This document shows positions 1-64,000 of a stretch of 64,000 nucleotides of DNA, in pieces. The first letter of the stretch is position 1; each line of letters starts with the position of its first letter. A program made the position numbers and the translations under genes. Source of the stretch: Knoellia sp. S7-12 (lineage in GTDB: Bacteria; Actinomycetota; Actinomycetes; Actinomycetales; Dermatophilaceae); assembly GCF_040518285.1 (NCBI RefSeq), contig NZ_CP155449.1, positions 3,162,001-3,226,000 of the forward strand. Direction: 5' to 3'. The notes below the pieces were generated by a model that was not told the DNA's origin, did no database searches, and saw only the letters and a program-made list of their open reading frames with translations.

Positions 1-395
1 TCGGCGCGCTCGGCGTTGTCAGCGAGCCCTTCGAAAAGCACAGCACCGATGAGGGCGCCCTTGAGCGGACCGGACATCCGCTCCCACTCGATGGGCGGTC
101 CGGCGTGGAGGAAGGTGCCGCGTTCGAGGCCGAGGGCGTCCTTGGCCTGCTTCACGTCGCAGAGCTCGGCTCCAGCCGCCGTCAGGCGTGCGTATGCCGT
201 CGCGTTGGCCTCCGCTCGACGTGCGTCAGCCAGGACGGTGGCGAGGTCCGTCTCGGTTCCTGCCATCGGCGGTTGCCAGTCGGCCTCAGTGACGGTGACG
301 GCCTGACCGCGCAGGGCGTCGGCGAACAGCTGGACACCTGCCGTGGCCACGGAGGGCGATTCGACGCAGAGCAGTCCGTGCAGTGGCTGGTTCAT
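1..395 (-). CDS. DUF1116 protein (AllG/YlbE-like), 5' part only
   Basis: The gene runs off the left edge and about 131 N-terminal residues are visible, from an ATG at 395-393. The segment with LHAGPPIEW followed by MSGPLKGALIGA is the pattern I associate with DUF1116 proteins such as E. coli YlbE/AllG. That family works with FdrA and a DUF2877 protein as oxamate carbamoyltransferase, which phosphorolyses oxalurate to oxamate and carbamoyl phosphate. Its start codon overlaps the fdrA stop by 4 nt (ATGA), so the genes are translationally coupled. The real substrate here may differ, since no allantoin genes are visible. Family call is firm; function is by homology. Confidence 0.85.
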   Translation of the reverse strand, partial: MNQPLHGLLCVESPSVATAGVQLFADALRGQAVTVTEADWQPPMAGTETDLATVLADARRAEANATAYARLTAAGAELCDVKQAKDALGLERGTFLHAGPPIEWERMSGPLKGALIGAVLFEGLADNAERA

Positions 396-1885
396 CGAGC
401 TCCTCCGAGGAACGTCAGGGCGTGGCGGGTGGCATCACGGTTGGAGAGGAAGACGGACGCGCCGGCGCCGGAGAGGGTCTGCGCGGTGGCGGCAAAACCC
501 TGCGGGTCGCCCTTGGTGCCCGTGAGGGACACGACGACCGGCAGCTCCCGGCCGCTGTCGCGCGCGGCACCCTTGGCCGCGCGGATCGCGTCGGCCAGCT
601 CGCCAGCCGGGTCCTGATGGGCGCCGAAGCCGAGGACGAGGTCGAGCAACAGCGCGCCACACGTGGGGTCCTGCGCCTCTGCGGCGATGCGCTCCATCCG
701 CAGTGTCGGGTCGATCATCGGGTGCGCCCGCCCCTGGGTCAGACCGTCGTCGCCGAAGTCGATGACGAGGTGCCCGTCGTGCGTGAGACCTGAGCCGAGG
801 GCCAGATCGTCGCGCAGCGGGATGTTGGACCGGATGTCGCCGAGGGACTCCGCGGCGATGAGCATCGCCTCGTCTGCGAGAGTGCCGCCGCAGAACAGTC
901 CGCGCAGACTGCCCAGCCCTGCGCCGGGCTCAGGATCGCTGTCCGACAACCACTTCGGCCATTCCGGCACGTCGTGTCCCTCTGCCTTGAGCACCGCCTC
1001 GAGAGCGGTGGTGAGGTCGGGCCGACCGGCACCGAGCGTGGCCCAACGGACCGGGAGACCCAGGCCGGCGGCATACGCCTCGAGGTCCGTGAGGACCGCC
1101 TCGTCCGGAGGTTTGGAGACGACGACGATGGAGCTCGTGGCGGGGTCCGCTGCGAGTGCCGCCAGCGCCTGTCGGGTCGACCGTCCACCGACAGCCGCCT
1201 TGAGGTCGCGTCCGCCGACCCCGAGGCAGTGTGAGATGCCCACTCCGGCAGCGTCGAGCAGACACATGATCTGTTGGGCGCCCGTGCCCGACGCGGCGAC
1301 GAGCCCCATCGGGCCTGCCTCGACCACGTTTGCGAAGCCGAGGGCGACTCCCCCGACGACTGCCGTGCCACAGTCCGGGCCCATGATGAGGACATCGACC
1401 GCCGCTGCGGCGTCCTTGAGTCGGACCTCGTCCTCGACGGGGACGTTGTCCGAGAAGAGCATCACCGAGGCGCCAGCACCGATGGCATCAAGAGCCTCGG
1501 TGGTCGCGTACCTGCCCGGCACCGAGATGAGCGCGAGCTCCGCTCCCCCCACCCGAACGGCTCCACTGGTGGTGCGCGGCGCGGGGGCATCGCCGAAGCC
1601 ACCGCTGGGCGCTGCCTTCGCGCTGAGGGCGGCGGCGGCCGCCGCGAGGCCTGCTGCGACGGCGTCCTCGTCGACAGCCCGGATTGCCACTACGAGATCG
1701 TTGGGGCCAGCAGCCTCTGGGATCTCGAACCCCATCCCGCTGAGCACCTCGACGTTGAGCTCGGTCGTCATCGCCACCTGCGCAGCCTCGACCCCCTCGA
1801 CGTCGGCGACCGTGCGAGACACCTGGAGCAGCGTCACGGAGTCGTGGTAGGCGCCTCGACGCAGATCGACGTGGGTAATCGTCAC
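392..1885 (-). CDS. fdrA: FdrA-family protein (AllF-like carbamoyltransferase subunit, succinyl-CoA synthetase fold)
   Basis: A 497-residue protein with the CoA-ligase-like architecture of FdrA: an N-terminal segment with STVADVEGVEAA-like sequence, a DVLIMGPDCGTA loop near residue 170, a Rossmann-type SGTGAQQIMCLLDAAGVG segment and a C-terminal ligase-like half with DLVLGFGAHQDPA. Known FdrA proteins are somewhat longer (about 555 residues in E. coli). The start is GTG at 1885, overlapping the upstream DUF2877 stop as GTGA; the stop overlaps the downstream DUF1116 start. With those two genes it forms the set known as oxamate carbamoyltransferase. I infer that in this locus it releases carbamoyl phosphate from an N-carbamoyl amide, possibly ureidomalonate. 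Confidence 0.88.
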   Translation of the reverse strand: MTITHVDLRRGAYHDSVTLLQVSRTVADVEGVEAAQVAMTTELNVEVLSGMGFEIPEAAGPNDLVVAIRAVDEDAVAAGLAAAAAALSAKAAPSGGFGDAPAPRTTSGAVRVGGAELALISVPGRYATTEALDAIGAGASVMLFSDNVPVEDEVRLKDAAAAVDVLIMGPDCGTAVVGGVALGFANVVEAGPMGLVAASGTGAQQIMCLLDAAGVGISHCLGVGGRDLKAAVGGRSTRQALAALAADPATSSIVVVSKPPDEAVLTDLEAYAAGLGLPVRWATLGAGRPDLTTALEAVLKAEGHDVPEWPKWLSDSDPEPGAGLGSLRGLFCGGTLADEAMLIAAESLGDIRSNIPLRDDLALGSGLTHDGHLVIDFGDDGLTQGRAHPMIDPTLRMERIAAEAQDPTCGALLLDLVLGFGAHQDPAGELADAIRAAKGAARDSGRELPVVVSLTGTKGDPQGFAATAQTLSGAGASVFLSNRDATRHALTFLGGAR

Positions 1886-2589
1886 GACGGGATTCCTTCC
1901 GGTAGAGGGGAATTGGCATGGAGCAACACCTGGTCGATGCCTTCGAGGAGACCTGCCCCCGAGGTGTGGCCGATCGCGAGCACGAGCTCACGAGAGGGGC
2001 CTGCGTCGGTGGACCCGGCGACAGCGTGGGTGACGTGGTCGACAACGGAAGACACGGCATACCCGGCGTGCGCGGCAAGGATGAGGGAAGCCGACAGGCT
2101 TGTCGTGCGCCCCACGGGGATCTCGCCCGGCAGGGCGATGCCGAGGGCGCGGGCTGCGAGAAGCGCGCCGCAGAGGACGTCGTCGGCGCGCGGGGTGAGG
2201 CCCTCGCCGCGACCAAGGTCCGCGAGGAGTGGCTGCCAGTCGAACGGTGTGGCGTTCGGAGATGCGGTCGAGACCCGTCGTGGTCGCCAGGAACGAACGA
2301 TGCGTATGCCGTGTGCCGGCAGGGAGATCTCGTCGCCGCCGACGATGACGACGTCGCCGGGTGCCACTCCCCAGTCACGAGGGCTTGGTTCGGCCAGGCG
2401 GACGGCAGTGGGCAGGACAAGGGCATCGCTCGTGACGACGGAAAGGACGTCGGTGTGGGTGGCGCCCTCATCGGAGAGCGCGAGATAGAGCGCCGTGGGG
2501 AACGCGGCGAGCACGACGGCCGGACGGCATGGACCCGCGACGAGGTCGTGAGTGAGCGGGGAGGCCGCGGCCGGAATCGTGGGAAGCAC
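1882..2589 (-). CDS. DUF2877 protein (AllH/YlbF-like)
   Basis: About 235 residues. The C-terminal half (GLTPRADDVLCGALLAARALG and later IGHTSGAGLLEGI) is typical of DUF2877 proteins, the third component of the FdrA/AllG/AllH set. The frame stays open to 2715, but that would cross the pucR promoter. I choose GTG at 2589 because TAGCGT (2602-2597 on the minus strand) lies exactly 7 nt upstream, the leaderless spacing seen repeatedly in this window. First gene of the leftward operon allH-fdrA-allG and divergent from pucR. Catalytic details cannot be read from the sequence. Confidence 0.82.
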   Translation of the reverse strand: MLPTIPAAASPLTHDLVAGPCRPAVVLAAFPTALYLALSDEGATHTDVLSVVTSDALVLPTAVRLAEPSPRDWGVAPGDVVIVGGDEISLPAHGIRIVRSWRPRRVSTASPNATPFDWQPLLADLGRGEGLTPRADDVLCGALLAARALGIALPGEIPVGRTTSLSASLILAAHAGYAVSSVVDHVTHAVAGSTDAGPSRELVLAIGHTSGAGLLEGIDQVLLHANSPLPEGIPS

Positions 2590-2653
2590 CCTTGGAACGC
2601 TAGTCAGCGTGACTACAGTGGCCGGATGGTAAATGTTGCCAACGATCTTGGCG
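2590..2653. promoter_or_regulatory. Divergent allH/pucR promoter region with inverted TGCCAA sites
   Basis: Rightward promoter: TTGGAA (2592-2597), 16-bp spacer, TACAGT (2614-2619), then ATG at 2626, giving a leaderless pucR mRNA. Leftward promoter: TAGCGT at 2602-2597, 7 nt before the allH GTG. An inverted pair TGCCAA-N5-TTGGCG spans 2637-2653 inside the first codons of pucR. The same half-sites occur upstream of other catabolic operons here, so this is a plausible autoregulatory PucR site. Boxes are seen; the binding protein is inferred. Confidence 0.55.
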
Positions 2654-3972
2654 CTCAGGCTCAGCACTTGCCAGCAGAGGTCACGGTGGAGTCGCTGCAG
2701 CGCGTCGTCGACCACCAGGCTGAGCTGCTACGACGCGAGGACGAGGTCAATCGGATCCTCGTGCAGACCGTCCTCACCGGCGGGTCCCTGGCCGACCTTG
2801 GTGAGGCCCTCGTCGGGTTGTTCCCCGGAGTCACTCTTGTGACGACGACGGATGGCCGCATCGTGACCACGGCGGGGTCGGAGGCCGATCGCGAGACCGT
2901 CATGGCACTCGACTGCTTCGACCGCACCGGACGCCTCATCGTCGAGGACGAGCCGGTCGGCGTGCGTGCCGCCGGTGCAGTGAAGTCCGAACGCACGATG
3001 GTGCGGATCGTCGCCGGCACGTCGGACCACGGGCTGCTCGCGGTGTTCACGCCGGGGAGGGTGCTGACCACGACGGACGTGCACGGTTTGGAGCGAGCAG
3101 CCGCGGTCGCCGCACTGGCGATCACCAAGGAGCAGGCTGTCTCTGCGGTCGAGGGCAAGTACCGCGCGGAGTTCCTGCGCGACACCCTCGTCGGTCGAGT
3201 CGGCGCCTCGGAAGAAGCCATCGCCCACGCCGCATCGTTGGGCTGGACCCTTGATCGCCGCATGGTCGTCGTCGTCGCCGAGACCGATGAGGACGACGCG
3301 CACACCACTCGCGATGGTGACGAACTGCGTTCTCTCCAGGAGCGATTCGTCCGTGCTTGGGTGCAGGCAGTGCGGACCCGGGAGCCCAAGGCGCCGGTCG
3401 CCGGCTTCTCACAGGAGGTCGTCGCACTCCTGCCAGCACCCTGCGTTGGTGACAGTGAGCAGGAGACCGTGATGCGCGCTGTGGGCGAGGTCGTCAAGGT
3501 CGTGCGGGGTGACGGCGGCGGCGGTCGGCGGACGTTCTCGACCGGCGTCTCACGGCCGGTGGACTCCGTGGCCGACATCCCCCGGGCCTATGCCGAGGCA
3601 CTGCGTGCGGTGGCTGTGGGGCGGCAGATGCAGGGCGAGTCGGCGGTCATGCACTTCGACGGGCTCGGCATCTATCGGCTGCTCTCGCTCATCCCCGACA
3701 CAGCCGACCTGCGGGCGTTCGTTGACGAGGCACTGCGTGAACTGGCCACCGATGCGCAGCCGTCCTATGCCGACCTGCGCCAGACGTTGCAGGTGCTGCT
3801 CGACACCAACCTCAACGTCGCCGAGACGGCCCGGGTCCTCTTCTTTCACTACAACACGCTGCGCTATCGCATCACCAAGCTCGAGCAGATGCTCGGACCC
3901 TTCACGAGCGACCCCCAGCTGCGCCTCACCCTGTCACTGGCCCTGCGGATCAGGCAGATGCGCGGGGTCTGA
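2626..3972 (+). CDS. pucR: PucR-family transcriptional regulator
   Basis: 448 residues. The C-terminal segment (roughly residues 385-445) carries the PucR helix-turn-helix pattern: LLDTNLNVAETARVLFFHYN, then TLRYRITKLEQMLG. The N-terminal two thirds form a sensor region with a PucR-like central domain (residues around 180-330). The frame is open from 1918, but ATG 2626 sits 6 nt after a TACAGT -10 box and gives a family-like N-terminus. PucR regulators control purine and other nitrogen-source catabolism, often in response to pathway intermediates. Its position opposite allH-fdrA-allG and upstream of the permease and molybdenum enzyme genes suggests it controls nucleobase breakdown. The effector cannot be read from sequence. 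Confidence 0.9.
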   Translation: MVNVANDLGAQAQHLPAEVTVESLQRVVDHQAELLRREDEVNRILVQTVLTGGSLADLGEALVGLFPGVTLVTTTDGRIVTTAGSEADRETVMALDCFDRTGRLIVEDEPVGVRAAGAVKSERTMVRIVAGTSDHGLLAVFTPGRVLTTTDVHGLERAAAVAALAITKEQAVSAVEGKYRAEFLRDTLVGRVGASEEAIAHAASLGWTLDRRMVVVVAETDEDDAHTTRDGDELRSLQERFVRAWVQAVRTREPKAPVAGFSQEVVALLPAPCVGDSEQETVMRAVGEVVKVVRGDGGGGRRTFSTGVSRPVDSVADIPRAYAEALRAVAVGRQMQGESAVMHFDGLGIYRLLSLIPDTADLRAFVDEALRELATDAQPSYADLRQTLQVLLDTNLNVAETARVLFFHYNTLRYRITKLEQMLGPFTSDPQLRLTLSLALRIRQMRGV

Positions 3973-3994
3973 CCTCGCCCGTCGCCCGTGGGGG

Positions 3995-4038
3995 ATGAGA
4001 GGCCTCTCATCCACGCCTCACCAACCCCTCACACACCT
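3995..4038 (+). promoter_or_regulatory. Composite operator A upstream of the glycosyltransferase operon
   Basis: A perfect 16-bp palindrome ATGAGAGGCCTCTCAT (3995-4010) is followed by direct repeats with 11-bp period: CTCATCC (4006), CTCACCA (4017) and CTCACAC (4028). The last repeat ends about 60 nt before the TTG start at 4099. The same arrangement recurs near 21820 and 25323. Direct repeats of 11 bp are the usual layout for OmpR/PhoB-family response regulators, and such a regulator is encoded at 22539-23207. Assignment to that regulator is inference. Confidence 0.6.
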
Positions 4039-4098
4039 CAAGTGGACTGCTCTTAACGCACCGAACCGGTGCAGTGCCCATGTGGAGAGGAGCCCGAG

Positions 4099-5295
4099 TT
4101 GCGACACCACGACCAGCCGTTCCGCGTCATGCTCTACTCGCACGACTCCGTCGGGCTCGGACACATCCGGCGCAATCTGGCCATCGCGCATGCCCTCGTC
4201 ACGGACTCGCAGGCCCTCAGCGGTCGTCCGGTGACCGGGATCCTGCTCACCGGCGTCGGCCACGAAGCAGACCTCAACGTCCCCGACGGCTTCGACGTCG
4301 TCCTCCTGCCGGGCATCTGCAAGGGCACCGTCGGCTACCAGCCGCGCAACGTCCAGGTCCCCATGGACGACCTCATCGACATCCGTGAGCGCGTCGCCAC
4401 GGGGGTCGTGCAGGGCCTCACCCCCGACCTCATCATCGTCGACCGCCACCCCTATGGCGTCGACGGCGAGCTGCGCGCGGTCCTCGCCCAAACCCGTGCG
4501 AAGCGTCCCGACACCACCATCGTGCTGGGCTTGCGCGAGGTCCTCGATGACCCCGCGACGGTGGCGCGCGAGTGGGCCGCCCTCGGTGACCTCGACGAGT
4601 TGCGCTCGATCTTCGACGAGATCTGGGTCTACGGCGACCCGGCCGTCCACGACGTCCGGTCCACCGGCGAGCTGCCAGCAGAGCTGCACGACCTCGTCCG
4701 CCACACGGGCTACCTCTCGGACGGCCGCCACTGGGTCCCTGAAGAACACCCCACCGAGCAGCCCTATGTCCTGACCATGGTCGGGGGCGGCAGCGACGGA
4801 CACGCGCTCGCGCACGCTGCGGCCCGGGCCACGATGCCCCACGGGCACCGTCACCTCGTCGTCGGCGGTCCGCAGATGCCTGAAGGCGACCTCGCCGACA
4901 TCCGGGCCGTCGCCGCACCGGGGACCTCCATCGTCGCGTCCGTCCCGGACGGGCTCGCGACGATCCGCCGCGCCAGCGCCGTGGTCTCGATGGCGGGCTA
5001 CAACACCGTCTGCGAGGTCATGAGCACCAGCACCCCGGCCCTGCTCGTCCCGCGACAGGCCCCTCGCCTCGAGCAACTCATTCGTGCGCGGGCTCTGGCC
5101 GCCGTCCGTGCATTCGACGTCCTCGAGTCCGACGACCTCACCCCCGGCCGGCTCACCGACTGGATCGCGGGAGCCGTCACGCGCACCCAGGACCGCAGCG
5201 GGATCGACCTCGCCGGACTGACCGGCGTCACCCACCGCGTCGCCACCCTCCAGGGCGCCGACACCGACGAGGAGCCCACCCGTGTCGCCGTCTGA
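4099..5295 (+). CDS. GT-B fold glycosyltransferase (MurG/GT28-like)
   Basis: 398 residues. The N-terminus reads RVMLYSHDSVGLGHIRRNLAIAHAL, the nucleotide-sugar transferase start seen in GT28-like proteins. The C-terminal half has VLTMVGGGSDGHALAHAA (donor-binding glycine loop) and SAVVSMAGYNTVCEVMSTSTPALLVPR, the GT28/MurG-like motif. The frame opens at GTG 4069, but TTG 4099 has a strong Shine-Dalgarno (GGAGAGGAG, 4084-4092) 6 nt away, so I use it. First gene of a six-gene operon with two GT4 enzymes, an ABC exporter and two kinase-like proteins. No signal peptide or membrane segment, so it acts in the cytoplasm. Donor and acceptor are unknown. Confidence 0.82.
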   Translation: MRHHDQPFRVMLYSHDSVGLGHIRRNLAIAHALVTDSQALSGRPVTGILLTGVGHEADLNVPDGFDVVLLPGICKGTVGYQPRNVQVPMDDLIDIRERVATGVVQGLTPDLIIVDRHPYGVDGELRAVLAQTRAKRPDTTIVLGLREVLDDPATVAREWAALGDLDELRSIFDEIWVYGDPAVHDVRSTGELPAELHDLVRHTGYLSDGRHWVPEEHPTEQPYVLTMVGGGSDGHALAHAAARATMPHGHRHLVVGGPQMPEGDLADIRAVAAPGTSIVASVPDGLATIRRASAVVSMAGYNTVCEVMSTSTPALLVPRQAPRLEQLIRARALAAVRAFDVLESDDLTPGRLTDWIAGAVTRTQDRSGIDLAGLTGVTHRVATLQGADTDEEPTRVAV

Positions 5296-6589
5296 GCCAA
5301 CCCTCCCGAGCCACCTCCCAGACCAGCTCACCACCACCCACCCGCGGCCCCCACGCGTCGGCTACGTCCTCAAGGTCTACCCGCGATTCTCGGAGACGTT
5401 CGTCGTCACCGAGATCCTCAGCCGCGAGGCGCAGGGCGAGGACCTCGCAATCTTTGCGCTGCGCCCCACGACCGACGCCCGCTTCCACCCCGAGATCGCC
5501 CGGGTGCAGGCTCCCGTCACGCACCTGCCGAAGCCGGTCAAGCTCACCGACGCCTGGGCCGTGCTGCGCGAGGCGCAGGAGGTGCGACCCGACCTCGGAA
5601 GCCGACTGCCCGGCATACTCGCCCATCTGACGCGTCTCGACCCGACCGAGGCGGTGCAGGGAATCCAACTCGCGCTGCGTGCCTCAGAGCAGGGCATCAC
5701 CCACCTGCACGCCCACTTCGGCTCGATGGCCGCGCGGGTCGCGCGGGTTGCGAGCGCGATCGCAGACATCCCGTACTCCGTGACCACCCACGCCAAGGAC
5801 CTCTTCCACGAGGACGTCGACCCTGCGCTGCTGCACGACGTCCTCCAGCACGCCGACCACGTCGTCGCGATCAGCGAGTACAACGAGGACCACCTCGCCC
5901 GCCGCTTCCCCGACATCGCCGACCGCGTCGTCCTCATCCGCAACGGGCTCGACCTGACGCGCTTCCCGTATGCCGACCCCGCACCACTCGAGGGACCGCT
6001 CAAGGTCGCCGCCGTCGGTCGTCTCGTCGAGAAGAAGGGTTTCACGCACCTCATCGAGGCGGTGCGTGTCCTCGCCGAGCGCACCAGCACCCAGCCCCGG
6101 GTGGAGGTGCGGGTCGCCGGCGACGGCGAGCTCCGCGCCGAGCTCGGCGCCCAGGTCATTGCCGCCGGGCTCACGGGCACGGTCGAGCTGCTGGGTCCGC
6201 GCAGCCAGGACGAGGTGCGCGACCTCCTCACGTGGGCCGACGTCATGGTGGCGCCGTGCATCGTCGGCGCGGACGGCAACGCCGACGGGCTGCCGACCGT
6301 CCTCCTCGAGGCCATGGCCATGGGCGTCCCCGTCATCGCCAGCGACGTCACCGGGATTCCGGAGGCGGTGCAGCACGACGTCACCGGGCTGCTGCTGTCG
6401 GCGAGACGACTCGGCGCGGGTGACGTCGGCGAGCTCGTCGACGCGCTCGAGTCCGTGACCGGTCCCGCCACCCCCTGGGTCGCCATCGCGCGTGCAGCGC
6501 GACGGCTCGTCGCGACCCACTACGACACGACGAACCAGGCCCGGAGCCTGGCCGCCCGCCAGCAGGGTGCCGCCCTGCTGGTGGGCTGA
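5282..6589 (+). CDS. GT4 family glycosyltransferase
   Basis: 435 residues, GTG start overlapping the upstream stop by 14 nt. Typical GT4 features: VGYVLKVYPRFSETFVVTEI near the N-terminus (as in WcaL/AmsK-like exopolysaccharide transferases), ITHLHAHFGSMAARVA, the hinge AVGRLVEKKGFTHLIEAV and the E-x7-E type donor motif in GLPTVLLEAMAMGVPVIASDVTGIPE. The SETF plus HAHF combination resembles colanic-acid-type transferases. It probably adds a sugar to the glycoconjugate made by this operon. Acceptor and linkage cannot be told. Confidence 0.88.
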   Translation: MSPSEPTLPSHLPDQLTTTHPRPPRVGYVLKVYPRFSETFVVTEILSREAQGEDLAIFALRPTTDARFHPEIARVQAPVTHLPKPVKLTDAWAVLREAQEVRPDLGSRLPGILAHLTRLDPTEAVQGIQLALRASEQGITHLHAHFGSMAARVARVASAIADIPYSVTTHAKDLFHEDVDPALLHDVLQHADHVVAISEYNEDHLARRFPDIADRVVLIRNGLDLTRFPYADPAPLEGPLKVAAVGRLVEKKGFTHLIEAVRVLAERTSTQPRVEVRVAGDGELRAELGAQVIAAGLTGTVELLGPRSQDEVRDLLTWADVMVAPCIVGADGNADGLPTVLLEAMAMGVPVIASDVTGIPEAVQHDVTGLLLSARRLGAGDVGELVDALESVTGPATPWVAIARAARRLVATHYDTTNQARSLAARQQGAALLVG

Positions 6590-6601
6590 GAGGAGACCAC
6601 G

Positions 6602-7798
6602 ATGCGCGTCGCGTATCTCACCGCCGACCCCGGCGTCCCCGCGTTCGGCACCAAGGGTGCCTCCGTCCACGTGCAGGAGGTCCTCCGTGCTTTCCTGACC
6701 CGCGGAGACTCCGTCCGGTTGTATGCCGCCCACACCGGCGAGCACGTCCCCTCCGATCTGGTGGACCTCCCGGTCGTCCACGTCCCGGTGGACGGCGGGC
6801 ACGAGGATGCGGCGGGATCACGCGAGGAGCGGACCGCCGGACGCGAGCAGCGTCAGGCCGCAGCGTCCCTCGAGATGGCGGCCCTGGCCATCGCCGCCGG
6901 AGCGGAGCTGGTCTATGAGCGCTACTCCCTCTTCTCGAGTGCTCTCGCGGAGGTCACCGGTGCGCTCGCCATCCCCGGGGTGCTCGAGGTCAACGCCCCC
7001 CTCATCGACGAGCAGGCCATCCACCGGCACCTCGTCGACGCCGACGCCGCGCTGCGCGCCCTTCGGACCCAGGTCCGCGCCGCGACCGTCGTCGCGTGCG
7101 TGTCCGAGCCGGTGGCGGAGTGGGTGCGGCGGCACTGCCCCGACGCGGCATCGAAGGTCCGCGTGACGCCCAACGGCGTCAACACCCACCGCATCAGGCC
7201 ATCCGCGGTGGCCACCGGTGACCCGGTGGTCGTCTTCGTGGGCACCCTCAAGCCGTGGCACGGCGTCGAGGTCCTGCTCGACGCGGCCGCACTCGCCGAG
7301 CAGCCCTGGCAGGTGCGCATCGTCGGCGACGGACCCCAGCGGCCGTCGCTGGTCGAGCAGGCGGAGCGTCTCGGGCTCGACGTGGACTTCCGCGGAGCAG
7401 TCGTCCCCGACGACATCCCCGCCGCTCTCGACGGGGCCGCCGTCGCGGTCGCGCCCTACCCGGTGCTGGACGGTGCCGAGCAGTACTTCTCGCCGCTCAA
7501 GATCTACGAATACGCCTCTGCGGGGCTCCCCGTCGTCGCCTCCGCCGTCGGACAGGTCCCGAGCATCGTCGGAGACGGTGTCACCGGCCTGCTCGTCGAG
7601 CCCTCCGATCCCGGGGCCCTCGCCGCCGCCATCGACACCCTCGTGAGCGACCCGGACCGGGCCCAGGCCTTTGGTCGAGCCGGCCGGGTCGCGGTCGAGA
7701 CCGGGCACTCATGGGACGCGGTCCTGGCCAGGATCCTGACCGGCATACCCCCTGTCGACGAAGCCACGCACGGCCGAACCGGAGGTGCGGCCGCGTGA
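6602..7798 (+). CDS. GT4 family glycosyltransferase
   Basis: 398 residues; ATG start with GAGAGGAG just upstream, 12 nt after the previous stop. N-terminus MRVAYLTADPGVPAFGTKGASVHV has the donor-side glycine region; the central VVFVGTLKPWHGVEVLLDAA and the C-terminal YFSPLKIYEYASAGLPVVASAVGQVPSIV match GT4 enzymes. The Lys/Glu of SPLKIYEYASAG are the expected nucleotide-contacting residues. Its stop overlaps the ABC exporter start (GTGA), so the transfer and export steps are coupled genetically. Substrate unknown. Confidence 0.88.
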   Translation: MRVAYLTADPGVPAFGTKGASVHVQEVLRAFLTRGDSVRLYAAHTGEHVPSDLVDLPVVHVPVDGGHEDAAGSREERTAGREQRQAAASLEMAALAIAAGAELVYERYSLFSSALAEVTGALAIPGVLEVNAPLIDEQAIHRHLVDADAALRALRTQVRAATVVACVSEPVAEWVRRHCPDAASKVRVTPNGVNTHRIRPSAVATGDPVVVFVGTLKPWHGVEVLLDAAALAEQPWQVRIVGDGPQRPSLVEQAERLGLDVDFRGAVVPDDIPAALDGAAVAVAPYPVLDGAEQYFSPLKIYEYASAGLPVVASAVGQVPSIVGDGVTGLLVEPSDPGALAAAIDTLVSDPDRAQAFGRAGRVAVETGHSWDAVLARILTGIPPVDEATHGRTGGAAA

Positions 7799-9609
7799 GT
7801 GCCAAGCCCACGAAGCCCACCGTCACCGGTCCAGCGCTGCGGCGCACGCTCGGTCTCGTCCGGCCCCACCTGCGCGAGCACAGCACGCTGCTCGGCGGAG
7901 GCGCGTTGGCGCTCGTGTTCGAGGTCGTCTTCCGCGTCCTGGAACCGTGGCCGGTGAAGTTCGTCGTCGACGCGGTCACGCGGTCGCTCGGCGCCGACCT
8001 CGCCAGCCCCGGACCGCGCGCGAGCCTGCAGCTGCTCCTCGTCTGCGGGCTGGCCACCGTGGCCCTCGTCGGGATGCGGGCCGTCTGCAACTACCTCGCG
8101 ACGGTCGCCTTCGCGCTCGGCAGCTCACGGATCGCGACCGAGCTGCGCCAGCGTCTCTTCCGGCACGTCAACCGGCTGTCGCAGGAGTACCACTCGACCA
8201 CTCGCAGCGGTGACCTCGTGCAGCGGCTGGTCGGGGACGTCGGCCGACTGCAGGAGGTCGCCGTCACGGCCGGTATGCCGTTGCTCGTCAACGTGTTCAC
8301 CCTCATCGCGATGTCCGGTGTGATGTTCTGGCTCGACCCGTTGCTAGCCCTCGTCGTCCTGGTCGCCGCGACGATCTTCCTGCTGCTGTCGCGGGTGAGC
8401 ACCCCCAAGATCACCAGCGCGTCGCGCAAGACGCGCAAGGCCGAGGGCGACCTCGCCAACATCGCCCAGGAGACCATCGGCGGGATGCGCGTCGTCCAGG
8501 CATACGGCCTGGAGCGGGCACTCGAGCAGGAGTTCAGCGGCCGCAACAGCTCCTCGCTCAAGGAGGGGGTGCAGGCCCGCCGGCTCGCGGCCGCGCTCGA
8601 GCGCAGCACCGACGTCCTCGTGGGGGTTGCCACCGCCGCCGTGCTCGTGCTGGGCGGTCAGCGGGTCATGGAGGGTGCGATGACGCCCGGCGACCTCGTC
8701 ATCTTCCTCACCTACCTCAAGACCGCGATGAAGCCGCTGCGGGACCTCGCGAAGTACACCGGGCGGATCGCTCGTGCCACGGCGTCCGGGGAGCGCGTCG
8801 CCGACGTGCTCGACGAGCAGCCCGACATCACCAGCCCACCAGAACCGGTGAGGCTCAGTCGTTTTGACGGCAACGTGCGGCTCGACTCGGTCACCGCCGG
8901 CTATGGCGACGACCCGCCAGTGTTGCGTGAACTCTCCCTCCACGTGCCCGCCGGCCAGCGGGTCGCCGTGGTGGGGCCCTCCGGGGCAGGCAAGTCGACC
9001 CTCACCAACCTGTTGACCCGCATGCTCGACGTACGCTCGGGCAGCGTCCGCATCGACGGGTTCGACGTGCGCGAGCTCCACCTCGAGGACCTCAGGGCGC
9101 AGGTGGCCGTGGTCCTCCAGGAGTCCGTGCTCTTCACCGGGACGGTTGCCGACAACATCCGCCACGGGCAGCCCGGCGCCACCGACGAGCAGGTCCGGTG
9201 GGCAGCGCGCGAGGCCCGCGCCGAGGAGTTCATCGAGATGCTGCGTGAGGGCTACGACACGCAGGTGGGCGAACGTGGAGCGACCCTGTCCGGCGGCCAG
9301 CGCCAGCGGATCGCCATCGCCCGCGCCCTGCTGCGCGACGCCTCGGTCGTCATCCTCGACGAGGCCACGTCCGGCCTCGACGCCGAGAACGCCGGCGCCG
9401 TGCGTGAGGCGATCGAGCGTCTCACACAGGGCCGCACCACCGTCGTCGTCACGCACGACGAGCAGACCGCCCGTGAGTGCGACCGCATCATCTGGATCGA
9501 GGACGGTGGCATCCGATGGGACGGGCCGGCCGACGGACAGCTGCCCGGGGGTGCGGCGTTCACCGGGACGTCGCCGACGCTCCCTCTGGAGACAGGGGTG
9601 CGGGCGTGA
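7795..9609 (+). CDS. ABC exporter, fused membrane and ATPase domains (MsbA-like)
   Basis: 604 residues from GTG 7795, overlapping the upstream stop by 4 nt. Residues about 30-310 are a six-helix type I exporter domain. The ATPase part has Walker A GPSGAGKST, a Q-loop in VAVVLQESVLFTGTVADNIRHG, signature LSGGQRQRIAIARALL and Walker B SVVILDEATSGLD. Half-transporters of this type work as homodimers and move lipids, glycolipids, peptides or drugs outward. Its position between glycosyltransferase and kinase genes suggests it exports the product of this operon, or a lipid-linked intermediate. The frame is open further upstream, but that part is a shadow of the preceding gene. Confidence 0.9.
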   Translation: MSAKPTKPTVTGPALRRTLGLVRPHLREHSTLLGGGALALVFEVVFRVLEPWPVKFVVDAVTRSLGADLASPGPRASLQLLLVCGLATVALVGMRAVCNYLATVAFALGSSRIATELRQRLFRHVNRLSQEYHSTTRSGDLVQRLVGDVGRLQEVAVTAGMPLLVNVFTLIAMSGVMFWLDPLLALVVLVAATIFLLLSRVSTPKITSASRKTRKAEGDLANIAQETIGGMRVVQAYGLERALEQEFSGRNSSSLKEGVQARRLAAALERSTDVLVGVATAAVLVLGGQRVMEGAMTPGDLVIFLTYLKTAMKPLRDLAKYTGRIARATASGERVADVLDEQPDITSPPEPVRLSRFDGNVRLDSVTAGYGDDPPVLRELSLHVPAGQRVAVVGPSGAGKSTLTNLLTRMLDVRSGSVRIDGFDVRELHLEDLRAQVAVVLQESVLFTGTVADNIRHGQPGATDEQVRWAAREARAEEFIEMLREGYDTQVGERGATLSGGQRQRIAIARALLRDASVVILDEATSGLDAENAGAVREAIERLTQGRTTVVVTHDEQTARECDRIIWIEDGGIRWDGPADGQLPGGAAFTGTSPTLPLETGVRA

Positions 9610-10895
9610 CCGCCGTCCTGACCGGTGAGCGGGCCACCGCCGACCTCCTCATCGACCACACCCGGCTCTCGGAGGTGCTGGGCCGCGGGGTGCGTGCCCA
9701 CCGTCTCCGCTTCAAACCCTCGCTCTCCACGATCGCCGTTCTCGTCGACAATGCCGGTGCCGATGCCGGGGCGGGTGCCGGTGTGCCGCAGTGGATCCAG
9801 GTGAGCCATGCCGCGCATGGCGACAAGGTCGCGAACGCCGTCCGGCGTGCTGAGGAGCGCGGGCAGCGGGTGGAGGTGCGCCACGTCGACGGGCTGACTG
9901 TGGCGCTCGGCGATCTCGACACGGACCCGCGGCTGCAGCGGGGTCTCGATGCCCTCCGCACCCGCCACTCGTCGGTCGCTGACGCGCTTGCCGCGGGCGA
10001 CCTCGAGGTGCTGCGCTACAACCCACGGCGACGGCTGGTGCTGCGCCGACGGCTGCCCGACGACCGCAGCGAGGTCTTGCGGGTGACCGCCGCCAAGCAG
10101 TACGGGTCGCGTCGGGCCATGGCTCTGCTCACCGATGCGGGTGTCCCCGTTGTCGAACCGCTGCCCAGGGAGTCCCTGCCGCTGTCTCACCGCGTCAGCG
10201 TCTGGCCGTGGTTCGGTCGGGGAGATCTGGCCCACCTGGGTGGGCTGACCGACACGAGAACCGGCATCCGTGCCGGAGCAACCGCCGCCAGCGGCGCAGC
10301 AACGGATGCAGCGTGCGCGGCCGGCGACGTGCTGGCCCGCCTGCACGGCGCAGACGTCCTGCACGCGAACCTGCCCGACCCCGGACTCGCCCTGTCCTCG
10401 CTCGTGACCGACCTTGCCGTTCTCGACCCGGACGCCGCCGCCCGGATGGATGTCGTGGTGCGTCAGACCCGTGCCCGAATTGCCGCCGAGCCCTGGCCTG
10501 TGGGCTCGGTGCACGGAGACTTCTCGGCCGACCAGGTCCTCGTCGGTGGGCCGGGCGAGGACGTGGTGCGCCTCATTGACTTCGATCGTGCAGGGCGCGG
10601 ACCGTTGCTCTGTGACCTCGCGGCCTTCGCCGCCGCCGAGCTGCTCGCGACCTCGCGGGCGTCGGCGGCGCCCGGTTCCCCAGACCTCGAGACCCTGCCG
10701 CTCTCGGCCGCCCTCTTCTCGGGGTATGCCGCCCGCCCCGGTCCCGCCGCCGTCTCACCAGAGGGGCGGGGGTTGCGGACGTGGGTGGCCCGGTCGCTGC
10801 TCACCCGCGCCATCGAGCCGTTCCGCTGCGCCGACCCGGACTGGCTCGCCGCGATCCACGGACGCATCGACCAGGTCGAGGACGTGCTGCGGTGA
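9606..10895 (+). CDS. APH/choline-kinase-fold phosphotransferase-like protein (first of two)
   Basis: 429 residues, GTG start overlapping the exporter stop by 4 nt. It has the kinase catalytic loop HGDFSADQVLV near residue 303 and the metal motif RLIDFDRAG, as in aminoglycoside and choline phosphotransferases. The loop ends in Gln where most family members have Asn. An N-terminal region of about 150 residues precedes the kinase lobe. Family members phosphorylate small hydroxyl compounds, sugars or antibiotics. In this operon it could phosphorylate a sugar precursor, modify the exported glycoconjugate, or protect the cell from a made compound; the sequence does not decide. Confidence 0.75.
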   Translation: MTAVLTGERATADLLIDHTRLSEVLGRGVRAHRLRFKPSLSTIAVLVDNAGADAGAGAGVPQWIQVSHAAHGDKVANAVRRAEERGQRVEVRHVDGLTVALGDLDTDPRLQRGLDALRTRHSSVADALAAGDLEVLRYNPRRRLVLRRRLPDDRSEVLRVTAAKQYGSRRAMALLTDAGVPVVEPLPRESLPLSHRVSVWPWFGRGDLAHLGGLTDTRTGIRAGATAASGAATDAACAAGDVLARLHGADVLHANLPDPGLALSSLVTDLAVLDPDAAARMDVVVRQTRARIAAEPWPVGSVHGDFSADQVLVGGPGEDVVRLIDFDRAGRGPLLCDLAAFAAAELLATSRASAAPGSPDLETLPLSAALFSGYAARPGPAAVSPEGRGLRTWVARSLLTRAIEPFRCADPDWLAAIHGRIDQVEDVLR

Positions 10896-11992
10896 GCGAC
10901 GTCGGCTGCGGGGCGGTGCCCTCGGTGCTCGACATCGACGGCGACACCCTCACGGTGGGACGGGCCTGGCCCCGACCTGTCCGAGACGGCGCCAGGGTCC
11001 TGCTCGTCGAGGGTCGCGACGGTGCCGGTCGGCTGCGCGCAGCCCGGCTGCGGCTCGAGCGTTCGGGCGACGGCTGGGCCGTAGCAGAGTCCCGGGTCGC
11101 TCCCCCGGGTGGAGACCCCCGCCTCCCCGGCCTCGCGCTGGCAGCCGTCGGCGGGACGCTCGTCGTGCACCGCTACGGCCGGCGAGCGGTCATTGCCCGG
11201 GACGACTCCTATGTCAAGGTCGTCCGCCCCGGCAACGGGCCGGTGGTCGCCCAGGCAGCCCGCCACGGCCGCGCCCTCGCGTTCGCCGCCGGCTTCGACG
11301 CCCCCACCGTCGAGGATGTCGGCGACGGACAGGTCGGCTTCGGCGTCCTGCCCGGGCAGAGCCTGCACGAGCTGGGGGCCCGGCTCACCGCCACTGAGTG
11401 GGCGCTCTGGTGGGCCCGCTGGGCCACGGCCTGGCCCGTGCTCGCCCGGCCGGCCGGCGACATGGGCGCACAGCAGCTGCCCTCACACTCACCCCGGGAC
11501 GAGGCGGCCATCCTCCGACGCTGGGTCAACCACGTCACCGACTTCGAGGCCCTGCCCGTTGTGGCGCGCCGCCGGTTGGGCGAGCGTGCCGAGGCGGTGT
11601 CGCACGCGCTCGTGCACGGCCCCGCACAGCATCCGGTGGTGAGCCACCGCGACCTGCACGACAAGCAGGTGCTCGCCCACGCAGGTTCTCTGGGACTGCT
11701 CGACTTCGACACGGTCGCGCTGGCCGAGCCGGCGCTCGACCTCGCAAACCTGTTCGTGCACGCAGGGCTGCGCGCCGACCAGGCCCTGTGGTCACCCTGC
11801 CACCGCGACATCGCCCAACGGGCGGTGCTCACCGTCGCCGAGCAGACAGGCGTCGACCTCGGACGCTTCGAGACCTACGCGGAGGCCACCCGGGTCCGCC
11901 TCGCCTGCCTCTACGCATTCCGACCAGCCCAGCGCGACCTCGCCCTCGGCTGGGCAGGCGCTCCCCTCGCCTCCGCAACCCTGCCCCACTAG
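10892..11992 (+). CDS. APH-fold phosphotransferase-like protein (second of two)
   Basis: 366 residues, GTG start overlapping the previous gene by 4 nt. Catalytic loop HRDLHDKQVLA and metal motif GLLDFDTVALAEPALDLANLF mark an aminoglycoside-phosphotransferase-like kinase. As in the gene before, the loop has Gln in place of the usual Asn. The N-terminal third lacks clear family features, although VIARDDSYVKVVRPG may be the ATP-lobe lysine. Last gene of the operon; a large inverted repeat follows. The two kinases are only distantly alike, so they are probably not a recent duplication. Confidence 0.72.
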   Translation: MSDVGCGAVPSVLDIDGDTLTVGRAWPRPVRDGARVLLVEGRDGAGRLRAARLRLERSGDGWAVAESRVAPPGGDPRLPGLALAAVGGTLVVHRYGRRAVIARDDSYVKVVRPGNGPVVAQAARHGRALAFAAGFDAPTVEDVGDGQVGFGVLPGQSLHELGARLTATEWALWWARWATAWPVLARPAGDMGAQQLPSHSPRDEAAILRRWVNHVTDFEALPVVARRRLGERAEAVSHALVHGPAQHPVVSHRDLHDKQVLAHAGSLGLLDFDTVALAEPALDLANLFVHAGLRADQALWSPCHRDIAQRAVLTVAEQTGVDLGRFETYAEATRVRLACLYAFRPAQRDLALGWAGAPLASATLPH

Positions 11993-12069
11993 GCCAACGC
12001 TGCGGACGCAGAAGCCTCAGGTGGAGATCGGACGCCCCCGACCCCGCAAGGTCCCGAGAGCGGACCGAA

Positions 12070-12153
12070 CCAATGGACATGCAGTACCCGGCCCGCAGCA
12101 GCACTCCGCCCTTCAGGGAATGGCCCAGTCCGCGACCACTGCATGTCCATTGG
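12070..12153. repeat. Inverted repeat with 16-bp perfect arms between convergent genes
   Basis: CCAATGGACATGCAGT (12070-12085) and its exact reverse complement ACTGCATGTCCATTGG (12138-12153) flank 52 nt of GC-rich sequence. It lies between the ends of the kinase gene and the convergent DUF1479 gene, so a bidirectional terminator or folded 3' UTR is possible. There is no T-tract. Nothing else is seen between 11993 and 12164. Confidence 0.6.
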
Positions 12154-12164
12154 CCCGGCCCTTC

Positions 12165-13475
12165 TCAGCCAGTCATACCCAGGCCGCGGCGGCCGATCTC
12201 GTTGAGCCGCTCGGGCTGGAAGCGCCCCTCCCAGTCGCGTTCGTAGTGCTCCTCCGGGAAGTCGCTCGGGCTGGAACCGGTCATGAACGCCTCACGCACG
12301 CTCGCGGCATACGCCTCATTGCGGGGGCACCACGGTGCCGCCGGGATGTACATGACGTTGCCCCAGCCGACCTGCTCCTCGACTTCGGCCACTGAGTGGA
12401 TGAGGTCGCAGTGCCACCACACGGTGTCTCCGGCCTGCACGTCCGGGATGCCGGAGACGGCCTCCATGAGCAGCGGGTGCCACTTCAAAGTGATGGGGAA
12501 CGTCTGGTTGTGGGCGACCCCGCACAGCTCATCGTCCGGGACGTCATCGAGCAGCGGACGGAGCATGAGGTAGGCCATCGCCTCGGGGATCGGCACCGTG
12601 TGCAGCACGCCCTGGTCGTGGCCCATGTCGGACAACGCGGTCCAGCCCTGGAAGGTCCGGAACGCTGAGCACATCGTTGACGCCGGGTAGTTCACGGCGT
12701 CGGTGCGGTGCGCGGCATCCCACGGGTCATAGTTCTCGACAGTGCCGTCGAAGAGGTGGCGGAACACGTCCTGGTAGCCCTGCGTCAGGTAGAGGTCGAT
12801 CGAGCCGGTGTCGAGATGAGTCCCGAGGCCCGCGGAGTCGGTGCCTGGCGGACGGCGCCGGATCCGGTCGGGATAGAGGGAATCGCGATCGGGGTCGAAC
12901 CACTGCGTGCCCTGCGACTCAAAGGTCCACTGGCTGTTGAGGAAACCCTGCACCGCGGCCATGCGCGGGCTCTGGCGCGCTTCCATCTGCGGCTGCGACC
13001 AATAGATCGGGTAGATCTCGGGCGTGCTCTCGACGCTGGCGAAGAAGTCGTCGGCGGGCCCGGTGTAGTTCTCGAAGAACCTGTTGCGCTCGACGTAGTC
13101 CACGATGTCGCGGTCCCACTGGAGCGCCTGCTCGTGGGGGAAGGTGCCGCGCACGACCGCGCAGCCGCGCTGCTTGACCTTGGCGACCAGTTCGGGCGGC
13201 ACCGTGCCGGCCTCGATGTCGGCGAAGTCGATGACCGGCCAGACCTGCTCTCCGCGTTCGCGCTCGGCCTTGATCTCCTCGACGCGCTCGGAGATGCGGG
13301 CCTCGAGGTCGGCGAAGTGCTCCTCGACGGTGTGGCCGCTCCGGGCGATGCGCGCCCGCAGTGCCGCTTTGATCTCGCGGATGGCGCCCGTGACGTCTTC
13401 CGGTTTGCTCTCCCAGTGGGGCAGCGGCTGTGTCGCGGCGTTCGTGCTTCCGTCGGTGATGTCGGTGGTGGTCAT
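12165..13475 (-). CDS. DUF1479 protein (YbiU-like)
   Basis: 436 residues, ATG at 13475 with GAGAGG upstream. The sequence matches the DUF1479 family (E. coli YbiU): CAVVRGTFPHEQALQWDRDIVDY, then GLGTHLDTGSIDLYLTQGYQDVFRHLFDG and later GDTVWWHCDLIHSVAEVE. The H-x-D pair in THLDTGS and the distal histidine in CDLIHSVAEVE look like the 2-His-1-carboxylate iron site of 2-oxoglutarate dioxygenases, an inference from pattern. No substrate is established for the family to my knowledge. It is divergent from a ROK regulator with shared operators, so its inducer is probably a sugar or related small molecule. Confidence 0.85.
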   Translation of the reverse strand: MTTTDITDGSTNAATQPLPHWESKPEDVTGAIREIKAALRARIARSGHTVEEHFADLEARISERVEEIKAERERGEQVWPVIDFADIEAGTVPPELVAKVKQRGCAVVRGTFPHEQALQWDRDIVDYVERNRFFENYTGPADDFFASVESTPEIYPIYWSQPQMEARQSPRMAAVQGFLNSQWTFESQGTQWFDPDRDSLYPDRIRRRPPGTDSAGLGTHLDTGSIDLYLTQGYQDVFRHLFDGTVENYDPWDAAHRTDAVNYPASTMCSAFRTFQGWTALSDMGHDQGVLHTVPIPEAMAYLMLRPLLDDVPDDELCGVAHNQTFPITLKWHPLLMEAVSGIPDVQAGDTVWWHCDLIHSVAEVEEQVGWGNVMYIPAAPWCPRNEAYAASVREAFMTGSSPSDFPEEHYERDWEGRFQPERLNEIGRRGLGMTG

Positions 13476-13498
13476 CGTCGACCTCTCGGGTAGCTAAA

Positions 13499-13577
13499 TC
13501 CTATTTGTTAGGACTCCTGACTGGACTGCTTCCGGCAAGAGTAGCGCCGCCCTCTGCTACTTTGCAAGGACTCCTAA
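13499..13577. promoter_or_regulatory. Operator array between DUF1479 and ROK genes
   Basis: The half-site TCCTA(A) or its complement occurs four times: TCCTA-TTTGT-TAGGA (13499-13513), near-palindrome TTAGGACTCCTGA (13508-13520) and AAGGACTCCTAA (13566-13577). The two outer palindromes are about 58 bp apart, suitable for a dimer or looped binding. The adjacent ROK regulator is the likely ligand. Repeats are seen; binding is inferred. Confidence 0.55.
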
Positions 13578-13584
13578 CGAAAGG

Positions 13585-14739
13585 ATGGTCGTGGCCGTCG
13601 ATCTGCCCTCGCTCGACCTCCTCCGCTCACTCAGCGACCGGCACGTCCTCGCTGCGGTGGCTTCGGCCGGTCAGCTCACTCGCGCGGCCGTCGCCACAGC
13701 AACGACCCTGTCGAAGCCGACGGTGTCGCAGAGCGTCGCGCGGCTTCTCGACGCCGGTGTCCTCGTGGAGGGCGAGCGCACGTCGGGCGGCCGGGGCCGG
13801 GCCGGCACCTACCTCGCCGTCAACGACGCCGCCGGGTGCGCCCTCGCCATCCAGGCCGGACCCCAGGGTGTGATCGGCGAGGTCGTCGCCCTCGACGGGC
13901 GGATCCTCGCGACGAAGCGCCGCTCGCTCGCCGTGCCCGTCACCTCGGGCGCACTGGGGCGTGCGCTCGTCTCGGTATGCCGTGCGCTCGCCTCGGACTC
14001 CCCCGGCCCGATCCGTGCCGTCACCCTGTCCGTGGCCGACCCTGTGGACCGACGCACCGGTCGCGTCGTCGAACTACCCGCGAGCCCGTTCCTCGTCGGC
14101 GAGCTCGACCCGGTGCACCTGCTCGAAGGAGTCGTCCCGGTCCGCCCGATCGTCGACAACGACGTCAGCTGGGCGCTGCTCGCCGAACGCCAGCAAGGCG
14201 TCGCCGCAGGGGTCGACGACGTCCTCCACCTCTATCTTGACGAGGGCATGGGCGCCGCGATGATCAGCGGTGGACAACCACTGCACGGAGCACGTGGCCT
14301 CGCCGGCGAGATTGCCTACTCCCGGACATCCGTGCCGGGGGGCGGGCGGCGTCGAGCAGTCAGCGGCACGCTCATGGACTGCGTCGAGTCGCTCGGCTAT
14401 CTCAAAGAAGGCACCAAGGCGATCGAGGTCGAACGTCTCCTCGAGGACCTCGATCGCGGAGTCGGCCAGGCCAGGACCCTCGCCGCCGCCGTCGGCGAGG
14501 TCGCCCGGGCGCACGCCTATCTCCTCGACCCCGAACTGGTCGTGCTCAGCGGACGGTGGGGACGGCATACCCAGGTCGTCGATGCCGTGACCACGGCGAT
14601 AGGTGACGCGGGAGGCCTCCAGGCCACCGTCACTGTCGCGCACGTGACCCAGGATGCCCCCCTCGTCGGTGCTCGCACGAGCGCTCTCGGCGAGTTGCTC
14701 CGGACGTGGTCCCCAGGACCCAGGGCCGTGCCACGATGA
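13585..14739 (+). CDS. ROK-family transcriptional regulator
   Basis: 384 residues. An N-terminal winged helix-turn-helix (residues about 15-70; SKPTVSQSVARLLDAGVLVEGE) is followed by a sugar-kinase-like ROK domain with VDNDVSWALLAERQQG and HLYLDEGMGAAMISGGQPLHGARGLAGEIAY. The C-x-C zinc cluster common in ROK proteins is not evident: the equivalent segment SVPGGGRRRAVSGTLMDCV has only one Cys. ATG 13585 lies 4 nt after AAAGG; GTG 13591 is an alternative. It is divergent from DUF1479 and likely controls it, and perhaps itself. Confidence 0.82.
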   Translation: MVVAVDLPSLDLLRSLSDRHVLAAVASAGQLTRAAVATATTLSKPTVSQSVARLLDAGVLVEGERTSGGRGRAGTYLAVNDAAGCALAIQAGPQGVIGEVVALDGRILATKRRSLAVPVTSGALGRALVSVCRALASDSPGPIRAVTLSVADPVDRRTGRVVELPASPFLVGELDPVHLLEGVVPVRPIVDNDVSWALLAERQQGVAAGVDDVLHLYLDEGMGAAMISGGQPLHGARGLAGEIAYSRTSVPGGGRRRAVSGTLMDCVESLGYLKEGTKAIEVERLLEDLDRGVGQARTLAAAVGEVARAHAYLLDPELVVLSGRWGRHTQVVDAVTTAIGDAGGLQATVTVAHVTQDAPLVGARTSALGELLRTWSPGPRAVPR

Positions 14740-14743
14740 ACCG

Positions 14744-14842
14744 TGTGACAACCGTGTGACACAGGCCTCTTCGAGTTGCCAATGACCCGGGCGGTCCCCT
14801 GTCACAGATTGACGAATGACCCTGAGGGCGCCGCCGTTAGCG
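14744..14842 (+). promoter_or_regulatory. Promoter/operator region of the permease-molybdoenzyme operon
   Basis: TGTGACA occurs twice in direct orientation 11 bp apart (14744, 14755) and once inverted (TGTCACA, 14800). TGCCAA lies at 14777 and a TAGCGT -10 box at 14837, exactly 60 bp later. The same 60-61 bp spacing is found at the caiB and carbamate kinase promoters. Transcription would start near 14849, leaving about 50 nt of leader before ATG 14901. Confidence 0.5.
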
Positions 14843-14900
14843 TCCTTCTATCCACGATGACGTGGTCCCCGGAAGCGCCCCACTGAGGAAGGCAACACAC

Positions 14901-16367
14901 ATGGCTCTCGGACTTGGTTGGAAGCTGAAAGAGGGCACGCTCGGACCCGACGACGTCGTCGCCCCGCACGAACGGCTCGACTGGGGACGCACCGTTGGTC
15001 TCGGCGCACAGCACGTCGTCGCGATGTTCGGTGCGACCTTCGTCTTCCCGCTGATCATGGGCCTCAACCCGCAGCTCGCCATCATGATGAGCGGCATCGC
15101 GACCATCGCGTTCCTCCTCATCGTCCAGGGCCGCGTGCCCAGCTATCTCGGCACGTCCGCCGCGTTCGTCGGTGGCGTCGCCGCGATCCGCACGCAAGGT
15201 GGCGACTCGTCCGAGGTCACCGGCGCGATCCTCGTTGCCGGTGTCGTCCTGGCCCTCGTGGGTGTGGCGATCCACTTCCTCGGCTCGAGCATCCTGCACA
15301 AGGTGCTGCCGCCCGTCGTCACCGGCGCCGTCGTCATGCTCATCGGATTCAACCTGGCGCCCGTCGTCGCCAACATCTACTGGCCGCAGGACCAGTGGGT
15401 CGCGCTCCTCACGATGCTGTTCGTCATCGTCTGCGCGGTCGCGTTCAAGGGCTTCATCAGCCGGATTGCGATCTTCCTCGCACTCATCTTCGGAACGCTG
15501 CTCTCGTGGTTGCTCGACCAGGTGTTCGGTCCCATCACGTCCGTCCTCGGCGGCGCCACCGAGGCGACCGAGCACGTCCGTTGGAACACGGCAGGCATCG
15601 GTGACGCCTCCTGGTTCGGCTTCCCGGCCAAGACGGTCTTCAACGCCGACGGCACCGACGTGGCAGGCTGGCACACCCCGACCTTCTCGACCTTTGCGAT
15701 CCTGCTCGTCCTCCCCGCCGTCATCGCCCTCATCGCCGAGAACACCGGCCACGTCAAGGCCGTCGCCGAGATGACCGGCGCCGACCTCGACAAGGACATG
15801 GGTCGCGCGATCGCGGCAGATGGTGTCGGCACGATCCTCGCGTCCTCCGTCGGTGGCTCGCCCACGACGACCTACGCGGAGAACATCGGCGTCATGGCGG
15901 CCACCCGCGTCTACTCGACCGCGGCCTACTACGTCGCCGCGATCGTTGCGATCGTCTTCGGCCTCTCCCCCAAATTCGGTGCTCTGGTCGCCTCCGTCCC
16001 CGGTGGGGTTCTCGGCGGCATCACGGTCGTGCTCTACGGGATGATCGGCCTGCTCGGCGCCAAGATCTGGAAGGAGAACGGGGTCGACTTCGCGAACCCG
16101 ATCAACCTCGTTCCCGTTGCGGCCGGCATCGTCATCGGCATCGGTGACGTCAAGCTGAAGTTCAGCGACGACTTCACCCTCAGCGGCATTGCCCTCGGCA
16201 CGATCGTCGCGATCGGCGCCTACCACCTGGCGCGCGCACTCGCCCCGTCCGACCTGCGCGAGCGCGCGGATGGCGGGGGTGGCGCGGGCGGCACGGCCAT
16301 CGCCACCGGTGACCGCGTCTATGGCGACGAAGACGGCATCGACGACCTCTACCAGAACAAGCACTGA
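14901..16367 (+). CDS. NCS2 family uracil/xanthine permease
   Basis: 488 residues with about 12-14 membrane segments. The N-terminus (GLGAQHVVAMFGATFVFPLIMGLNPQLA) and VGGSPTTTYAENIGVMAATRVYS are the hallmark motifs of NCS2 nucleobase transporters: the first holds the QH pair and the second the NATxF-like region. ATG 14901 is preceded by GAGGAAGG. It heads an operon with a three-subunit molybdenum hydroxylase only 17 nt downstream, so the imported base is probably that enzyme's substrate. NCS2 proteins carry uracil, xanthine or uric acid; the barbiturase homologue nearby favours uracil/thymine. Confidence 0.9.
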   Translation: MALGLGWKLKEGTLGPDDVVAPHERLDWGRTVGLGAQHVVAMFGATFVFPLIMGLNPQLAIMMSGIATIAFLLIVQGRVPSYLGTSAAFVGGVAAIRTQGGDSSEVTGAILVAGVVLALVGVAIHFLGSSILHKVLPPVVTGAVVMLIGFNLAPVVANIYWPQDQWVALLTMLFVIVCAVAFKGFISRIAIFLALIFGTLLSWLLDQVFGPITSVLGGATEATEHVRWNTAGIGDASWFGFPAKTVFNADGTDVAGWHTPTFSTFAILLVLPAVIALIAENTGHVKAVAEMTGADLDKDMGRAIAADGVGTILASSVGGSPTTTYAENIGVMAATRVYSTAAYYVAAIVAIVFGLSPKFGALVASVPGGVLGGITVVLYGMIGLLGAKIWKENGVDFANPINLVPVAAGIVIGIGDVKLKFSDDFTLSGIALGTIVAIGAYHLARALAPSDLRERADGGGGAGGTAIATGDRVYGDEDGIDDLYQNKH

Positions 16368-16384
16368 GGAGCTGACACCCCGAC

Positions 16385-17275
16385 GTGAAGCCCGCTCCTT
16401 TCAGGCACCACGCGCCACTCACCCTCGACGAGGCCATCGCAACCTTGAGTGAAGTGGGCCATGACGGCAAGGTCCTCGCCGGAGGGCAAAGCCTCATCCC
16501 CGTCCTCAACATGCGGCTCGCCCAACCGGCGCATCTCGTCGACATCAACCGCGTCGCCGCCCTCGACACCGTGACCATCACCGACACCCACGTCCGCGTC
16601 GGTGCAACCGTGCGTCACGCTGTCCTGCAAAAACACGACGAGGCGTATGCCGTCCTGCCGGTTCTCCGTCAGGCATTGCGGAACGTGGCCCATCCGGCGA
16701 TCCGCAACCGCGGCACGACCGTGGGCTCGATCGCCCACGCGGACGCCGCCGGTGAGATGCCGTCGATCGCGGTGCTGACCGACGCCGTCATGGAGATCGC
16801 CGGTCCCCGCGGGCGACGCGAAGTGGCGGCCGCGGACTTCTTCGAGGGCCCCCTGCAGACAGTGCTCGAGGCGGACGAGCTGCTCGAGGCGGTGCGCTTT
16901 GGTCGGTTCGGTGCCTCAACACGGACGGCCTTCCTCGAATCGGCCCGTCGTCACGGTGACTATGCCCTGGCCGGTGTCGGCGTGGCCGTCGACCTGGACG
17001 GGCAGGGTCGCGACGCGGTCGTGCGCCGTGCGCGCGCAGCATACGTCTCCGTCACCGACATCCCAGTTGTCATCGATCTCACCGAAGCCGTTGCGGGACA
17101 GTCGATCTCGTCGCTCACAGCAGGTCCTTCCGCCTTGGAAGCGGTTGAGGAACTCGTCCAGGCAGGCATCGCGCCGGAGGCCGACATCCACGCCACCAGC
17201 GAGTACCGCCGGATGCTCGCCGCCGAGCTCACTCGGCGCGCGCTCACCCTGGCCACGACCGAGGAGGACGCATGA
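16385..17275 (+). CDS. Molybdenum hydroxylase FAD-binding subunit (CoxM/XdhB-like)
   Basis: 296 residues, GTG start. The two FAD motifs are present: AGGQSLIPVLNMRLAQP (residues about 32-48) and NRGTTVGSIAHADAAGEMP near residue 105. The C-terminal CO-dehydrogenase flavoprotein domain follows. It passes electrons from the Fe-S subunit to an acceptor. It overlaps the next gene by 4 nt (ATGA) and belongs to the permease operon. Rhodococcus uracil/thymine dehydrogenase is reported to be a three-subunit enzyme of this kind, which fits the context here. Confidence 0.92.
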   Translation: MKPAPFRHHAPLTLDEAIATLSEVGHDGKVLAGGQSLIPVLNMRLAQPAHLVDINRVAALDTVTITDTHVRVGATVRHAVLQKHDEAYAVLPVLRQALRNVAHPAIRNRGTTVGSIAHADAAGEMPSIAVLTDAVMEIAGPRGRREVAAADFFEGPLQTVLEADELLEAVRFGRFGASTRTAFLESARRHGDYALAGVGVAVDLDGQGRDAVVRRARAAYVSVTDIPVVIDLTEAVAGQSISSLTAGPSALEAVEELVQAGIAPEADIHATSEYRRMLAAELTRRALTLATTEEDA

Positions 17276-17814
17276 CCGACATTGACCAGAACGCGCTCGT
17301 CACGGTCGACGTCACGCTGAGCGTGAACGGCGTCGCCCACACCCGGGCCGTCGAGCCCCGTCGACTCCTGTCCGACTTCCTCCGCCACGACCTGCGCCTC
17401 ACCGGCACCCATGTCGGCTGTGAGCACGGCGTCTGCGGTGCCTGCACGGTGCTCGTCGACGGCGAGCCCATGCGTTCGTGTCTCATGTTCGCCGTGTCCG
17501 CGCAGGAGCACTCGATCACCACGGTCGAGGGGCTCGGCACACAGGAGGCGATGGGTCCGGTGCAGCAGGCGTTCGTCGAGTGCCACGGGCTCCAGTGCGG
17601 TTTCTGCACACCGGGATTCGTCACGACCATCACCGCCTTCATCGAGGAGAACCCCGACCCGACGAGCGAGGAGGCTCGTGAGGCAATCTCGGGCAACCTG
17701 TGTCGTTGCACCGGCTACCAAAACATCTGCAAGGCCGTCGTGCGCGCTGCCGAGATCAAGCGCAACCTCACGGCCGAGAAGAGCGCGAAGACCGATCAGG
17801 GTGACTCGCAGTGA
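17272..17814 (+). CDS. Molybdenum hydroxylase 2Fe-2S subunit (CoxS/XdhC-like)
   Basis: 180 residues. The plant-type cluster C-x4-C-x2-C is seen in CEHGVCGACTVLVDG with a further Cys in RSCLMF; the second cluster is CGFCTPGF and CRCTGYQNI. Both [2Fe-2S] sites are intact. ATG overlaps the FAD subunit stop; its stop overlaps the large subunit start (GTGA). The family is about 150-170 residues, so length is normal. Confidence 0.94.
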   Translation: MTDIDQNALVTVDVTLSVNGVAHTRAVEPRRLLSDFLRHDLRLTGTHVGCEHGVCGACTVLVDGEPMRSCLMFAVSAQEHSITTVEGLGTQEAMGPVQQAFVECHGLQCGFCTPGFVTTITAFIEENPDPTSEEAREAISGNLCRCTGYQNICKAVVRAAEIKRNLTAEKSAKTDQGDSQ

Positions 17815-20243
17815 GCACCCGACAGTTCGGCCAGCCGGTCCTTCGCAAGGAGGACCCACGCCTCGTCACCGGCAACGGCCGCTACCTCGACGACCTCGGC
17901 CACGACGCCTACGAGGTCGCCTTCGTCCGCAGCCCGCATGCCCACGCGCGCATCACCGACATCGACGTCGATGGCGCGGTCGAGGTCGACGGCGTCGTCG
18001 CGGTCTACACACACGAGGACCTCGACCGTCCCGCCGCCGACCGCCTGCCCCTCCTCATCCCCCACCCGAGCATCGAGGCCGGCCGCACCGGCTACGCGCT
18101 GGCCAAGGACGAGGTCAACCACGTCGGCGAGGCCATCGTCATGGTCGTCGCGACCAACCGCTACGTCGCCGAGGACGCCGCGCAACGCATCGTCGTCACC
18201 TACGACTTCCTCACGCCCGTCGTCGGGGTCGCAACGTCGCGCGATGGCGCCGATCTCGTCCACGACGACGCCCCCGGCAATGTCGCGGCACATCTGCTTC
18301 AAGAGGTCGGCAACGTCGAGCCCGCCATGGCCACGGCGCCGCACACGCTCACCCTCGACCTTGAGATCGAACGCAGCGCCTGCATGCCGATGGAAGGCAA
18401 AGGCGTTCTCGCGCACTGGGACTCGGACGAGCAGCGCATGCGCATTCACTCGTCGACCCAGACCACCACCGGTGTGCGCGCCGCTGTGGCCGCCAAACTC
18501 CAGCTGCCGCTCGCACAGGTCGAATGCATCGCCCCCGACGTCGGCGGCGGGTTCGGCGTCAAGATCATGCACCCCTGGCCCGAAGAGGTGCTCATCCCCT
18601 GGGCTTCGCGCCTGCTCAACCACGACGTCAAGTGGACCGAGGACCGGCGCGAGCACTTCACGTCCAGCGCCCACGAGCGCGGCCAACTCCAGCAGGTCAC
18701 CGTCGGCTTCGACGACGACGGACGACTGCTCGCCCTCGACGTGAAGTTCTGGCACGACAACGGCGCCTATCTCCCCTATGGCGTCATCGTCCCCATCATC
18801 ACGGCGACCCAGCTGCTCGGGCCCTACAAGCCACAGAATTACCGGGTCGAATTCTGGTCGCTCTACACCAACACCGTCCTCGTCACGCCCTATCGCGGCG
18901 CCGGCCGCCCCCAGGGCTGCTTCGCCATGGAGCGGACGATGGACGCCATCGCCGCTGAGCTCGGCCTCGACAGGGCGGAGGTCCGCTCCCGCAACTTCAT
19001 CCAGCCCGACGAGATGCCCTACGACCAAGGACTCCTCTTCCAGGACGGCCGGCCGCTCAAATACGACTCCGGCGACTTCCCCGCCTCCCTCGCGAAGCTC
19101 AAGGCGCTCGTGGGCTGGGACGACTTCACGGCATACCAGGAGGAAGCCCGGTCACAGGGACGAAAGGTGGGTCTGGGTATCGGCTGCTACGTCGAGGGCA
19201 CCGGCGTCGGCCCCTACGAAGGTGGGCACGTCCACGTCGAGACGAGTGGCCGCGTCAACGTCGCCACGGGCCTCACCACCCAGGGCCAGGGCCACCAGAC
19301 CATCCTCGCGCAGATCGTCGCCGACGAGCTCGGCGTCTCGATCAACGACGTCTTCGTCACCACGGGAGACACCAGGCGCATGCCGTATGCCGTGGGCACG
19401 TTCGCGTCGCGCGGCGCCGTCATGAGCGGCAACGCCGTCGCCCTCGCGGCTCAAGCGGTGCGCGCCAAGGCCCTGCGGATCGCCGCTGACGCCCTGGAGG
19501 TCGCCGAGGAGGACCTGCAGATCGAGGACGGCACGATCAGCGTCAAGGGTGCGCCCCATGCCTCGATCGCGCTCTCCACGGTTGCGGTCATGTCCAACCC
19601 GCTTCGCTATGCCTTCGACGAATCCGCAAAGGCCGCAACGCAGTTCGCCGGATCCTACGATCCAGACAAGCCGCCGATCGCCGATGACGACGAGCCCGGG
19701 CTCGAGGCCAAGGACTTCTATTCGCCCACCCAGGCAACCTTCGCCAACGGGATGCACGCAGCCATCGTCGAGACCGACCCGGTGACGGCCGAGATCCGAA
19801 TCCTGCGCTACTGCGTCGTCCACGACTGCGGCACCGTCGTCAACCCGATGATCGTCGAGGGACAGGTGCACGGTGGTGTCGCACAGGGCGTGGGTGGCGC
19901 CCTCTACGAGCGCATGGCCTATGACGAGAGCGGACAGCTGCTCAACGCGTCGTTCATGGACTTCCTCATGCCCTATGCGTCGGAGGTCCCCCACATCGAG
20001 ACCGACCACCTCGAGACGCCCTCCCCTCTGAACCCGTTGGGAATCAAGGGCGCCGGCGAGGCCGGGACGATTCCCGTGACTGCCGTCATCGCGTCGGCGA
20101 TCTCCGACGCCGAGGGCTTCGCCATCCGCTCGATGCCGATCAGCCCCAACGAGCTCTGGGACCTGCGCCGCGAGCATGCCGCCACTGCAACGGCGACTGC
20201 CACCGAATTGACTTCGCCCCGCACGACCAAGGAGCACCGATGA
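17811..20243 (+). CDS. Molybdenum hydroxylase large subunit (CoxL form II / xanthine dehydrogenase-like)
   Basis: 810 residues. Molybdopterin contacts are visible in GGGFGVKIMHPWPEE and GQGHQTILAQIVADELGV, and the catalytic glutamate motif near the C-terminus is IKGAGEAGTIPVTAV. The active-site loop reads PYRGAGRPQG, the form II type, not the Cys-containing loop of true CO dehydrogenase. Form II proteins oxidise N-heterocycles and aldehydes. With an NCS2 permease upstream and a barbiturase homologue in the window, uracil or thymine hydroxylation to barbiturate is my leading guess; xanthine or hypoxanthine are alternatives. The modABC genes at 59398-62155 could supply molybdate. Confidence 0.9.
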   Translation: MSTRQFGQPVLRKEDPRLVTGNGRYLDDLGHDAYEVAFVRSPHAHARITDIDVDGAVEVDGVVAVYTHEDLDRPAADRLPLLIPHPSIEAGRTGYALAKDEVNHVGEAIVMVVATNRYVAEDAAQRIVVTYDFLTPVVGVATSRDGADLVHDDAPGNVAAHLLQEVGNVEPAMATAPHTLTLDLEIERSACMPMEGKGVLAHWDSDEQRMRIHSSTQTTTGVRAAVAAKLQLPLAQVECIAPDVGGGFGVKIMHPWPEEVLIPWASRLLNHDVKWTEDRREHFTSSAHERGQLQQVTVGFDDDGRLLALDVKFWHDNGAYLPYGVIVPIITATQLLGPYKPQNYRVEFWSLYTNTVLVTPYRGAGRPQGCFAMERTMDAIAAELGLDRAEVRSRNFIQPDEMPYDQGLLFQDGRPLKYDSGDFPASLAKLKALVGWDDFTAYQEEARSQGRKVGLGIGCYVEGTGVGPYEGGHVHVETSGRVNVATGLTTQGQGHQTILAQIVADELGVSINDVFVTTGDTRRMPYAVGTFASRGAVMSGNAVALAAQAVRAKALRIAADALEVAEEDLQIEDGTISVKGAPHASIALSTVAVMSNPLRYAFDESAKAATQFAGSYDPDKPPIADDDEPGLEAKDFYSPTQATFANGMHAAIVETDPVTAEIRILRYCVVHDCGTVVNPMIVEGQVHGGVAQGVGGALYERMAYDESGQLLNASFMDFLMPYASEVPHIETDHLETPSPLNPLGIKGAGEAGTIPVTAVIASAISDAEGFAIRSMPISPNELWDLRREHAATATATATELTSPRTTKEHR

Positions 20244-20869
20244 AGATTTCCGGCACCGCGACGATGGTGGCCTCCCCCGAGCAGGTGTGGCAGGCCGTCC
20301 ACGACCCCGAAGCCCTGGCACGCAGCATCCCCGGCTGCGAGAGCCTGCGTGAGCTCTCGCCCGGTCGCTACGCCATGACCGTGATGGCAGGAGTTGCCGC
20401 GATCAAGGGCTCCTACGAGGGCGAGGTCGCGGTCAGCGATGTCTCCGAGCCGGACCGCTTCACCATGAAGGCTGATGGCGCGGGTGCGCCGGGCACGATC
20501 TCGACCACCGTCGACGTCGCATTGGCAGCGGCAGAAGGTGGCGGGACGACCATCACCTATGAGGCCGATGCCCTCGTCGGTGGACCCATCGGCGGTGTCG
20601 GTCAGCGCATGCTCGCCGGCGTGGCCCGCAAGATGGCCGGACAGATGTTCACAGCCCTGGACGACGACATCGCCGGCGTCCGCAGGGAGAAGAAGAAGCC
20701 GAAGGGTGGCGTGCTCGTCGACGAGGTCCCCAGCGGCCCTCGTCCCATCAACCCGGTCGGGACGTCCGTCGCCTCGCTCGGCAGTCCGGGCTTCGTCCCC
20801 GGGGCGCTGTTCGGTGCGGGCGTCGCCCTCGCCGGCGTCGTCGTCGGCTGGCTCATCGGACGTCGCTGA
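20240..20869 (+). CDS. CoxG-like SRPBCC protein with C-terminal membrane anchor
   Basis: 209 residues. The N-terminal 150 residues match CO dehydrogenase subunit G family (MKISGTATMVASPEQVWQAVHDPEALARSIPG start). A lysine-rich linker follows, and residues about 183-206 form one membrane helix ending in GRR. CoxG proteins help recruit molybdenum hydroxylases to the membrane in CO oxidisers. Here it may tether this enzyme to the respiratory chain. It overlaps coxL by 4 nt and the amidase by 1 nt. Confidence 0.88.
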   Translation: MKISGTATMVASPEQVWQAVHDPEALARSIPGCESLRELSPGRYAMTVMAGVAAIKGSYEGEVAVSDVSEPDRFTMKADGAGAPGTISTTVDVALAAAEGGGTTITYEADALVGGPIGGVGQRMLAGVARKMAGQMFTALDDDIAGVRREKKKPKGGVLVDEVPSGPRPINPVGTSVASLGSPGFVPGALFGAGVALAGVVVGWLIGRR

Positions 20870-21801
20870 TGCGTGCCCTCACTGCAGCGGCGATCCAGGT
20901 CGCGCCCGTGCGCGGCTCACTCACCCCGCAGGTTGTCAAGGCCAACATCGCCCGCTGCATCGACTTCGTGCGGCGCTGCGTGGCCGAGACGGGCGCGGAG
21001 CTCGTCGTCCTGCCCGAGTCGGCGACGACGGGGTTCACGCCGGACTGCCCCGCGGAGAACCTCTGGGATCTCGTGAGTGAGCTGCCGGGAGCGATGATCG
21101 AGCCGTTCCAGGCCGTGGCCCGCGAGCTGGGGATCGTACTGTGCGTCGGCACCTACGAGCGTGGGCCCGAGCGAGGCATCGTCTACAACGCCTCGGTGCT
21201 CATCGACACCGATGGCGCCCTGCTCGGGGTCTATCGCAAGACCCATCCGTTCTGCACCGAAGCGGTCTCCGGAGGTGGTTGGGTCACTCCGGGTGACACG
21301 GTCACAGTGTGTGACACCGCCATCGGCCGCATCGGGATGATCATCTGCTTCGACGGCGACTACCCGGAGCTGTCGCGAATCCAGGCCGTCCAGGGCGCCG
21401 AGATCATCTGTCGCCCGTCGGCCCTGCTGAGGTCGGCCGACATCTGGGAGCTCACGTCACGGGCCCGCGCCTACGACAATCACGTCTTCGTCATCGGCGC
21501 CAACGCCACGGGGATCGACTCTGTCGGCGTCATCTACTTTGGCAACAGCCACATCGTCACGCCGAACGCGACGATCATCGCCAAGGCTGCCTCGCACGAG
21601 GGGTGGGTGTCAGCACGGCTAGACCCGGCAACTGCGTTGTCGTCGCTCACCCCGGGCTCCAACATCGGTCAGGGGTTCGATCACCTCCGAGACCGCAACC
21701 TCGACCTCATCCGGCGTCATCGGGAGGAGCTCGAGTCACCGGCAAAAACGTCTTTCCCGCACGGAGGCGTGCGGCCCGACCACAAGCCCGAAGGCGACTG
21801 A
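20869..21801 (+). CDS. Nitrilase-superfamily carbon-nitrogen hydrolase
   Basis: 310 residues with the full Glu-Lys-Cys triad: E50 in VVLPESATTGF, K124 in YRKTHPF and C160 in MIICFDGDYPE. The first codon shares its A with the CoxG stop (TGATG). Family members hydrolyse amides, N-carbamoyl compounds or nitriles. As the last gene of the permease/molybdoenzyme operon it should act on a product of that pathway; malonamate amidase or a ureidomalonase-like role are both possible. Substrate cannot be read from the sequence. Confidence 0.85.
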   Translation: MRALTAAAIQVAPVRGSLTPQVVKANIARCIDFVRRCVAETGAELVVLPESATTGFTPDCPAENLWDLVSELPGAMIEPFQAVARELGIVLCVGTYERGPERGIVYNASVLIDTDGALLGVYRKTHPFCTEAVSGGGWVTPGDTVTVCDTAIGRIGMIICFDGDYPELSRIQAVQGAEIICRPSALLRSADIWELTSRARAYDNHVFVIGANATGIDSVGVIYFGNSHIVTPNATIIAKAASHEGWVSARLDPATALSSLTPGSNIGQGFDHLRDRNLDLIRRHREELESPAKTSFPHGGVRPDHKPEGD

Positions 21802-21806
21802 CTCGC

Positions 21807-21859
21807 CTCACCCCGCTTGATGAGAACCTCCTCACCCAAGCCTCATCGTCATGTCATCC
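21807..21859 (+). promoter_or_regulatory. Composite operator C upstream of a secreted protein
   Basis: ATGAGA (21820) is followed 11 bp later by CTCACCC (21831), CTCATCG (21842) and GTCATCC (21853), each 11 bp apart; another CTCACCC lies at 21807. The layout matches sites A and B. The last repeat ends 62 nt before ATG 21922, nearly the same distance as at site A. It is a candidate site for the nearby response regulator. Confidence 0.58.
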
Positions 21860-21921
21860 GAAGGGTCGAGCGTGATGTCAGTGCCGGGGAACGGCTCCGG
21901 CGCCACACATCGGAGGACGTC

Positions 21922-22428
21922 ATGAAGCGCTTCACCACTACGCTGGTCGGCACTGCCCTCGCGCTCGGCGGGACGATCGCGGTCGCCCCGGCCGCGTCCG
22001 CCGAGGAGCGGACCTGCCGCGGCTCCATCGGAGCGGTCACCCTTGACAACGTGCGAGTCCCCACCGGTGCGACCTGCACCCTGACCGGAACCATCCTCAA
22101 GGGCACGCTCAAGGTCGAGCGGGGCGCCACCCTCACGGCAACTCGGGTGCGGGTCAACGGCAACGTGCAGTCCGAGGGGCACCGGCTCGTCCGCGTCCTC
22201 GACTCGCGCGTCGGGGGCAGCATCCAGCTCAAGCAGGGCGGCGCTCTCGACCTGCGACGCAACATCGTCACCGCCGACATCCAGGTCTTCACGAACCGCA
22301 CCGGGACGAAGACGATCTACACGAACCGCGTCAACGGCAACCTCCAGTGCAAGGAGAACGTTCCCGCACCGGTCGGCAGCGGCAACATCGTCCAGGGCAA
22401 CAAGGAGGACCAGTGCCGCCGGCTCTGA
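21922..22428 (+). CDS. Small secreted protein of unknown function, possible beta-helix
   Basis: 168 residues; ATG 21922 with GGAGG 9 nt upstream. A clear signal peptide (KRF, hydrophobic stretch, cleavage after APAASA). The mature part has repeated short strands such as GTLKVERGATLTATRVRVNGNVQ and GGSIQLKQGGALDLRRNIVTADIQVF, suggesting a small parallel beta-helix. Cysteines at the two ends may form disulphides. No catalytic motif seen. The upstream composite operator links it to the two-component system next door, so it may be an envelope-stress product. Function unknown. Confidence 0.75.
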   Translation: MKRFTTTLVGTALALGGTIAVAPAASAEERTCRGSIGAVTLDNVRVPTGATCTLTGTILKGTLKVERGATLTATRVRVNGNVQSEGHRLVRVLDSRVGGSIQLKQGGALDLRRNIVTADIQVFTNRTGTKTIYTNRVNGNLQCKENVPAPVGSGNIVQGNKEDQCRRL

Positions 22429-22446
22429 CCCTCCTGCGATGAGGTC

Positions 22447-22499
22447 GAGGTCGGGCAGCACGCACGGGTTCCCCTGCACCCCGCGTGTTGCCCGATCTC
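22447..22499. terminator. Bidirectional hairpin between convergent genes
   Basis: Arms 22447-22463 and 22483-22499 pair over 17 bp with two mismatched positions and a 19-nt loop. It sits between the secreted-protein gene (rightward) and the response regulator gene (leftward). No T-tract follows, so termination efficiency is uncertain. Confidence 0.55.
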
Positions 22500-22504
22500 G
22501 TCCT

Positions 22505-22541
22505 GGTCACGTATCCCCCCGGTCACGTATCACCCCGGTCA
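22505..22541. repeat. 16-bp tandem repeat overlapping the response regulator stop
   Basis: GGTCACGTATCCCCCC (22505-22520) and GGTCACGTATCACCCC (22521-22536) differ at one position, and a third partial copy GGTCACG begins at 22537, inside the last codons of the regulator gene. Could be slippage or a protein-binding array. Confidence 0.6.
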
Positions 22542-23207
22542 CGCCCGCAGCCGGTAGCCCATCCCTCGCACCGTCTCGATGGCATCGGCACCGATCTTGC
22601 GGCGCAGGTATCGGACATAGACGTCGACGACGTTGGAGCCCGGGTCGAAGTCATAACCCCACACATGACTGAGCAGCTGCTCCCGGCTGAGCACATGCCC
22701 GGGATGGCGCAGGAACGTCTCGAGCAGCACGAACTCGCGTGAGCTGAGGTCGGTGACCCGCCCCTGCACCCGGGCCTGACGCGTTCGCAGGTCGAGGCGG
22801 ATGCCCCCGGCGGAGATCTCGTTCACCCCGGAGTCGGGGTCGGGAGCCGCAGCACGAAGCCGCAACCGAACCCGGGCCAGCAGCTCGCCGAACGAGAACG
22901 GTTTGGGCATGTAGTCGTCGGCACCGCCCTCGAGGCCCGCGATCGTGTCGGTCACCGAGTCCCGCGCAGTGAGGATGATGACCGGGAGGGTGCTGCCGGA
23001 CGCCCGCAGCCGCGAGAGCACCTCGAAGCCATCCAGCTCCGGCAGCCCGATGTCGAGCAGCATGAGGTCGTGGCCCCCCGCGAGCGCGAGCGCGAGGGCA
23101 GTCGCACCGTCCGACGCGATCTCGGACTGGATGCCGCTCGCCGTGAGGCCCTTGGCGATGAACGCCGAGATCCTCGGCTCGTCCTCCGCAATAAGGACAT
23201 AGCTCAT
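22539..23207 (-). CDS. OmpR-family response regulator
   Basis: 222 residues. Receiver domain with acidic pair EDE (residues 8-10), phospho-acceptor D52 in LLDIGLPE and the Thr/Lys motifs TARD and MPKPFS. The C-terminal winged helix carries REFVLLETFLRHPGHVLSREQLLSHVWG and VDVYVRYLRRKIG, the PhoB/OmpR recognition region. ATG overlaps the kinase stop (ATGA). Members bind direct repeats about 11 bp apart; three such arrays occur in the window, one in front of this operon, so autoregulation is likely. Confidence 0.93.
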   Translation of the reverse strand: MSYVLIAEDEPRISAFIAKGLTASGIQSEIASDGATALALALAGGHDLMLLDIGLPELDGFEVLSRLRASGSTLPVIILTARDSVTDTIAGLEGGADDYMPKPFSFGELLARVRLRLRAAAPDPDSGVNEISAGGIRLDLRTRQARVQGRVTDLSSREFVLLETFLRHPGHVLSREQLLSHVWGYDFDPGSNVVDVYVRYLRRKIGADAIETVRGMGYRLRA

Positions 23208-24820
23208 CTGGACACCTCGCGCGGCTCGTCAAGGAGCGACTCAATGCTCACGTATGCCGGTCCCTCACGGTCCGTGCGATTCTCACCCGAGCGTGCGGCT
23301 GACACCTCCGCAGAACCGTCATCACCGCCCTGGCCCTCCCTCGCCTTCTCGCCGGTGTCCTCGACCTCATCTCTGGCGAGGTCGCCCTCGGGCACCTCGA
23401 TGACGAACCGCGCACCCCCAGCCGGTCCGGCGGCGGTGACCCACGCGGTCCCCCCGTGCGCCGTCGCAATGGCCTGCACGATGGCAAGGCCCAGACCGGT
23501 GCCACCCTCCCCGTCGACGTGGTTGCCGCCGCTGTTCCACCGGTCAAAGATGCGGTTGCGATCCTCCGGCGGCACGCCCGGCCCGCTGTCGCGGACCCAG
23601 ACCTGGACGCCGTTGGGCGTGGAGGCGCAGCCGATGGCCACGACGTCACCCTCGCGTGTGGCCGTGACCGCATTGGCCGCGAGCTGGAGCACTGCCTGGG
23701 TGATGCGCCTCGGGTCCACGACGGCAACGATCGAAGGTGCAGAGTCCACCTCCCACGTGCGGTCGCCCAGGGCCTGGGCCTTGTCGAGGGTGCGGCGGAC
23801 GAGGTCTCCGACATCGGTGGGCTCGGTGGTGAGGAACTCGGGCAAGCGCGCCTTCGCGAGCACCAGGAGGTCCTCGACGAGGCCGCTCATGCGGTCCAGC
23901 TCGTCGAGGGCGAGCTCGCGCACGCCCTCGACATCGTCGGCGTCCTCGACGTCCATCACCTCGAGGTGCCCACGGATCACGGTGATGGGTGTGCGCAGCT
24001 CGTGGCCCGCGTCGTCGAGCATGCGGCGCTGGGAGCCGATCGCCTCCTGCAGACGATCCAGCATCCCGTTGAAGGTCGTTCCCAGCGAGGCGAGCTCGTC
24101 GTCGCCCCGCACGTGGATCCGACCGGTCAGGTCCGAGTCGCTGATCCGGGCGGCCGTGTCGCGCAGCTCGTGGACGGGGCGCAGGATCCGGGCCGCAAGG
24201 AGCCAGGCCGCGAGGACGAGCGCTCCCCACGCCAAGGTGGCGGCGACGGCATACGAACGAATGGTGTCGCCGAGCTCGGCCATCTCAAGATCGGTGAAGT
24301 AGGCGGCGGTGTAGTGGCTGGCCCGTCCCTCCTTGGTGAACGGCAGCACCGCATAGGTCACCCGACCGTGTCCGGGGACGTCGACGATGCCGAACGACGG
24401 TTGCGTGTGGCTCGTGACAGCCGACCGGAAACCGGCGTCGCGATGGAGGGTGCCGCCACCGTCGACCGGGACGAGCGTGACGTCGGGGAGGAAGCCGAGG
24501 TGGGTCTCGTGCTCGTCAGGGACATTGCGTTGCATCGAGACCTCGAGGAGACGCTCCGCCGTGGTGAACGGGCCGCCGGTCTCGGGATCGACACCACTGG
24601 CGGCCAGCTCGCGGAACTCGGCGATCTCCTGAGCGAGGAGTCTCTCGACGCGGGCGTCGATGCGTTCGCGTTCGACGACGAGGGCTGCGGCGCCGGCTCC
24701 CAGGAGCCCGAGCGCCGACAACATCGCCACCGAACCCACGATGCGCACTCGCATCGACAGTGATCGCGCCCCGAGGAAGGCCGGGGGGGCCTCGGCTCGA
24801 GCCGGGGCGCCGTCAGTCAT
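23204..24820 (-). CDS. Membrane sensor histidine kinase
   Basis: 538 residues from ATG 24820. TM1 at about residues 27-49, an extracytoplasmic region of about 130 residues, TM2 near 185-205, HAMP, then HisKA with DDAGHELRTPITVIRGHLEV and an ATPase domain (AANAVTATREGD N-box, DSGPGVP and GGTGLGLAIVQAIA G-boxes). The frame is open to 24883 but its N-terminus there would be an artefact of acidic codons from the previous gene; ATG 24820 overlaps that gene by 8 nt. Pairs with the response regulator. The sensed signal is unknown; envelope stress or cations are guesses. Confidence 0.9.
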   Translation of the reverse strand: MTDGAPARAEAPPAFLGARSLSMRVRIVGSVAMLSALGLLGAGAAALVVERERIDARVERLLAQEIAEFRELAASGVDPETGGPFTTAERLLEVSMQRNVPDEHETHLGFLPDVTLVPVDGGGTLHRDAGFRSAVTSHTQPSFGIVDVPGHGRVTYAVLPFTKEGRASHYTAAYFTDLEMAELGDTIRSYAVAATLAWGALVLAAWLLAARILRPVHELRDTAARISDSDLTGRIHVRGDDELASLGTTFNGMLDRLQEAIGSQRRMLDDAGHELRTPITVIRGHLEVMDVEDADDVEGVRELALDELDRMSGLVEDLLVLAKARLPEFLTTEPTDVGDLVRRTLDKAQALGDRTWEVDSAPSIVAVVDPRRITQAVLQLAANAVTATREGDVVAIGCASTPNGVQVWVRDSGPGVPPEDRNRIFDRWNSGGNHVDGEGGTGLGLAIVQAIATAHGGTAWVTAAGPAGGARFVIEVPEGDLARDEVEDTGEKAREGQGGDDGSAEVSAARSGENRTDREGPAYVSIESLLDEPREVSR

Positions 24821-25256
24821 CGTCCGCTTCGTCGTCGTCGTCACTCTCGCCATCATCGTCGTCGCCGGTCCCATCATCATCATCGTCCGCGGGCGGTGGT
24901 GCGACCGGGACCCGCACGGGAGGTCGCGGCGCGACCCTCACCTTCTTCGTCGGAGCTGGGGCGGCCTTCGGGGCAGGACGTGGCGCGGCCGGCGGAGCTG
25001 CGGAGCTCCTCACCGAGGGGGTCGTCGTCGGGGTCGTGGACGGTGTCGGCGCAGCAGACGCCGACGGCGTCGGGGTGACGGTCAGGCTTGGGGTGGGGGT
25101 CCCGCTTCTCGAGGGTGCGAGCTCGGCGCGGTCGAGGTCGAGTGACGGCCCGAGGTCAGGCAGGCCGCGTCCGGCCCCGGAGAACGAGACCACGACGAGG
25201 GCCGCGACAGTCGCGGCCAGCACCCAGGCCGTGAGGACCAGTCGGCGTTGCGTCAT
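24813..25256 (-). CDS. Membrane-anchored protein with Pro/Thr/Ala region and acidic tail
   Basis: 147 residues from ATG 25256 (GTG 25286 is possible: GGAGGT is only 1 nt from the ATG). Residues 5-25 form one membrane helix. A low-complexity extracytoplasmic region of Pro, Ser, Thr and Ala follows, then a basic patch (APTKKVRVAPRPPVRVP) and a tail with 18 Asp/Glu in the last 25 residues. No known domain. It is first gene of the two-component operon and overlaps the kinase gene by 8 nt. A tail like this could bind divalent cations or basic peptides and feed the sensor; this is inference. Confidence 0.7.
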   Translation of the reverse strand: MTQRRLVLTAWVLAATVAALVVVSFSGAGRGLPDLGPSLDLDRAELAPSRSGTPTPSLTVTPTPSASAAPTPSTTPTTTPSVRSSAAPPAAPRPAPKAAPAPTKKVRVAPRPPVRVPVAPPPADDDDDGTGDDDDGESDDDDEADDD

Positions 25257-25301
25257 ACCTCCATGGTCACAAGACCTGACGTCCACGTCTGCCCTCTGGC
25301 C

Positions 25302-25351
25302 ATGAGAGTCCTCTCATTCGCCATGAGAGTCCTCTCATCCGCGTCTCATCC
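25302..25351. promoter_or_regulatory. Composite operator B in front of the two-component operon
   Basis: ATGAGAGTCCTCTCAT occurs twice, at 25302-25317 and 25323-25338, 21 bp apart. The second runs into CTCATCC repeats at 25334 and 25345 (11-bp period). Near-symmetry lets the site be read from either strand. It begins 46 nt upstream of the leftward ATG at 25256. Related to sites A and C; likely autoregulation by the response regulator. Confidence 0.62.
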
Positions 25352-25394
25352 ACAGTGAGCCGAAGAGCGAGCGGATCCTGCGGGCTGCGCCAAC

Positions 25395-25502
25395 GTGACC
25401 GACAGCGCAGTGCGCGAGTGGGAGCTGCGCGCCGTCGCTCGCGGATCCAGCACGATCCGCGGGAGCTCCCCCGACTTCGTTGTCACCGTGGTCGTGCACT
25501 GA
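25395..25502 (+). other. Possible 35-codon ORF in an otherwise empty intergenic stretch
   Basis: GTG 25395 to TGA 25502 encodes 35 residues ending in DFVVTVVVH. No Shine-Dalgarno is seen and codon pattern is only mildly gene-like, so it may be a remnant or a very small gene. The stretch 25257-25560 otherwise holds only operator B and the toxin-antitoxin promoter. Confidence 0.2.
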
Positions 25503-25535
25503 CACGAACGCTTCGCCCACACCCTCGACCGACCT

Positions 25536-25555
25536 AGCCAAGTCTGGCTAAACTA
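25536..25555 (+). promoter_or_regulatory. Toxin-antitoxin promoter with inverted repeat operator
   Basis: TAGCCA (25536-25541) and TGGCTA (25546-25551) form a perfect inverted repeat with a 4-nt centre; a further TAGCC half lies at 25555. A -10-like TAAACT (25550-25555) overlaps it, about 5 nt before ATG 25561, so transcripts are probably leaderless and the antitoxin or complex can block its own promoter. Confidence 0.6.
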
Positions 25556-25560
25556 GCCTC

Positions 25561-25809
25561 ATGCCCACTCAGGTCAACGTCCACGAGGCGAAGTCCCAGC
25601 TGTCCAAGCTCATCGAGAAGGTCCTCGCGGGTGAGCAGGTGACGATCGCCCGCGCAGGCAAGCCGGTCGTCGACCTCGTCCCGCACCAAGAGCCCAAAAT
25701 CATCTTCGGCGTCGAAGGCTGGATTGGGGTCGAGTACGACCCAGATCTCTTCGACGGCATCGATCCCGAGATCCAGGAGATGTTCTACGGCAAGGACTGG
25801 GACAAGTGA
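25561..25809 (+). CDS. Phd/YefM-type antitoxin
   Basis: 82 residues. N-terminal MPTQVNVHEAKSQLSKLIEKVLAGEQVTIARAGKPVVDLVP is the classic Phd/YefM DNA-binding domain. The C-terminal part (DGIDPEIQEMFYGKDWDK) would wrap the toxin. It overlaps the toxin by 4 nt (GTGA). An inverted repeat lies over its promoter, as expected for autoregulation. Confidence 0.93.
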   Translation: MPTQVNVHEAKSQLSKLIEKVLAGEQVTIARAGKPVVDLVPHQEPKIIFGVEGWIGVEYDPDLFDGIDPEIQEMFYGKDWDK

Positions 25810-26192
25810 TCCTGCTCGACACAAGCGCGCTGTTGTGGTTCTTCACCAGGGATCCACGCATGGGGCCTGCCTCCCAAGAAGCCCTCCGCGGGTCGACCTC
25901 GCCAGTCCACTTCTCTGCCATCAGCATCGTCGAATTCACGATCAAGGAGATGATCGGAAAGCTGCAACTCATGGCTCCTGCTGCTGAGTCAGCACGCCGA
26001 GCCGGAATGCGAGAGCTGCCCTTCACGGCAGATCACGCCGCTGGCCTCGAGGCCTTCCCAGCGCTTGTGCGGCACGACCCTTTTGACCGGATGCTCTTGG
26101 CCCAGGCCCGAATTGAGGGCATGCGCCTCCTCACCTCTGACCGGGTCCTGCTTGCCGCCGAGCCCGAACTGACGATCGACGCCCGGGCCTGA
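25806..26192 (+). CDS. VapC-like PIN-domain toxin
   Basis: 128 residues; GTG start coupled to the antitoxin. Acidic catalytic residues of the PIN fold are in place: D5 in LLDTSALLW, E in SIVEFTIKEM, D in HDPFDRMLLAQA and D in LLTSDRVL. Such toxins cut RNA, often tRNA. The pair is Phd-type antitoxin with PIN toxin, a common mixed arrangement in actinobacteria. Confidence 0.93.
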   Translation: MILLDTSALLWFFTRDPRMGPASQEALRGSTSPVHFSAISIVEFTIKEMIGKLQLMAPAAESARRAGMRELPFTADHAAGLEAFPALVRHDPFDRMLLAQARIEGMRLLTSDRVLLAAEPELTIDARA

Positions 26193-26247
26193 CGCACCTC
26201 ACCTGAATCACCGGGTTGGCGGGTTGTGCGCTGACCACTGCGATCCG

Positions 26248-26264
26248 TTGGCACTCATTGCCAA
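26248..26264 (+). promoter_or_regulatory. TTGGCA-N5-TGCCAA palindrome before hyuA
   Basis: Perfect inverted repeat with 5-bp centre, 37 nt upstream of the hyuA ATG. Nearly the same palindrome (TTGGCA-N5-TGCCAC) is at 32831-32847 before the CaiB operon, and TGCCAA half-sites lie before the permease and carbamate kinase genes. Candidate PucR site. Confidence 0.5.
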
Positions 26265-26300
26265 GGCGAGCGGCCGGCATACCCCGATTGAATCTCTGTC

Positions 26301-28427
26301 ATGGCGCAGCGACGAATCAGGATCGGGATCGACACGGGCGGGACGTTCACCGACGTCGTGGCGTTCGACGAGGACTCTGGTGAGCTCGTCACGACCAAGA
26401 CGCCGAGCACGCCGAGCAATCCGGCGGACGGATTCATCAACGGCATCGAGAAGGTCCTCGGTCTGATGCAGGCGAGCGGCGACGACATCACCGCCGTCTG
26501 CCACGGGACGACCGTCGCGACCAACAAGCTCCTCGAGGGCAAGGTCGAGCAGCTCGGGTTCATCACGACGCAGGGCTACGAGTTCATGCTCGAGATCGCT
26601 CGCCAGGCGGTGCCCGACGGCTATGGCAACTCCTACTTCTGGGTGAAGCCTCCTCGCATCGTCGCCGCCGACCACGTCCGGACGGTGGGCGGGCGCATGG
26701 ACTTCGAGGGCAACGAGATTCGCCCGTTCGATGAGGAGAGCGCGACCGTTGCTGCCCGCTGGTTCAAGGAGCGCGGCATCACGACGATCGGGGTCTGTTT
26801 CCTGCATTCGTATGCCGCCGACGACCACGAGTTGCGGATGCGCGAGATCCTGCGTCGCGAGCACCCCGACGCCATCGTGTCGATCTCGAGTGAGGTGCTG
26901 CGTGAGTACCGCGAGTACGAACGGTCGATGACGACACTCGTCGACGCCGCCGTGAAGCCGAACGTCAGCCGCTATGTGAGCAACATCCACAGCCGGCTCG
27001 AAGGCTTCACCGGCGGGTCCGGACGCGAGATCCCCTTCTACATCATGAAGTCCAACGGGGGCGTCCTCTCGGCGGATGAGGTTGTGCACCAGCCCATCAC
27101 CACCGTGCTGTCAGGTCCGGCGGCCGGCGCCCTCGGTGCAGCGCTCATCGCGCAGAAGGCGGGCTTCGACAAGGTGCTCACATGTGATGGCGGCGGCACC
27201 TCGACCGATGTCTCCGTGGTCCTCGACGGCGAGCCGACGCTCACGACCGAGGGCACCGTCGGCGCCTACCCGAGCAAGATCCCGATGATCGACGTCGTGA
27301 CTGTGGGCGCCGGCGGCGGCTCCATCGCGTGGGTCTCCCCCGAGGGCGCGCTCAAGGTCGGACCTCATTCGGCCGGCGCGGACCCGGGTCCGCTCTGCTA
27401 CGGCAAGGGCGGCCCGGAAGGTGGCCTGCCCACGATCACCGACGCCCAGCTCGTCCTGGGTCGCATCCCTCCGCACCTGCTCGGCGGCGAGATCCCACTC
27501 GATGTCGAGGCTGCTCGGAACGGCATCGAGGCACTGGCCGACCGGCTCGGACTCGACTTCGAGCGTTGTGCCACAGGCATTCTCGAGATCTCGGCCTGGA
27601 ACCAGGCCAACGCCCTGCGGCAGGTGAGCGTCAAGCGCGGGCTCGACGTCCGTGACTTCATGCTCACGACGTTCGGTGGGTCCGGCTCGCTGCTCGCCTG
27701 CCTGCTCGTGGACATCCTCGACCTCGCCGGGGTGGTTGTCCCGCAGAACCCGGGCAACGTCAGTGCCTTCGGCCTGCTCACCGTCGACGTGAAGAACGAC
27801 TACGTCCAGACGCAGGTTGCCAAGCAGTCAGCCCTCGACCACGCGGCGATCGAGAAGACGTTCACCGGGCTCACCGAGCGCGCCGCTGCCGCGCTCGACA
27901 AGGAAGGCTTCGCCCGCTCCGAGCACCAGTTCACGCGCACGGTCGACCTGCGCTACTTCGGTCAGGCCTACGAGGTGCGCGTCCTGGCGCCCGCTGACGC
28001 GCCGGTGAACGATGCGTATGCCGCACAGGTCGCCGAGGCGTTCCACGACGCCCACAACCAGCTCTATGGCTACGACTTCCGGAGCGACCCGACCCAACAG
28101 GTCGAGTGGGTCAACCTCCGCGTCACCGGCGTCGGTCCCATCACGCGACCCGAGCTCACCCGACACGACCCCCCGGGATGGTGGGCGCTTGCGGACCCGC
28201 CCCACCGCCAAGTCTGCTTCGACGCCGACGAAGGTTACCTACCGACGCCCATCATCAACCGGACCGACCTCATGGCCGAAGTGCGCCTGACCGGCCCGGC
28301 GATTATTGAAGAGTTCGGATCCACGGTGCCCGTCCACCCCGGTTTCGAGGTCCGTGTCGACGAGTACCTCAACCTCGTCATCACCAAGGTCGCCACGGTG
28401 ACCGCGGCAACAGAGGATGCGCGATGA
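26301..28427 (+). CDS. hyuA: HyuA: hydantoinase/oxoprolinase A subunit
   Basis: 708 residues. ATPase-fold motifs are clear: GIDTGGTFTDVVAFD at residues about 8-22, HGTTVATNKLLEGK near 73, and DGGGTSTDVSVV near 295. HyuA/HyuB enzymes cleave cyclic amides such as hydantoins or 5-oxoproline at the cost of ATP. ATG 26301 has no Shine-Dalgarno, so it may be leaderless. It overlaps hyuB by 4 nt (ATGA). In this nucleobase context a cyclic ureide or imide is a reasonable substrate; which one cannot be told. Confidence 0.92.
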   Translation: MAQRRIRIGIDTGGTFTDVVAFDEDSGELVTTKTPSTPSNPADGFINGIEKVLGLMQASGDDITAVCHGTTVATNKLLEGKVEQLGFITTQGYEFMLEIARQAVPDGYGNSYFWVKPPRIVAADHVRTVGGRMDFEGNEIRPFDEESATVAARWFKERGITTIGVCFLHSYAADDHELRMREILRREHPDAIVSISSEVLREYREYERSMTTLVDAAVKPNVSRYVSNIHSRLEGFTGGSGREIPFYIMKSNGGVLSADEVVHQPITTVLSGPAAGALGAALIAQKAGFDKVLTCDGGGTSTDVSVVLDGEPTLTTEGTVGAYPSKIPMIDVVTVGAGGGSIAWVSPEGALKVGPHSAGADPGPLCYGKGGPEGGLPTITDAQLVLGRIPPHLLGGEIPLDVEAARNGIEALADRLGLDFERCATGILEISAWNQANALRQVSVKRGLDVRDFMLTTFGGSGSLLACLLVDILDLAGVVVPQNPGNVSAFGLLTVDVKNDYVQTQVAKQSALDHAAIEKTFTGLTERAAAALDKEGFARSEHQFTRTVDLRYFGQAYEVRVLAPADAPVNDAYAAQVAEAFHDAHNQLYGYDFRSDPTQQVEWVNLRVTGVGPITRPELTRHDPPGWWALADPPHRQVCFDADEGYLPTPIINRTDLMAEVRLTGPAIIEEFGSTVPVHPGFEVRVDEYLNLVITKVATVTAATEDAR

Positions 28428-30358
28428 ACACGGCTGGCCTGCCCACGGCATACGAGCACGGAAAGCGCCTCACCGAGCCCGGAAGCACGGTTGACCCGAT
28501 CCTCGTCGAGATCGTCCAGGGCACTCTCGCGAGCGTCGAGATGGAGGTCGAGACCGCGATCGCCCGCACTTCCCGCTCCCCCATGATCCGCGACGCGCAC
28601 GACTTCCGCGCCGGCATTCACGACCGCCAGTTGCGCAAACTCACCGGCCGTTCCTACTCGGCGCTCGTGCACCCGATCGTGCGCGACTTCCCGTTGGAGG
28701 AGATGGTCGAGGGCGACGTCTTCTTCCACAACGACGTCTATGAGTCCGAGGGCGGCATCGGCCACCTGCCCGACCTCTGCGTCACGGTTCCAGTCTTCCA
28801 CGAGGGCACAGTCGTCGCGTTCGTCCAGGCGTTCGGTCACCACGACGACATCGGCGGTGCAGTCCCGGGATCCATGCCGAGCAACGCCACGAGTGTGCAC
28901 GAGGAGGGACTGTCTGTCCCGCCGATCAAGTTGTGGGACAGGGGAGTTCCCAACAAGGCTGCCTTGCGGATCATGACCCGCAACTCGCGCATGCCGGACA
29001 GCCTCGCCGCCGACCTCGACGCCGAGTGCTCCGCCTGCCTCATGGGGGCGCGACGCCTCTCGGATCTCTTCACGCGCTACGGACGCGACGACATCGAGAC
29101 CGCCTTCGACGCGATCCTCGACAGCACCACCGAGACCTACCGGCGCGAGATCCTCAGCAAGATCCCTGAGGGCACCTACGTCTGGGAGGACTACGCCGAG
29201 CACGACGGCGTCGACCAGCCCAGGCTCCACACGCAGCGGATCACCCTGACCAAGGTCGATGACGCGCCAGCCGACCCGGAGACCAACTTCCTCGGCGGTG
29301 CGCGGTTGATCGTCGACTTCACCGGGACGGCGCCGCAGGCCAAGGGGCCGATCAATCACTGCGGCGACTACGTCGGTGGCAACTTCCTCAAGAAGTGGCT
29401 CGCGCCGATCCTGCGCAACCTCGCGGACACCCCCGAGCGCATGGCCGAGCTCGACGTCAACGAGGGCATCGTGCCGCTCATCGAGATGCGCTTCCCCGAG
29501 AAGGGCACGCTGCTCACCCCGATCTATCCGGCGCCCACCAACGCACGCACCTTCGTCATCCTGCGGTTGCTCGGCGTGCTTGCCGGTGTCGTCGCGAAGG
29601 CCGTCGACGGCCAGATGCCGGCCGACCAGGAAACGATCCGCTACACGGGCGTCTACGGCAAGGACCGGGACGGCAACGACTACCTCATGCGCGAGGTCCT
29701 GGGAGGCGGCTCGGGAGGGCGCTACTACGCCGACGGTGAGGACACCATCCACGTCGTCCCCGACTCCCGCAATCTCCCGACGGAGTTCACCGAGTCACGC
29801 TTCCCGTTCATCGTCGAGCGGCTCGGGCTGGCGGTGGATTCCGGTGGTGCGGGCCGCTATCGGGGCGGCCTGGGCTACGAGAAGCAGATAAGGATGCTCC
29901 AGGACGCCCACTTCATGTCGATCGCCGACCGCTCGATCCTCGCGTGTTGGGGACTCAAGGGCGGCAAGGCGGGTATGCCGTTCAGTGTCGTCATCGATCC
30001 CGGCGGTCCGCAGGAGCGCGAGGTCGACGCCTTGGCCGACTCCGAACCGGTCCGTGCCGGTCAGCTGATCCGTATTCGCACTACGGGTGGCGGCGGCTGG
30101 GGCGACCCGCTCGAGCGTCCTCTCGACGAGGTCGAACGGGACCTCACCTGGGGCAAGGTGTCGCTGGAAGGTGCGCGGACGGCATACGGCGTCGTGGCCT
30201 CTGGCGGCAAGGACGACGTGAGCATCGACGTCGCGGCGAGCGAGGCGCTGCGAGAGCAGCTGCGGCAAGAGCGCGGCGACGAGCCGTTCTTCGACCGCGG
30301 ACCCGGCTACGCCCAACTCGCCCAGGGCGCCCGCGCCAGTGAGTACGACTGGATGTGA
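28424..30358 (+). CDS. hyuB: HyuB: hydantoinase/oxoprolinase B subunit
   Basis: 644 residues. Matches the HyuB family: DPILVEIVQGTLASVEMEVETAIARTSRSPMIRD at the start, GHHDDIGGAVPGSMP near residue 140 and the C-terminal RIRTTGGGGWGDPLERP. HyuB is slightly longer than many homologues (500-600 residues). Works as a complex with HyuA. Translationally coupled to it. Confidence 0.92.
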   Translation: MNTAGLPTAYEHGKRLTEPGSTVDPILVEIVQGTLASVEMEVETAIARTSRSPMIRDAHDFRAGIHDRQLRKLTGRSYSALVHPIVRDFPLEEMVEGDVFFHNDVYESEGGIGHLPDLCVTVPVFHEGTVVAFVQAFGHHDDIGGAVPGSMPSNATSVHEEGLSVPPIKLWDRGVPNKAALRIMTRNSRMPDSLAADLDAECSACLMGARRLSDLFTRYGRDDIETAFDAILDSTTETYRREILSKIPEGTYVWEDYAEHDGVDQPRLHTQRITLTKVDDAPADPETNFLGGARLIVDFTGTAPQAKGPINHCGDYVGGNFLKKWLAPILRNLADTPERMAELDVNEGIVPLIEMRFPEKGTLLTPIYPAPTNARTFVILRLLGVLAGVVAKAVDGQMPADQETIRYTGVYGKDRDGNDYLMREVLGGGSGGRYYADGEDTIHVVPDSRNLPTEFTESRFPFIVERLGLAVDSGGAGRYRGGLGYEKQIRMLQDAHFMSIADRSILACWGLKGGKAGMPFSVVIDPGGPQEREVDALADSEPVRAGQLIRIRTTGGGGWGDPLERPLDEVERDLTWGKVSLEGARTAYGVVASGGKDDVSIDVAASEALREQLRQERGDEPFFDRGPGYAQLAQGARASEYDWM

Positions 30359-30365
30359 GCAGGGC

Positions 30366-31190
30366 TTGACCGAGGTCCTCGTCATCGGCGCGGCCGGCAA
30401 GACCGGCCGCGCCGTGACGCGCGCTCTCGTCGAACGCGGTGTCGGCGTGCGTGCCGCGGTCCGCCCCGGGAGCCGTTCCCTGATTTATGGGGACCGGGTT
30501 CGTGCCGTGTCCGTCGAGCTCGTGACCGGGAGTGGTCTGGAGGCGGCCGTGGCGGGCGTGTCCGCGATCTATCACCTCGCGCCCAACGTGCATCCGGACG
30601 AGGTCTTGATCGCAACGCGTGTCGCTGAATCCGCACTGCGACAGGGGGTTTCACGCTTTGCCTACCACTCCGTCCTTCACCCCGACGATGCGTCGATGCC
30701 ACACCATCTGCGCAAGGCACAGGCCGAGAGGTCGATCCGCGCACGGCTGGAGTCGGCCACGATCCTGCGCCCTGCAGCCTATCTGCAGAACCTTGAGCAC
30801 GCCGCACGTCAGGGACGGATCGAGGTGCCCCATTCGCTGGACGCACCCTTCACGAATGTCGATCTCGACGACGTCGCCGTGGTGGCCGCTCGGGTGCTGA
30901 CCGAGGACGGGCATGAGGGCGCAACGTATGACCTCGCAGGCGCAGAACGGATGTCCGTGCGCGACATGGCAGAGGTCGCCACTGACGTCCTTGGCAGGCA
31001 CGTCGAGGCGGCCAGCATGTCACTGGACGACTGGATGACCGGACCCGGCGCCGATCAGTCGGAGCAGGCCAGGCACGACCTCGTGGCGATGTTCCGGAGC
31101 TACGACCACGGCGGGCTCGTCGGTGATCCGAGTGCACTCCGCCAGATGCTCGGGCGTGAACCCCGGACCTGGCGCGACGTTCTTGCCTGA
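30366..31190 (+). CDS. NAD(P)-binding NmrA-like / atypical SDR protein
   Basis: About 274 residues from TTG 30366 (a GTG at 30339 would overlap hyuB by 20 nt). N-terminal Rossmann motif VLVIGAAGKTGRAVTRALVERG and the middle segment LRPAAYLQNLEHAARQGRIEVP are typical of NmrA-type SDRs. The active-site Tyr-x3-Lys is not clear, so it may be a sensor or a reductase. Probably last gene of the hyuAB transcript. Role unknown. Confidence 0.75.
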   Translation: MTEVLVIGAAGKTGRAVTRALVERGVGVRAAVRPGSRSLIYGDRVRAVSVELVTGSGLEAAVAGVSAIYHLAPNVHPDEVLIATRVAESALRQGVSRFAYHSVLHPDDASMPHHLRKAQAERSIRARLESATILRPAAYLQNLEHAARQGRIEVPHSLDAPFTNVDLDDVAVVAARVLTEDGHEGATYDLAGAERMSVRDMAEVATDVLGRHVEAASMSLDDWMTGPGADQSEQARHDLVAMFRSYDHGGLVGDPSALRQMLGREPRTWRDVLA

Positions 31191-31262
31191 GTGCCGGGCG
31201 TGCGCCCCGGGCCAGCGATACCTTGGGCAGACCCACGGCTCGAGAGGCTCGAGAGGCTCGAC

Positions 31263-31754
31263 ATGGATGTCTCGACGTTCTATGCACTGTTCTCCGCCAC
31301 GTGCTTCACGCTCGTCGGGCTGTGGTGGACCGTGGTCCAGAGATACGAGGCGTGGCTGCGCTCCCCCACGGGTCGCCGTGATGCCGGAGGGATCTACCTC
31401 GCCTTCCTCCTGCCCGCGCTCATGGGGCTCTTCGCGCAGATCGGCGGAACGACCAGCCCGCACATCTGGCGGGCGAGCTTCGTCATCGTGGCGGCGCTCG
31501 GGTGCTGGTCCACGCTGCGCCTGCTGCAGCGCGCACACGCCGATGGTGATGCCGGCACCTTTGCCCGCCACCGGTGGATCGCCGCCGTCATCTATGCGGC
31601 CATCGCCGTCCTCGGTGTCGCGCCTGAGCTGGCCAAACCGCTTGGGGTGACGCCCCTCCAGGCCGAGGCGACGCTGCTCATCCTGCTGGTGGCCCTCGCC
31701 CACTGGCTCGTGTGGGAGTTCATGACTCACGCAGAACCCGAGGGCCGAGCCTAA
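31263..31754 (+). CDS. Four-helix membrane protein of unknown function
   Basis: 163 residues with about four membrane segments (residues about 6-24, 47-62, 72-90, 107-125, with a C-terminal stretch near 135-155). The frame is open from 31191, but ATG 31263 follows three tandem CTCGAGAGG-like units (31239-31260) that place AGAGG upstream. No family recognised. A tail HAEPEGRA ends the protein. Confidence 0.65.
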   Translation: MDVSTFYALFSATCFTLVGLWWTVVQRYEAWLRSPTGRRDAGGIYLAFLLPALMGLFAQIGGTTSPHIWRASFVIVAALGCWSTLRLLQRAHADGDAGTFARHRWIAAVIYAAIAVLGVAPELAKPLGVTPLQAEATLLILLVALAHWLVWEFMTHAEPEGRA

Positions 31755-31835
31755 ATCCTCGCCTTGTGTGCCTCAGAGCGCGCTATGGCGGGCTTCCAGC
31801 CACACAGGGCAGCGTCGTGCGCTATCTTGTGTCGC

Positions 31836-32180
31836 ATGGTACCCAGCGACGACGCCATCCTGACGCACCTGCGTCGCGGTGCCCTGGAGTACTGCGTCCT
31901 CGCGATGCTCCAGGAGCAGGAGCTCTATGGGCTCGACATCGCCCGGCGCCTCACCGTCGACGGGATCCTCATGTCGGGCGAGGGCACGCTCTATCCGCTG
32001 CTCGCCCGGCTGCGCAAGGCCGGACTTGTCGACACGAAGTGGCAGGAGTCGGTCGAGGGACCGCCACGTCGCTACTACTCGCTCACCCATGACGGGCGCT
32101 CCGCCCTCGAAGCCTTCACCCGCACCTGGAAACCGTTCCGCGACGCGGTCGACACCGCCATCCAAGGGGGCACGCCATGA
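31836..32180 (+). CDS. PadR-family regulator (first PadR/HAAS pair)
   Basis: 114 residues. PadR pattern: ALEYCVLAMLQEQELYGLDIARRL, EGTLYPLLARLRKAGLVDTKW and PPRRYYSLTHDGR. ATG 31836 is 7 nt after a TATCTT -10 box, so leaderless. Overlaps the HAAS gene by 4 nt. PadR proteins sense aromatic or drug-like molecules or envelope stress and usually repress their own operon. Confidence 0.92.
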   Translation: MVPSDDAILTHLRRGALEYCVLAMLQEQELYGLDIARRLTVDGILMSGEGTLYPLLARLRKAGLVDTKWQESVEGPPRRYYSLTHDGRSALEAFTRTWKPFRDAVDTAIQGGTP

Positions 32181-32806
32181 CCTCAGCAGTCACTCACCCA
32201 CTCGTCAGCGCCTATCTGCGTGACCTCGAAATGCTGCTCCACGGGGTCGAGCCCGGCGAACGCGCAGAGGTCCTCGGCGGCGTGCGCGAGCACCTCGATG
32301 CCTCACTCGTGCCCGGAGCCACCGACGACGACGTGCGCGCGGTGCTCGCCGAACTCGGCTCACCGTATTCCGTCGCAGACGAGGCGTATGCCGGCCGCAC
32401 CAGTCCCACTCCCATCGCGCCGCCCCGGGCCTCTGCTCCACGGACTTGGCAGGCCCACACAGCAGTGGCCATCAACGCCGCATGCCTCGCCTTCCTATTG
32501 CTGCCCCTCACGTTCGGGATGCAGGGCCCCTCCGGACTGTTGTCCGCTAGCTGGCTTTTCTTCCTGCCATGGATCGCGGTGTGTGCGCTGAGCGCAGCTA
32601 CTTCCGTGTGGACATCCAAACAGCAACTCGCATCGGTCCTCGTCATCCCGGCCACCCTTCTGACACTCTCCGCCGCCATCGGAGTCATGCTCGCGCTCGT
32701 GGGCCCGAGCCCGATCAATTTCGTGCCCGTCATCGCCGTCCTGGGCGGGGCCGTGTGGCTGCTGGTGAGACTCAGCCGCAGCGCAGCGCGCGCCGCGAAC
32801 ACCTGA
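32177..32806 (+). CDS. HAAS-domain membrane protein
   Basis: 209 residues. The N-terminal about 60 residues (YLRDLEMLLHGVEPGERAEVLGGVREHL, then VLAELGSPYSVADEAY) form the HAAS fold found next to PadR regulators. Residues about 88-195 contain four membrane helices. Likely a membrane partner that transmits a signal to the PadR regulator. A second such pair is at 53687-54713. Confidence 0.82.
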   Translation: MTSAVTHPLVSAYLRDLEMLLHGVEPGERAEVLGGVREHLDASLVPGATDDDVRAVLAELGSPYSVADEAYAGRTSPTPIAPPRASAPRTWQAHTAVAINAACLAFLLLPLTFGMQGPSGLLSASWLFFLPWIAVCALSAATSVWTSKQQLASVLVIPATLLTLSAAIGVMLALVGPSPINFVPVIAVLGGAVWLLVRLSRSAARAANT

Positions 32807-32830
32807 GCACACGGCATACGCGAATCGCCT

Positions 32831-32908
32831 TTGGCAGAAGGTGCCACCGTGTGACGTTCGTCTTGCCACGACCTGACCGATCACCCGACCCGCTTCGCTC
32901 CCTAGGCT
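32831..32908 (+). promoter_or_regulatory. Promoter/operator of the CaiB-carboxyltransferase operon
   Basis: TTGGCA-N5-TGCCAC (32831-32847), a second TGCCAC at 32864 and a -10 box TAGGCT at 32903-32908 in the context CCTAGGCTCG. TGCCAC starts 61 bp before the -10. The carbamate kinase promoter carries the identical 10-mer and a TGCCAA 60 bp upstream. Confidence 0.55.
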
Positions 32909-32940
32909 CGACCCCACGCGCACCAAAAGGAGCTTGAGCC

Positions 32941-34116
32941 GTGACCGGACCCCTGCAGGACCTCACCGTCGTCGACCTCTCACGAGCTCTCGCCGGCCCC
33001 CATGCCGCGATGATGCTGGGAGACATGGGTGCTCGCGTCATCAAGGTCGAGAGCCCCGGCACCGGTGACGACACCCGCGGCTGGGGACCGCCTTTCGTCG
33101 GTCCCGAGGACGACCCCATCTCGACCTACTTCCTCGCAGCCAACCGCAACAAGGAGTCGATCACCCTCGACCTCAAGTCCGACGACGGCCGCGACGTCCT
33201 GACCAAGCTCGTGCAGCGCTCCGACGTCCTCATCGAGAACTTCCGCCCGGGCGTCCTCGACCGCCTCGGCTTCACCGTCGAGCGGCTCCAAGAGCTCAAC
33301 CCGCGCCTCGTCGTCCTCGCGATCAGCGGGTTCGGCCACGACGGGCCCCAGGGTGGTCGCGCCGGCTACGACCAGATCGCCCAGGGCGAGGCGGGCCTCA
33401 TGTCGGTCACGGGACCCAGTGCTGACGAACCCACCCGCATCGGCGTCCCCATCGGCGACCTGCTCGCCGGCATGTATGGCGCCTACGGAGTCGTCTCCGC
33501 CCTCCACGAGCGCAACACGACCGGCAAGGGTCGGGTGGTCCGCACGAGTCTGCTCGCAGCGGTCGTCGGCGCACACGCCTTCCAGGGCACGGCATACACG
33601 GTCGCTGGTCACGTCGGGCACGCCCAGGGCAACCACCACCCGGCGCTCTCGCCCTACGGACTGTTCCACTGCGAGGACGGAGACATCCAGATCGCGTGCG
33701 GCTCCGAGTCGCTCTGGGTCACGCTCGCGGAGGGCTTCAGCATCGACCCCAGGACCCCCGGTCTCGCCACCAACCGCGAACGCGTCGCCCACCCCGACCT
33801 CGTCCGCTCGAGGCTCAACAGCGCCTTCTCGACGTGGCGCCTCGACGACCTCCTCCCCCGCCTCGCGGAGCTCGGCATCCCCTCAGGCGAGGTCCGGACC
33901 ATCGACCGGGTCTATGACTGGGACCAGACCCGCTCGCAAGGACTCGTCCTCGATGTCGACCACCCGGTCCTCGGGTCCATCGAGATCCCCGGTCCGCCGA
34001 TCCGCCTTGACGACAACGCTTTTGCTGGCGGACGTGAGACGCACCTCGCTCCTCCCACGCTCGGCCAGCACAACGACAGTGTGCGGGCGTGGCTCGCCGA
34101 GGAGGACCCGTCATGA
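32941..34116 (+). CDS. CaiB/BaiF family CoA-transferase
   Basis: 391 residues; GTG start with AAAAGGAG upstream. Family III CoA-transferase pattern: LTVVDLSRALAGPHAAMMLGDMGARVIKVESPGTGDDTRGWGPPF, IENFRPGVLDRLGF and LVVLAISGFGHDGP. The Asp in a G-x-P-x-x-D-x-x-A-like region (GVPIGDLLAGMYGA) is the usual catalytic residue. Substrate is not readable; with the next gene it could activate malonate to malonyl-CoA. Translationally coupled to the carboxyltransferase-like gene (ATGA). Confidence 0.9.
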   Translation: MTGPLQDLTVVDLSRALAGPHAAMMLGDMGARVIKVESPGTGDDTRGWGPPFVGPEDDPISTYFLAANRNKESITLDLKSDDGRDVLTKLVQRSDVLIENFRPGVLDRLGFTVERLQELNPRLVVLAISGFGHDGPQGGRAGYDQIAQGEAGLMSVTGPSADEPTRIGVPIGDLLAGMYGAYGVVSALHERNTTGKGRVVRTSLLAAVVGAHAFQGTAYTVAGHVGHAQGNHHPALSPYGLFHCEDGDIQIACGSESLWVTLAEGFSIDPRTPGLATNRERVAHPDLVRSRLNSAFSTWRLDDLLPRLAELGIPSGEVRTIDRVYDWDQTRSQGLVLDVDHPVLGSIEIPGPPIRLDDNAFAGGRETHLAPPTLGQHNDSVRAWLAEEDPS

Positions 34117-35669
34117 CCGCCACGCCCAGCGACCCCGGCAAGCCAGCCACGCCCTCCCGCCCCACGTCCGCTGAGCTCATCGCCGCAGTCCTCGACGACG
34201 GCATCTGGCAGTCCTGGGACGAGCGGCCGCTCGCTGTGGCCGAACCCGACAGCCTTTATGCCGCAGAGCTCGCCGCCGCTGCCGAGAAGGCCGGCACGGA
34301 CGAGTCCATCGTCACCGGGGAGGGCCGGATCGGCGGCCACCGGGTCGCTGTCATCGCCGGGGAGTTCCGCTTCATGGCCGGCTCGATCGGGGTCGCCGCG
34401 GCCGAACGCATCGTCCTCGCGTTCGAGCGGGCCACCGAGGAACGACTGCCGCTCTTCGCTGCGCCCGCATCGGGTGGCACCCGCATGCAGGAGGGCACGC
34501 CCGCGTTCGTGACGATGGTCAAGATCTCGGCTGCCGTGGCGGCCTACAAGCGGGAACACCTGCCCTACATCACCTACCTGCGCCACCCCACGACTGGCGG
34601 GGTGTTCGCCTCGTGGGGCTCACTCGGCCATGTCACAGTGGGCGAGCCGGGTGCCACGATCGGCTTCCTCGGCGCCCGCGTCTACGAAGCGCTCTACGGT
34701 CAACAGTTCCCCGATGGCGTCCAGACCGCTGAGAACCTCTTCGCCCACGGGCTGCTCGACGCCGTCCTCCCCGTCGAGCTGCTCACCGAGACCGCGGCGC
34801 GCTTCCTCGACCTCGTCCTCGCTCCTCACGACAGCAAGCCCGCCCCCGAGGTCCCCCGCGAGCAGCTCCCCGACATCGCTGCTTGGGAGTCAATCCTGTT
34901 GTCCCGCAAACCCTCTCGCCCCGGAGTGCGCGCCCTGCTCAAGCTCGGCGCCACCGACGTGCTGCCCCTCTTCGGCACCGGTGCGGGCGAATGGGACCGG
35001 TCGTTGTTCCTCGCGCTCGCCCGCTTCGAGGGCACGCCCTGCGTCGTCCTGGGTCAGGACCGCCGGGGCGAGCAGACCGAAGCACCTCTCGGTCCGTCCG
35101 GACTTCGCGTCGCTCGGCGCGGCATGAAGCTCGCCACCGAGCTCAACCTGCCCCTCGTGAGCATCATCGACACGGCCGGCGCGGCACTGTCCAAGGAGGC
35201 CGAGGAGGGTGGCATGGCCGGCGAGATCGCCCGGTGCCTGTCAGAGCTCGTCGTCCTCGACGTTCCCACCGTCTGCGTCCTGCTCGGTCAGGGCACGGGC
35301 GGCGGCGCACTTGCCCTCATGCCCGCCGACCGCGTCATCAGCGCCCAGCACTCGTGGCTCTCTCCGCTCCCGCCGGAGGGCGCCTCCGCGATCCTCCATC
35401 GCACCCCCGATCGAGCACCCGAGCTCGCCGAACGCCAACGGGTCCGATCCCTCGACCTCCTCGAGGACGGGATCATCGACCGCATCGTCGCCGAGCGCCC
35501 GGACGCCTCTCAGGAACCAGAAGCCTTCTGCCAACGGATGGGTCAGGCGATCCGCCACGAGCTGGCCGAGCTCTCCGAGGTCGAACCCACCCAGCGCCTC
35601 ACCGACCGGCACACGCGATACCGCCAACTCGGTCGTGGCAGCGGTCCTACGCTGAAGCGTGGCGTCTGA
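34113..35669 (+). CDS. AccD-AccA-like carboxyltransferase fusion
   Basis: 518 residues. Residues about 60-240 match the AccD half (FRFMAGSIGVAAAERI, SGGTRMQEG, PTTGGVFASWGSLG) and about 270-470 the AccA half (IIDTAGAALSKEAEEGGMAGEIA, GQGTGGGALALMPADRV, SPEGAS-like PPEGASAILH). The Cys4 zinc ribbon of AccD is absent; no Cys precedes residue 300. No biotin or biotin-carboxylase genes are nearby. Proteins of this shape can run in reverse as decarboxylases (compare MdcD/E); malonyl-CoA decarboxylation is a reasonable guess after the CaiB enzyme. Confidence 0.82.
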   Translation: MTATPSDPGKPATPSRPTSAELIAAVLDDGIWQSWDERPLAVAEPDSLYAAELAAAAEKAGTDESIVTGEGRIGGHRVAVIAGEFRFMAGSIGVAAAERIVLAFERATEERLPLFAAPASGGTRMQEGTPAFVTMVKISAAVAAYKREHLPYITYLRHPTTGGVFASWGSLGHVTVGEPGATIGFLGARVYEALYGQQFPDGVQTAENLFAHGLLDAVLPVELLTETAARFLDLVLAPHDSKPAPEVPREQLPDIAAWESILLSRKPSRPGVRALLKLGATDVLPLFGTGAGEWDRSLFLALARFEGTPCVVLGQDRRGEQTEAPLGPSGLRVARRGMKLATELNLPLVSIIDTAGAALSKEAEEGGMAGEIARCLSELVVLDVPTVCVLLGQGTGGGALALMPADRVISAQHSWLSPLPPEGASAILHRTPDRAPELAERQRVRSLDLLEDGIIDRIVAERPDASQEPEAFCQRMGQAIRHELAELSEVEPTQRLTDRHTRYRQLGRGSGPTLKRGV

Positions 35670-36753
35670 CCCTCCCGTCCCCCGGCAGGAAGTCCGCTTC
35701 TGTCGGTCCAGCGACGGGGTGCAGATCGCCTATGCCATCCACGGTTCCGGCCCGCCGCTCGTCGTCGACTCGTGTTGGCTGAGCCACCTGCAGTACGACT
35801 GGGCCTCACCCGTCTGGCGCCACTATCTTGTCGAGTGGGGTCGCTCGCACACCGTCATCCGCTTCGACGAGCGTGGCCACGGACTGTCCGACCGCGGCGT
35901 CGAGGACCACAGTCTCGAGGTGCGCCTCGCCGACCTCGAGGCCGTCGTCGACGATGCCGAGCTCGCCCGCTTCGACCTCCTCGCCATGGCCCAGGGTGGC
36001 CCGGTCGCCATCGCGTATGCCGCTCGCCACCCTGAGCGCATCTCTCGACTCGCCTTCTATGGCAGCTATTCGGGCCAGCAGTCCAAGGACCCGGACGCGG
36101 CCGAGATGGACGACACCCTCGACGCCCTCATCAAGGTCGGGTGGGCACGACCGGACTCGGCCTTCCGCCGGGTGTTCACATCGCTCATGATCCCCGGCGC
36201 GACCGAGGAGCAGCACGTCTGGCTCGACGAGCTGCAGCGCAACGCAACCTCCGCAGACACCGCCCGGACCTCCCGCCGCCAACGCCTCGCGACCGATGCC
36301 TCCCACCTGCTCGACCAACTCACTGCAGCAACCCTCGTCCTGCACTCGCGTGGTGACCGGATGAATGACTTCTCCGAGGCCCGCTACCTCGCGAGTCACA
36401 TCGCGGGCGCGCGACTCGTCGCCCTCGAGAGCGACAACCACATCGTCCTCGAGGACGAACCCGCCTGGCCTGCCTTCCAGGAGGCGCTGCGAGCCTTCCT
36501 CGACGAACCCGAGCGCCCAGCCTCTGCCGCGCCCACCCCGACGGAGTCCTCCACGCTCGCCACCCTGTCTGCTCGTGAGCGCGAGATCCTGGGCCTCGCC
36601 GCTCGCGGTCTCGACAACGACGAGATCGCCGCCGAGCTCGTGCTCAGCCCTCGCACGGTCGAGCGGCACTTCAGCAATCTCTACGCGAAGCTCGACCTCC
36701 ACGGGAAGTCGGCGCGCACGGCCGCCGTCGCACGCCTCCTCACCTCGCGCTGA
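35659..36753 (+). CDS. LuxR-type regulator with alpha/beta-hydrolase sensor domain
   Basis: 364 residues, GTG start overlapping the upstream stop by 11 nt. Residues about 10-285 form an alpha/beta-hydrolase fold. The nucleophile elbow reads LLAMAQGGPVAIAYA: Ala stands where the catalytic Ser should be, while the Asp (SRGDRM) and His (SDNHIVL) regions remain. So the domain is probably a ligand sensor, not an enzyme. Residues about 300-360 are the LuxR helix-turn-helix (LSAREREILGLAARGLDNDEIAAELVLSPRTVERH). Co-transcribed with the CoA-transferase genes and may control them. Confidence 0.85.
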   Translation: MASDPPVPRQEVRFCRSSDGVQIAYAIHGSGPPLVVDSCWLSHLQYDWASPVWRHYLVEWGRSHTVIRFDERGHGLSDRGVEDHSLEVRLADLEAVVDDAELARFDLLAMAQGGPVAIAYAARHPERISRLAFYGSYSGQQSKDPDAAEMDDTLDALIKVGWARPDSAFRRVFTSLMIPGATEEQHVWLDELQRNATSADTARTSRRQRLATDASHLLDQLTAATLVLHSRGDRMNDFSEARYLASHIAGARLVALESDNHIVLEDEPAWPAFQEALRAFLDEPERPASAAPTPTESSTLATLSAREREILGLAARGLDNDEIAAELVLSPRTVERHFSNLYAKLDLHGKSARTAAVARLLTSR

Positions 36754-36850
36754 GCAGGTCTCGCGGCTACGCGTATGCCGCCACCGCACCATCGAGCCCC
36801 CCTCACCGTTGCGTGCACGCGCCGATGTGACGGGCACCTCCGCATTCCTA

Positions 36851-36867
36851 GGTTGAGTGGATCAACC
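36851..36867 (+). promoter_or_regulatory. Inverted repeat before the methyltransferase gene
   Basis: GGTTGA-N5-TCAACC, 23 nt upstream of ATG 36890. Possible operator; no known regulator assigned. Nothing else seen between 36754 and 36889 except one copy of the CGGCATAC/GTATGCCG 8-mer. Confidence 0.35.
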
Positions 36868-36889
36868 ATCACCGAAGGAAGGCACTCCG

Positions 36890-37732
36890 ATGAGCACCAC
36901 GACCCCAACCCCACGAGCCACCGACGACGCCGCACTCAAGGCCAAGCACCGTGCGATGTGGGCGCTCGGCAACTACCCCGCCGTCGCCAGCGAAATCATC
37001 GCGTCGCTCGGCCCGATCCTCGTCGATGCCGCCAGCGTCGGTGCAGGACAGCGCATCCACGACGTCGCAGCCGGGTCCGGCAATGTCGCGATCCCCGCGG
37101 CCCGCACCGGCGCGGACGTCGTGGCCACCGACCTCACACCCGAGCTCCTTGCCGAGGGCGAGCGCGTTGCCGACGGCGAAGGACTCCACATCACCTGGCT
37201 CGCCGCCGACGCCGAGGACCTGCCGTGCGAGGACGGAGAGTTCGACACCGTGCTCTCCTGTGTCGGCGTGATGTTCGCGCCGCACCACCAGCCGGTCGCG
37301 GACCAGCTCATGCGGGTCTGTCGCCCCGGCGGCACCATCGGCCTCATCAGCTGGACGCCCGAAGGGTTCATCGGGCAGATGTTCGCGACGATGAAGCCCT
37401 ATGCGCCGCCGCCTCCTCCCGGCGCCCAGCCGCCCCCGCTCTGGGGTCACGTCGACCACGTACAGGACCTCTTCGGAGATCGCGTCAGGATCACGAAGGC
37501 GGTCCAGCAGGACCTCGTCGTCGACCAGTTCCCGACACCGCAGCACTTCGTCGACTTCTTCAAGGAGAACTACGGCCCGACGATCGCGGTCTACCGCTTC
37601 ATCGCCGAGGACCCCGAGCGCGTCGCCGCACTGGACGCCGACCTCCTCGCGCTCGCCGAGCGCTTCGACCGTGGCACCGAAGGCACCGTCCTCGACTGGG
37701 AGTACCTCCTCGTCATCGCCACCCGCACCTGA
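36890..37732 (+). CDS. Class I SAM-dependent methyltransferase
   Basis: 280 residues; ATG with GAAGGAAGG upstream. SAM motif I is IHDVAAGSGNVAIPAA, the acidic end of strand 2 is ATDLTPELL, motif II region EDGEFDTVLSCVGVMFAP and motif III RVCRPGGTIGLISW. A proline-rich loop (PPPPPGAQPPP) sits near residue 180. Resembles small-molecule methyltransferases; substrate unknown. Located between the LuxR regulator and carbamate kinase but with its own spacing, so perhaps separately transcribed. Confidence 0.85.
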   Translation: MSTTTPTPRATDDAALKAKHRAMWALGNYPAVASEIIASLGPILVDAASVGAGQRIHDVAAGSGNVAIPAARTGADVVATDLTPELLAEGERVADGEGLHITWLAADAEDLPCEDGEFDTVLSCVGVMFAPHHQPVADQLMRVCRPGGTIGLISWTPEGFIGQMFATMKPYAPPPPPGAQPPPLWGHVDHVQDLFGDRVRITKAVQQDLVVDQFPTPQHFVDFFKENYGPTIAVYRFIAEDPERVAALDADLLALAERFDRGTEGTVLDWEYLLVIATRT

Positions 37733-37756
37733 GTGCGTGAACTGCCCTGCGACACC

Positions 37757-37853
37757 TGCCAAACGGGAGGGCGTCGCCTGTCAGGTGATGCCAACGCCGG
37801 ACCGCAGCCGTCTCCCTAGGCTCGCGGCAACGGCATACCGACGGGGTATGCCG
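37757..37853 (+). promoter_or_regulatory. Carbamate kinase promoter region and hairpin
   Basis: TGCCAA at 37757 and 37789, -10 TAGGCT at 37817-37822 in the 10-mer CCTAGGCTCG shared with the caiB promoter. CGGCATACC (37831-37839) and GGTATGCCG (37845-37853) form a 9-bp hairpin in the leader, 9 nt before the Shine-Dalgarno GGAGGTGA (37863-37870). Confidence 0.5.
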
Positions 37854-37874
37854 GCCGGTCCCGGAGGTGAGCGC

Positions 37875-38816
37875 GTGCGAGTTCTCGTAGCACTCGGCGG
37901 CAATGCCATGACCTCGCCCGAGGGGTCGGCGCACCCTGCCGACCAGGTGCGGGCCATCACCGAGGCGATGGAGCACGTCGCCGAGCTGGTCGCCGCCGGG
38001 CACGAGGTCGTCCTCACCCACGGCAACGGCCCCCAGGTGGGCAACCTCCTCGTCAAGAACGAGCTGGCTGCCCAGGTCGTCCCGCCCGTGCCACTGGATT
38101 GGTGCGGCGCGCAGACGCAGGGGACGATCGGCTTCACGATGCTGGACGCGCTCGAGCCAGCGCTTGCTCGTCGCGGGGTCGCGCGCCCGGTTGCAGCCCT
38201 CGTGACTCGGACCCTCGTCGACGCCGACGATCCCCATTTCCGCGAACCCAGCAAGCCGATCGGTCGCTACCTGCCGGCTGCCGAGGCGCAGCAGATGATC
38301 GAGCACGGCCAGCACTGGGAGGACCGCGGCGACAAGGGGTGGCGCCGCGTCGTGGCGTCGCCGGAGCCGCGCGAAGTCCTCGACCTGCCCGCCATCCGCG
38401 CCCTCGTCGACGCTGGCCAGGTCGTCGTCGCGGCCGGTGGCGGCGGCATCCCGGTCGTCCGCGAGTCAGACGGAGCCCTGCGTGGCGTCGAGGCCGTCAT
38501 CGACAAGGACCTCACCGCAGCGTTGCTCGCCGAGGCGCTGGCCTGCGACATCCTCATCATCGCCACTGACGTCGACCACGCGATGGTCGACTACGGCACG
38601 CCGGACGAGCGTCCGCTCGAGTTCACCTCGCTCGCCCAGATGCAGGCGTATGCCGCAGCCGGCCAGTTCACGTCCGGCTCGATGGGTCCCAAGGTCGACG
38701 CCGCGATGCGCTTCGCCGAGTCAGGCGGCCGAAGCATCATCACCTCACTCGCCCACATCACCGACGCCGTCGAGCGAGAGTTCGGCACGGTCATCGACAC
38801 GAGCCCAGAAGATTGA
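37875..38816 (+). CDS. arcC: Carbamate kinase
   Basis: 313 residues, the usual family length. GTG 37875 is chosen for its GGAGGTGA Shine-Dalgarno 4 nt upstream; ATG 37848 falls inside a hairpin. Motifs of the amino-acid kinase fold are clear: [36 protein letters not shown] and [10 protein letters not shown], plus [12 protein letters not shown]. It converts carbamoyl phosphate and ADP to ATP, CO2 and ammonia. No arginine deiminase genes are nearby. Its likely source of carbamoyl phosphate is the FdrA/AllG/AllH set, and the downstream barbiturase homologue fits this. Confidence 0.95.
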
Positions 38817-38839
38817 CCCCTCCACAGAAAGGTCCAGCC

Positions 38840-39982
38840 GTGCCAGAAGCCATCGAGGTCCGCAAGGTTCCGCTCCACAGTGTCTCCGACGCCTCCGAGC
38901 TCGCGAAGCTCATCGACGACGGGGTGATGGAGGCAGGCCGCGTCATCGCCATCATCGGCAAGACCGAGGGCAACGGTGGGGTCAACGACTACACCCGGAT
39001 CATTGCGGACCGGGCCTTTCGTGAGGTGCTCATCGAGAAGGGCGCACCGGCCGACCAGGTCAAGCAGGTGCCCATCGTCTGGTCGGGCGGAACCGATGGC
39101 ATCATCAGCCCGCACGCCACGATCTTTGCGACCGTCCCGGCCGACAAGGCGGAGCAATCCGACGAGCCACGACTCACCGTCGGCTTCGCCATGAGCGAAG
39201 CGATTCTCCCCGAGGAGATCGGCTACGTCGGCATGGTCACCAAGGTCGCCGACGCCGTGAAGGTCGCCATGGAGCGCGCCGGGATCACCGACCCCGCCGA
39301 CGTTCATTACGTGCAGACCAAGACGCCGCTGCTGACGATCCACACCATCCGTGATGCGAAGTCACGTGGGCAAAAGGTCTGGACCGAGCACACGCACGAG
39401 TCGATGGACCTCTCCAACGGCACGACCGGACTCGGCATCGCCGTGGCACTCGGCGAGATCGAGATGCCGACCGACGAGGACGTCATGCACAACCGGTCGC
39501 TGTTCTCCGCAGTAGCCTCCTGCTCCTCAGGCGTCGAGCTCGACCAGGCGCAGGTCGTCGTCGTCGGCAACGCTCGCGGGGTCGGTGGCCGCTATCGCAT
39601 CGGCCACTCGGTCATGCGCGACGCCCTCGACGCCGACGGCATCTGGGAGGCCATCAAGGACGCCGGTCTCGAACTGCCCGACCGCCCCCACACCAGTGAC
39701 ATCAAGGGTCGGCTCGTCAACGTCTTCCTCAAGTGCGAGGTGAGCCAGGACGGCCAGGTCCGTGGCCGGCGCAACGCGATGCTCGACGACTCCGACGTCC
39801 ACTGGCACCGCCAGATCAAGGCGACCGTCGGTGGCGTCACCGCGTCAGTGACCGGAGACCCGGCCGTGTTCGTGTCAGTCTCGGCCGCTCACCAAGGCCC
39901 CGACGGTGGCGGCCCCGTGGCAGCAATCATCGACCTCGGCGAAGGCGAGCCCACTGGCTACGCCGCCCCCGGCGCCCCCTAG
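38840..39982 (+). CDS. Barbiturase/cyanuric acid hydrolase-family ring-opening amidase
   Basis: 380 residues; GTG 38840 with GAAAGG upstream, 23 nt after carbamate kinase. The family has three Ser-Lys dyads: K41 ([14 protein letters not shown]) with S82 ([12 protein letters not shown]), K161 (VQTKTPLL) with S229/S230 (ASCSSGVE), K298 (FLKCEV) with S348 ([15 protein letters not shown]). Members open barbiturate (to ureidomalonate) or cyanuric acid. From memory the N-terminus resembles Rhodococcus barbiturase, and the linked permease, molybdoenzyme and carbamoyl-phosphate genes favour barbiturate. Cyanuric acid is the alternative and cannot be excluded by eye. Confidence 0.85.
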
Positions 39983-39989
39983 TCCCCCC

Positions 39990-40102
39990 CACCTGATCCC
40001 ACCACCACTGGTTGCGCATCACAGTCGCAGCCGCCACTAGTCGCGCATTGCGACCGCGACGCCAGATCGCGGTCGCAATGCGCAATCAGTGGCAATCAGG
40101 TG
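39990..40102. repeat. Nested inverted-repeat element with a 17-bp hairpin
   Basis: GCGCATTGCGACCGCGA (40043-40059) pairs perfectly with 40067-40083 across a 7-nt loop. A related unit, CCACTRRT(T/C)GCGC, occurs at 40005 and 40034 and inverted at 40080-40092. The whole is bounded by CACCTGAT (39990-39997) and its complement (40095-40102). It lies between the convergent barbiturase gene and the 55-residue gene, so it may end both transcripts; the nested form also resembles a REP-like element. Confidence 0.6.
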
Positions 40103-40106
40103 ATCC

Positions 40107-40274
40107 TCAGAGGGGGCCGTTCCACTGGCCCAGCTGCGTCACCGACGCGTCGGCGTGGGCCTGGGTCCCGCCCCCCGCCTCCTTGTAGCCCCTGTCATGG
40201 CCGAACTTGCGGTCGTAGAGCCATGCGCCGATGAGCACGACGCCGAGCACGATCCCTGTGATGATCCAGAACAT
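40107..40274 (-). CDS. 55-residue single-span membrane protein
   Basis: ATG 40274 with GAGGAGCAGGGG upstream, stop at 40107. One membrane helix (FWIITGIVLGVVLIGAWLY) then a soluble tail of about 35 residues rich in Gly, Ala and charged residues (YDRKFGHDRGYKEAGGG). Good actinobacterial codon use. No family recognised. Orientation and the hairpins on either side suggest its own transcript. Confidence 0.7.
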   Translation of the reverse strand: MFWIITGIVLGVVLIGAWLYDRKFGHDRGYKEAGGGTQAHADASVTQLGQWNGPL

Positions 40275-40364
40275 GTCCCCTGCTCCTCACCGCCGGTGCG
40301 AACGTCCGACCGTTGCGCCAAGTGTGGCACCCCAGCTGTGCGGAACGACAGGGTTTTGAGCAGG

Positions 40365-40414
40365 ACCTACTGCACCCTAGGTGGGGTGATCACCCCACCT
40401 ACGATGCAGTAGGT
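40365..40414. terminator. Large 50-bp palindrome downstream of purH
   Basis: Outer arms ACCTACTGCA (40365-40374) and TGCAGTAGGT (40405-40414) and a perfect 24-bp inner palindrome (40378-40401, halves TAGGTGGGGTGA and its complement) flank 3-nt mismatches. It starts 4 nt beyond the purH stop and would fold as a very strong hairpin with no T-tract. Terminator or a dimeric protein site. Confidence 0.6.
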
Positions 40415-40417
40415 GCG

Positions 40418-42070
40418 TCAGTGGGAGAAGTGGCGGGTCCCGGTGAAATACATCGTCACGCCAGCAGCCTGAGCCGCCTCGATGACCTCGGGGTCACGCA
40501 TGGATCCACCCGGGGCCACGACAGCGCGCACGCCTGCGTCGAGCAGCACCTGGAGCCCGTCGGCGAACGGGAAGAACGCATCCGACGAGGCCACGGCGCC
40601 GCGTGCGCGCTCGACACCGCCCTCGTCCCCGGCGCCAGAGTTGGCACGGGACACCGCGAGGTGGCACGAGTCGACGCGGTTGACCTGACCCATCCCGATT
40701 CCGACCGACGCCCCACCGGAGGCGAGCAGGATCGCGTTGGACTTCACCGCGCGCACCGAGCGCCACGCGAACTGCAGATCCGCGAGCGTCGCCGCGTCGG
40801 CGGCCTCGCCCGAGACGAGCCGCCAATTGGCCGCGTCGTCCCCGCCGGTGACGGCCCCAGTCTCATCAGAGACGACCGCGTCGACCGTGTCGCGGTGTTG
40901 CATGAGCAGACCGCCATTGATCGGTCGGATCTCGGCGCCACCGCGTGACGGCGCCGCAGCCTCGAGGAGGCGGATGTTCTTCTTGGCGGTGAGCACCTCG
41001 AGTGCGTCCGCATCGAAGCCGGGTGCCACGACGACCTCCGTGAAGATGTCAGCCACGACGCGTGCCATCTCGACGGTCACGGGCCGGTTCGTCGCGATGA
41101 TGCCGCCGAACGCGGAGACCGGGTCACACTCGTGCGCGCGTCGGTGCGCCTCAGCGACGTCCGCGCCGACCGCGATGCCGCAGGGGTTGGCATGCTTGAT
41201 GATCGCGACCGTCGGCTGGTCGCCGTGGTCGTGGGCCGCCCGCACCGCAGCGTCGGCATCGACGTAGTTGTTGTAGGACATGGCCTTGCCGTGGAGCTGA
41301 CGCGCCTGCGCCAGACCCGGCTCGGGCGCGAAGCCATTGGTGTAGATCGCGGCACTCTGGTGCGGGTTCTCGCCATAGCGAAGGACCTCTGACTTCGACC
41401 ACGTCGCACCCACCCACGCGGGGAAGCCCGAGCCCTCGGACGTGTCGGTGTAGGCGTTGCCCATCCACGACGCGACGTGCACGTCATAGGTCGCCGTGTG
41501 CACGAACGCCTTCGCGGCGAGCGCCTTGCGCTCTGCGAACGTGAAACCGTTGCCGTGCACGGCTTCCAGAACTTCGGCGTATGCCGTCGGGTCGACGACC
41601 ACGGCCACGCTCGGGTGGTTCTTTGCGGCCGCGCGAACCATCGAGGGCCCGCCGATGTCGATGTTCTCGACGATGTCGTCGGCAGAGGCGCCAGATGCGA
41701 CGGTGTCGGCGAACGGGTAGAGGTTGACGACAACGAGGTCGAACGCCTCGACGCCGAGCTCAGTGAGCTGCTCGACGTGATCGGGCTTGCGGGTGTCGGC
41801 GAGGATGCCGGCGTGCACCACTGGGTGCAGCGTCTTGACGCGGCCCTCGAGGCACTCGGGGAAGCCGGTCAGATCGGCGACCTCGGTCACGGGGATGCCG
41901 AGCCCCTCGATGAGCTTGGCGGAGCCACCGGTCGACACGATCGCGACACCGGCCTCGTGGAGGCCACGCGCAAGCTCCTCGAGCCCGGTCTTGTCGAAGA
42001 CCGAGATGAGGGCCCGACGGATCGGGCGGAGATCCTGTGTGGGTCCGGGCTGGCTGACGGTGACGGCCAT
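40418..42070 (-). CDS. purH: PurH: AICAR formyltransferase/IMP cyclohydrolase
   Basis: 550 residues, slightly longer than the bacterial norm of about 520-530. N-terminal methylglyoxal-synthase-like cyclohydrolase domain ([50 protein letters not shown]). C-terminal transformylase has KHANPCG and the FRSDA-like [28 protein letters not shown]. Catalyses the last two steps of IMP synthesis. A ZTP riboswitch lies in its leader, and the ATG has GGAG about 8 nt upstream. Confidence 0.97.
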
Positions 42071-42126
42071 GGGGATGGCTCCAATCGCGGTGCGGGGGCG
42101 TGCGGGTGCACGAGATCAACAGGTGG

Positions 42127-42198
42127 GAGCACCCAGGCGGGCGATGCGATCCCTTGTGACTCCCCGGTGGTGGTCCACCTGCGCCAGTCGTCGCCGAT
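42127..42198 (-). ncRNA. ZTP (ZMP/ZTP, pfl) riboswitch upstream of purH
   Basis: Reading the minus strand: GACGACTGGCG, a short hairpin with GGTGGACCACC, the conserved CACCGGGGAG, then, after a spacer, the second domain CCCGCCTGGGTG. These match the two conserved blocks of the pfl/ZTP aptamer as I remember them. The family senses the purine intermediates ZMP and ZTP and controls folate and purine genes, often purH. It lies between the purN stop (42203) and purH start, so purH can be adjusted separately from purN. The expression platform (42071-42126) is short, with no clear terminator, so translational control is likely. Confidence 0.88.
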
Positions 42199-42202
42199 GA
42201 TT

Positions 42203-42793
42203 CTAGCGGCCCGGCAGACCCAACTCGCCCCGGCCCAGTGCGCCCACGAGCTCGACGAGCAGCTCGCGCTCTTGCACCTTGATGCGCTCGTGCAGCGTCT
42301 CCTCGGTGTCGTCGTCGCACACCTCGACCACTCGCTGGGCAAGGATCGGTCCGGTGTCGACGCCTGCGTCGACGAGGTGAGCCGTCGTGCCGGTCACCTT
42401 GACCCCGTAGGCCAACGCGTCCCGCACGGCGTGCGCCCCGGGGAAGCTCGGCAGCAGTGCCGGGTGGGTGTTGATGATGGTCCGGTCGGCCAGCGCGGCC
42501 GGGCCAAGGATCTTCATGAAGCCGGCCGTCACGACGAACTCAGGTGTCCGAGAAGCGATCTCGGCAGCCAACGCCACATCCCAGGCGCCCCGGTCTGGGA
42601 AGTCGCGCACGCGGCATACGAAGGTTTCGATGTCGGCCCGCTGCGCGCGCTGCAGGCCCTCGATGTCATCACGGTCCGCACCCACGGCCAGGATCCGGAC
42701 TCCGTATGCCGGGTCGAGACTTGCGTCGATGAGCGCCTGGAGGAGGGTCCCGGAGCCGGAGACAAGGACGACGATGCCGGCGGGTGAGTTCAC
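42203..42793 (-). CDS. purN: PurN: phosphoribosylglycinamide formyltransferase
   Basis: 196 residues. GIVVLVSGSGTLLQALIDA at the start (usually GxGSNxQA, here SGSGTLLQ), HPALLPSFPGAHAVRDALAYGVKVTGTTAHLVDAGVDTGPI with the catalytic His and Asp. Start chosen as GTG 42793 because TAGGGT (42806-42801) lies 7 nt upstream; the open frame extends to 42838. The -10 box contains the stop codon of the upstream aldo/keto reductase gene. Transfers formyl to GAR in purine synthesis. Confidence 0.95.
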   Translation of the reverse strand: MNSPAGIVVLVSGSGTLLQALIDASLDPAYGVRILAVGADRDDIEGLQRAQRADIETFVCRVRDFPDRGAWDVALAAEIASRTPEFVVTAGFMKILGPAALADRTIINTHPALLPSFPGAHAVRDALAYGVKVTGTTAHLVDAGVDTGPILAQRVVEVCDDDTEETLHERIKVQERELLVELVGALGRGELGLPGR

Positions 42794-42803
42794 GTCGAGC
42801 ACC

Positions 42804-43646
42804 CTATCCAGTGGCAGCGTCCAGGCGGTGCAGCTCATCGCTGCTCAGGCTCAGTTCGGCAGCCGCGAGATTGACGCGAAGGTGGCGGATGCTCGTCGTT
42901 CCCGGAATCGGGACGACGGTCACGCCATGCGCCTCCTGTCGATGGTGCACCCACGCGAGCGCCACTTGCCCGGGCGTGGCTTCGTGAGTGTCGGCAACCT
43001 GCGCCAAGACGCCCGACAGGCCTTGCGAGCGCCCGGCCGCGGCTCCTGAGGGCTGCGCGTGGAGGAGTCCGTGACCGTTCGGCGAGTGGGCCACAACAGT
43101 CGTCCCGAGCTCGACCGCTGTCGGCAGGAGGTCCTGCTCGACACCTCTCTCCACGAGGGACCACTGTTCCTGCAGGGCAGCTATGGGGTGGACTGCGTGG
43201 GCGCGGCGAAGGTCAGCAGCGGTCACGTTCGACAGGCCGATCGAGCGAACCTTCCCCTGCCTGACCAGACCTGCCATCGCGCCGACCGTCTCCTCGATGG
43301 GGACCCTCTCGCTCCGATGGTGGAGGTAGTAGAGGTCGATTGCCTCAACATCGAGCCGCCTCAGGCTTGCCTCACACGCGTGCTGCACGTAGTTGGCATC
43401 AGCCCGCACGTCAAAGCCTCCGGCGGCCTCGGCCTGCCAGACCAAACCGAACTTGCTGGCGAGCGTCACCTCCTCGCGACGTCCCTTGATGGCCCGCCCG
43501 ACCAGCGCCTCGTTCTGGTAGGCGTCGGCGGTGTCCACCATCATGACTCCGGCATCGAGGGCGGCCTGCACCACCGCCACCGGGTCGCGGTCAGGGTCAT
43601 CCGCAGAGTCATCTCGCAGCCTCATCGCGCCAAAACCTTGGTTCAT
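42804..43646 (-). CDS. Aldo/keto reductase
   Basis: 280 residues with the AKR tetrad: D and Y in MVDTADAYQNEALVG, K in LASKFG and H in YYLHHRSE. C-terminal IPGTTSIRHLRVNLAAAELSLSSDEL binds NADPH. Cytoplasmic reductase of carbonyl compounds; substrate unknown. Its TAG stop overlaps the purN promoter. Confidence 0.92.
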   Translation of the reverse strand: MNQGFGAMRLRDDSADDPDRDPVAVVQAALDAGVMMVDTADAYQNEALVGRAIKGRREEVTLASKFGLVWQAEAAGGFDVRADANYVQHACEASLRRLDVEAIDLYYLHHRSERVPIEETVGAMAGLVRQGKVRSIGLSNVTAADLRRAHAVHPIAALQEQWSLVERGVEQDLLPTAVELGTTVVAHSPNGHGLLHAQPSGAAAGRSQGLSGVLAQVADTHEATPGQVALAWVHHRQEAHGVTVVPIPGTTSIRHLRVNLAAAELSLSSDELHRLDAATG

Positions 43647-43694
43647 GCCGACGACGCTAGAACCTCATCCGCGCCAGAGGTCAAGTCCAGGCAC

Positions 43695-44939
43695 TCAGCG
43701 GCGCAGGCGCCAGGTGTCCCAGGCGACGACCGTGAGGGCGCCCACGACCAGCTCGGACCCCAGGATGAGCGTCAGCCACAGCGCCGGCGCGCCCATGTCG
43801 GAGAGACGGTAGGCGCCGAGTGAGCCGCCACCGAGCCAGTCGAGAATCCCCACGGTGAGGGCGACCATGGCGCACGCGACGATCGCCACCGACGCCTTGG
43901 TCCGCAGCGACGACAGTCGCGCCACGCCGGTGAGCGCGCGCCGCCCGACGTAGCCACCGATGAGCACCGGCACCAGAACGAGCAGCCGGGTCACCCAGGC
44001 GTGGGACCCCGGCTCCGGCATCGCCCCGAAGACCGGGACAAGTGGCATGAGCCCGCTCGTCGACCCCGTCACCGAGGTGTGGGCACCGTCGACGACCGAG
44101 AAGCCCGGTCCGGCGAGGAACGACACGACCCACAGGGCGAGGTTGGGCAGAGAGGCCAGCTGGACGCCGGCCAACAGCACCCCGCCGAGGAAGCCGGTTC
44201 CGGCTTCTGACTGCAGGCTGCTCACCGCACCCCAATTGAGGACGATGGCGCCGACGACCAGGAGCAGGGCGAGCCCCAGCAGCAGGACCAATCCGCGCAC
44301 GGCAGGACCCCAGGCGCGACGCGCGGTCTCCGGAACGACGACTGCCTCGAAGCGTGGCCCGAGGATGTCGGCGTCGCGGCCGAGACGGCGCCCGGCCACC
44401 GCGAGCGCCAGCACAGGCACACCGACGACGGGCAGGACGAGACTCAGCCACCGCAACGGCAAGGATCCGGCCAGGGTGAGGGCGGACGCGAGAGCGATGG
44501 CCACGGCATACCCGACCCACCAGCGTGCGGCGACGGAGACGACCGAGCGAGGAAGCAGGTCGGCGACGAACTCGTCCTCGACATCCGCCCTGTCGAGAGC
44601 GCGGCTCGCACCGCGTGACGCAGCCCAGACCGCGAGGGCACCGAGCACGAGCGGCACGAAGGCCACCACTGTCGCACCGGAGCCGAGACGGGCACCCTGC
44701 ACGAGCAGCCACAGCGATGAGGCCGCACCCAGGGGCTCAGCGAGCGACCCACCCGGGCGCGGGTCGAGCATCCACCCGAGCGTGGTCGGGACGAGCACGA
44801 CAAAGAGGGACAGCAGGCCGGTGAACAGCCCGATGAGGACGTCACGAGCAGAGTCGGGCAGCCACGGCGTGGCCGACGACACCTCGCCGTCCGCGTCGTC
44901 AGATGGGCGCCCGCCCCGCAGCATCTCCATGACAGTCAT
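43695..44939 (-). CDS. DUF6350 multi-span membrane protein
   Basis: 414 residues with about ten membrane helices (DVLIGLFTGLLSLFVVLVPTTLGWMLDP near the start; later LVLLLGLALLLVVGAIVLNWGAV). This family, in my recollection, sits between purN and sucD in many actinobacteria, as here. Function is unknown. ATG 44939 has GGGGGAG about 9 nt upstream; the longer frame to 45065 lacks such support. Confidence 0.8.
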   Translation of the reverse strand: MTVMEMLRGGRPSDDADGEVSSATPWLPDSARDVLIGLFTGLLSLFVVLVPTTLGWMLDPRPGGSLAEPLGAASSLWLLVQGARLGSGATVVAFVPLVLGALAVWAASRGASRALDRADVEDEFVADLLPRSVVSVAARWWVGYAVAIALASALTLAGSLPLRWLSLVLPVVGVPVLALAVAGRRLGRDADILGPRFEAVVVPETARRAWGPAVRGLVLLLGLALLLVVGAIVLNWGAVSSLQSEAGTGFLGGVLLAGVQLASLPNLALWVVSFLAGPGFSVVDGAHTSVTGSTSGLMPLVPVFGAMPEPGSHAWVTRLLVLVPVLIGGYVGRRALTGVARLSSLRTKASVAIVACAMVALTVGILDWLGGGSLGAYRLSDMGAPALWLTLILGSELVVGALTVVAWDTWRLRR

Positions 44940-45054
44940 TGCGTTCCAGTCTCCCCCGAGGTGGCGGCCCACCCCCGGCGCACACGCCGAGCGCTGACGA
45001 TCCGGATGCCACCTTTCGCGTCCCTCCTCGGCGAACGCACCACGCACGAGGCGA

Positions 45055-45093
45055 GCGGGCGGCATACCGAAGAATTCTCGGTATGCCGCCCGC
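45055..45093. terminator. Strong hairpin after sucD
   Basis: GCGGGCGGCATACCGA (45055-45070) pairs perfectly with 45078-45093 across AGAATTC. It stands 43 nt beyond the sucD stop and includes an inverted pair of the CGGCATAC motif. On the leftward transcript the sequence after it is not U-rich. Confidence 0.65.
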
Positions 45094-45135
45094 TATTGAA
45101 GACGCTGGTTGCGCGGTCCTTGATTTGCGCTGTGT

Positions 45136-46017
45136 TCAGAGGCTCCGCATGATCTCGCGCATGAGCTCGGCCGTCTCGGACGGCGTCTTGCCGACCTTGA
45201 CTCCGGCGGCCTCGAGGGCCTCCTTCTTGGCCTGGGCGGTGCCCGACGAGCCGGAGACGATGGCGCCGGCGTGGCCCATCGTCTTGCCCTCGGGAGCGGT
45301 GAAGCCCGCGACGTAGCCGACGACCGGCTTCGTGACGTGCTCCTGGATGTAGGCCGCTGCCCGCTCCTCGGCGTCGCCACCGATCTCGCCGATCATGACG
45401 ATCGCGTCGGTCTCGTCGTCGGCCTGAAACGCCTCGAGCGCGTCGATGTGCGTGGTGCCGATGATTGGGTCACCGCCGATGCCGATGGCGGTGGAGAAGC
45501 CGAACTCACGCAACTCGTACATCATCTGGTAGGTCAGGGTGCCCGACTTCGAGACGAGGCCAATGCGGCCGGCCCCGGCGATGTCGCCGGGGATGATGCC
45601 GGCGTTGGACTTGCCGGGGCTGATGAGGCCAGGGCAGTTCGGGCCGATGATCCGGGTGGTCTTGCCGAGCGAATAGTTGAAGAACTCGGCCGAGTCCTTG
45701 ACCGGCACGCCCTCGGTGATGACGACGACGAGCGGGATCTCGGCGTCGATCGCCTCGACCACGGCGGACTTGGTGAAGGCCGGCGGGACGAAGACGACGG
45801 AGACGTTGGCGCCAGTGGCCTCCATGGCCTCCTTGACCGAACCGAAGACCGGGATCTCCGTTCCGTCGACATCGACCGACGTGCCGGCCTTCTTGGGGTT
45901 GACGCCACCGACGACGGCGGTGCCGTCAGCGAGCATCAGCGTCGTGTGCTTCATGCCGACAGCACCGGTCATGCCCTGGACGATGACCTTGCTGTCTGCG
46001 TTCAAAAAGATTGCCAT
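45136..46017 (-). CDS. sucD: Succinyl-CoA synthetase alpha subunit
   Basis: 293 residues. CoA-binding Rossmann start [34 protein letters not shown], central [24 protein letters not shown] and phospho-histidine motif GHAGAIVSG near residue 248. Makes succinate and ATP/GTP from succinyl-CoA in the TCA cycle with SucC, 21 nt upstream. Normal length. Confidence 0.97.
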
Positions 46018-46038
46018 GTGCGGTGTCCTCGTCCTTGG

Positions 46039-47223
46039 TCAGTTCGCAGAAGCCTGGGCAGCGAGCTCGGCGGCCTTGGCCGCGGCGCCGTCCATGGTCG
46101 CTTCGATGGTCACGAGCGGGTGGTTGCGCTCCGCGAGGATGCGGCGGCCCTCGTCCACGTTGTTGCCGTCGAGGCGCACGACGAGCGGCTTGGTCGCTGC
46201 GTCGCCGAGCGTGTCAAGGGCACCGACGATGCCGCGGGCGACCTCGTCACAGGCGGTGATGCCACCGAAAACGTTGACGAAGACCGACTTGACCTGCTCG
46301 TCGCCGAGGATGATGCCGAGCCCGTTGGCCATGACCTCGGCGCTCGCACCGCCACCGATGTCGAGGAAGTTGGCCGGCTTGGAGCCGACCGACTCGCCGG
46401 CGTAGGCGACGACGTCGAGCGTGCTCATGACGAGGCCCGCGCCGTTGCCGATGATGCCGACGTTGCCGTCGAGCTTCACGTAGTTGAGGTTCTTCTCCTT
46501 GGCGGCCGCCTCGAGCGGGTCAGCAGCGGCCTTGTCCTCGAGCGCGAGGTGGTCGGGCTGACGGAAGTCGGCGTTCTCGTCGAGGGTGACCTTGCCGTCC
46601 AGCGCCACGATGTCGCCGTCGTTGGTCTTGACGAGCGGGTTGACCTCGACCAGCGTCGCGTCCTCGTCGCGGTAGACGAGCCACAGCTTCTCGAGGACGG
46701 GCACGATCTTGGCGCCGGTCTCGGCGTCGAAGCCGGCCGCGTCGACGATCTCCTGGCCCTTGGCCGTGTCAATGCCCACATTGGGGTCGACGGCGATCTT
46801 GGCGAGGGCCTCGGGGCGCTCGACGGCCAGCTGCTCGATGTCCATGCCGCCCTCGACGCTGCACATCGCGAGGTAGGTGCGGTTGGTGCGGTCGAGCAGC
46901 ACGGAGAAGTAGTACTCCTCGGCGATCTGCGCGCCCTGGGCGATCATCACTTGGTGGACCGTGTGGCCCTTGATGTCCATGCCGAGGATCTCACTGGCGA
47001 ACTGCTCGGCCTGGTCGGCAGTCTTCGCGACCTTGACGCCGCCGGCCTTGCCTCGTCCGCCGGTCTTGACCTGCGCCTTGACGACGGTGACGCCGCCGCT
47101 CTTGGCCCCGATGGTCTCGGCGGCCGCGCGGGCTTCCTCAGGGGTGGTGGCAACTGCTCCAGCCAGCACGGGTACACCGTGCTTCTCGAACACATCGCGT
47201 GCCTGGTACTCGAAAAGGTCCAC
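46039..47223 (-). CDS. sucC: Succinyl-CoA synthetase beta subunit
   Basis: 394 residues, GTG start. ATP-grasp domain with [35 protein letters not shown] and LEVNPL-like [22 protein letters not shown]-terminal ligase domain with [21 protein letters not shown]. First gene of the sucCD operon. In 47224-47380 I see no other feature apart from the start of the divergent transcript. Confidence 0.97.
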
Positions 47224-47395
47224 GGATTCGTTCCGTCCTCACGTCGTCGTCCAATGACCACTGGTCCGTTCGGGGGCGAGCCTAGCGCCGCTGCGCAGAG
47301 CCCACGGGCCACGGGTATCGATCTGGTGACACCGCAGGCGTGATCCTCACTACATACACAGCCCCTCGCAGGCCGCGTACTACGGTGAAACCACC

Positions 47396-47428
47396 ATGGA
47401 CGCATCAACCGAGCAGGCACCCCGATGA
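47396..47428 (+). CDS. Ten-codon leader ORF coupled to the lipase
   Basis: ATG 47396 to TGA 47428 encodes MDASTEQAPR. The stop overlaps the lipase ATG (ATGA). TACGGT (47381-47386) is 9 nt before the ATG, so the transcript begins almost at the leader. It probably serves to load ribosomes for the next gene, which lacks a clear Shine-Dalgarno. Confidence 0.4.
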   Translation: MDASTEQAPR

Positions 47429-48381
47429 TCGACCGTGCCCGCCATGCCGTCATGGCCGGCGCCGCACTCGCCCGCGGCGTGGGGACGCTCCTCACTCCGC
47501 GAGCCATTGTCGGGATGGCGATCGAGGGTGCCTGGATCTCGACCCACCTGGCGACCTACCCGCTCGGGATCTTCCAGGAACGCACCGAGGGTTTGCGCGG
47601 CTACCGCATCGAGCACCTGGCCCCGGTCCAGCGCGGACTGATCATCTCCCACCTCGAGGCCGCCGGAACCCCGATCCTGCTCGTCCACGGGTTCGTCGAC
47701 AACCGCTCCATCTTCACCCTGCTCCGCCGCGGCCTGACCCGGCGCGGGTTCGGCTCGGTCTACGCCATGAATTACTCATCGCTCACGGCCGACATCCGCA
47801 CCGCCGCCGCCCAACTCGGCGAGGAGATCGAGGCAATCGTTGCCGACACCGGCTACGAGAAGATCCACATCGTCGGCCACAGCCTCGGCGGCCTCATCGC
47901 CCGCTACTACGTCACCCGCCTCGCAGGTGACCAGCACGTCCACACGCTCGTCACGTTGGGAACTCCCCACCAGGGCACCTACAGCGCCTACGCCCTTCCG
48001 AGTCGCCTCGGCGCCCAGATGCGCCCCGGAAGCGGCCTCATCAACGAGCTCGACGAACCCGCGCCCGGCTGCACCACGCGGTTCATCAGCTACTGGTCGG
48101 ACACCGACGTCGTGATCGTGCCGCAGGGCAACGGCAGGCTGCGCCACCCTGACCTCTCGGTCCGCAACATCCGCCTCCACGGGGTCGGGCACATCTCCCT
48201 TCCGATCGTGGGCGACGTCGTCCACGGCATCTCCACGGCGCTCGCCGAGCTGGACCAGGACGGGGGGACGCTCACCGCAGGCGTCACCCCCATCGCCCTT
48301 CGCGCCCGCCCGGAGGACAGTGCGGCCCTGCACGGACGACGCTTCGAGGGCGGACGGCATACGGCGCAGGCCCGAACCTGA
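47425..48381 (+). CDS. Alpha/beta-hydrolase, triacylglycerol lipase-like
   Basis: 318 residues. Lipase features: PILLVHGFVDNRSIFTLLRRGL oxyanion region, nucleophile elbow IHIVGHSLGGLIARYY, LGTPHQGT after it, acidic YWSDTDVVIVP and the His in LHGVGHISLP. An N-terminal hydrophobic stretch is weak, so location is uncertain. Coupled to a ten-codon leader ORF. A tail of about 40 residues after the core is of low complexity. Confidence 0.88.
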   Translation: MIDRARHAVMAGAALARGVGTLLTPRAIVGMAIEGAWISTHLATYPLGIFQERTEGLRGYRIEHLAPVQRGLIISHLEAAGTPILLVHGFVDNRSIFTLLRRGLTRRGFGSVYAMNYSSLTADIRTAAAQLGEEIEAIVADTGYEKIHIVGHSLGGLIARYYVTRLAGDQHVHTLVTLGTPHQGTYSAYALPSRLGAQMRPGSGLINELDEPAPGCTTRFISYWSDTDVVIVPQGNGRLRHPDLSVRNIRLHGVGHISLPIVGDVVHGISTALAELDQDGGTLTAGVTPIALRARPEDSAALHGRRFEGGRHTAQART

Positions 48382-48556
48382 TCCACCCGACGGGTGGCCT
48401 CAGAGCCACTCGCAGGTGAACCGCAGCGCGACTCGTCGACTCCCTATACGGCATCGCCGCAGGTCAGAGCGCTTCTGTGGACAACGAGTTTGTATAACGG
48501 TCAGGTCACGGTACGGTGGTGCCTCCCGTGTCCCCTGCACGTGAGGTATCCCTGTT

Positions 48557-49345
48557 TTGACTTCCCCTTATCAGGGGCGCCACCGAGGCCGGCATCGCAG
48601 ACCTGCGACCAACCGCCTCCCCCGCGCCCTTCACCCTGGTTTCGTTCTGCCCACGGCCGCTGCGGCTGCCCTGGTCGTGACAGCCACCGGTGCCACCGTT
48701 GCCGAGTCCGCTCCACTGACCCTTGACCTGACGGCTGCCCAGGCGCAGACCGCTCGGGACCAGGCCGCCACCGAGGTCGCCCAGCAGGCTGATCTGTCCA
48801 CGCGCCGGCAGCAGGTCGCCATCCAGACGGCGGCACTGCAGGGCCGCGTCACCGAGCAGAAGCGCGTCGCCCGCGACAAGATCCGCGTCGCTGCCGTTGC
48901 CAAGGCCAAGGCCGATGCCAAGCTCGCCGCCGAGGCCAAGTTGGAGCGCGAAGGCAAGCGTTGGGTTCAGGCCATCGAGGGTGCCAGGTTCACGTCCGGC
49001 TATGGCATGCGCTGGGGACGCATGCACTGGGGCAACGACTTCGGCACTCCCGTCGGCACACCTCTTCGCGCAATGTCGCGCGGCACGGTCACCTTCACCG
49101 GCAGCAACGGCGCCCGGGGCAACCTTGTGCGGATCACCTACTGGGACGGCACCGAGTCCTACTACGCCCACATGAGCAGCTTCACGTCCGGTCCGGGCGA
49201 CGAGGTCATGCCGGGCGACATCGTCGGCTACTCCGGCAACACGGGTCGCTCCACCGGCCCGCACCTCCACCTCGAGATCCACCCGAACGGGCAGGCGCAG
49301 GGCATCGACCCCGCTCCGTGGCTCGCGGCCAAGGGTCTTCAGTGA
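48557..49345 (+). CDS. Secreted M23 (LytM-type) metallopeptidase
   Basis: 262 residues; TTG 48557 with GTGAGG 10 nt before. A positively charged start and a hydrophobic segment (residues about 28-50) form a signal or anchor; a coiled coil rich in Ala, Gln, Arg and Lys follows (about 58-130). The LytM domain has zinc ligands in MHWGNDFGTPVGTPL and HLHLEIHPNG. Cuts or regulates peptidoglycan peptides; coiled-coil LytM proteins often activate division amidases. Promoter: TTTGTA (48489), 17-bp spacer, TACGGT (48512). Confidence 0.92.
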   Translation: MTSPYQGRHRGRHRRPATNRLPRALHPGFVLPTAAAAALVVTATGATVAESAPLTLDLTAAQAQTARDQAATEVAQQADLSTRRQQVAIQTAALQGRVTEQKRVARDKIRVAAVAKAKADAKLAAEAKLEREGKRWVQAIEGARFTSGYGMRWGRMHWGNDFGTPVGTPLRAMSRGTVTFTGSNGARGNLVRITYWDGTESYYAHMSSFTSGPGDEVMPGDIVGYSGNTGRSTGPHLHLEIHPNGQAQGIDPAPWLAAKGLQ

Positions 49346-49371
49346 GTTGAGGTTTCAGCACCACACGTCGC

Positions 49372-49402
49372 AAGGGCGGCACCCGTTGAGGGTGCCGCCC
49401 TT
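49372..49402. terminator. Bidirectional terminator hairpin
   Basis: AAGGGCGGCACCC (49372-49384), loop GTTGA, perfect complement 49390-49402, followed by CGTCGTTC. It lies between the convergent peptidase and pcrA genes. Confidence 0.8.
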
Positions 49403-49451
49403 CGTCGTTCAATGCGACGTGTCGTTCAACTCGGGGTATGCCGCGTGGCTG

Positions 49452-51938
49452 TCAGAGCTTTTCGAGTGGGGCGAAGCGCAAGAGGAAGCGCTTGACGCCG
49501 GTCTCGCCACCGAAGTCGACCTCGGCCTGCGTCTTGTCGCCTTCACCCATGGTGCGGACGACACTGCCCATACCGAACGAGTCGTGGGTGACCTTGTCAC
49601 CAGCTGACAACGCGATGATCGGGCGGTTGCCGGGCGAACGCACCCCGGGCCGGGCCGCGAGCGACGCGACGGCCGGGCGCTGGCCGCGGTGTCCGATGGC
49701 GGCGGCACCGCTCAGCTCGCGCTCCCACGAGAGGAGCTCGGCGGGGATCTCGTCGAGGAACCGGCTCGGTGGGTTGTATTGCGGCGCACCCCACGCCGAC
49801 CGGACCGCGGCCCGCGACAGATGAAGCCGCTCGCGCGCCCGGGTGATGCCGACGTAGGCGAGACGCCGCTCCTCTTCGAGCTCCTTGGGGTCAGCGAGCG
49901 AACGCAGGTGCGGGAACGTGCCATCCTCCATGCCGGTGAGGAACACGACAGGGAACTCGAGCCCCTTGGCCGTGTGCAGAGTCATGAGGGTGACGACGCC
50001 CTGCTCCTCAGCCTCAGCCGAGTCGGGGATCTCATCCGCGTCGGCGACGAGCGAGACACGCTCGAGGAAGTCCTCAAGGCTGTTGACCTCACCGGTCTGG
50101 GCGCGGGCCTCATCGAACTCGCGGGCCACGGCGACGAGCTCGGCGAGGTTCTCGATGCGGGTCTCGTCCTGCGGGTCATGGCTGGCACGCAGCTCAGCCA
50201 GGTAGCCGGACTTCTCGACGATAGCCTCGAGCAGGTCAGAGACCCCGGCGTCATCGTCATCGCGGACCCTGCCCAGGTCCTCAAGCAGCGCGGTGAACCC
50301 CTTGATGCACGCGATCGAGCGGGTGGCGATGCCGGGGGCGTCCTCGGGACGCCCCAGGGCCTCGACGAAGGAGATGCGCTCGCGCTCCGCCAGTGCGGCA
50401 ACGACGGCTTCGGCCCGATCGCCGATGCCGCGCTTGGGCACGTTGAGGATGCGGCGCAGGTTGACCGTGTCGGCCGGGTTGGACAGCACGCGCAGGTAGG
50501 CGAGCGCGTCCTTGACCTCGCGGCGCTCATAGAACCGGGTGCCGCCGACGACTTTGTACGGCAGGCCGACGCGGACGAAGACCTCTTCGAGGGCACGTGA
50601 CTGCGCGTTGGTGCGATAGAAAACCGCGACGTCGCCGGGCTTCACCCCGTGCTCGTCACCCAGTTTGTCGATGGAGCGCGCCACGAACGAGGCCTCGTCG
50701 TGCTCGTTGTCACCGACGTAGCCGACAATCGGAGCACCTGCGCCGGAGTCGGTCCACAGGTTCTTCTTGCGTCGCGACTCGTTGCGCGAGATGACCGCGT
50801 TGGCCGCGGTGAGGATCGTCTGGGTCGAGCGGTAGTTGCGCTCGAGCAGGATCGTCCGGGCGTCCGGGTAGTCCTCCTCGAACTCGACGATGTTGCGGAT
50901 CGTTGCCCCTCGAAACGCATAGATCGACTGGTCCGCGTCACCGACGACCACAAGTTCACTGGGCTCGACGGCGTGTTCTCCCCGTGCTCCACCGTGACCC
51001 ACGAGCTCACGAATCAGTTGGTACTGCGCGTGGTTGGTGTCCTGGTACTCGTCGACCATGACGTGCCGGAATCGGCGGCGGTAGTGCTCTGCCACGTCCG
51101 GGAACGCCTGCAGCATGTGGACCGTGAGCATGATGATGTCGTCGAAGTCGAGCGCGTTGGCCTGACGCAGACGACGTTGGTATGCCGTGTAGGCGTCGGC
51201 GAGCAGCCGTTCGGTATGGGTGCCACCCGGGTTCTCGGCGCTGGGCTCGGAGCCCACGCGGGCGGCATACGTCTCTTCGTCGATCAGCTCGTTCTTGAGG
51301 TTGCTCACCTGGTGGGTGAACGTGCGCGGGTTGTAGCGCTTGGGGTCGAGGTCCATGTCGCGGATGACCATCGACATGAGGCGCTGGGAGTCAGCCGCGT
51401 CGTAGATCGAGAACGTCGACTTCATCCCGACCTTGTCGGCCTCGCGGCGCAGGATCCGCACGCAGGCACTGTGGAAGGTCAGGACCCACATCGCCCTGGC
51501 CCGGGGGCCCACGAGGTCTGCGACCCGCTCACGCATCTCTGCGGCGGCCTTGTTGGTGAAGGTGATCGCGAGGATCTGGCCGGGCTGCACGCCCCGGGCG
51601 GCGAGGAGATAGCCGATCCGGTGCGCGAGGACGCGGGTCTTGCCCGAGCCTGCTCCGGCGATGATGAGGAGCGGACCGCCAGCATGGAGGACGGCTTCGC
51701 GCTGCTCCTGGTTGAGGCCCTCGAGCAGGGTTTCGGGGTCCTGGGCGGGCGTCCCGCCCCAAGCGGGCTCTGGCGGCGTCTCACGGTCAGACATCGCCCA
51801 CGAGGGGACGCCTGCGGCGTTGACCAGCGCGGCGTCGGCGCTCTCGTGGGTCGTGGCCGGGGGCGTGCGGTGGGTCGTCTGGGGGTCCTTGGCGGGCTGG
51901 GGTTCGCCAAAGTTCAGGCCATCAAAAAGGGTGCTCAT
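49452..51938 (-). CDS. pcrA: UvrD/PcrA DNA helicase
   Basis: 828 residues from ATG 51938. Superfamily 1 motifs: Q-motif and Walker A LNQEQREAVLHAGGPLLIIAGAGSGKT, Ia ITFTNKAAAEM, II VDEYQDTN, III GDADQSIYAFRGA, V/VI TLHTAKGLEFPVVFLTG and AYVGITRARERL. Unwinds DNA in repair and replication. TAGGGT 10 nt before the ATG gives a leader of about 3 nt. The first about 75 residues are a low-complexity extension. Confidence 0.96.
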   Translation of the reverse strand: MSTLFDGLNFGEPQPAKDPQTTHRTPPATTHESADAALVNAAGVPSWAMSDRETPPEPAWGGTPAQDPETLLEGLNQEQREAVLHAGGPLLIIAGAGSGKTRVLAHRIGYLLAARGVQPGQILAITFTNKAAAEMRERVADLVGPRARAMWVLTFHSACVRILRREADKVGMKSTFSIYDAADSQRLMSMVIRDMDLDPKRYNPRTFTHQVSNLKNELIDEETYAARVGSEPSAENPGGTHTERLLADAYTAYQRRLRQANALDFDDIIMLTVHMLQAFPDVAEHYRRRFRHVMVDEYQDTNHAQYQLIRELVGHGGARGEHAVEPSELVVVGDADQSIYAFRGATIRNIVEFEEDYPDARTILLERNYRSTQTILTAANAVISRNESRRKKNLWTDSGAGAPIVGYVGDNEHDEASFVARSIDKLGDEHGVKPGDVAVFYRTNAQSRALEEVFVRVGLPYKVVGGTRFYERREVKDALAYLRVLSNPADTVNLRRILNVPKRGIGDRAEAVVAALAERERISFVEALGRPEDAPGIATRSIACIKGFTALLEDLGRVRDDDDAGVSDLLEAIVEKSGYLAELRASHDPQDETRIENLAELVAVAREFDEARAQTGEVNSLEDFLERVSLVADADEIPDSAEAEEQGVVTLMTLHTAKGLEFPVVFLTGMEDGTFPHLRSLADPKELEEERRLAYVGITRARERLHLSRAAVRSAWGAPQYNPPSRFLDEIPAELLSWERELSGAAAIGHRGQRPAVASLAARPGVRSPGNRPIIALSAGDKVTHDSFGMGSVVRTMGEGDKTQAEVDFGGETGVKRFLLRFAPLEKL

Positions 51939-51999
51939 CTCAGCGCCAACCCTACGTCGTGGCACCCACAGACCTTGCTTCGTCCACAGTCGGCAGCTG

Positions 52000-53592
52000 T
52001 CACTTCAGGAGAAGGCGCGGACCGGCCCACCCCTCGCGCAGCCAACGGTCGTGACTCGCGACGATGACGGTGACGGGCGTGCGGGCCAGAGCTGCCTCGA
52101 CCTCCTCGACCAGCGCGAGTGACAGGTGGTTGGTCGGCTCGTCGAGCAGCAGGACCTCGGGCTGCTCACCGATGACGACGGCGAGGGCAAGGCGACGTTG
52201 CTGACCTTCGCTGAGGAGCCCGACGGGCCGGTCGACGTCGCGGGGGTGAATGAGGCCGAGCTCGCCGAGGAGGAGCTCCGAGCCGGTCGCGCGGAAGGTC
52301 GCTCGCACGGTTGCCCCCGGTTCAGGGAAGTCGACGTCCTGGGTGAGGAGGCCGACGCGCCGCGCGGACACCTGCACGTCACCTGCGTCGGGGGTGATCC
52401 GCCCTGCCAGAACCTTGAGGAGGGTGGACTTGCCGGAGCCGTTCGCCCCCTCGACGAGGACGTGCTCCCCCGTCGCCACATCGAGGCGCGGCAGGTGAAC
52501 CCGTCCATCGACGACGAGGTCGCGGACCCGGACCGAGCCGGCGGAGGCGGCGGAGGCGGCGGACGCGGCGGTGAACTCCGCAGCGAACCGCAGCGGTGGA
52601 CGCGGCTTGGGCACTTGGGCACGCTCGTGGACCTCGATGCGCTGCTGGGCGTCACGACTGCGACGGCTTGCCGACTTCTGGACCCGCGCCCCCTTGAAGG
52701 CGTGGATGAACTTGTCGTTGTCGCGCGGTGCCCGGTTGTGCGCGACGTCGCTCGTCGTCGTGCGGGCCGCAGTCCGCAGGTCGGCAAGCTCGTCCTGCTG
52801 GGCGGCATACGCCTCCTCCCAGCGTCGCTGGGAGTCGCGACGAAATGTCAGGTATGCCGTGTAGTTGCCGGTGAAGCGTCGCCCGCCTTCGCCGTCCGTC
52901 CCGAAGTGGCTGGGGTCGAGGTCGACGACGGCGGTGCAGACGGTGTCGAGGAAGGTGCGGTCGTGGCTTGCGACGAGGACGGCACCCGGGAGGTGGTTGA
53001 GCTCGGACTCGAGGTATTCGAGCGCTTGGTCGTCGAGGTGGTTGGTGGGTTCGTCGAGGACGAGGCATTCTGGGCGCCTCGTGAGGAGGGCGGCGAGGGC
53101 GAGGCGACTGCGCTGCCCTCCGCTGAGTTCACTGACGGTGTGGGTGCGGTCGATGGCCTCGAGGCCGAGACGTTGCGCGGAGACCTCGGCGCGGCGGTCG
53201 GCATCCCAGGCGTCGTGGAACGTCGCCCACATCAGGACGTCGTCATAGGTCTGTGCCGCAACGGGATTGGTGAGGTCGCCGGCGAGATTCTCGAGCTGTG
53301 CGACCGCACCGTGGAGTGGCGCAAGGGCCTGGGAGAGGACGTCGCCGACGGTGTCGTGCGGATCGAGGCCGCTGTCCTGTGCGAGGTAACCGAGGTCATC
53401 GGGTCTGGTGATCGTGCCGTGGTCCGGCTGCTCGATGCCGGCCGCGAGGCGGATGAGCGTCGACTTGCCCGAACCGTTCTCACCGATGACACCGACTCGT
53501 TGACCGGGGGCGACGGTGAGGTCGATGGCATCGAGGACGGCGCGGCCTTCGTAGCCGTGGGAGACGTCGCGGACGACGAGGGGATGAGACAT
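52000..53592 (-). CDS. ABC-F ATPase (ribosome protection/translation factor)
   Basis: 530 residues, two ABC domains with no membrane part. Walker A copies GENGSGKST (near 37) and EGANGSGKST (near 385); signatures LSGGQRSRLALAALL and LSEGQQRRLALAVVI; Walker B LVLDEPTNHLDD and LLLDEPTNHLSL. The inter-domain linker is arginine- and lysine-rich, followed by AASAASAASAGS repeats. ABC-F proteins act on ribosomes; some give resistance to macrolides, lincosamides or streptogramins. Which role here is unclear. GGAG lies upstream of the ATG. Confidence 0.9.
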   Translation of the reverse strand: MSHPLVVRDVSHGYEGRAVLDAIDLTVAPGQRVGVIGENGSGKSTLIRLAAGIEQPDHGTITRPDDLGYLAQDSGLDPHDTVGDVLSQALAPLHGAVAQLENLAGDLTNPVAAQTYDDVLMWATFHDAWDADRRAEVSAQRLGLEAIDRTHTVSELSGGQRSRLALAALLTRRPECLVLDEPTNHLDDQALEYLESELNHLPGAVLVASHDRTFLDTVCTAVVDLDPSHFGTDGEGGRRFTGNYTAYLTFRRDSQRRWEEAYAAQQDELADLRTAARTTTSDVAHNRAPRDNDKFIHAFKGARVQKSASRRSRDAQQRIEVHERAQVPKPRPPLRFAAEFTAASAASAASAGSVRVRDLVVDGRVHLPRLDVATGEHVLVEGANGSGKSTLLKVLAGRITPDAGDVQVSARRVGLLTQDVDFPEPGATVRATFRATGSELLLGELGLIHPRDVDRPVGLLSEGQQRRLALAVVIGEQPEVLLLDEPTNHLSLALVEEVEAALARTPVTVIVASHDRWLREGWAGPRLLLK

Positions 53593-53686
53593 GTGACTCC
53601 AGCGGGGGTGGTTCGGATGCGCACGCGGGCGAGTGGCCTCTGGCGCGGGCGGGTCGCTGGATCAGTTCTTCATGATGCGGACAAGG

Positions 53687-54367
53687 CTAACGGTTGATGA
53701 AGGCTCGCCGCACGCGGGTTTTCCATGCTTCCCGCGGCGCCCACGGCGGCGCGGGAGCGTGGCCCGAGCTGTTGGGCGAAGGCCCCGTGAGGAATCCGGC
53801 CCCAAGGCCCACCACCCCGAGCACGGCAAGGAGCCATCGCGGCACTTCGGCAAGGACCGAGGACGCACCCCACGCCTCCATGGCCCACGCGAGCAGGCCT
53901 ACGACGACAGCGAACACGCCAATGACCGCGAACCGAAGCGGCCATGGCGACAGGCGCGTGCTCTCACCGAGCCGGGAGGCGCGACGACGACTCTCGAACA
54001 GTCCTACCGTCCACGGCATCAGACCGACCACGCAGAAGATGGTGACGAAGCGGGCCACATCAGAGCCGTTGAGGGGAACGCTCTCGCCCCACCGCTGCTC
54101 AGCGAGCAGTGCCGTAACACCGCTGGCGACGCCCGCGGCGGGCAGCGTCCACAGCAGGACCTGCCCGGCCCAACGACGACGAGACAGGGGACGCCATTGC
54201 CGCGCGTAGTCGACCGGCTGGCCGAACGCGCTTACCGGGTCTTCTCCTGTTGCGGCCACATGATCCTCGACCTGCGCAACGATGTCGCGGACCTCGGCCT
54301 CGGGTGCGCCGTTGATGCGCAGTTGTTCGCTGAGCTCGCGGATGTAGTCCAATCTGGAAGTACTCAT
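53687..54367 (-). CDS. HAAS-domain membrane protein (second pair)
   Basis: 226 residues. The N-terminal RLDYIRELSEQLRINGAPEAEVRDIVAQVEDHV and AFGQPVDYARQW match the HAAS fold; four membrane helices lie at about 68-200. The stop of the PadR gene is 1 nt from this start, so they are coupled. Resembles 32177-32806 in layout. Confidence 0.82.
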   Translation of the reverse strand: MSTSRLDYIRELSEQLRINGAPEAEVRDIVAQVEDHVAATGEDPVSAFGQPVDYARQWRPLSRRRWAGQVLLWTLPAAGVASGVTALLAEQRWGESVPLNGSDVARFVTIFCVVGLMPWTVGLFESRRRASRLGESTRLSPWPLRFAVIGVFAVVVGLLAWAMEAWGASSVLAEVPRWLLAVLGVVGLGAGFLTGPSPNSSGHAPAPPWAPREAWKTRVRRAFINR

Positions 54368-54368
54368 G

Positions 54369-54713
54369 TCATCCCCTCAGAGCCGTGGTCATCGACGAGG
54401 CGAAGGTGTTCCATCCCTTACGGCCGGCGTCGAGCTCGGCCCGTCCTCTCGGGGTCAGCCAGAAGTACTTCCGCGGGGGTCCGGCCTGCCCGGTGACCCA
54501 CTCGCTCTTGACGAGACCGTCCTCCTCGAGCCTCCCGAGCAACGGGTAGATCGTGCCGCCCTTGATCCCCTCGAAACCGAACTCGGCAAGGCTGGCCATG
54601 AGCGTATAGCCGTAGGCCGACGTCTCGCGCGACAGGGCCGCGAGCACGGCAAGGTCGAGGACACCTTTGAGCCACTGGCTCTGCCGGTCCTCGCGCACTT
54701 TGGCCTTCCCCAT
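54369..54713 (-). CDS. PadR-family regulator (second pair)
   Basis: 114 residues from ATG 54713. PadR features: WLKGVLDLAVLAALSRETSAYGYTLMASLAEFGFEGIKGGTIYPLLGRLEEDGLVKSEW and PPRKYFWLTPRGR (shown as family pattern, residues 12-90). The upstream TAGAT-N9-ATCTA repeat (54717-54735) is a probable autoregulatory operator. The frame opens at 54749, which would cover that operator. Confidence 0.9.
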   Translation of the reverse strand: MGKAKVREDRQSQWLKGVLDLAVLAALSRETSAYGYTLMASLAEFGFEGIKGGTIYPLLGRLEEDGLVKSEWVTGQAGPPRKYFWLTPRGRAELDAGRKGWNTFASSMTTALRG

Positions 54714-54716
54714 GGC

Positions 54717-54735
54717 TAGATGGTTCACCGATCTA
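54717..54735 (-). promoter_or_regulatory. Inverted repeat TAGAT-N9-ATCTA before padR
   Basis: Perfect 5-bp arms with a 9-bp centre directly upstream of the PadR start. PadR repressors usually bind AT-rich inverted repeats over their own promoters. The rest of 54736-54852 shows no further feature. Confidence 0.55.
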
Positions 54736-54852
54736 TTTAGGAATGTCAACTACTCGCGAGAGCCGTGTCAGAGTCAGATGCTTGGATGAAGGAGCCGGTT
54801 TGGGCATTGACGCGTATTCGCCTGCAGCAGAACGGAATTCGCGGCATTTGCC

Positions 54853-54882
54853 TTGACTCTAGAACTCCTGTTCGACTATCAT
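54853..54882 (+). promoter_or_regulatory. Near-consensus sigma-70 promoter of the HNH gene
   Basis: TTGACT (54853-54858), 18-bp spacer, TATCAT (54877-54882), then 6 nt to ATG 54889: a strong leaderless promoter. The TTG that a gene finder would call as a start is the -35 box. Confidence 0.75.
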
Positions 54883-54888
54883 TGGGTC

Positions 54889-56667
54889 ATGGAAAGCACC
54901 GCCGCGACCGCCGCCCTTGAGGGCCGGTATGCCGCGTTGCGCGCCTCTGCTTCTGAGTTGGATTCCGAGGAGCTCCTGGACGTGATCGAGTTGGCGCAGC
55001 GTGAGAAGGATGCGGCGTCGGCTCGGCAGGCGGTGGCGTTGGCGCACCTGTCGGCGCGCGATTGCCACGTGCAGGAGGACGGCACGAGCGCCGAGGTGCA
55101 TCACGGGTTGGGCTATCAACGACTGGATGGTCCCGAGTTGGCTGCTCCCCGGTTGGGGGTGTCGGTGCATGTTGCGACGAACCGGACCATGGATGCGATC
55201 CGGCAGCTGACCCGCACCCCGGCCGTGGTCGATGCGATGGCCAGTGGTGACCTGGATGAGCAGCGGGCCCGCACCGTCACGGAGGAGACCGAGTTCCTGT
55301 CGCCGCAGTCCGCTGCTGAGGTCGTTAACCGGGTCAAGGACGTGTGGGGCCAGTTGACGGTCGGGCCGTTGCGCCAACTGCTCGCACGCACCGCCGCACA
55401 GGTGGACCCCGATGCGGTGACCGCGAACGCTGAGGACGAGCGTGCCCGACGCGGGTTGACCCGCCGGGTGGGGGTGCATGGCACCGATCACTGGCGTGGT
55501 GACTTCGGTGTCGAACAGGCCCGGGGTGCGTGGGCTGCCGTCACCGAACGCGCCCGCCAACTCGTGCGTGAAGGCCTCGCCGACACGCTTGAGTTGGCTC
55601 GGGCCGACGCGATGATGGAACTCATCCTTGAACACAGTGATGTCAAGGTCGTCATCCACGCCACCCGCGCCGCCAACAGCGCCGACGCAGACGCGAGCAC
55701 TGCCGACGCCGACACCACGGACACGTCGACTGAAGAGCAGCCCACGGGTGCCTCAGCGCCCGGTGCGACAGGAGCCGCTGACCCCGCCACGGCACCCCCG
55801 ACGGCTGCGGCCTCCACCGCGACGACCGGCGCGGTGGAGGACCTTGTCGAGGTCGGCGGGTTGGGTGCGCCGGGCACGACGTTCGTACGCCGCGACTGGC
55901 TCGACAACACCGGCACCTCCGACCCCGAGCGTGAACTGACCTGTGACAGCGACACCGGTGCCCTCATACACGGTGACGTCCCGCCAGCATTCGCCCGCGG
56001 CCAGGCTCGCGCCCGCAGGGCCCACCGCGCCCGAGAACGAGCCAAAGACCACGCCAAGCCCTCTTTCGCGAAGGCCGCCACCGTCGACTTCAGCCAGTCC
56101 TACCGGGTGCCCGACGCCATGGCCCGACTCATCCGACTCCGCGACGGATCCTGCCGCTTCCCCGGCTGCGCCACCCCCGCCCGACAGTGCGACCTCGACC
56201 ACGTCCAACCCTGGCCGACCGGCCTCACCACCCCCACAAACCTCATCTGCCTGTGCCGGCGTCACCACCGCATCAAGCAACGCGACGGGTGGACCGTGAA
56301 ACTGCACCCCGACGCCACCGCCACCTGGACCGACCCCACCGGACTGCACCAAACCACCTGGCCCGTGGACCACCTCCACCTCGTCACCGCCGGCCACACC
56401 CACCGCGACCCCACCGCCTTCGCGCGCACCAACACAGGCCCCACCCAGATCCCCTCCACCTTCGAAGAAGAACTCATCGAACTCCTCGGCGGCCCCGACC
56501 AAGCCCAACCCCGCACCTACCCCATCAGCTTCGACATCAACGGCAACACCTACGGCGGACCACCCCCACGCATCGACTTCGACACCACCCTCCAACACGG
56601 CACCGGACCCTGGGACCAGATCCTCATCGACTTCCCACCCCGACCACCAGAAACCATCCCCTTCTGA
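54889..56667 (+). CDS. DUF222/HNH endonuclease, 13E12 repeat family
   Basis: 592 residues. A helical DUF222 domain (residues about 10-260) with ATRAANSADADA and a Thr/Ala/Asp-rich linker follows; the C-terminal HNH motif is CRFPGCATPARQCDLDHVQPW plus NLICLCRRHHRIKQ, with paired Cys and His ligands. Such 13E12-type genes are multicopy and often behave as repeats or mobile elements in actinobacteria. The late part (after 56180) is Cys-free and rich in His, Pro and Thr. Activity is unproven for the family. Confidence 0.88.
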   Translation: MESTAATAALEGRYAALRASASELDSEELLDVIELAQREKDAASARQAVALAHLSARDCHVQEDGTSAEVHHGLGYQRLDGPELAAPRLGVSVHVATNRTMDAIRQLTRTPAVVDAMASGDLDEQRARTVTEETEFLSPQSAAEVVNRVKDVWGQLTVGPLRQLLARTAAQVDPDAVTANAEDERARRGLTRRVGVHGTDHWRGDFGVEQARGAWAAVTERARQLVREGLADTLELARADAMMELILEHSDVKVVIHATRAANSADADASTADADTTDTSTEEQPTGASAPGATGAADPATAPPTAAASTATTGAVEDLVEVGGLGAPGTTFVRRDWLDNTGTSDPERELTCDSDTGALIHGDVPPAFARGQARARRAHRARERAKDHAKPSFAKAATVDFSQSYRVPDAMARLIRLRDGSCRFPGCATPARQCDLDHVQPWPTGLTTPTNLICLCRRHHRIKQRDGWTVKLHPDATATWTDPTGLHQTTWPVDHLHLVTAGHTHRDPTAFARTNTGPTQIPSTFEEELIELLGGPDQAQPRTYPISFDINGNTYGGPPPRIDFDTTLQHGTGPWDQILIDFPPRPPETIPF

Positions 56668-56721
56668 GTGGCGGGTTCGAGGCACGCACATCTGCTCTCG
56701 TCCAGACATAAGGTGGCGAGC

Positions 56722-57058
56722 ATGACGCAACCGAGGGCCGGGGAGCCCCAGGGGCGCAGCACCTTCACCTGGATCGGCTGGGGTGCGCTCGTCGGTGCAG
56801 TGCTCACTCTGCTGTGGAGCTTCTCGTCCCCGGGCGAGGGCGGCAGCGTCCCGGACACCCAAATTCTGGTCTACATGGGTGTCGTCCTCGTCCCGTTGGG
56901 CGCGACCTTGGGCGCCCTGGTGGTGGCACTCCTTCCCGATGGGAGGGGCTTGGCCCCTCTCCCCCCACCGCCTGCTGATCCTCGCTGCCTCACTCTGCGC
57001 CCTCCTGGCGCTCTGTCAGCTCTTCTCGTCCATCACCGGGCTGCCCGGCCTGCTCTGA
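56722..57058 (+). pseudogene. Small membrane protein gene with an apparent frameshift
   Basis: From ATG 56722 the frame encodes two membrane helices (TWIGWGALVGAVLTLLW and VYMGVVLVPLGATLGALVVALL). Near 56955-56966, at a C-rich run, the protein-like pattern moves to the next frame, which continues PHRLLILAASLCALLALCQLF as a third helix to a TGA at 57058, just before the next gene. The first frame would instead run on to 57114 with poor composition and overlap the next gene. Sequencing error, decay or programmed shift are possible. Confidence 0.55.
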
Positions 57059-57094
57059 CCACGCAAGGTGGGCGGACGGCATACGGTGTCGTGC

Positions 57095-58102
57095 ATGGCC
57101 TCTCGCAAGGGTGAGTTCGGCGAACCCGTGATCCTCGACGTCGCCGGCCACGACGTGAAGTTGTCGAGCCCCGAGCGCGTGTACTTCTCCGCGCGAGGTG
57201 AGACCAAGCTCGACCTCGCCAACTACTACCTCTCCGTTGGTGACGGCATCCTCAACGCGCTCCGGGAGCGGCCGACGATGCTGCACCGCTTCCCCGACGG
57301 CGTCGACGGCAACAAGGTCCATCAGAAGCGCGTCCCGCGAGGTGCCCCGCCGTGGCTCGAGACCGTGCGGCTGCACTTCCCGCGATATGGGCTGCACGCC
57401 GACGAGCTGTGTCCCACCGACCTCGCCCACATCATCTGGGCGGTGCAGATGAGCACCGTCGAGTTCCACCCGTGGAACAGCCGCCGCGCAGACACCGAGC
57501 AGCCCGACGAGTGGCGCATCGACCTCGACCCGATGCCCGACGCCCCGTTCGACCGGGTGAGGCGTGTCGCCCACGTCACCCACGAGGTGCTCGACGAGCT
57601 CGGCGCCACCGGCTTCCCGAAGACGAGCGGCGGGCACGGGCTCCACGTCTATGTCCGCATCGCCCCCGACCACGGATTCAAGGAAGTCCGCCGGGCGGCC
57701 CTGGCCTTTGCACGCGAGGTCGAACGCCGCGCACCCGACGACGTCACGACCACGTGGTGGCGCAAGGACCGCGACCCTGCAGCCGTCTTCGTCGACTACA
57801 ACCAGAACGCCCGAGACCACACCATCGCGAGCGCCTATTCGGTGCGCGGCAACACGATCGGCACCGTCTCGACCCCGATCCATTGGGACGAGGTCGATGA
57901 CGTCGACCCGCAGGACTGCACCATCGCCACCGTCCCGAAGCGCTACGCCGAGCTCGGCGACCTGCACGCAGACATCGACAAGCACGCCTTCGACATCGCT
58001 CCCCTGCTCGAGTGGGCCGATCGTGACAAGCGAGAGGGTGCCGACACGCCACCCGAGCCCGACGAGGCGGAAGAAGCAGAGGAAGCCGGCGCCAAGCCGT
58101 GA
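57095..58102 (+). CDS. LigD-type polymerase/primase domain protein
   Basis: 335 residues. The archaeo-eukaryotic primase (PolDom) pattern: [54 protein letters not shown] (catalytic Asp pair in DLDP) and [16 protein letters not shown]. Found in non-homologous end joining; here as a stand-alone domain without ligase or nuclease parts. ATG 57095 is 7 nt after TACGGT (57082-57087), hence leaderless. Its acidic tail is rich in Glu and Ala. Overlaps the next gene by 4 nt. Confidence 0.9.
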
Positions 58103-58956
58103 CGGGCACCGACGGGGTGGCACGCGTCGGCCCCGACCTGCACCCGATCACCGGTGAGGCATTCCTCTCCCCCGTCCCACCGGGCTCCGGCTGGCCCGGC
58201 GACCCCGCAACCCCAGCAACCCCCGTCGCGGCCAGCGCCCACGACGTCCCCACCCTTGCGGCCAGCGCCCTGACCCTCACCGAGGTCGACGCCCGAGTCA
58301 CCGTCTGCCGAGCCTGCCCGCGACTCGTCGACTGGCGCGAAACCGTTGCGAGAGAGGACCGTCGGGCATCGTTCGCCGACCAGCCCTACTGGGGCCGACC
58401 GGGGCCATCGTTCGGCGACCCCGACGCCACAGCCCTCATCGTCGGACTGGCACCCGCCGCCAACGGCACCAACCGGACCGGTCGGATGTTCACCGGTGAC
58501 GCCTCCGGCGACTTCCTGTATGCCGCCCTCCACCGCACAGGATTCGCCAACCAACCCACCTCGGTCGGTGCGGGCGACGGCCTCGAGCTGACCGGCATAC
58601 GCATCGTTGCCGCCGTGCGCTGCGCCCCGCCCGAGAACAAGCCCACGCCAACGGAAAGGGCCACGTGCGCGACCTGGCTGGGCCGCGACCTCGAGCTCCT
58701 CGGCGATCGCCTGCGCGTCATCATGACCCTCGGCGAGATCGGCTGGAAGGGCGTCCTCGCCGCAACGACAACACTCGGCTGGGCCGTCCCCAAGCCACGC
58801 CCCAAGTTCGGCCACGGCACCGAGTCCGTCCTGCACACCCCCGGCGGCACACCCGTCCGGCTCGTCGGCTGCTATCACGTGAGCCCGCACAACACCTACA
58901 CCAAGCGCCTCACCCCGCAGATGCTCGACGCCACCCTGATCAGCCTGCGTCGCTGA
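58099..58956 (+). CDS. Uracil-DNA glycosylase, family 5 (UdgB)-like
   Basis: 285 residues, GTG start coupled to the polymerase gene. Motif A region [22 protein letters not shown], motif [12 protein letters not shown], and Cys residues in [11 protein letters not shown] and [12 protein letters not shown] that fit the 4Fe-4S cluster of families 4 and 5. Removes uracil (and perhaps other deaminated bases) from DNA. Grouping with a polymerase domain suggests a small repair operon. Confidence 0.88.
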
Positions 58957-59008
58957 AACCTGCACAACTGGCCCACAACTCCGCAGATGCGGGGTTAGGG
59001 TGTTCAAC

Positions 59009-59401
59009 ATGCCGCAGATGCGTCTCTCCGAAGCCGCGACGTTCCTCGGCGTCAGTGACGACACCGTCCGGCGCTGGGTCGACAGCGGCGCCCTCGACGC
59101 GCAGTCCGACGAGGCCGGCCGCAAGGTCGTCGACGGGCACGCCGTGGCACTGCTTGCGCGCGAACAGGCCCGCGCCGTCGCCGACCCCTCGAGCGTCGGC
59201 CGCTCCGCCCGCAACCGCTTCGTCGGACTGGTCACCGACATCACGATGGACAAGGTCATGGCCCAGGTCGAGCTGCAGTGCGGCCCCTTCCGGGTCGTCT
59301 CACTGATGTCGAGCGAGGCAGTCCGCGAACTCGAACTCGAGCTCGGATCCGTCGCCGTCGCCGTCGTGAAGTCGACCACCGTCATCGTGGAGACCCCGTG
59401 A
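59009..59401 (+). CDS. MopI-like molybdate-responsive protein: helix-turn-helix plus TOBE
   Basis: 130 residues from ATG 59009, which is 7 nt after TAGGGT (58996-59001). The N-terminal MerR/excisionase-like helix-turn-helix (RLSEAATFLGVSDDTVRRWVDSGALDA) is joined to a TOBE/Mop domain (SARNRFVGLVTDITMDKVMAQVELQCG). It overlaps modA by 4 nt and probably represses the mod operon when molybdate is plentiful. Confidence 0.88.
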   Translation: MPQMRLSEAATFLGVSDDTVRRWVDSGALDAQSDEAGRKVVDGHAVALLAREQARAVADPSSVGRSARNRFVGLVTDITMDKVMAQVELQCGPFRVVSLMSSEAVRELELELGSVAVAVVKSTTVIVETP

Positions 59402-60243
59402 GCATCACACCCACACCCACCTCGTATGCCGTCCGCTCAGCCATCGCTGTCGCCAGCCTTCTCCTCGTGGCTGGGTGCGGTGGCGGTGGCGGCAGTGGTG
59501 GGCAGGACAGCACGGATTCGCCTGCAGCACAGTCGAGTTCGACGTCCGCCACGTCACGGACCCTGACCGTGTTCGCCGCGGCCTCGTTGCAGAAGTCGTT
59601 CGAGCAGATCGGCAAGGAGTTCGAGCGGGCCCACCCCGGCGTCACCGTCCGGTTCAGTTTTGGTGGCTCTTCGGGCCTCGTCGCACAGCTCTCCGAGGGA
59701 GCGCCCGCAGACATCCTCGCCACCGCGAACGAGTCGACGATGAAGAAGGCCGTCGCCGACGGGCTCGTCACCGATGAGCCAACCCCGTTCGTCTCGAACA
59801 CGCTCCAGATCGTCGTGCCCAAGGACAACCGCGCCGGCATCCAGTCCCTCACCGACCTCACCAAGCGCGAAGCCAAGGTCGTCCTCTGCGCACCGGCGGT
59901 CCCCTGCGGCGCCGCAGCCATCTCTGTGGAGAAGGCAGCCGGCATCGACATCAAGCCCGTGAGCGAGGAGCAGTCGGTCACAGACGTGGTCGGCAAGGTC
60001 CGCTCCGGAGAGGCCGACGCCGGACTCGTCTATGTCACCGACGTCCGCGCCACTGAAAACTCCGGAGCCGACGCCGAGGTCACCGGCATCGACTTTGCCG
60101 AGGCCACGTCGGCCACCAACATCTATCCGATCGCCCCCCTCAAGGATGCCACGGACGCCTCCCTGGCCGGCGAGTTCCTCACTGCCATCACGAACGCCGA
60201 GGGCCAGAAGGTGTTGCAGGCAGCCGGATTCGCCGCTCCGTGA
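59398..60243 (+). CDS. modA: Molybdate-binding lipoprotein
   Basis: 281 residues, GTG start. Lipobox [10 protein letters not shown] near residue 26. Substrate-binding features: [46 protein letters not shown] and [14 protein letters not shown]. Captures molybdate outside the cell and hands it to ModB. First transporter gene of modABC. Confidence 0.95.
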
Positions 60244-61079
60244 CCCGACAGCCCTGGCAGACCCGACTGCCCCGATTGACGCGACGGACTCACCTGGCGA
60301 TCCCCCGGTGGCTCCTCGTCCCTGCAGCGCTCGGGTCACTGCTCGTGGCCGTGCCGATCCTCGCGATGGCGCTGACCGTCGACTGGGGCAACTTCTGGCC
60401 GCTCGTGACGTCCGAGGCCTCCACCGCCGCGCTCTGGCTCAGCCTGCGGACCGCCACCGTGAGCACCGTGTTGTGTCTCCTCTTCGGCATCCCGCTCTCC
60501 GTCGTCCTGGCCCGGACCAACGGCACTGCTGCCACGCTTCTGCGCTCCCTCGTCCTTCTCCCCCTCGTCCTCCCACCCGTCGTCGGCGGCATCGCGCTGC
60601 TCCAGGCGTTCGGCCGACGCGGCCTGCTCGGCGACACCCTCGACGTGCTCGGCCTCGAGATCGCCTTCTCGACCACCGCCGTCATCATCGCCCAGACCTT
60701 CGTCGCGATGCCGTTCCTCGTGCTCAGCCTCGAAGGCGCACTCCGGGCAGTCGGCACCCGCTACGAGGACGTCGCCGCCACCCTCGGCGCGGCCCCCACC
60801 ACCGTCTTCCGGCGAGTCACCCTCCCGCTCGCCCTGCCCGGACTCGTCTCCGGGACGATCCTCGCTTTCGCTCGCTGCCTCGGAGAATTCGGCGCGACCA
60901 TCACCTTCGCCGGGTCCCTCCAGGGCACAACCCGCACCCTCCCCCTCGAGATCTATCTGCAGCGCGAAGGCGACCCACGCGCTGCCGTTGCACTCTCGCT
61001 CGTGCTCGTCGCCGTCGCCGTTCTCGTCATCGGCCTCACCCGCGCTCGGCGCGACTCCCTCGCGGCAGGCGCCTCATGA
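60240..61079 (+). CDS. modB: Molybdate ABC transporter permease
   Basis: 279 residues, about six membrane helices. The EAA-type loop is [34 protein letters not shown], and [20 protein letters not shown] [17 protein letters not shown] is diagnostic of ModB/CysTW proteins. GTG start overlaps modA by 4 nt; stop overlaps modC (ATGA). Confidence 0.95.
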
Positions 61080-62155
61080 GCCCGGCCTTCTCGGTCGACA
61101 TCACCGTCGATCAGCGCGACGTCGACATCAACGTCACCGTCAACGAGGGCGAGACGCTCGCGCTCCTCGGCCCCAACGGTGCCGGCAAGTCGACGATCCT
61201 CGCCGCCGCCGCGGGCCTCATCCACCCCGACACCGGCACGGTGCGGCTCGGAGACCGTGTCCTGTCCGATGCCGGCCAGTCCGAGAGCAGCACCCACATC
61301 TGGGTCCCACCCCATGCCCGCGGCATCGCCCTCCTCGCCCAGGACGCCCGCCTCTTCCCCCACCTCAGCGCCCTCGACAACGTCGCCTTCGGACTCCGAG
61401 CGACCGGCACCTCACGTCGCGTGGCCGCCGAGCGGGCGGCGAGCTGGCTCGAGAGGGTTGGCATGGCGGCATACGCACAACGTCGGCCCCACAAGTTGTC
61501 CGGTGGCCAGGCCCAAAAGGTCGCCATCGCCCGCGCTCTCGCCACCGAACCCGCCGTACTCCTCATCGACGAACCCCTCTCCGCCCTCGACGTCGAGGTG
61601 GCACCCGACGTGCGTGACCTCCTACGACGCGTGACCCACGACCGCACGACGGTCCTCGTGACCCATGACGTCCTCGACGCTGCCCTCCTCGCCGACCGGG
61701 TCGCCGTCATCCACGGCGGGCGAGTCGTCGAGGAGGGCGAGACCGCTCGCGTGCTCAGCCGCCCGACGAGCGACTTCGGGGCACGCTTCGCCGGACTCAA
61801 TCTCATCCGCGGCACCGCCGTCGACGGAGCCCTGCGTATGCCGGACGGTCGCCTTCTCCACGGCATCGTGGACTTCGCCCTGGGTGACGAATCACTGAGC
61901 GAGGGTGCGGCAGTCGCGGCCGTCGTCGCGCCCTCGGCCGTGAGCGTCCACCTCGAAGCCCCGCACGGCAGCCCGCGCAACAGCCTCGACGCCACGGTCA
62001 TCGACCTCGAGCCCCACGGGCACCTGGTGCGGGTCCGCACCGACGTCCTCAGCGCCGACATCACCCCAGCAGCCGTGGCCGACCTGCGGCTCGCAAGAGG
62101 CGACCGCGTCGTGCTCTCGGTGAAGGCAACCGAGATCCACCTGCACCGCGCGTGA
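61076..62155 (+). CDS. modC: Molybdate ABC transporter ATPase
   Basis: 359 residues. Walker [13 protein letters not shown]-loop [19 protein letters not shown], signature [15 protein letters not shown], Walker [12 protein letters not shown], His-switch VLVTHD. The C-terminal TOBE domain begins near residue 290 ([25 protein letters not shown]). Supplies molybdenum for the molybdenum hydroxylase and other enzymes. Confidence 0.95.
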
Positions 62156-62188
62156 ACTTCGAGTGCAGGTCACGGTTAGCCTCGGATG

Positions 62189-63190
62189 ATGACTTCTGGT
62201 TCCGCACTGCCCGAGTCCGCTCCGGCCCTCGTCGTGACCACTCACGGTGGAGGCGATGTTCTCGAGGTCCGGGACCAGCCCTTGCCGGAGCTCGGCAGCG
62301 AGCAGGTCCTCGTCCGGGTGGCTGCCGCCGGCGTGAACTTCATCGACACCTATCAGCGCGAAGGCGTCTATCCGATCCCCACCCCGTTCGTGGGTGGCAA
62401 CGAGGGTGCCGGCGAGATCGTCCGGGTTGGCGAGGACGTCAGTTGCTTCGTCGTCGGCGACCGTGTCGCGTGGGGCCAGGGACTCGGATCGGCCCAGACC
62501 TATGCCGCGGTCGACACCAAGAACCTCGTCCACGTCCCGCCGGGCGTCGACCTCGAGACCGCAGCCGCCGCGATGCTCCAGGGCCTCACCGCGCACTACC
62601 TCTCCACCAGCACGTATGGCGTGCAGCAGGGTTGCGTGGCGCTCGTCCATGCCGCCGCCGGGGGCGTCGGCCAGCTCCTGACCCAGATGATCAAGAAGCG
62701 CGGCGGGCGCGTCATCGCCACCGCCGGGTCCACCGAGAAGCTCGAGACCGCCCGCGCGCGCGGCGCTGACGAGCTCATCAACTATGCCGAAGTCGACGAC
62801 CTCGCAGCAGCCGTCAGAGAACTCACCGACGGACAGGGCGTCGACGTGGTCTATGACGGAGTCGGCAAGGACACCTTCGAGGCCTCGCTGGCCTCACTGC
62901 GGCCACGCGGGCTCATGGTGCTCTATGGCGCGGCGAGTGGTCAGGTCCCACCTCTTGACCTCCAGCGCCTCAACAAGCTCGGCTCGCTCTTTGTCACCCG
63001 CCCGAGTCTGGGCGCCTACATCTCGACGCCCGATGAGCTTCGCGCCCGCGCGACCGAGTTGTTCGAGTGGATCTCGTCGGGTGAGGTGCAGGTCAGCATC
63101 GGCGGGCGCTACCCGCTGAGTGACGCACCCACGGCATACGCCGATCTCGAAGGACGTCGCACGCAAGGCAAGTTGATCCTCATCCCCTGA
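62189..63190 (+). CDS. Quinone oxidoreductase-like MDR protein (zinc-free)
   Basis: About 333 residues. ATG 62189 lies 6 nt after TAGCCT (62177-62182); ATG 62186 is directly before it. Zinc-free MDR features: GVNFIDTYQREGVYPIPTPFVGGNEGAG, AAAMLQGLTAHYL, VHAAAGGVGQLLTQM (NADPH loop AGGVG) and VVYDGVGKDTFEASLASLRPRGLMVLYGAASG. Resembles QorA. Typical role: NADPH-dependent quinone or enone reduction. Confidence 0.93.
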   Translation: MTSGSALPESAPALVVTTHGGGDVLEVRDQPLPELGSEQVLVRVAAAGVNFIDTYQREGVYPIPTPFVGGNEGAGEIVRVGEDVSCFVVGDRVAWGQGLGSAQTYAAVDTKNLVHVPPGVDLETAAAAMLQGLTAHYLSTSTYGVQQGCVALVHAAAGGVGQLLTQMIKKRGGRVIATAGSTEKLETARARGADELINYAEVDDLAAAVRELTDGQGVDVVYDGVGKDTFEASLASLRPRGLMVLYGAASGQVPPLDLQRLNKLGSLFVTRPSLGAYISTPDELRARATELFEWISSGEVQVSIGGRYPLSDAPTAYADLEGRRTQGKLILIP

Positions 63191-63282
63191 ACCGGTGACA
63201 CGCCACCCAGCCCCGGGATACAGTCCGCCCAGCACCGACGTGCGATCGCGCGGGGGTGGTCTGATTCCAAGGGGATATATTC

Positions 63283-64000
63283 ATGAAGCGCTGGTCTCGC
63301 GTGTCGTCTCTGGGCGCGCTCATTCTCGTCGCGGCTGTGTGCGCGACCACCTCTCCCGTCACCGCCTCGGCAGCAGCACCCACGCTGTCCGTCGCACCAC
63401 GCAACGAGCTGACCATCGTCGCCCCCGCCGGTGCGGTCGTGCCCTCCGTCACCACCCAGACGCCGGGGATCACCGGGTTCGGCTCGAGCCGAACGTGGGC
63501 CACGGGCACGATGTCCGTGCAGCTGAGCGCCTTCACGGGCGAGACGTTCAAGGTCGGCACCTTCCAGTCCGGCCATGCCGCCGGCCGACTAGGGGTGAGC
63601 ATCACGAACAACGGGGCCAGCTGCACCGACGGCGCTTCCTCGCGGGTCACCGTCCACGAGTTCACCTACGACGGTGACGGGCTCACCTCGTTGGCCGCCA
63701 CACTCCAGGCCAACTGCTCCGGAACCGGCCAGACCGTTGCAGAGCTCCGCTTCAACAGCACCGTAGGCGCCCAGCGTGTCGGCGGCCTGCGGCTGGGCCA
63801 GGACGGCGCGTTGCGGCGGGTCACCCTCACGACCCCCGAGGCAACCACGGTTCAGGACATCTTCTGGGCCGGCGACCTCACCGTCGTGGTCAAGGCCAAC
63901 ACCTGCAACGGTGCTTCCCTCCCGGCTGGCGGAACCTGCTACGTCGATGTCGTCCCCCGTACGCTCGAGGAAGGCGGCGAGTACATCGCGCTCTCAATTC
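63283..64000 (+). CDS. Secreted protein, 3' end outside the window
   Basis: 239 codons visible. A signal peptide (MKRWSRVSS, hydrophobic core, cleavage after TASA) precedes a beta-rich Ala/Thr/Ser sequence with Cys pairs near residues 112, 147, 207 and 216, as in extracellular adhesive or repeat proteins. ATG 63283 follows an AT-rich GGGGATATATTC. No known domain; the end is missing, so no function is given. Confidence 0.7.
   Translation, partial: MKRWSRVSSLGALILVAAVCATTSPVTASAAAPTLSVAPRNELTIVAPAGAVVPSVTTQTPGITGFGSSRTWATGTMSVQLSAFTGETFKVGTFQSGHAAGRLGVSITNNGASCTDGASSRVTVHEFTYDGDGLTSLAATLQANCSGTGQTVAELRFNSTVGAQRVGGLRLGQDGALRRVTLTTPEATTVQDIFWAGDLTVVVKANTCNGASLPAGGTCYVDVVPRTLEEGGEYIALSI

Follow-up and report, generated by a model that had tools for sequence, protein, structure and literature searches.

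Which reactions are encoded where a barbiturase gene of Knoellia sp. S7-12 stands with genes for an AllFGH-type carbamoyltransferase and a carbamate kinase (ArcC)? The window analysed was a stretch of 64,000 nt (NZ_CP155449.1, GCF_040518285.1; 3,162,001-3,226,000, forward strand). We consider it quite probable that the cluster specifies a variant oxidative pyrimidine pathway, in which AllFGH would phosphorolyse ureidomalonate and ArcC would recover ATP.

Gene content of the cluster

The cluster genes are real and the gene evidence is strong (Table 1). The NCS2 permease, the molybdenum hydroxylase (M/S/L), barbiturase, carbamate kinase, CN-hydrolase, CaiB and AccD-AccA fusion named in the original prediction were all confirmed in the window sequence. 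All three subunits of the FdrA/AllG/AllH set were also found, but AllG lies mostly outside the window, with only its first 395 bases inside (whole gene, genome 3160989-3162395; AllG match at C1:3161334-3161975). Glycosyltransferases inside the span first claimed, 392-39982, are not cluster members (GTa and GTc matched 0/18 and GTb 1/18 of the linked relatives that served as comparison set for per-gene conservation). PucR, NCS2, the three-subunit Mo-hydroxylase, CoxG, AllG, FdrA, ArcC and barbiturase were present together in all 18 relatives. The HyuA/HyuB pair and the PucR-type regulator had been overlooked in the first reading.

Table 1. Features of the cluster in the window, with strand, and family matches or occurrence in the 18 linked relatives
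Feature	Position	Strand	Match or remark
allG (oxamate carbamoyltransferase subunit AllG), first 395 bases	1..395	-	PF06545, 316 bits
fdrA/allF (carbamoyltransferase subunit AllF)	392..1885	-	PF00549, NF004760, 3dmy
allH (carbamoyltransferase subunit AllH)	1882..2715	-	PF11392, 53.4 bits
PucR-type regulator	1918..3972	+	PF13556, PF17853 in C-terminal half; 18/18
NCS2 permease, probable pyrimidine importer	14862..16367	+	PF00860; 18/18
Mo-hydroxylase FAD subunit	16385..17275	+	18/18
Mo-hydroxylase 2Fe-2S subunit	17272..17814	+	18/18
Mo-hydroxylase large subunit, candidate uracil (thymine) dehydrogenase forming barbiturate	17811..20243	+	18/18
CoxG-like protein	20240..20869	+	PF06240; 18/18
CN-hydrolase (Nit), candidate malonamate (omega-) amidase	20869..21801	+	PF00795; 13/18
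HyuA, hydantoinase/oxoprolinase-type subunit	26301..28427	+	PF01968/PF05378
HyuB, HyuA partner	28424..30358	+	PF02538; 17/18
CaiB-type CoA-transferase, candidate malonate CoA-transferase	32941..34116	+	PF02515; NCBIfam matches all below cut-off
AccD-AccA fusion, candidate malonyl-CoA decarboxylase	34089..35669	+	PF01039/PF03255; NCBIfam matches all below cut-off
Carbamate kinase ArcC	about 37848..38816	+	start picked by alignment; ORF opens at 37401
Barbiturase	38813..39982	+	PF09663, 475 bits (cut-off 25)

FdrA, AllG, AllH and ArcC were 38, 47, 34 and 41% identical to E. coli AllF, AllG, AllH and AllK, respectively. FdrA scored 391.9 bits with NF004760, below the NCBIfam cut-off of 433, and its best solved match was 'Protein fdrA' (3dmy, 226.5 bits). 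AllH was 34% identical to E. coli YlbF over 137 residues; it was found by tblastn in only 8/18 linked relatives, indicating that AllH diverges fast. ArcC passed the cut-off of NF009007 (307 vs 266 bits) and fell just below that of TIGR00746 (346.8 vs 358.25 bits). Since the long ORF of the PucR-type regulator overlaps allH, its true start probably lies after 2715.

The NCS2 permease scored higher with RutG (356 bits) than with xanthine permease (166 bits), each below its cut-off. The best solved match of the Mo-hydroxylase large subunit was quinoline 2-oxidoreductase (456 bits), with xanthine dehydrogenases at about 160 bits or less. NF040766 labels the enzyme CO dehydrogenase, above its cut-off; an aerobic CO dehydrogenase was rejected because quinoline 2-oxidoreductase outscored CoxL (407 bits). 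The literature that we found on the pathway points to no gene for uracil/thymine dehydrogenase. For the CN-hydrolase, 1f89 and nitrilase homolog 2 were among the best three solved matches, at no more than 101 bits. Of 80 other loci, 19 had a GatA-type amidase in the cluster; in 4 of the 5 loci shown, it stood at the position of the CN-hydrolase. CaiB was present in 15/18 linked relatives and adjoined barbiturase in 14/20 Rhodococcus-type genomes; AccDA was present in only 7/18 relatives and in the same 14 genomes that have CaiB.

Identity of the ring-opening enzyme

The window enzyme was 83% identical to a solved barbiturase (5hwe, 685 bits), and each solved cyanuric acid amidohydrolase scored 325 bits or less. 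In group VI of the AtzD/barbiturase family, the barbiturase signature is Asn195, His321, Lys325, Val345 and Ser/Ala346 (AtzD numbering), with Arg195, Thr321, Arg325, Gly345 and Gly346 at the same sites in cyanuric acid hydrolases (Peat 2013). All five specificity residues of the window enzyme (N202, H332, K336, V356, S357) were of the barbiturase type and none of the five was of the cyanuric acid hydrolase type; the N-H-K-V-S/A pattern fitted 92 of 99 aligned rows, which come partly from the same genomes. An s-triazine pathway opened by a cyanuric acid hydrolase is thus very improbable, even though the NCBIfam cyanuric acid amidohydrolase model passed its cut-off (470.5 vs 360 bits). These residues indicate that the NCBIfam name is a misnaming. 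Further against s-triazines, no biuret or allophanate hydrolase match was found among the cluster genes scanned, and only 1/6 PF09663 genomes outside the barbiturase group carried AllG (class sample, below).

Association of barbiturase with AllFGH, and mutual exclusion of AllFGH-ArcC and an amidase

The association of these genes is more than chance. Among 297 genomes of the order sample, 22 had both barbiturase and AllG, none had barbiturase only, 7 had AllG only and 268 had neither; AllG was thus present in 22/22 barbiturase genomes and in 7/275 others. In the class sample (393 genomes), AllG was found in 75/76 barbiturase-type genomes spanning 14 family groups, 73 of them scoring above 300 bits; the match in G356 was partial (262 bits) and that in G380 was of another type (202 bits). 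The co-occurrence count put forward as a check on the original prediction was therefore very strong. AllG was also present in all 43 barbiturase genomes tested, chosen from 80 loci. It was linked to barbiturase, i.e., within 60 kb, in 19/22 (order sample) and 43/75 genomes (class sample), and ArcC lay within 10 kb of barbiturase in 79/80 loci.

A different arrangement was seen in 22 genomes of another family with a barbiturase at least 90% identical to 5hwe (99-100% in some), where 19/22 were without AllG and an amidase took the place of carbamate kinase beside barbiturase. Across 69 barbiturase loci, ArcC was directly upstream in 42 of the 46 with cluster-type AllG, the other 4 having no ArcC beside barbiturase. 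By contrast, a ureidomalonase-family amidase adjoined barbiturase in 0/46 of these loci, our own included (searched at the locus only), but in 20 of the 23 loci without cluster-type AllG. This amidase family was called ureidomalonase in 11 of the 120 relatives listed; the closest ones, from Rhodococcus, were named amidase only. In G771, G904 and G758 (barbiturase 99-100% identical to 5hwe), the amidase clustered with NCS2, Mo-hydroxylase, CoxG, HyuAB, CaiB and AccDA, and no match to ArcC, FdrA, AllG or Nit was found in the 40-60 kb around barbiturase. G891, also of the amidase type, had no NCS2, Mo-hydroxylase or HyuAB match within 40 kb. A similar Mo-hydroxylase accompanies both barbiturase types. 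Next to barbiturase, AllFGH with ArcC and the ureidomalonase-family amidase are mutually exclusive, suggesting that barbiturase probably feeds either AllFGH and ArcC (phosphorolysis, ATP) or ureidomalonase (hydrolysis, urea).

AllFGH and ArcC might instead belong to the breakdown of oxalurate from allantoin, as they do in E. coli, with barbiturase simply adjacent in a region for nucleobases in general. The homology to E. coli AllF/G/H/K and the PucR-type regulator favour this, and the claim that uricase and allantoinase are missing was true of the window but not of the genome, which carries both (C1:3760142 and C1:3774847, about 560-575 kb from barbiturase). However, uricase matched in only 9/22 order-sample barbiturase genomes and was absent in 13, and allantoinase exceeded its cut-off in 11 (own genome included in both counts) and not in the other 11. 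AllD was above cut-off in 0/36 genomes, with weaker matches in 11. AllFGH was not linked to allantoin genes, AllD included, the own uricase and allantoinase being more than 550 kb away. The rarity of AllG without PF09663 in the order sample, and the absence of AllG and ArcC where the amidase adjoins barbiturase, also argue against this role, as does the AllG tree, in which cluster AllG formed one branch (100/100) separate from E. coli AllG, interrupted by one long-branched row. Judged from gene content, allantoin does not explain AllFGH, and we regard this alternative as improbable.

Proposed route and the place of HyuAB

In the proposed pyrimidine pathway, NCS2 would import uracil, the Mo-hydroxylase would convert it to barbiturate, and barbiturase would open the ring to ureidomalonate. 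AllFGH would phosphorolyse ureidomalonate to malonamate and carbamoyl phosphate, from which ArcC would form ATP, NH3 and CO2. The nitrilase-type amidase (GatA-type in relatives) would free the last nitrogen to give malonate, which CaiB and AccDA could convert to malonyl-CoA and acetyl-CoA. AllFGH, ArcC and the amidase would thereby take the place of the urea-forming ureidomalonase of Rhodococcus. We infer every reaction, above all that of AllFGH on ureidomalonate, from gene identities, conservation and module exclusion. This joined route, as first predicted, was well supported by comparison (co-occurrence, linkage and the amidase contrast); its chemistry remains a prediction. The E. coli enzyme has been described as acting with oxamate/oxalurate, in a paper whose available part nowhere contains the string 'malon' (PMC11326118). 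In nitrifiers, AllFGH genes are found alongside those for biuret/triuret, and AllFGH is thus not tied to a single context (available part of PMC12625717). Weak points of the pathway are the occurrence of Nit and AccDA in only 13 and 7 of the 18 relatives, two relatives (G082 and G195) in which the cluster persists without barbiturase, and HyuAB, which is as conserved as the rest and outside the scheme.

HyuA and HyuB were among the most conserved cluster members. HyuA was found in 17/18 linked relatives, and that of the 18th turned up when its stretch was extended. We take the HyuA/HyuB family of the cluster to be ATP-using; HyuAB, without a place in the original scheme, could use up the ATP that ArcC returns. 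Possibly, though short of probably, two rings are handled: barbiturase would open barbiturate from uracil, HyuAB would use ATP to open a second oxidised ring, either a hydantoin or the 5-methylbarbiturate formed from thymine, and AllFGH would phosphorolyse both ureido acids, ArcC merely repaying the ATP spent on the HyuAB substrate. This would extend the best explanation, not replace it. It is consistent with the conservation of HyuAB in the relatives and in 4/5 Rhodococcus-type genomes with a wide stretch (G771, G904, G758 and G873; G891 is the exception noted above), and with the closeness of HyuA to N-methylhydantoinase. G082 and G195 keep HyuAB, AllFGH, ArcC and Mo-hydroxylase with no PF09663 match; however, they are near-copies, mostly more than 90% identical, so one barbiturase loss explains both.

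More tentatively, we suggest a widespread and as yet undescribed form of oxidative degradation of uracil and thymine in actinobacteria. The Mo-hydroxylase would form barbiturate as well as 5-methylbarbiturate, the two rings would be opened by barbiturase and ATP-dependent HyuAB, and the separate-clade AllFGH would be a (methyl)ureidomalonate phosphorylase yielding carbamoyl phosphate and ATP. This arrangement would be the commoner and older one, and in the Rhodococcus route ureidomalonase would have replaced the AllFGH-ArcC-amidase module later on.

Comparison with known systems

To our knowledge, the Rhodococcus route is the sole oxidative pyrimidine route described, and its ureidomalonase step only releases urea. 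Many actinobacteria carry a cluster that probably degrades uracil with recovery of ATP at this point. If true, this would add an ATP-recovering branch to pyrimidine catabolism, give the AllFGH family a second substrate, propose candidates for the genes of uracil/thymine dehydrogenase, which catalyses the first step, and mean that the pathway has two interchangeable endings, of which the Rhodococcus route is one. In addition, it draws attention to two misnomers among the cluster genes, CO dehydrogenase and cyanuric acid amidohydrolase.

In Rhodococcus erythropolis, whose pathway runs from uracil/thymine dehydrogenase through barbiturase to ureidomalonase, the barbiturase is of the same group as that of the window. 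Rhodococcus-type loci share the NCS2, Mo-hydroxylase, CoxG, HyuAB, CaiB and AccDA neighbours (three genomes). They have a ureidomalonase-family amidase after barbiturase, no AllG in 19/22 and no ArcC beside barbiturase, whereas the window type has AllFGH, ArcC and a nitrilase-type amidase. N-methylhydantoinase is ATP-dependent; window HyuA matched one (7hk5) with 467 bits, but unlike that enzyme HyuAB is a regular partner of a Mo-hydroxylase/barbiturase cluster.

Like its homologue in the window, the E. coli AllFGH carbamoyltransferase of the allantoin oxamate branch has three subunits and is paired with a carbamate kinase; the E. coli enzyme is described as having no similarity to the transcarbamylase family, including YgeW (available parts of PMC11326118 and, for the branch, PMC12535856). 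Its genes sit with allB, allC, allD and allE, whereas those of the window sit with barbiturase and Mo-hydroxylase, and the presumed window substrate has one CH2 more. In reductive urate degradation, a phosphorolytic carbamoyltransferase with carbamate kinase (YgeW/YqeA) or a hydrolase (UacY) is used depending on the species, a like logic and a precedent for the module swap, although pathway and substrate differ from those of the window (available part of PMC12507026).

Gene content of the cluster and its flanks

The genome of Knoellia sp. S7-12 is a single contig of 4.16 Mb, with the window at C1:3162001-3226000. The pathway genes were flanked by purH and a folD-like gene. The gene list of the original prediction, comprising the subunits of the carbamoyltransferase AllFGH (FdrA, AllG and AllH), the NCS2 permease, Mo-hydroxylase, CN-hydrolase (nitrilase-type, Nit), CaiB, AccDA, carbamate kinase (ArcC) and barbiturase, was confirmed; AllG, however, lies mostly beyond the window edge, and HyuA/HyuB and a PucR-type regulator had been missed. 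After these corrections the observation was mostly right.

Positions of features discussed in the text (window coordinates unless a genome or stretch is named)
Feature	Position	Strand	Remark
purH	40418-42070	minus	one flank of the pathway genes
folD-like gene	stretch L002, 17899-18966	minus	opposite flank; recognised by eye
AllG	genome 3160989-3162395		only the first 395 bases inside the window
PucR-type regulator	1918-3972		overlooked originally
Three glycosyltransferases, ABC exporter	4069-9609		within cluster span
Gig2-like protein (PF07350)	12165-13475		
ROK regulator	13585-14739		
Mo-hydroxylase large subunit	17811-20243		
Two small genes	25561-26192		
HyuA/HyuB	26301-30358		overlooked originally
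ORFs	31123-31650; 31191-31754		no family match
ORF	36775-37740		rejected, wrong frame
Methyltransferase-like	36857-37732		by reading alone
Barbiturase	38813-39982		
PF09663 protein with mixed signature	stretch L150, genome G147 C1 493153-513152		position of the stretch
Amidase	stretch L191, 1026-2519		follows barbiturase

Membership was judged in 18 linked relatives (barbiturase and AllG on one contig, at most 60 kb apart; own genome left out). Glycosyltransferases GTa and GTc were matched in 0/18 and GTb in 1/18, and the two-component system (HK/RR) in 2/18; both groups were rejected as pathway members. The Gig2-like protein and ROK regulator, which directly precede the NCS2 permease, were common to 3/18. 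The pair of small genes, presumably antitoxin-like with a PIN-type partner, recurred at the equivalent site in genomes G189 and G326. A deaminase as a member of the window's own cluster was rejected, as tblastn detected none in the window. A deaminase that reads as GuaD-like lay near NmrA and PadR genes in the cluster of four same-genus genomes (G161, G189, G257 and G326; stretches L095, L096, L099 and L102).

The ring opener and its association with AllFGH and ArcC

In phmmer, the window barbiturase scored 685 bits against 5hwe, a solved protein named 'Barbiturase' (83% identity across 373 residues), versus at most 325 bits against solved cyanuric acid amidohydrolases. The closest named barbiturases were those of Janibacter sp. 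HTCC2649 (97% identical) and Knoellia aerolata (96%). The barbiturase signature, taken from the accessible text of Peat et al. (PMC3758960), is Asn195, His321, Lys325, Val345 and Ser/Ala346; the window protein carries N202, H332, K336, V356 and S357. With all five residues and the score to 5hwe in agreement, the original assignment to the barbiturase family holds, and a cyanurate pathway was rejected on these specificity residues. An alignment of 99 rows, some from the same genomes, contained 79 NHKVS, 13 NHKVA and 1 NYKVS; the six rows off the barbiturase branch read RTRGG (2), NHKGG (2), NYKGG (1) and NPKGG (1). The window protein passes the NCBIfam cut-off for cyanuric acid amidohydrolase, as does the Mo large subunit that of a CO dehydrogenase model; both are likely to be systematically misnamed. 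In stretches L150, L167 and L165, proteins of the ring-opener family PF09663 carried a mixed signature, NYKGG or NHKGG, one half being of the barbiturase type and the other of the cyanurate type. The protein in L150 adjoins a GatA-type amidase, a GntR-like gene and a CaiB homologue; such proteins possibly act on a third ring substrate.

Within 10 kb of 80 related barbiturases, ArcC was found at 79, HyuB at 58, HyuA at 49, CaiB at 44, the Mo large subunit at 21 and AccDA at 19, all minima since the stretches span at most 10 kb per side. AllG was present in all 43 genomes tested among these loci and, assuming that barbiturase locus and AllG match share one contig, lay at most 60 kb from barbiturase by coordinates in 39. 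All 18 linked relatives carried AllG, FdrA, PucR, NCS2, the three Mo-hydroxylase subunits, CoxG, ArcC and barbiturase; 17 carried HyuA and HyuB, and HyuA of the eighteenth appeared when its stretch was extended. Other members were less constant (CaiB 15, Nit 13, own-type AllH 8, AccDA 7).

The co-occurrence count proposed in the original prediction gave AllG in 22/22 barbiturase genomes of an order sample and 75/76 of a class sample. Among the 297 order-sample genomes, PF09663 occurred in 22, AllG alone in 7 and neither in 268. Of 393 class-sample genomes, 82 had PF09663, 76 of them scoring as barbiturase (>455 bits, plus one split copy). The 75 with AllG spanned 14 family groups; 73 scored >300 bits, G356 262 (partial) and G380 202 (another type). 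AllG lay at most 60 kb away in 43, farther on the same contig in 8 and on other contigs in 24. One of the six PF09663 genomes not scoring as barbiturase had AllG, of another type; AllG without PF09663 was found in 12 genomes and neither in 299. The samples were drawn by the tool and overlap, and the genomes are related, so the counts are not independent events; the class result is so clean because that sample is without any Rhodococcus-type barbiturase.

AllF/AllG also adjoined ArcC in PF09663-free genomes (G243, G246, G256, G341, G468, G433 and G579; stretches L143, L144, L145 and L169-L172), with AllG 45-51% identical to that of the window and a regulator reading as GntR-like at L143, L144 and L145. 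The context of AllFGH is not fixed, since in nitrifiers it adjoins biuret/triuret genes, according to the accessible part of PMC12625717.

Amidase in place of AllFGH and ArcC

When 391 genomes of another family were queried with 5hwe, 42 matched, 22 at ≥90% identity and five at 99-100%. The label 'Rhodococcus-type' for these rests in part on the source organism of 5hwe, as we presume it to be. Its further bases are the 99-100% identity to 5hwe, group VI in the portion of Peat et al. available, and the Rhodococcus names of the nearest amidases among the matches listed. Barbiturases of tool genus g122 were only 80-83% identical to 5hwe, and a plasmid search for a Rhodococcus barbiturase copy gave a best match of 71.6%.

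AllG was missing from 19 of the 22 Rhodococcus-type genomes. Only G702 had the cluster type (342 bits, within the cluster branch of the AllG tree), together with ArcC, the rest of AllFGH and a GatA-type amidase; G910 and G942 had only another type (≤251 bits). The neighbourhoods in G771, G904 and G758 shared NCS2, Mo-hydroxylase, CoxG, HyuAB, CaiB, AccDA and PucR with the window, gave no ArcC, FdrA, AllG or Nit match within 40-60 kb, and had an amidase-signature protein after barbiturase. G873, covered by a wider stretch, had the same genes. In G891, barbiturase, amidase and PucR were found with no NCS2, Mo-hydroxylase or HyuAB match within 40 kb, which slightly lowered our confidence in the pathway proposed below. 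CaiB and AccDA adjoined barbiturase in 14 of the 20 Rhodococcus-type genomes retrieved. Among the 120 matches listed for the amidase, 11 relatives (61-69% identical) were named 'ureidomalonase' by one sequence source, which gives no basis for the name, and the closest were named only 'amidase'. The amidase in L191 immediately follows a barbiturase 100% identical to 5hwe and is a candidate for the R. erythropolis ureidomalonase gene.

The arrangement was compared across 69 loci: 22 from the order sample, 25 picked from the class-sample 76 and 22 of the Rhodococcus type, for which 21 out of 22 genomes were used; G932, a fragment, was left out, and the barbiturase of G632 lay just beyond its stretch. 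Cluster-type AllG, defined by a score >300 bits with the partial G356 counted in and only part placed in the tree, was present at 46 loci; ArcC lay directly upstream of barbiturase in 42 of these, and a ureidomalonase-family amidase adjoined barbiturase in none. Three of the exceptions (G331, G049, G292) have ArcC elsewhere, near AllG or HyuAB; the fourth was G609. At the 23 loci without cluster-type AllG, the amidase was found in 20, ArcC in one (G380, a fragmented assembly) and neither in two (G508, G737); the annotation of G508 gave no obvious enzyme downstream of barbiturase. AllG and ArcC are therefore gained or lost together, and a potentially urea-forming amidase mostly takes their place.

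Cluster AllG formed one branch (100/100), interrupted by a single very long-branched row, separate from E. coli AllG. In the barbiturase tree, amidase-type copies grouped with G702 and G737 (100/99), nested in the AllFGH type; the next branch was modestly supported (89/77) under a midpoint root. This placement suggests that the Rhodococcus arrangement is derived.

Proposed pathway and alternatives

AllFGH could instead serve allantoin breakdown, and the original prediction had named a nearby uricase/allantoinase set outside the window as evidence against itself. Both genes exist in the genome, yet 560-575 kb away. Among the 22 genomes with barbiturase in the order sample, 13 had no uricase match and 11 no allantoinase above cut-off. 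The E. coli enzyme that makes oxalurate is AllD (accessible text of PMC12535856); it was above cut-off in 0/36 genomes, with a weaker match in 11. This distribution, with the loss of AllG and its replacement by the amidase in the Rhodococcus type, led us to reject allantoin as the sole use of AllFGH.

HyuAB was present in nearly all AllFGH-type clusters and 4/5 wide Rhodococcus-type stretches. Its relatives open rings using ATP; should HyuAB share its substrates with the rest of the pathway, no net ATP would be gained. Genomes G082 (stretches L152 and L142) and G195 (L153 and L147) kept the whole cluster except barbiturase, with no PF09663 match genome-wide. The two clusters are near-copies, therefore possibly reflecting a single barbiturase loss; alternatively, HyuAB may be able to open the ring. 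They also include genes reading as XdhC, CoxE, CoxD and MocA. Our tentative preference is that HyuAB opens either the product formed from thymine or some other oxidised ring.

The genes are best explained, with fairly good confidence, as an ATP-recovering AllFGH/ArcC variant of the oxidative pyrimidine pathway. Uracil would be oxidised to barbiturate by the Mo-hydroxylase, whose best solved match, at 456 bits, was quinoline 2-oxidoreductase, with xanthine dehydrogenases reaching no more than about 160. Barbiturase would then yield ureidomalonate, the best-founded of the proposed steps. AllFGH would convert ureidomalonate and phosphate to malonamate and carbamoyl phosphate, from which ArcC would form ATP, NH3 and CO2 with ADP. 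At the level of comparative genomics, four observations back this central step of the original prediction: the genes co-occur, they are linked, the cluster AllG forms a separate clade, and the replacement pattern is clean. Malonamate would be hydrolysed to malonate and NH3 by the nitrilase-type protein, whose top three solved matches include yeast YLR351C (1f89) and nitrilase homolog 2, which we take to be omega-amidases. A GatA-type amidase was clustered in 19/80 loci and occupied the position of the nitrilase-type protein in 4/5 loci inspected. CaiB and AccDA, also in most Rhodococcus-type clusters, would convert malonate to malonyl-CoA and acetyl-CoA; malonate is the product of the Rhodococcus-type route in the accessible text of PMC3758960. 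In the literature covered, thinly for subscription journals and without pairing barbiturase with FdrA, no description was found that links barbiturase to either AllFGH or carbamate kinase.

The proposed activity of AllFGH was inferred from the Rhodococcus-type contrast and from its homology with oxamic transcarbamylase, an enzyme acting on a substrate with one CH2 less than ureidomalonate. In the available part of PMC11326118, urease-negative enteric bacteria have the AllFGH genes whereas urease-positive Klebsiella do not. Urate degradation, in the portion of PMC12507026 available, shows a parallel swap of phosphorolysis for hydrolysis, resembling the one proposed here for the barbiturase clusters.
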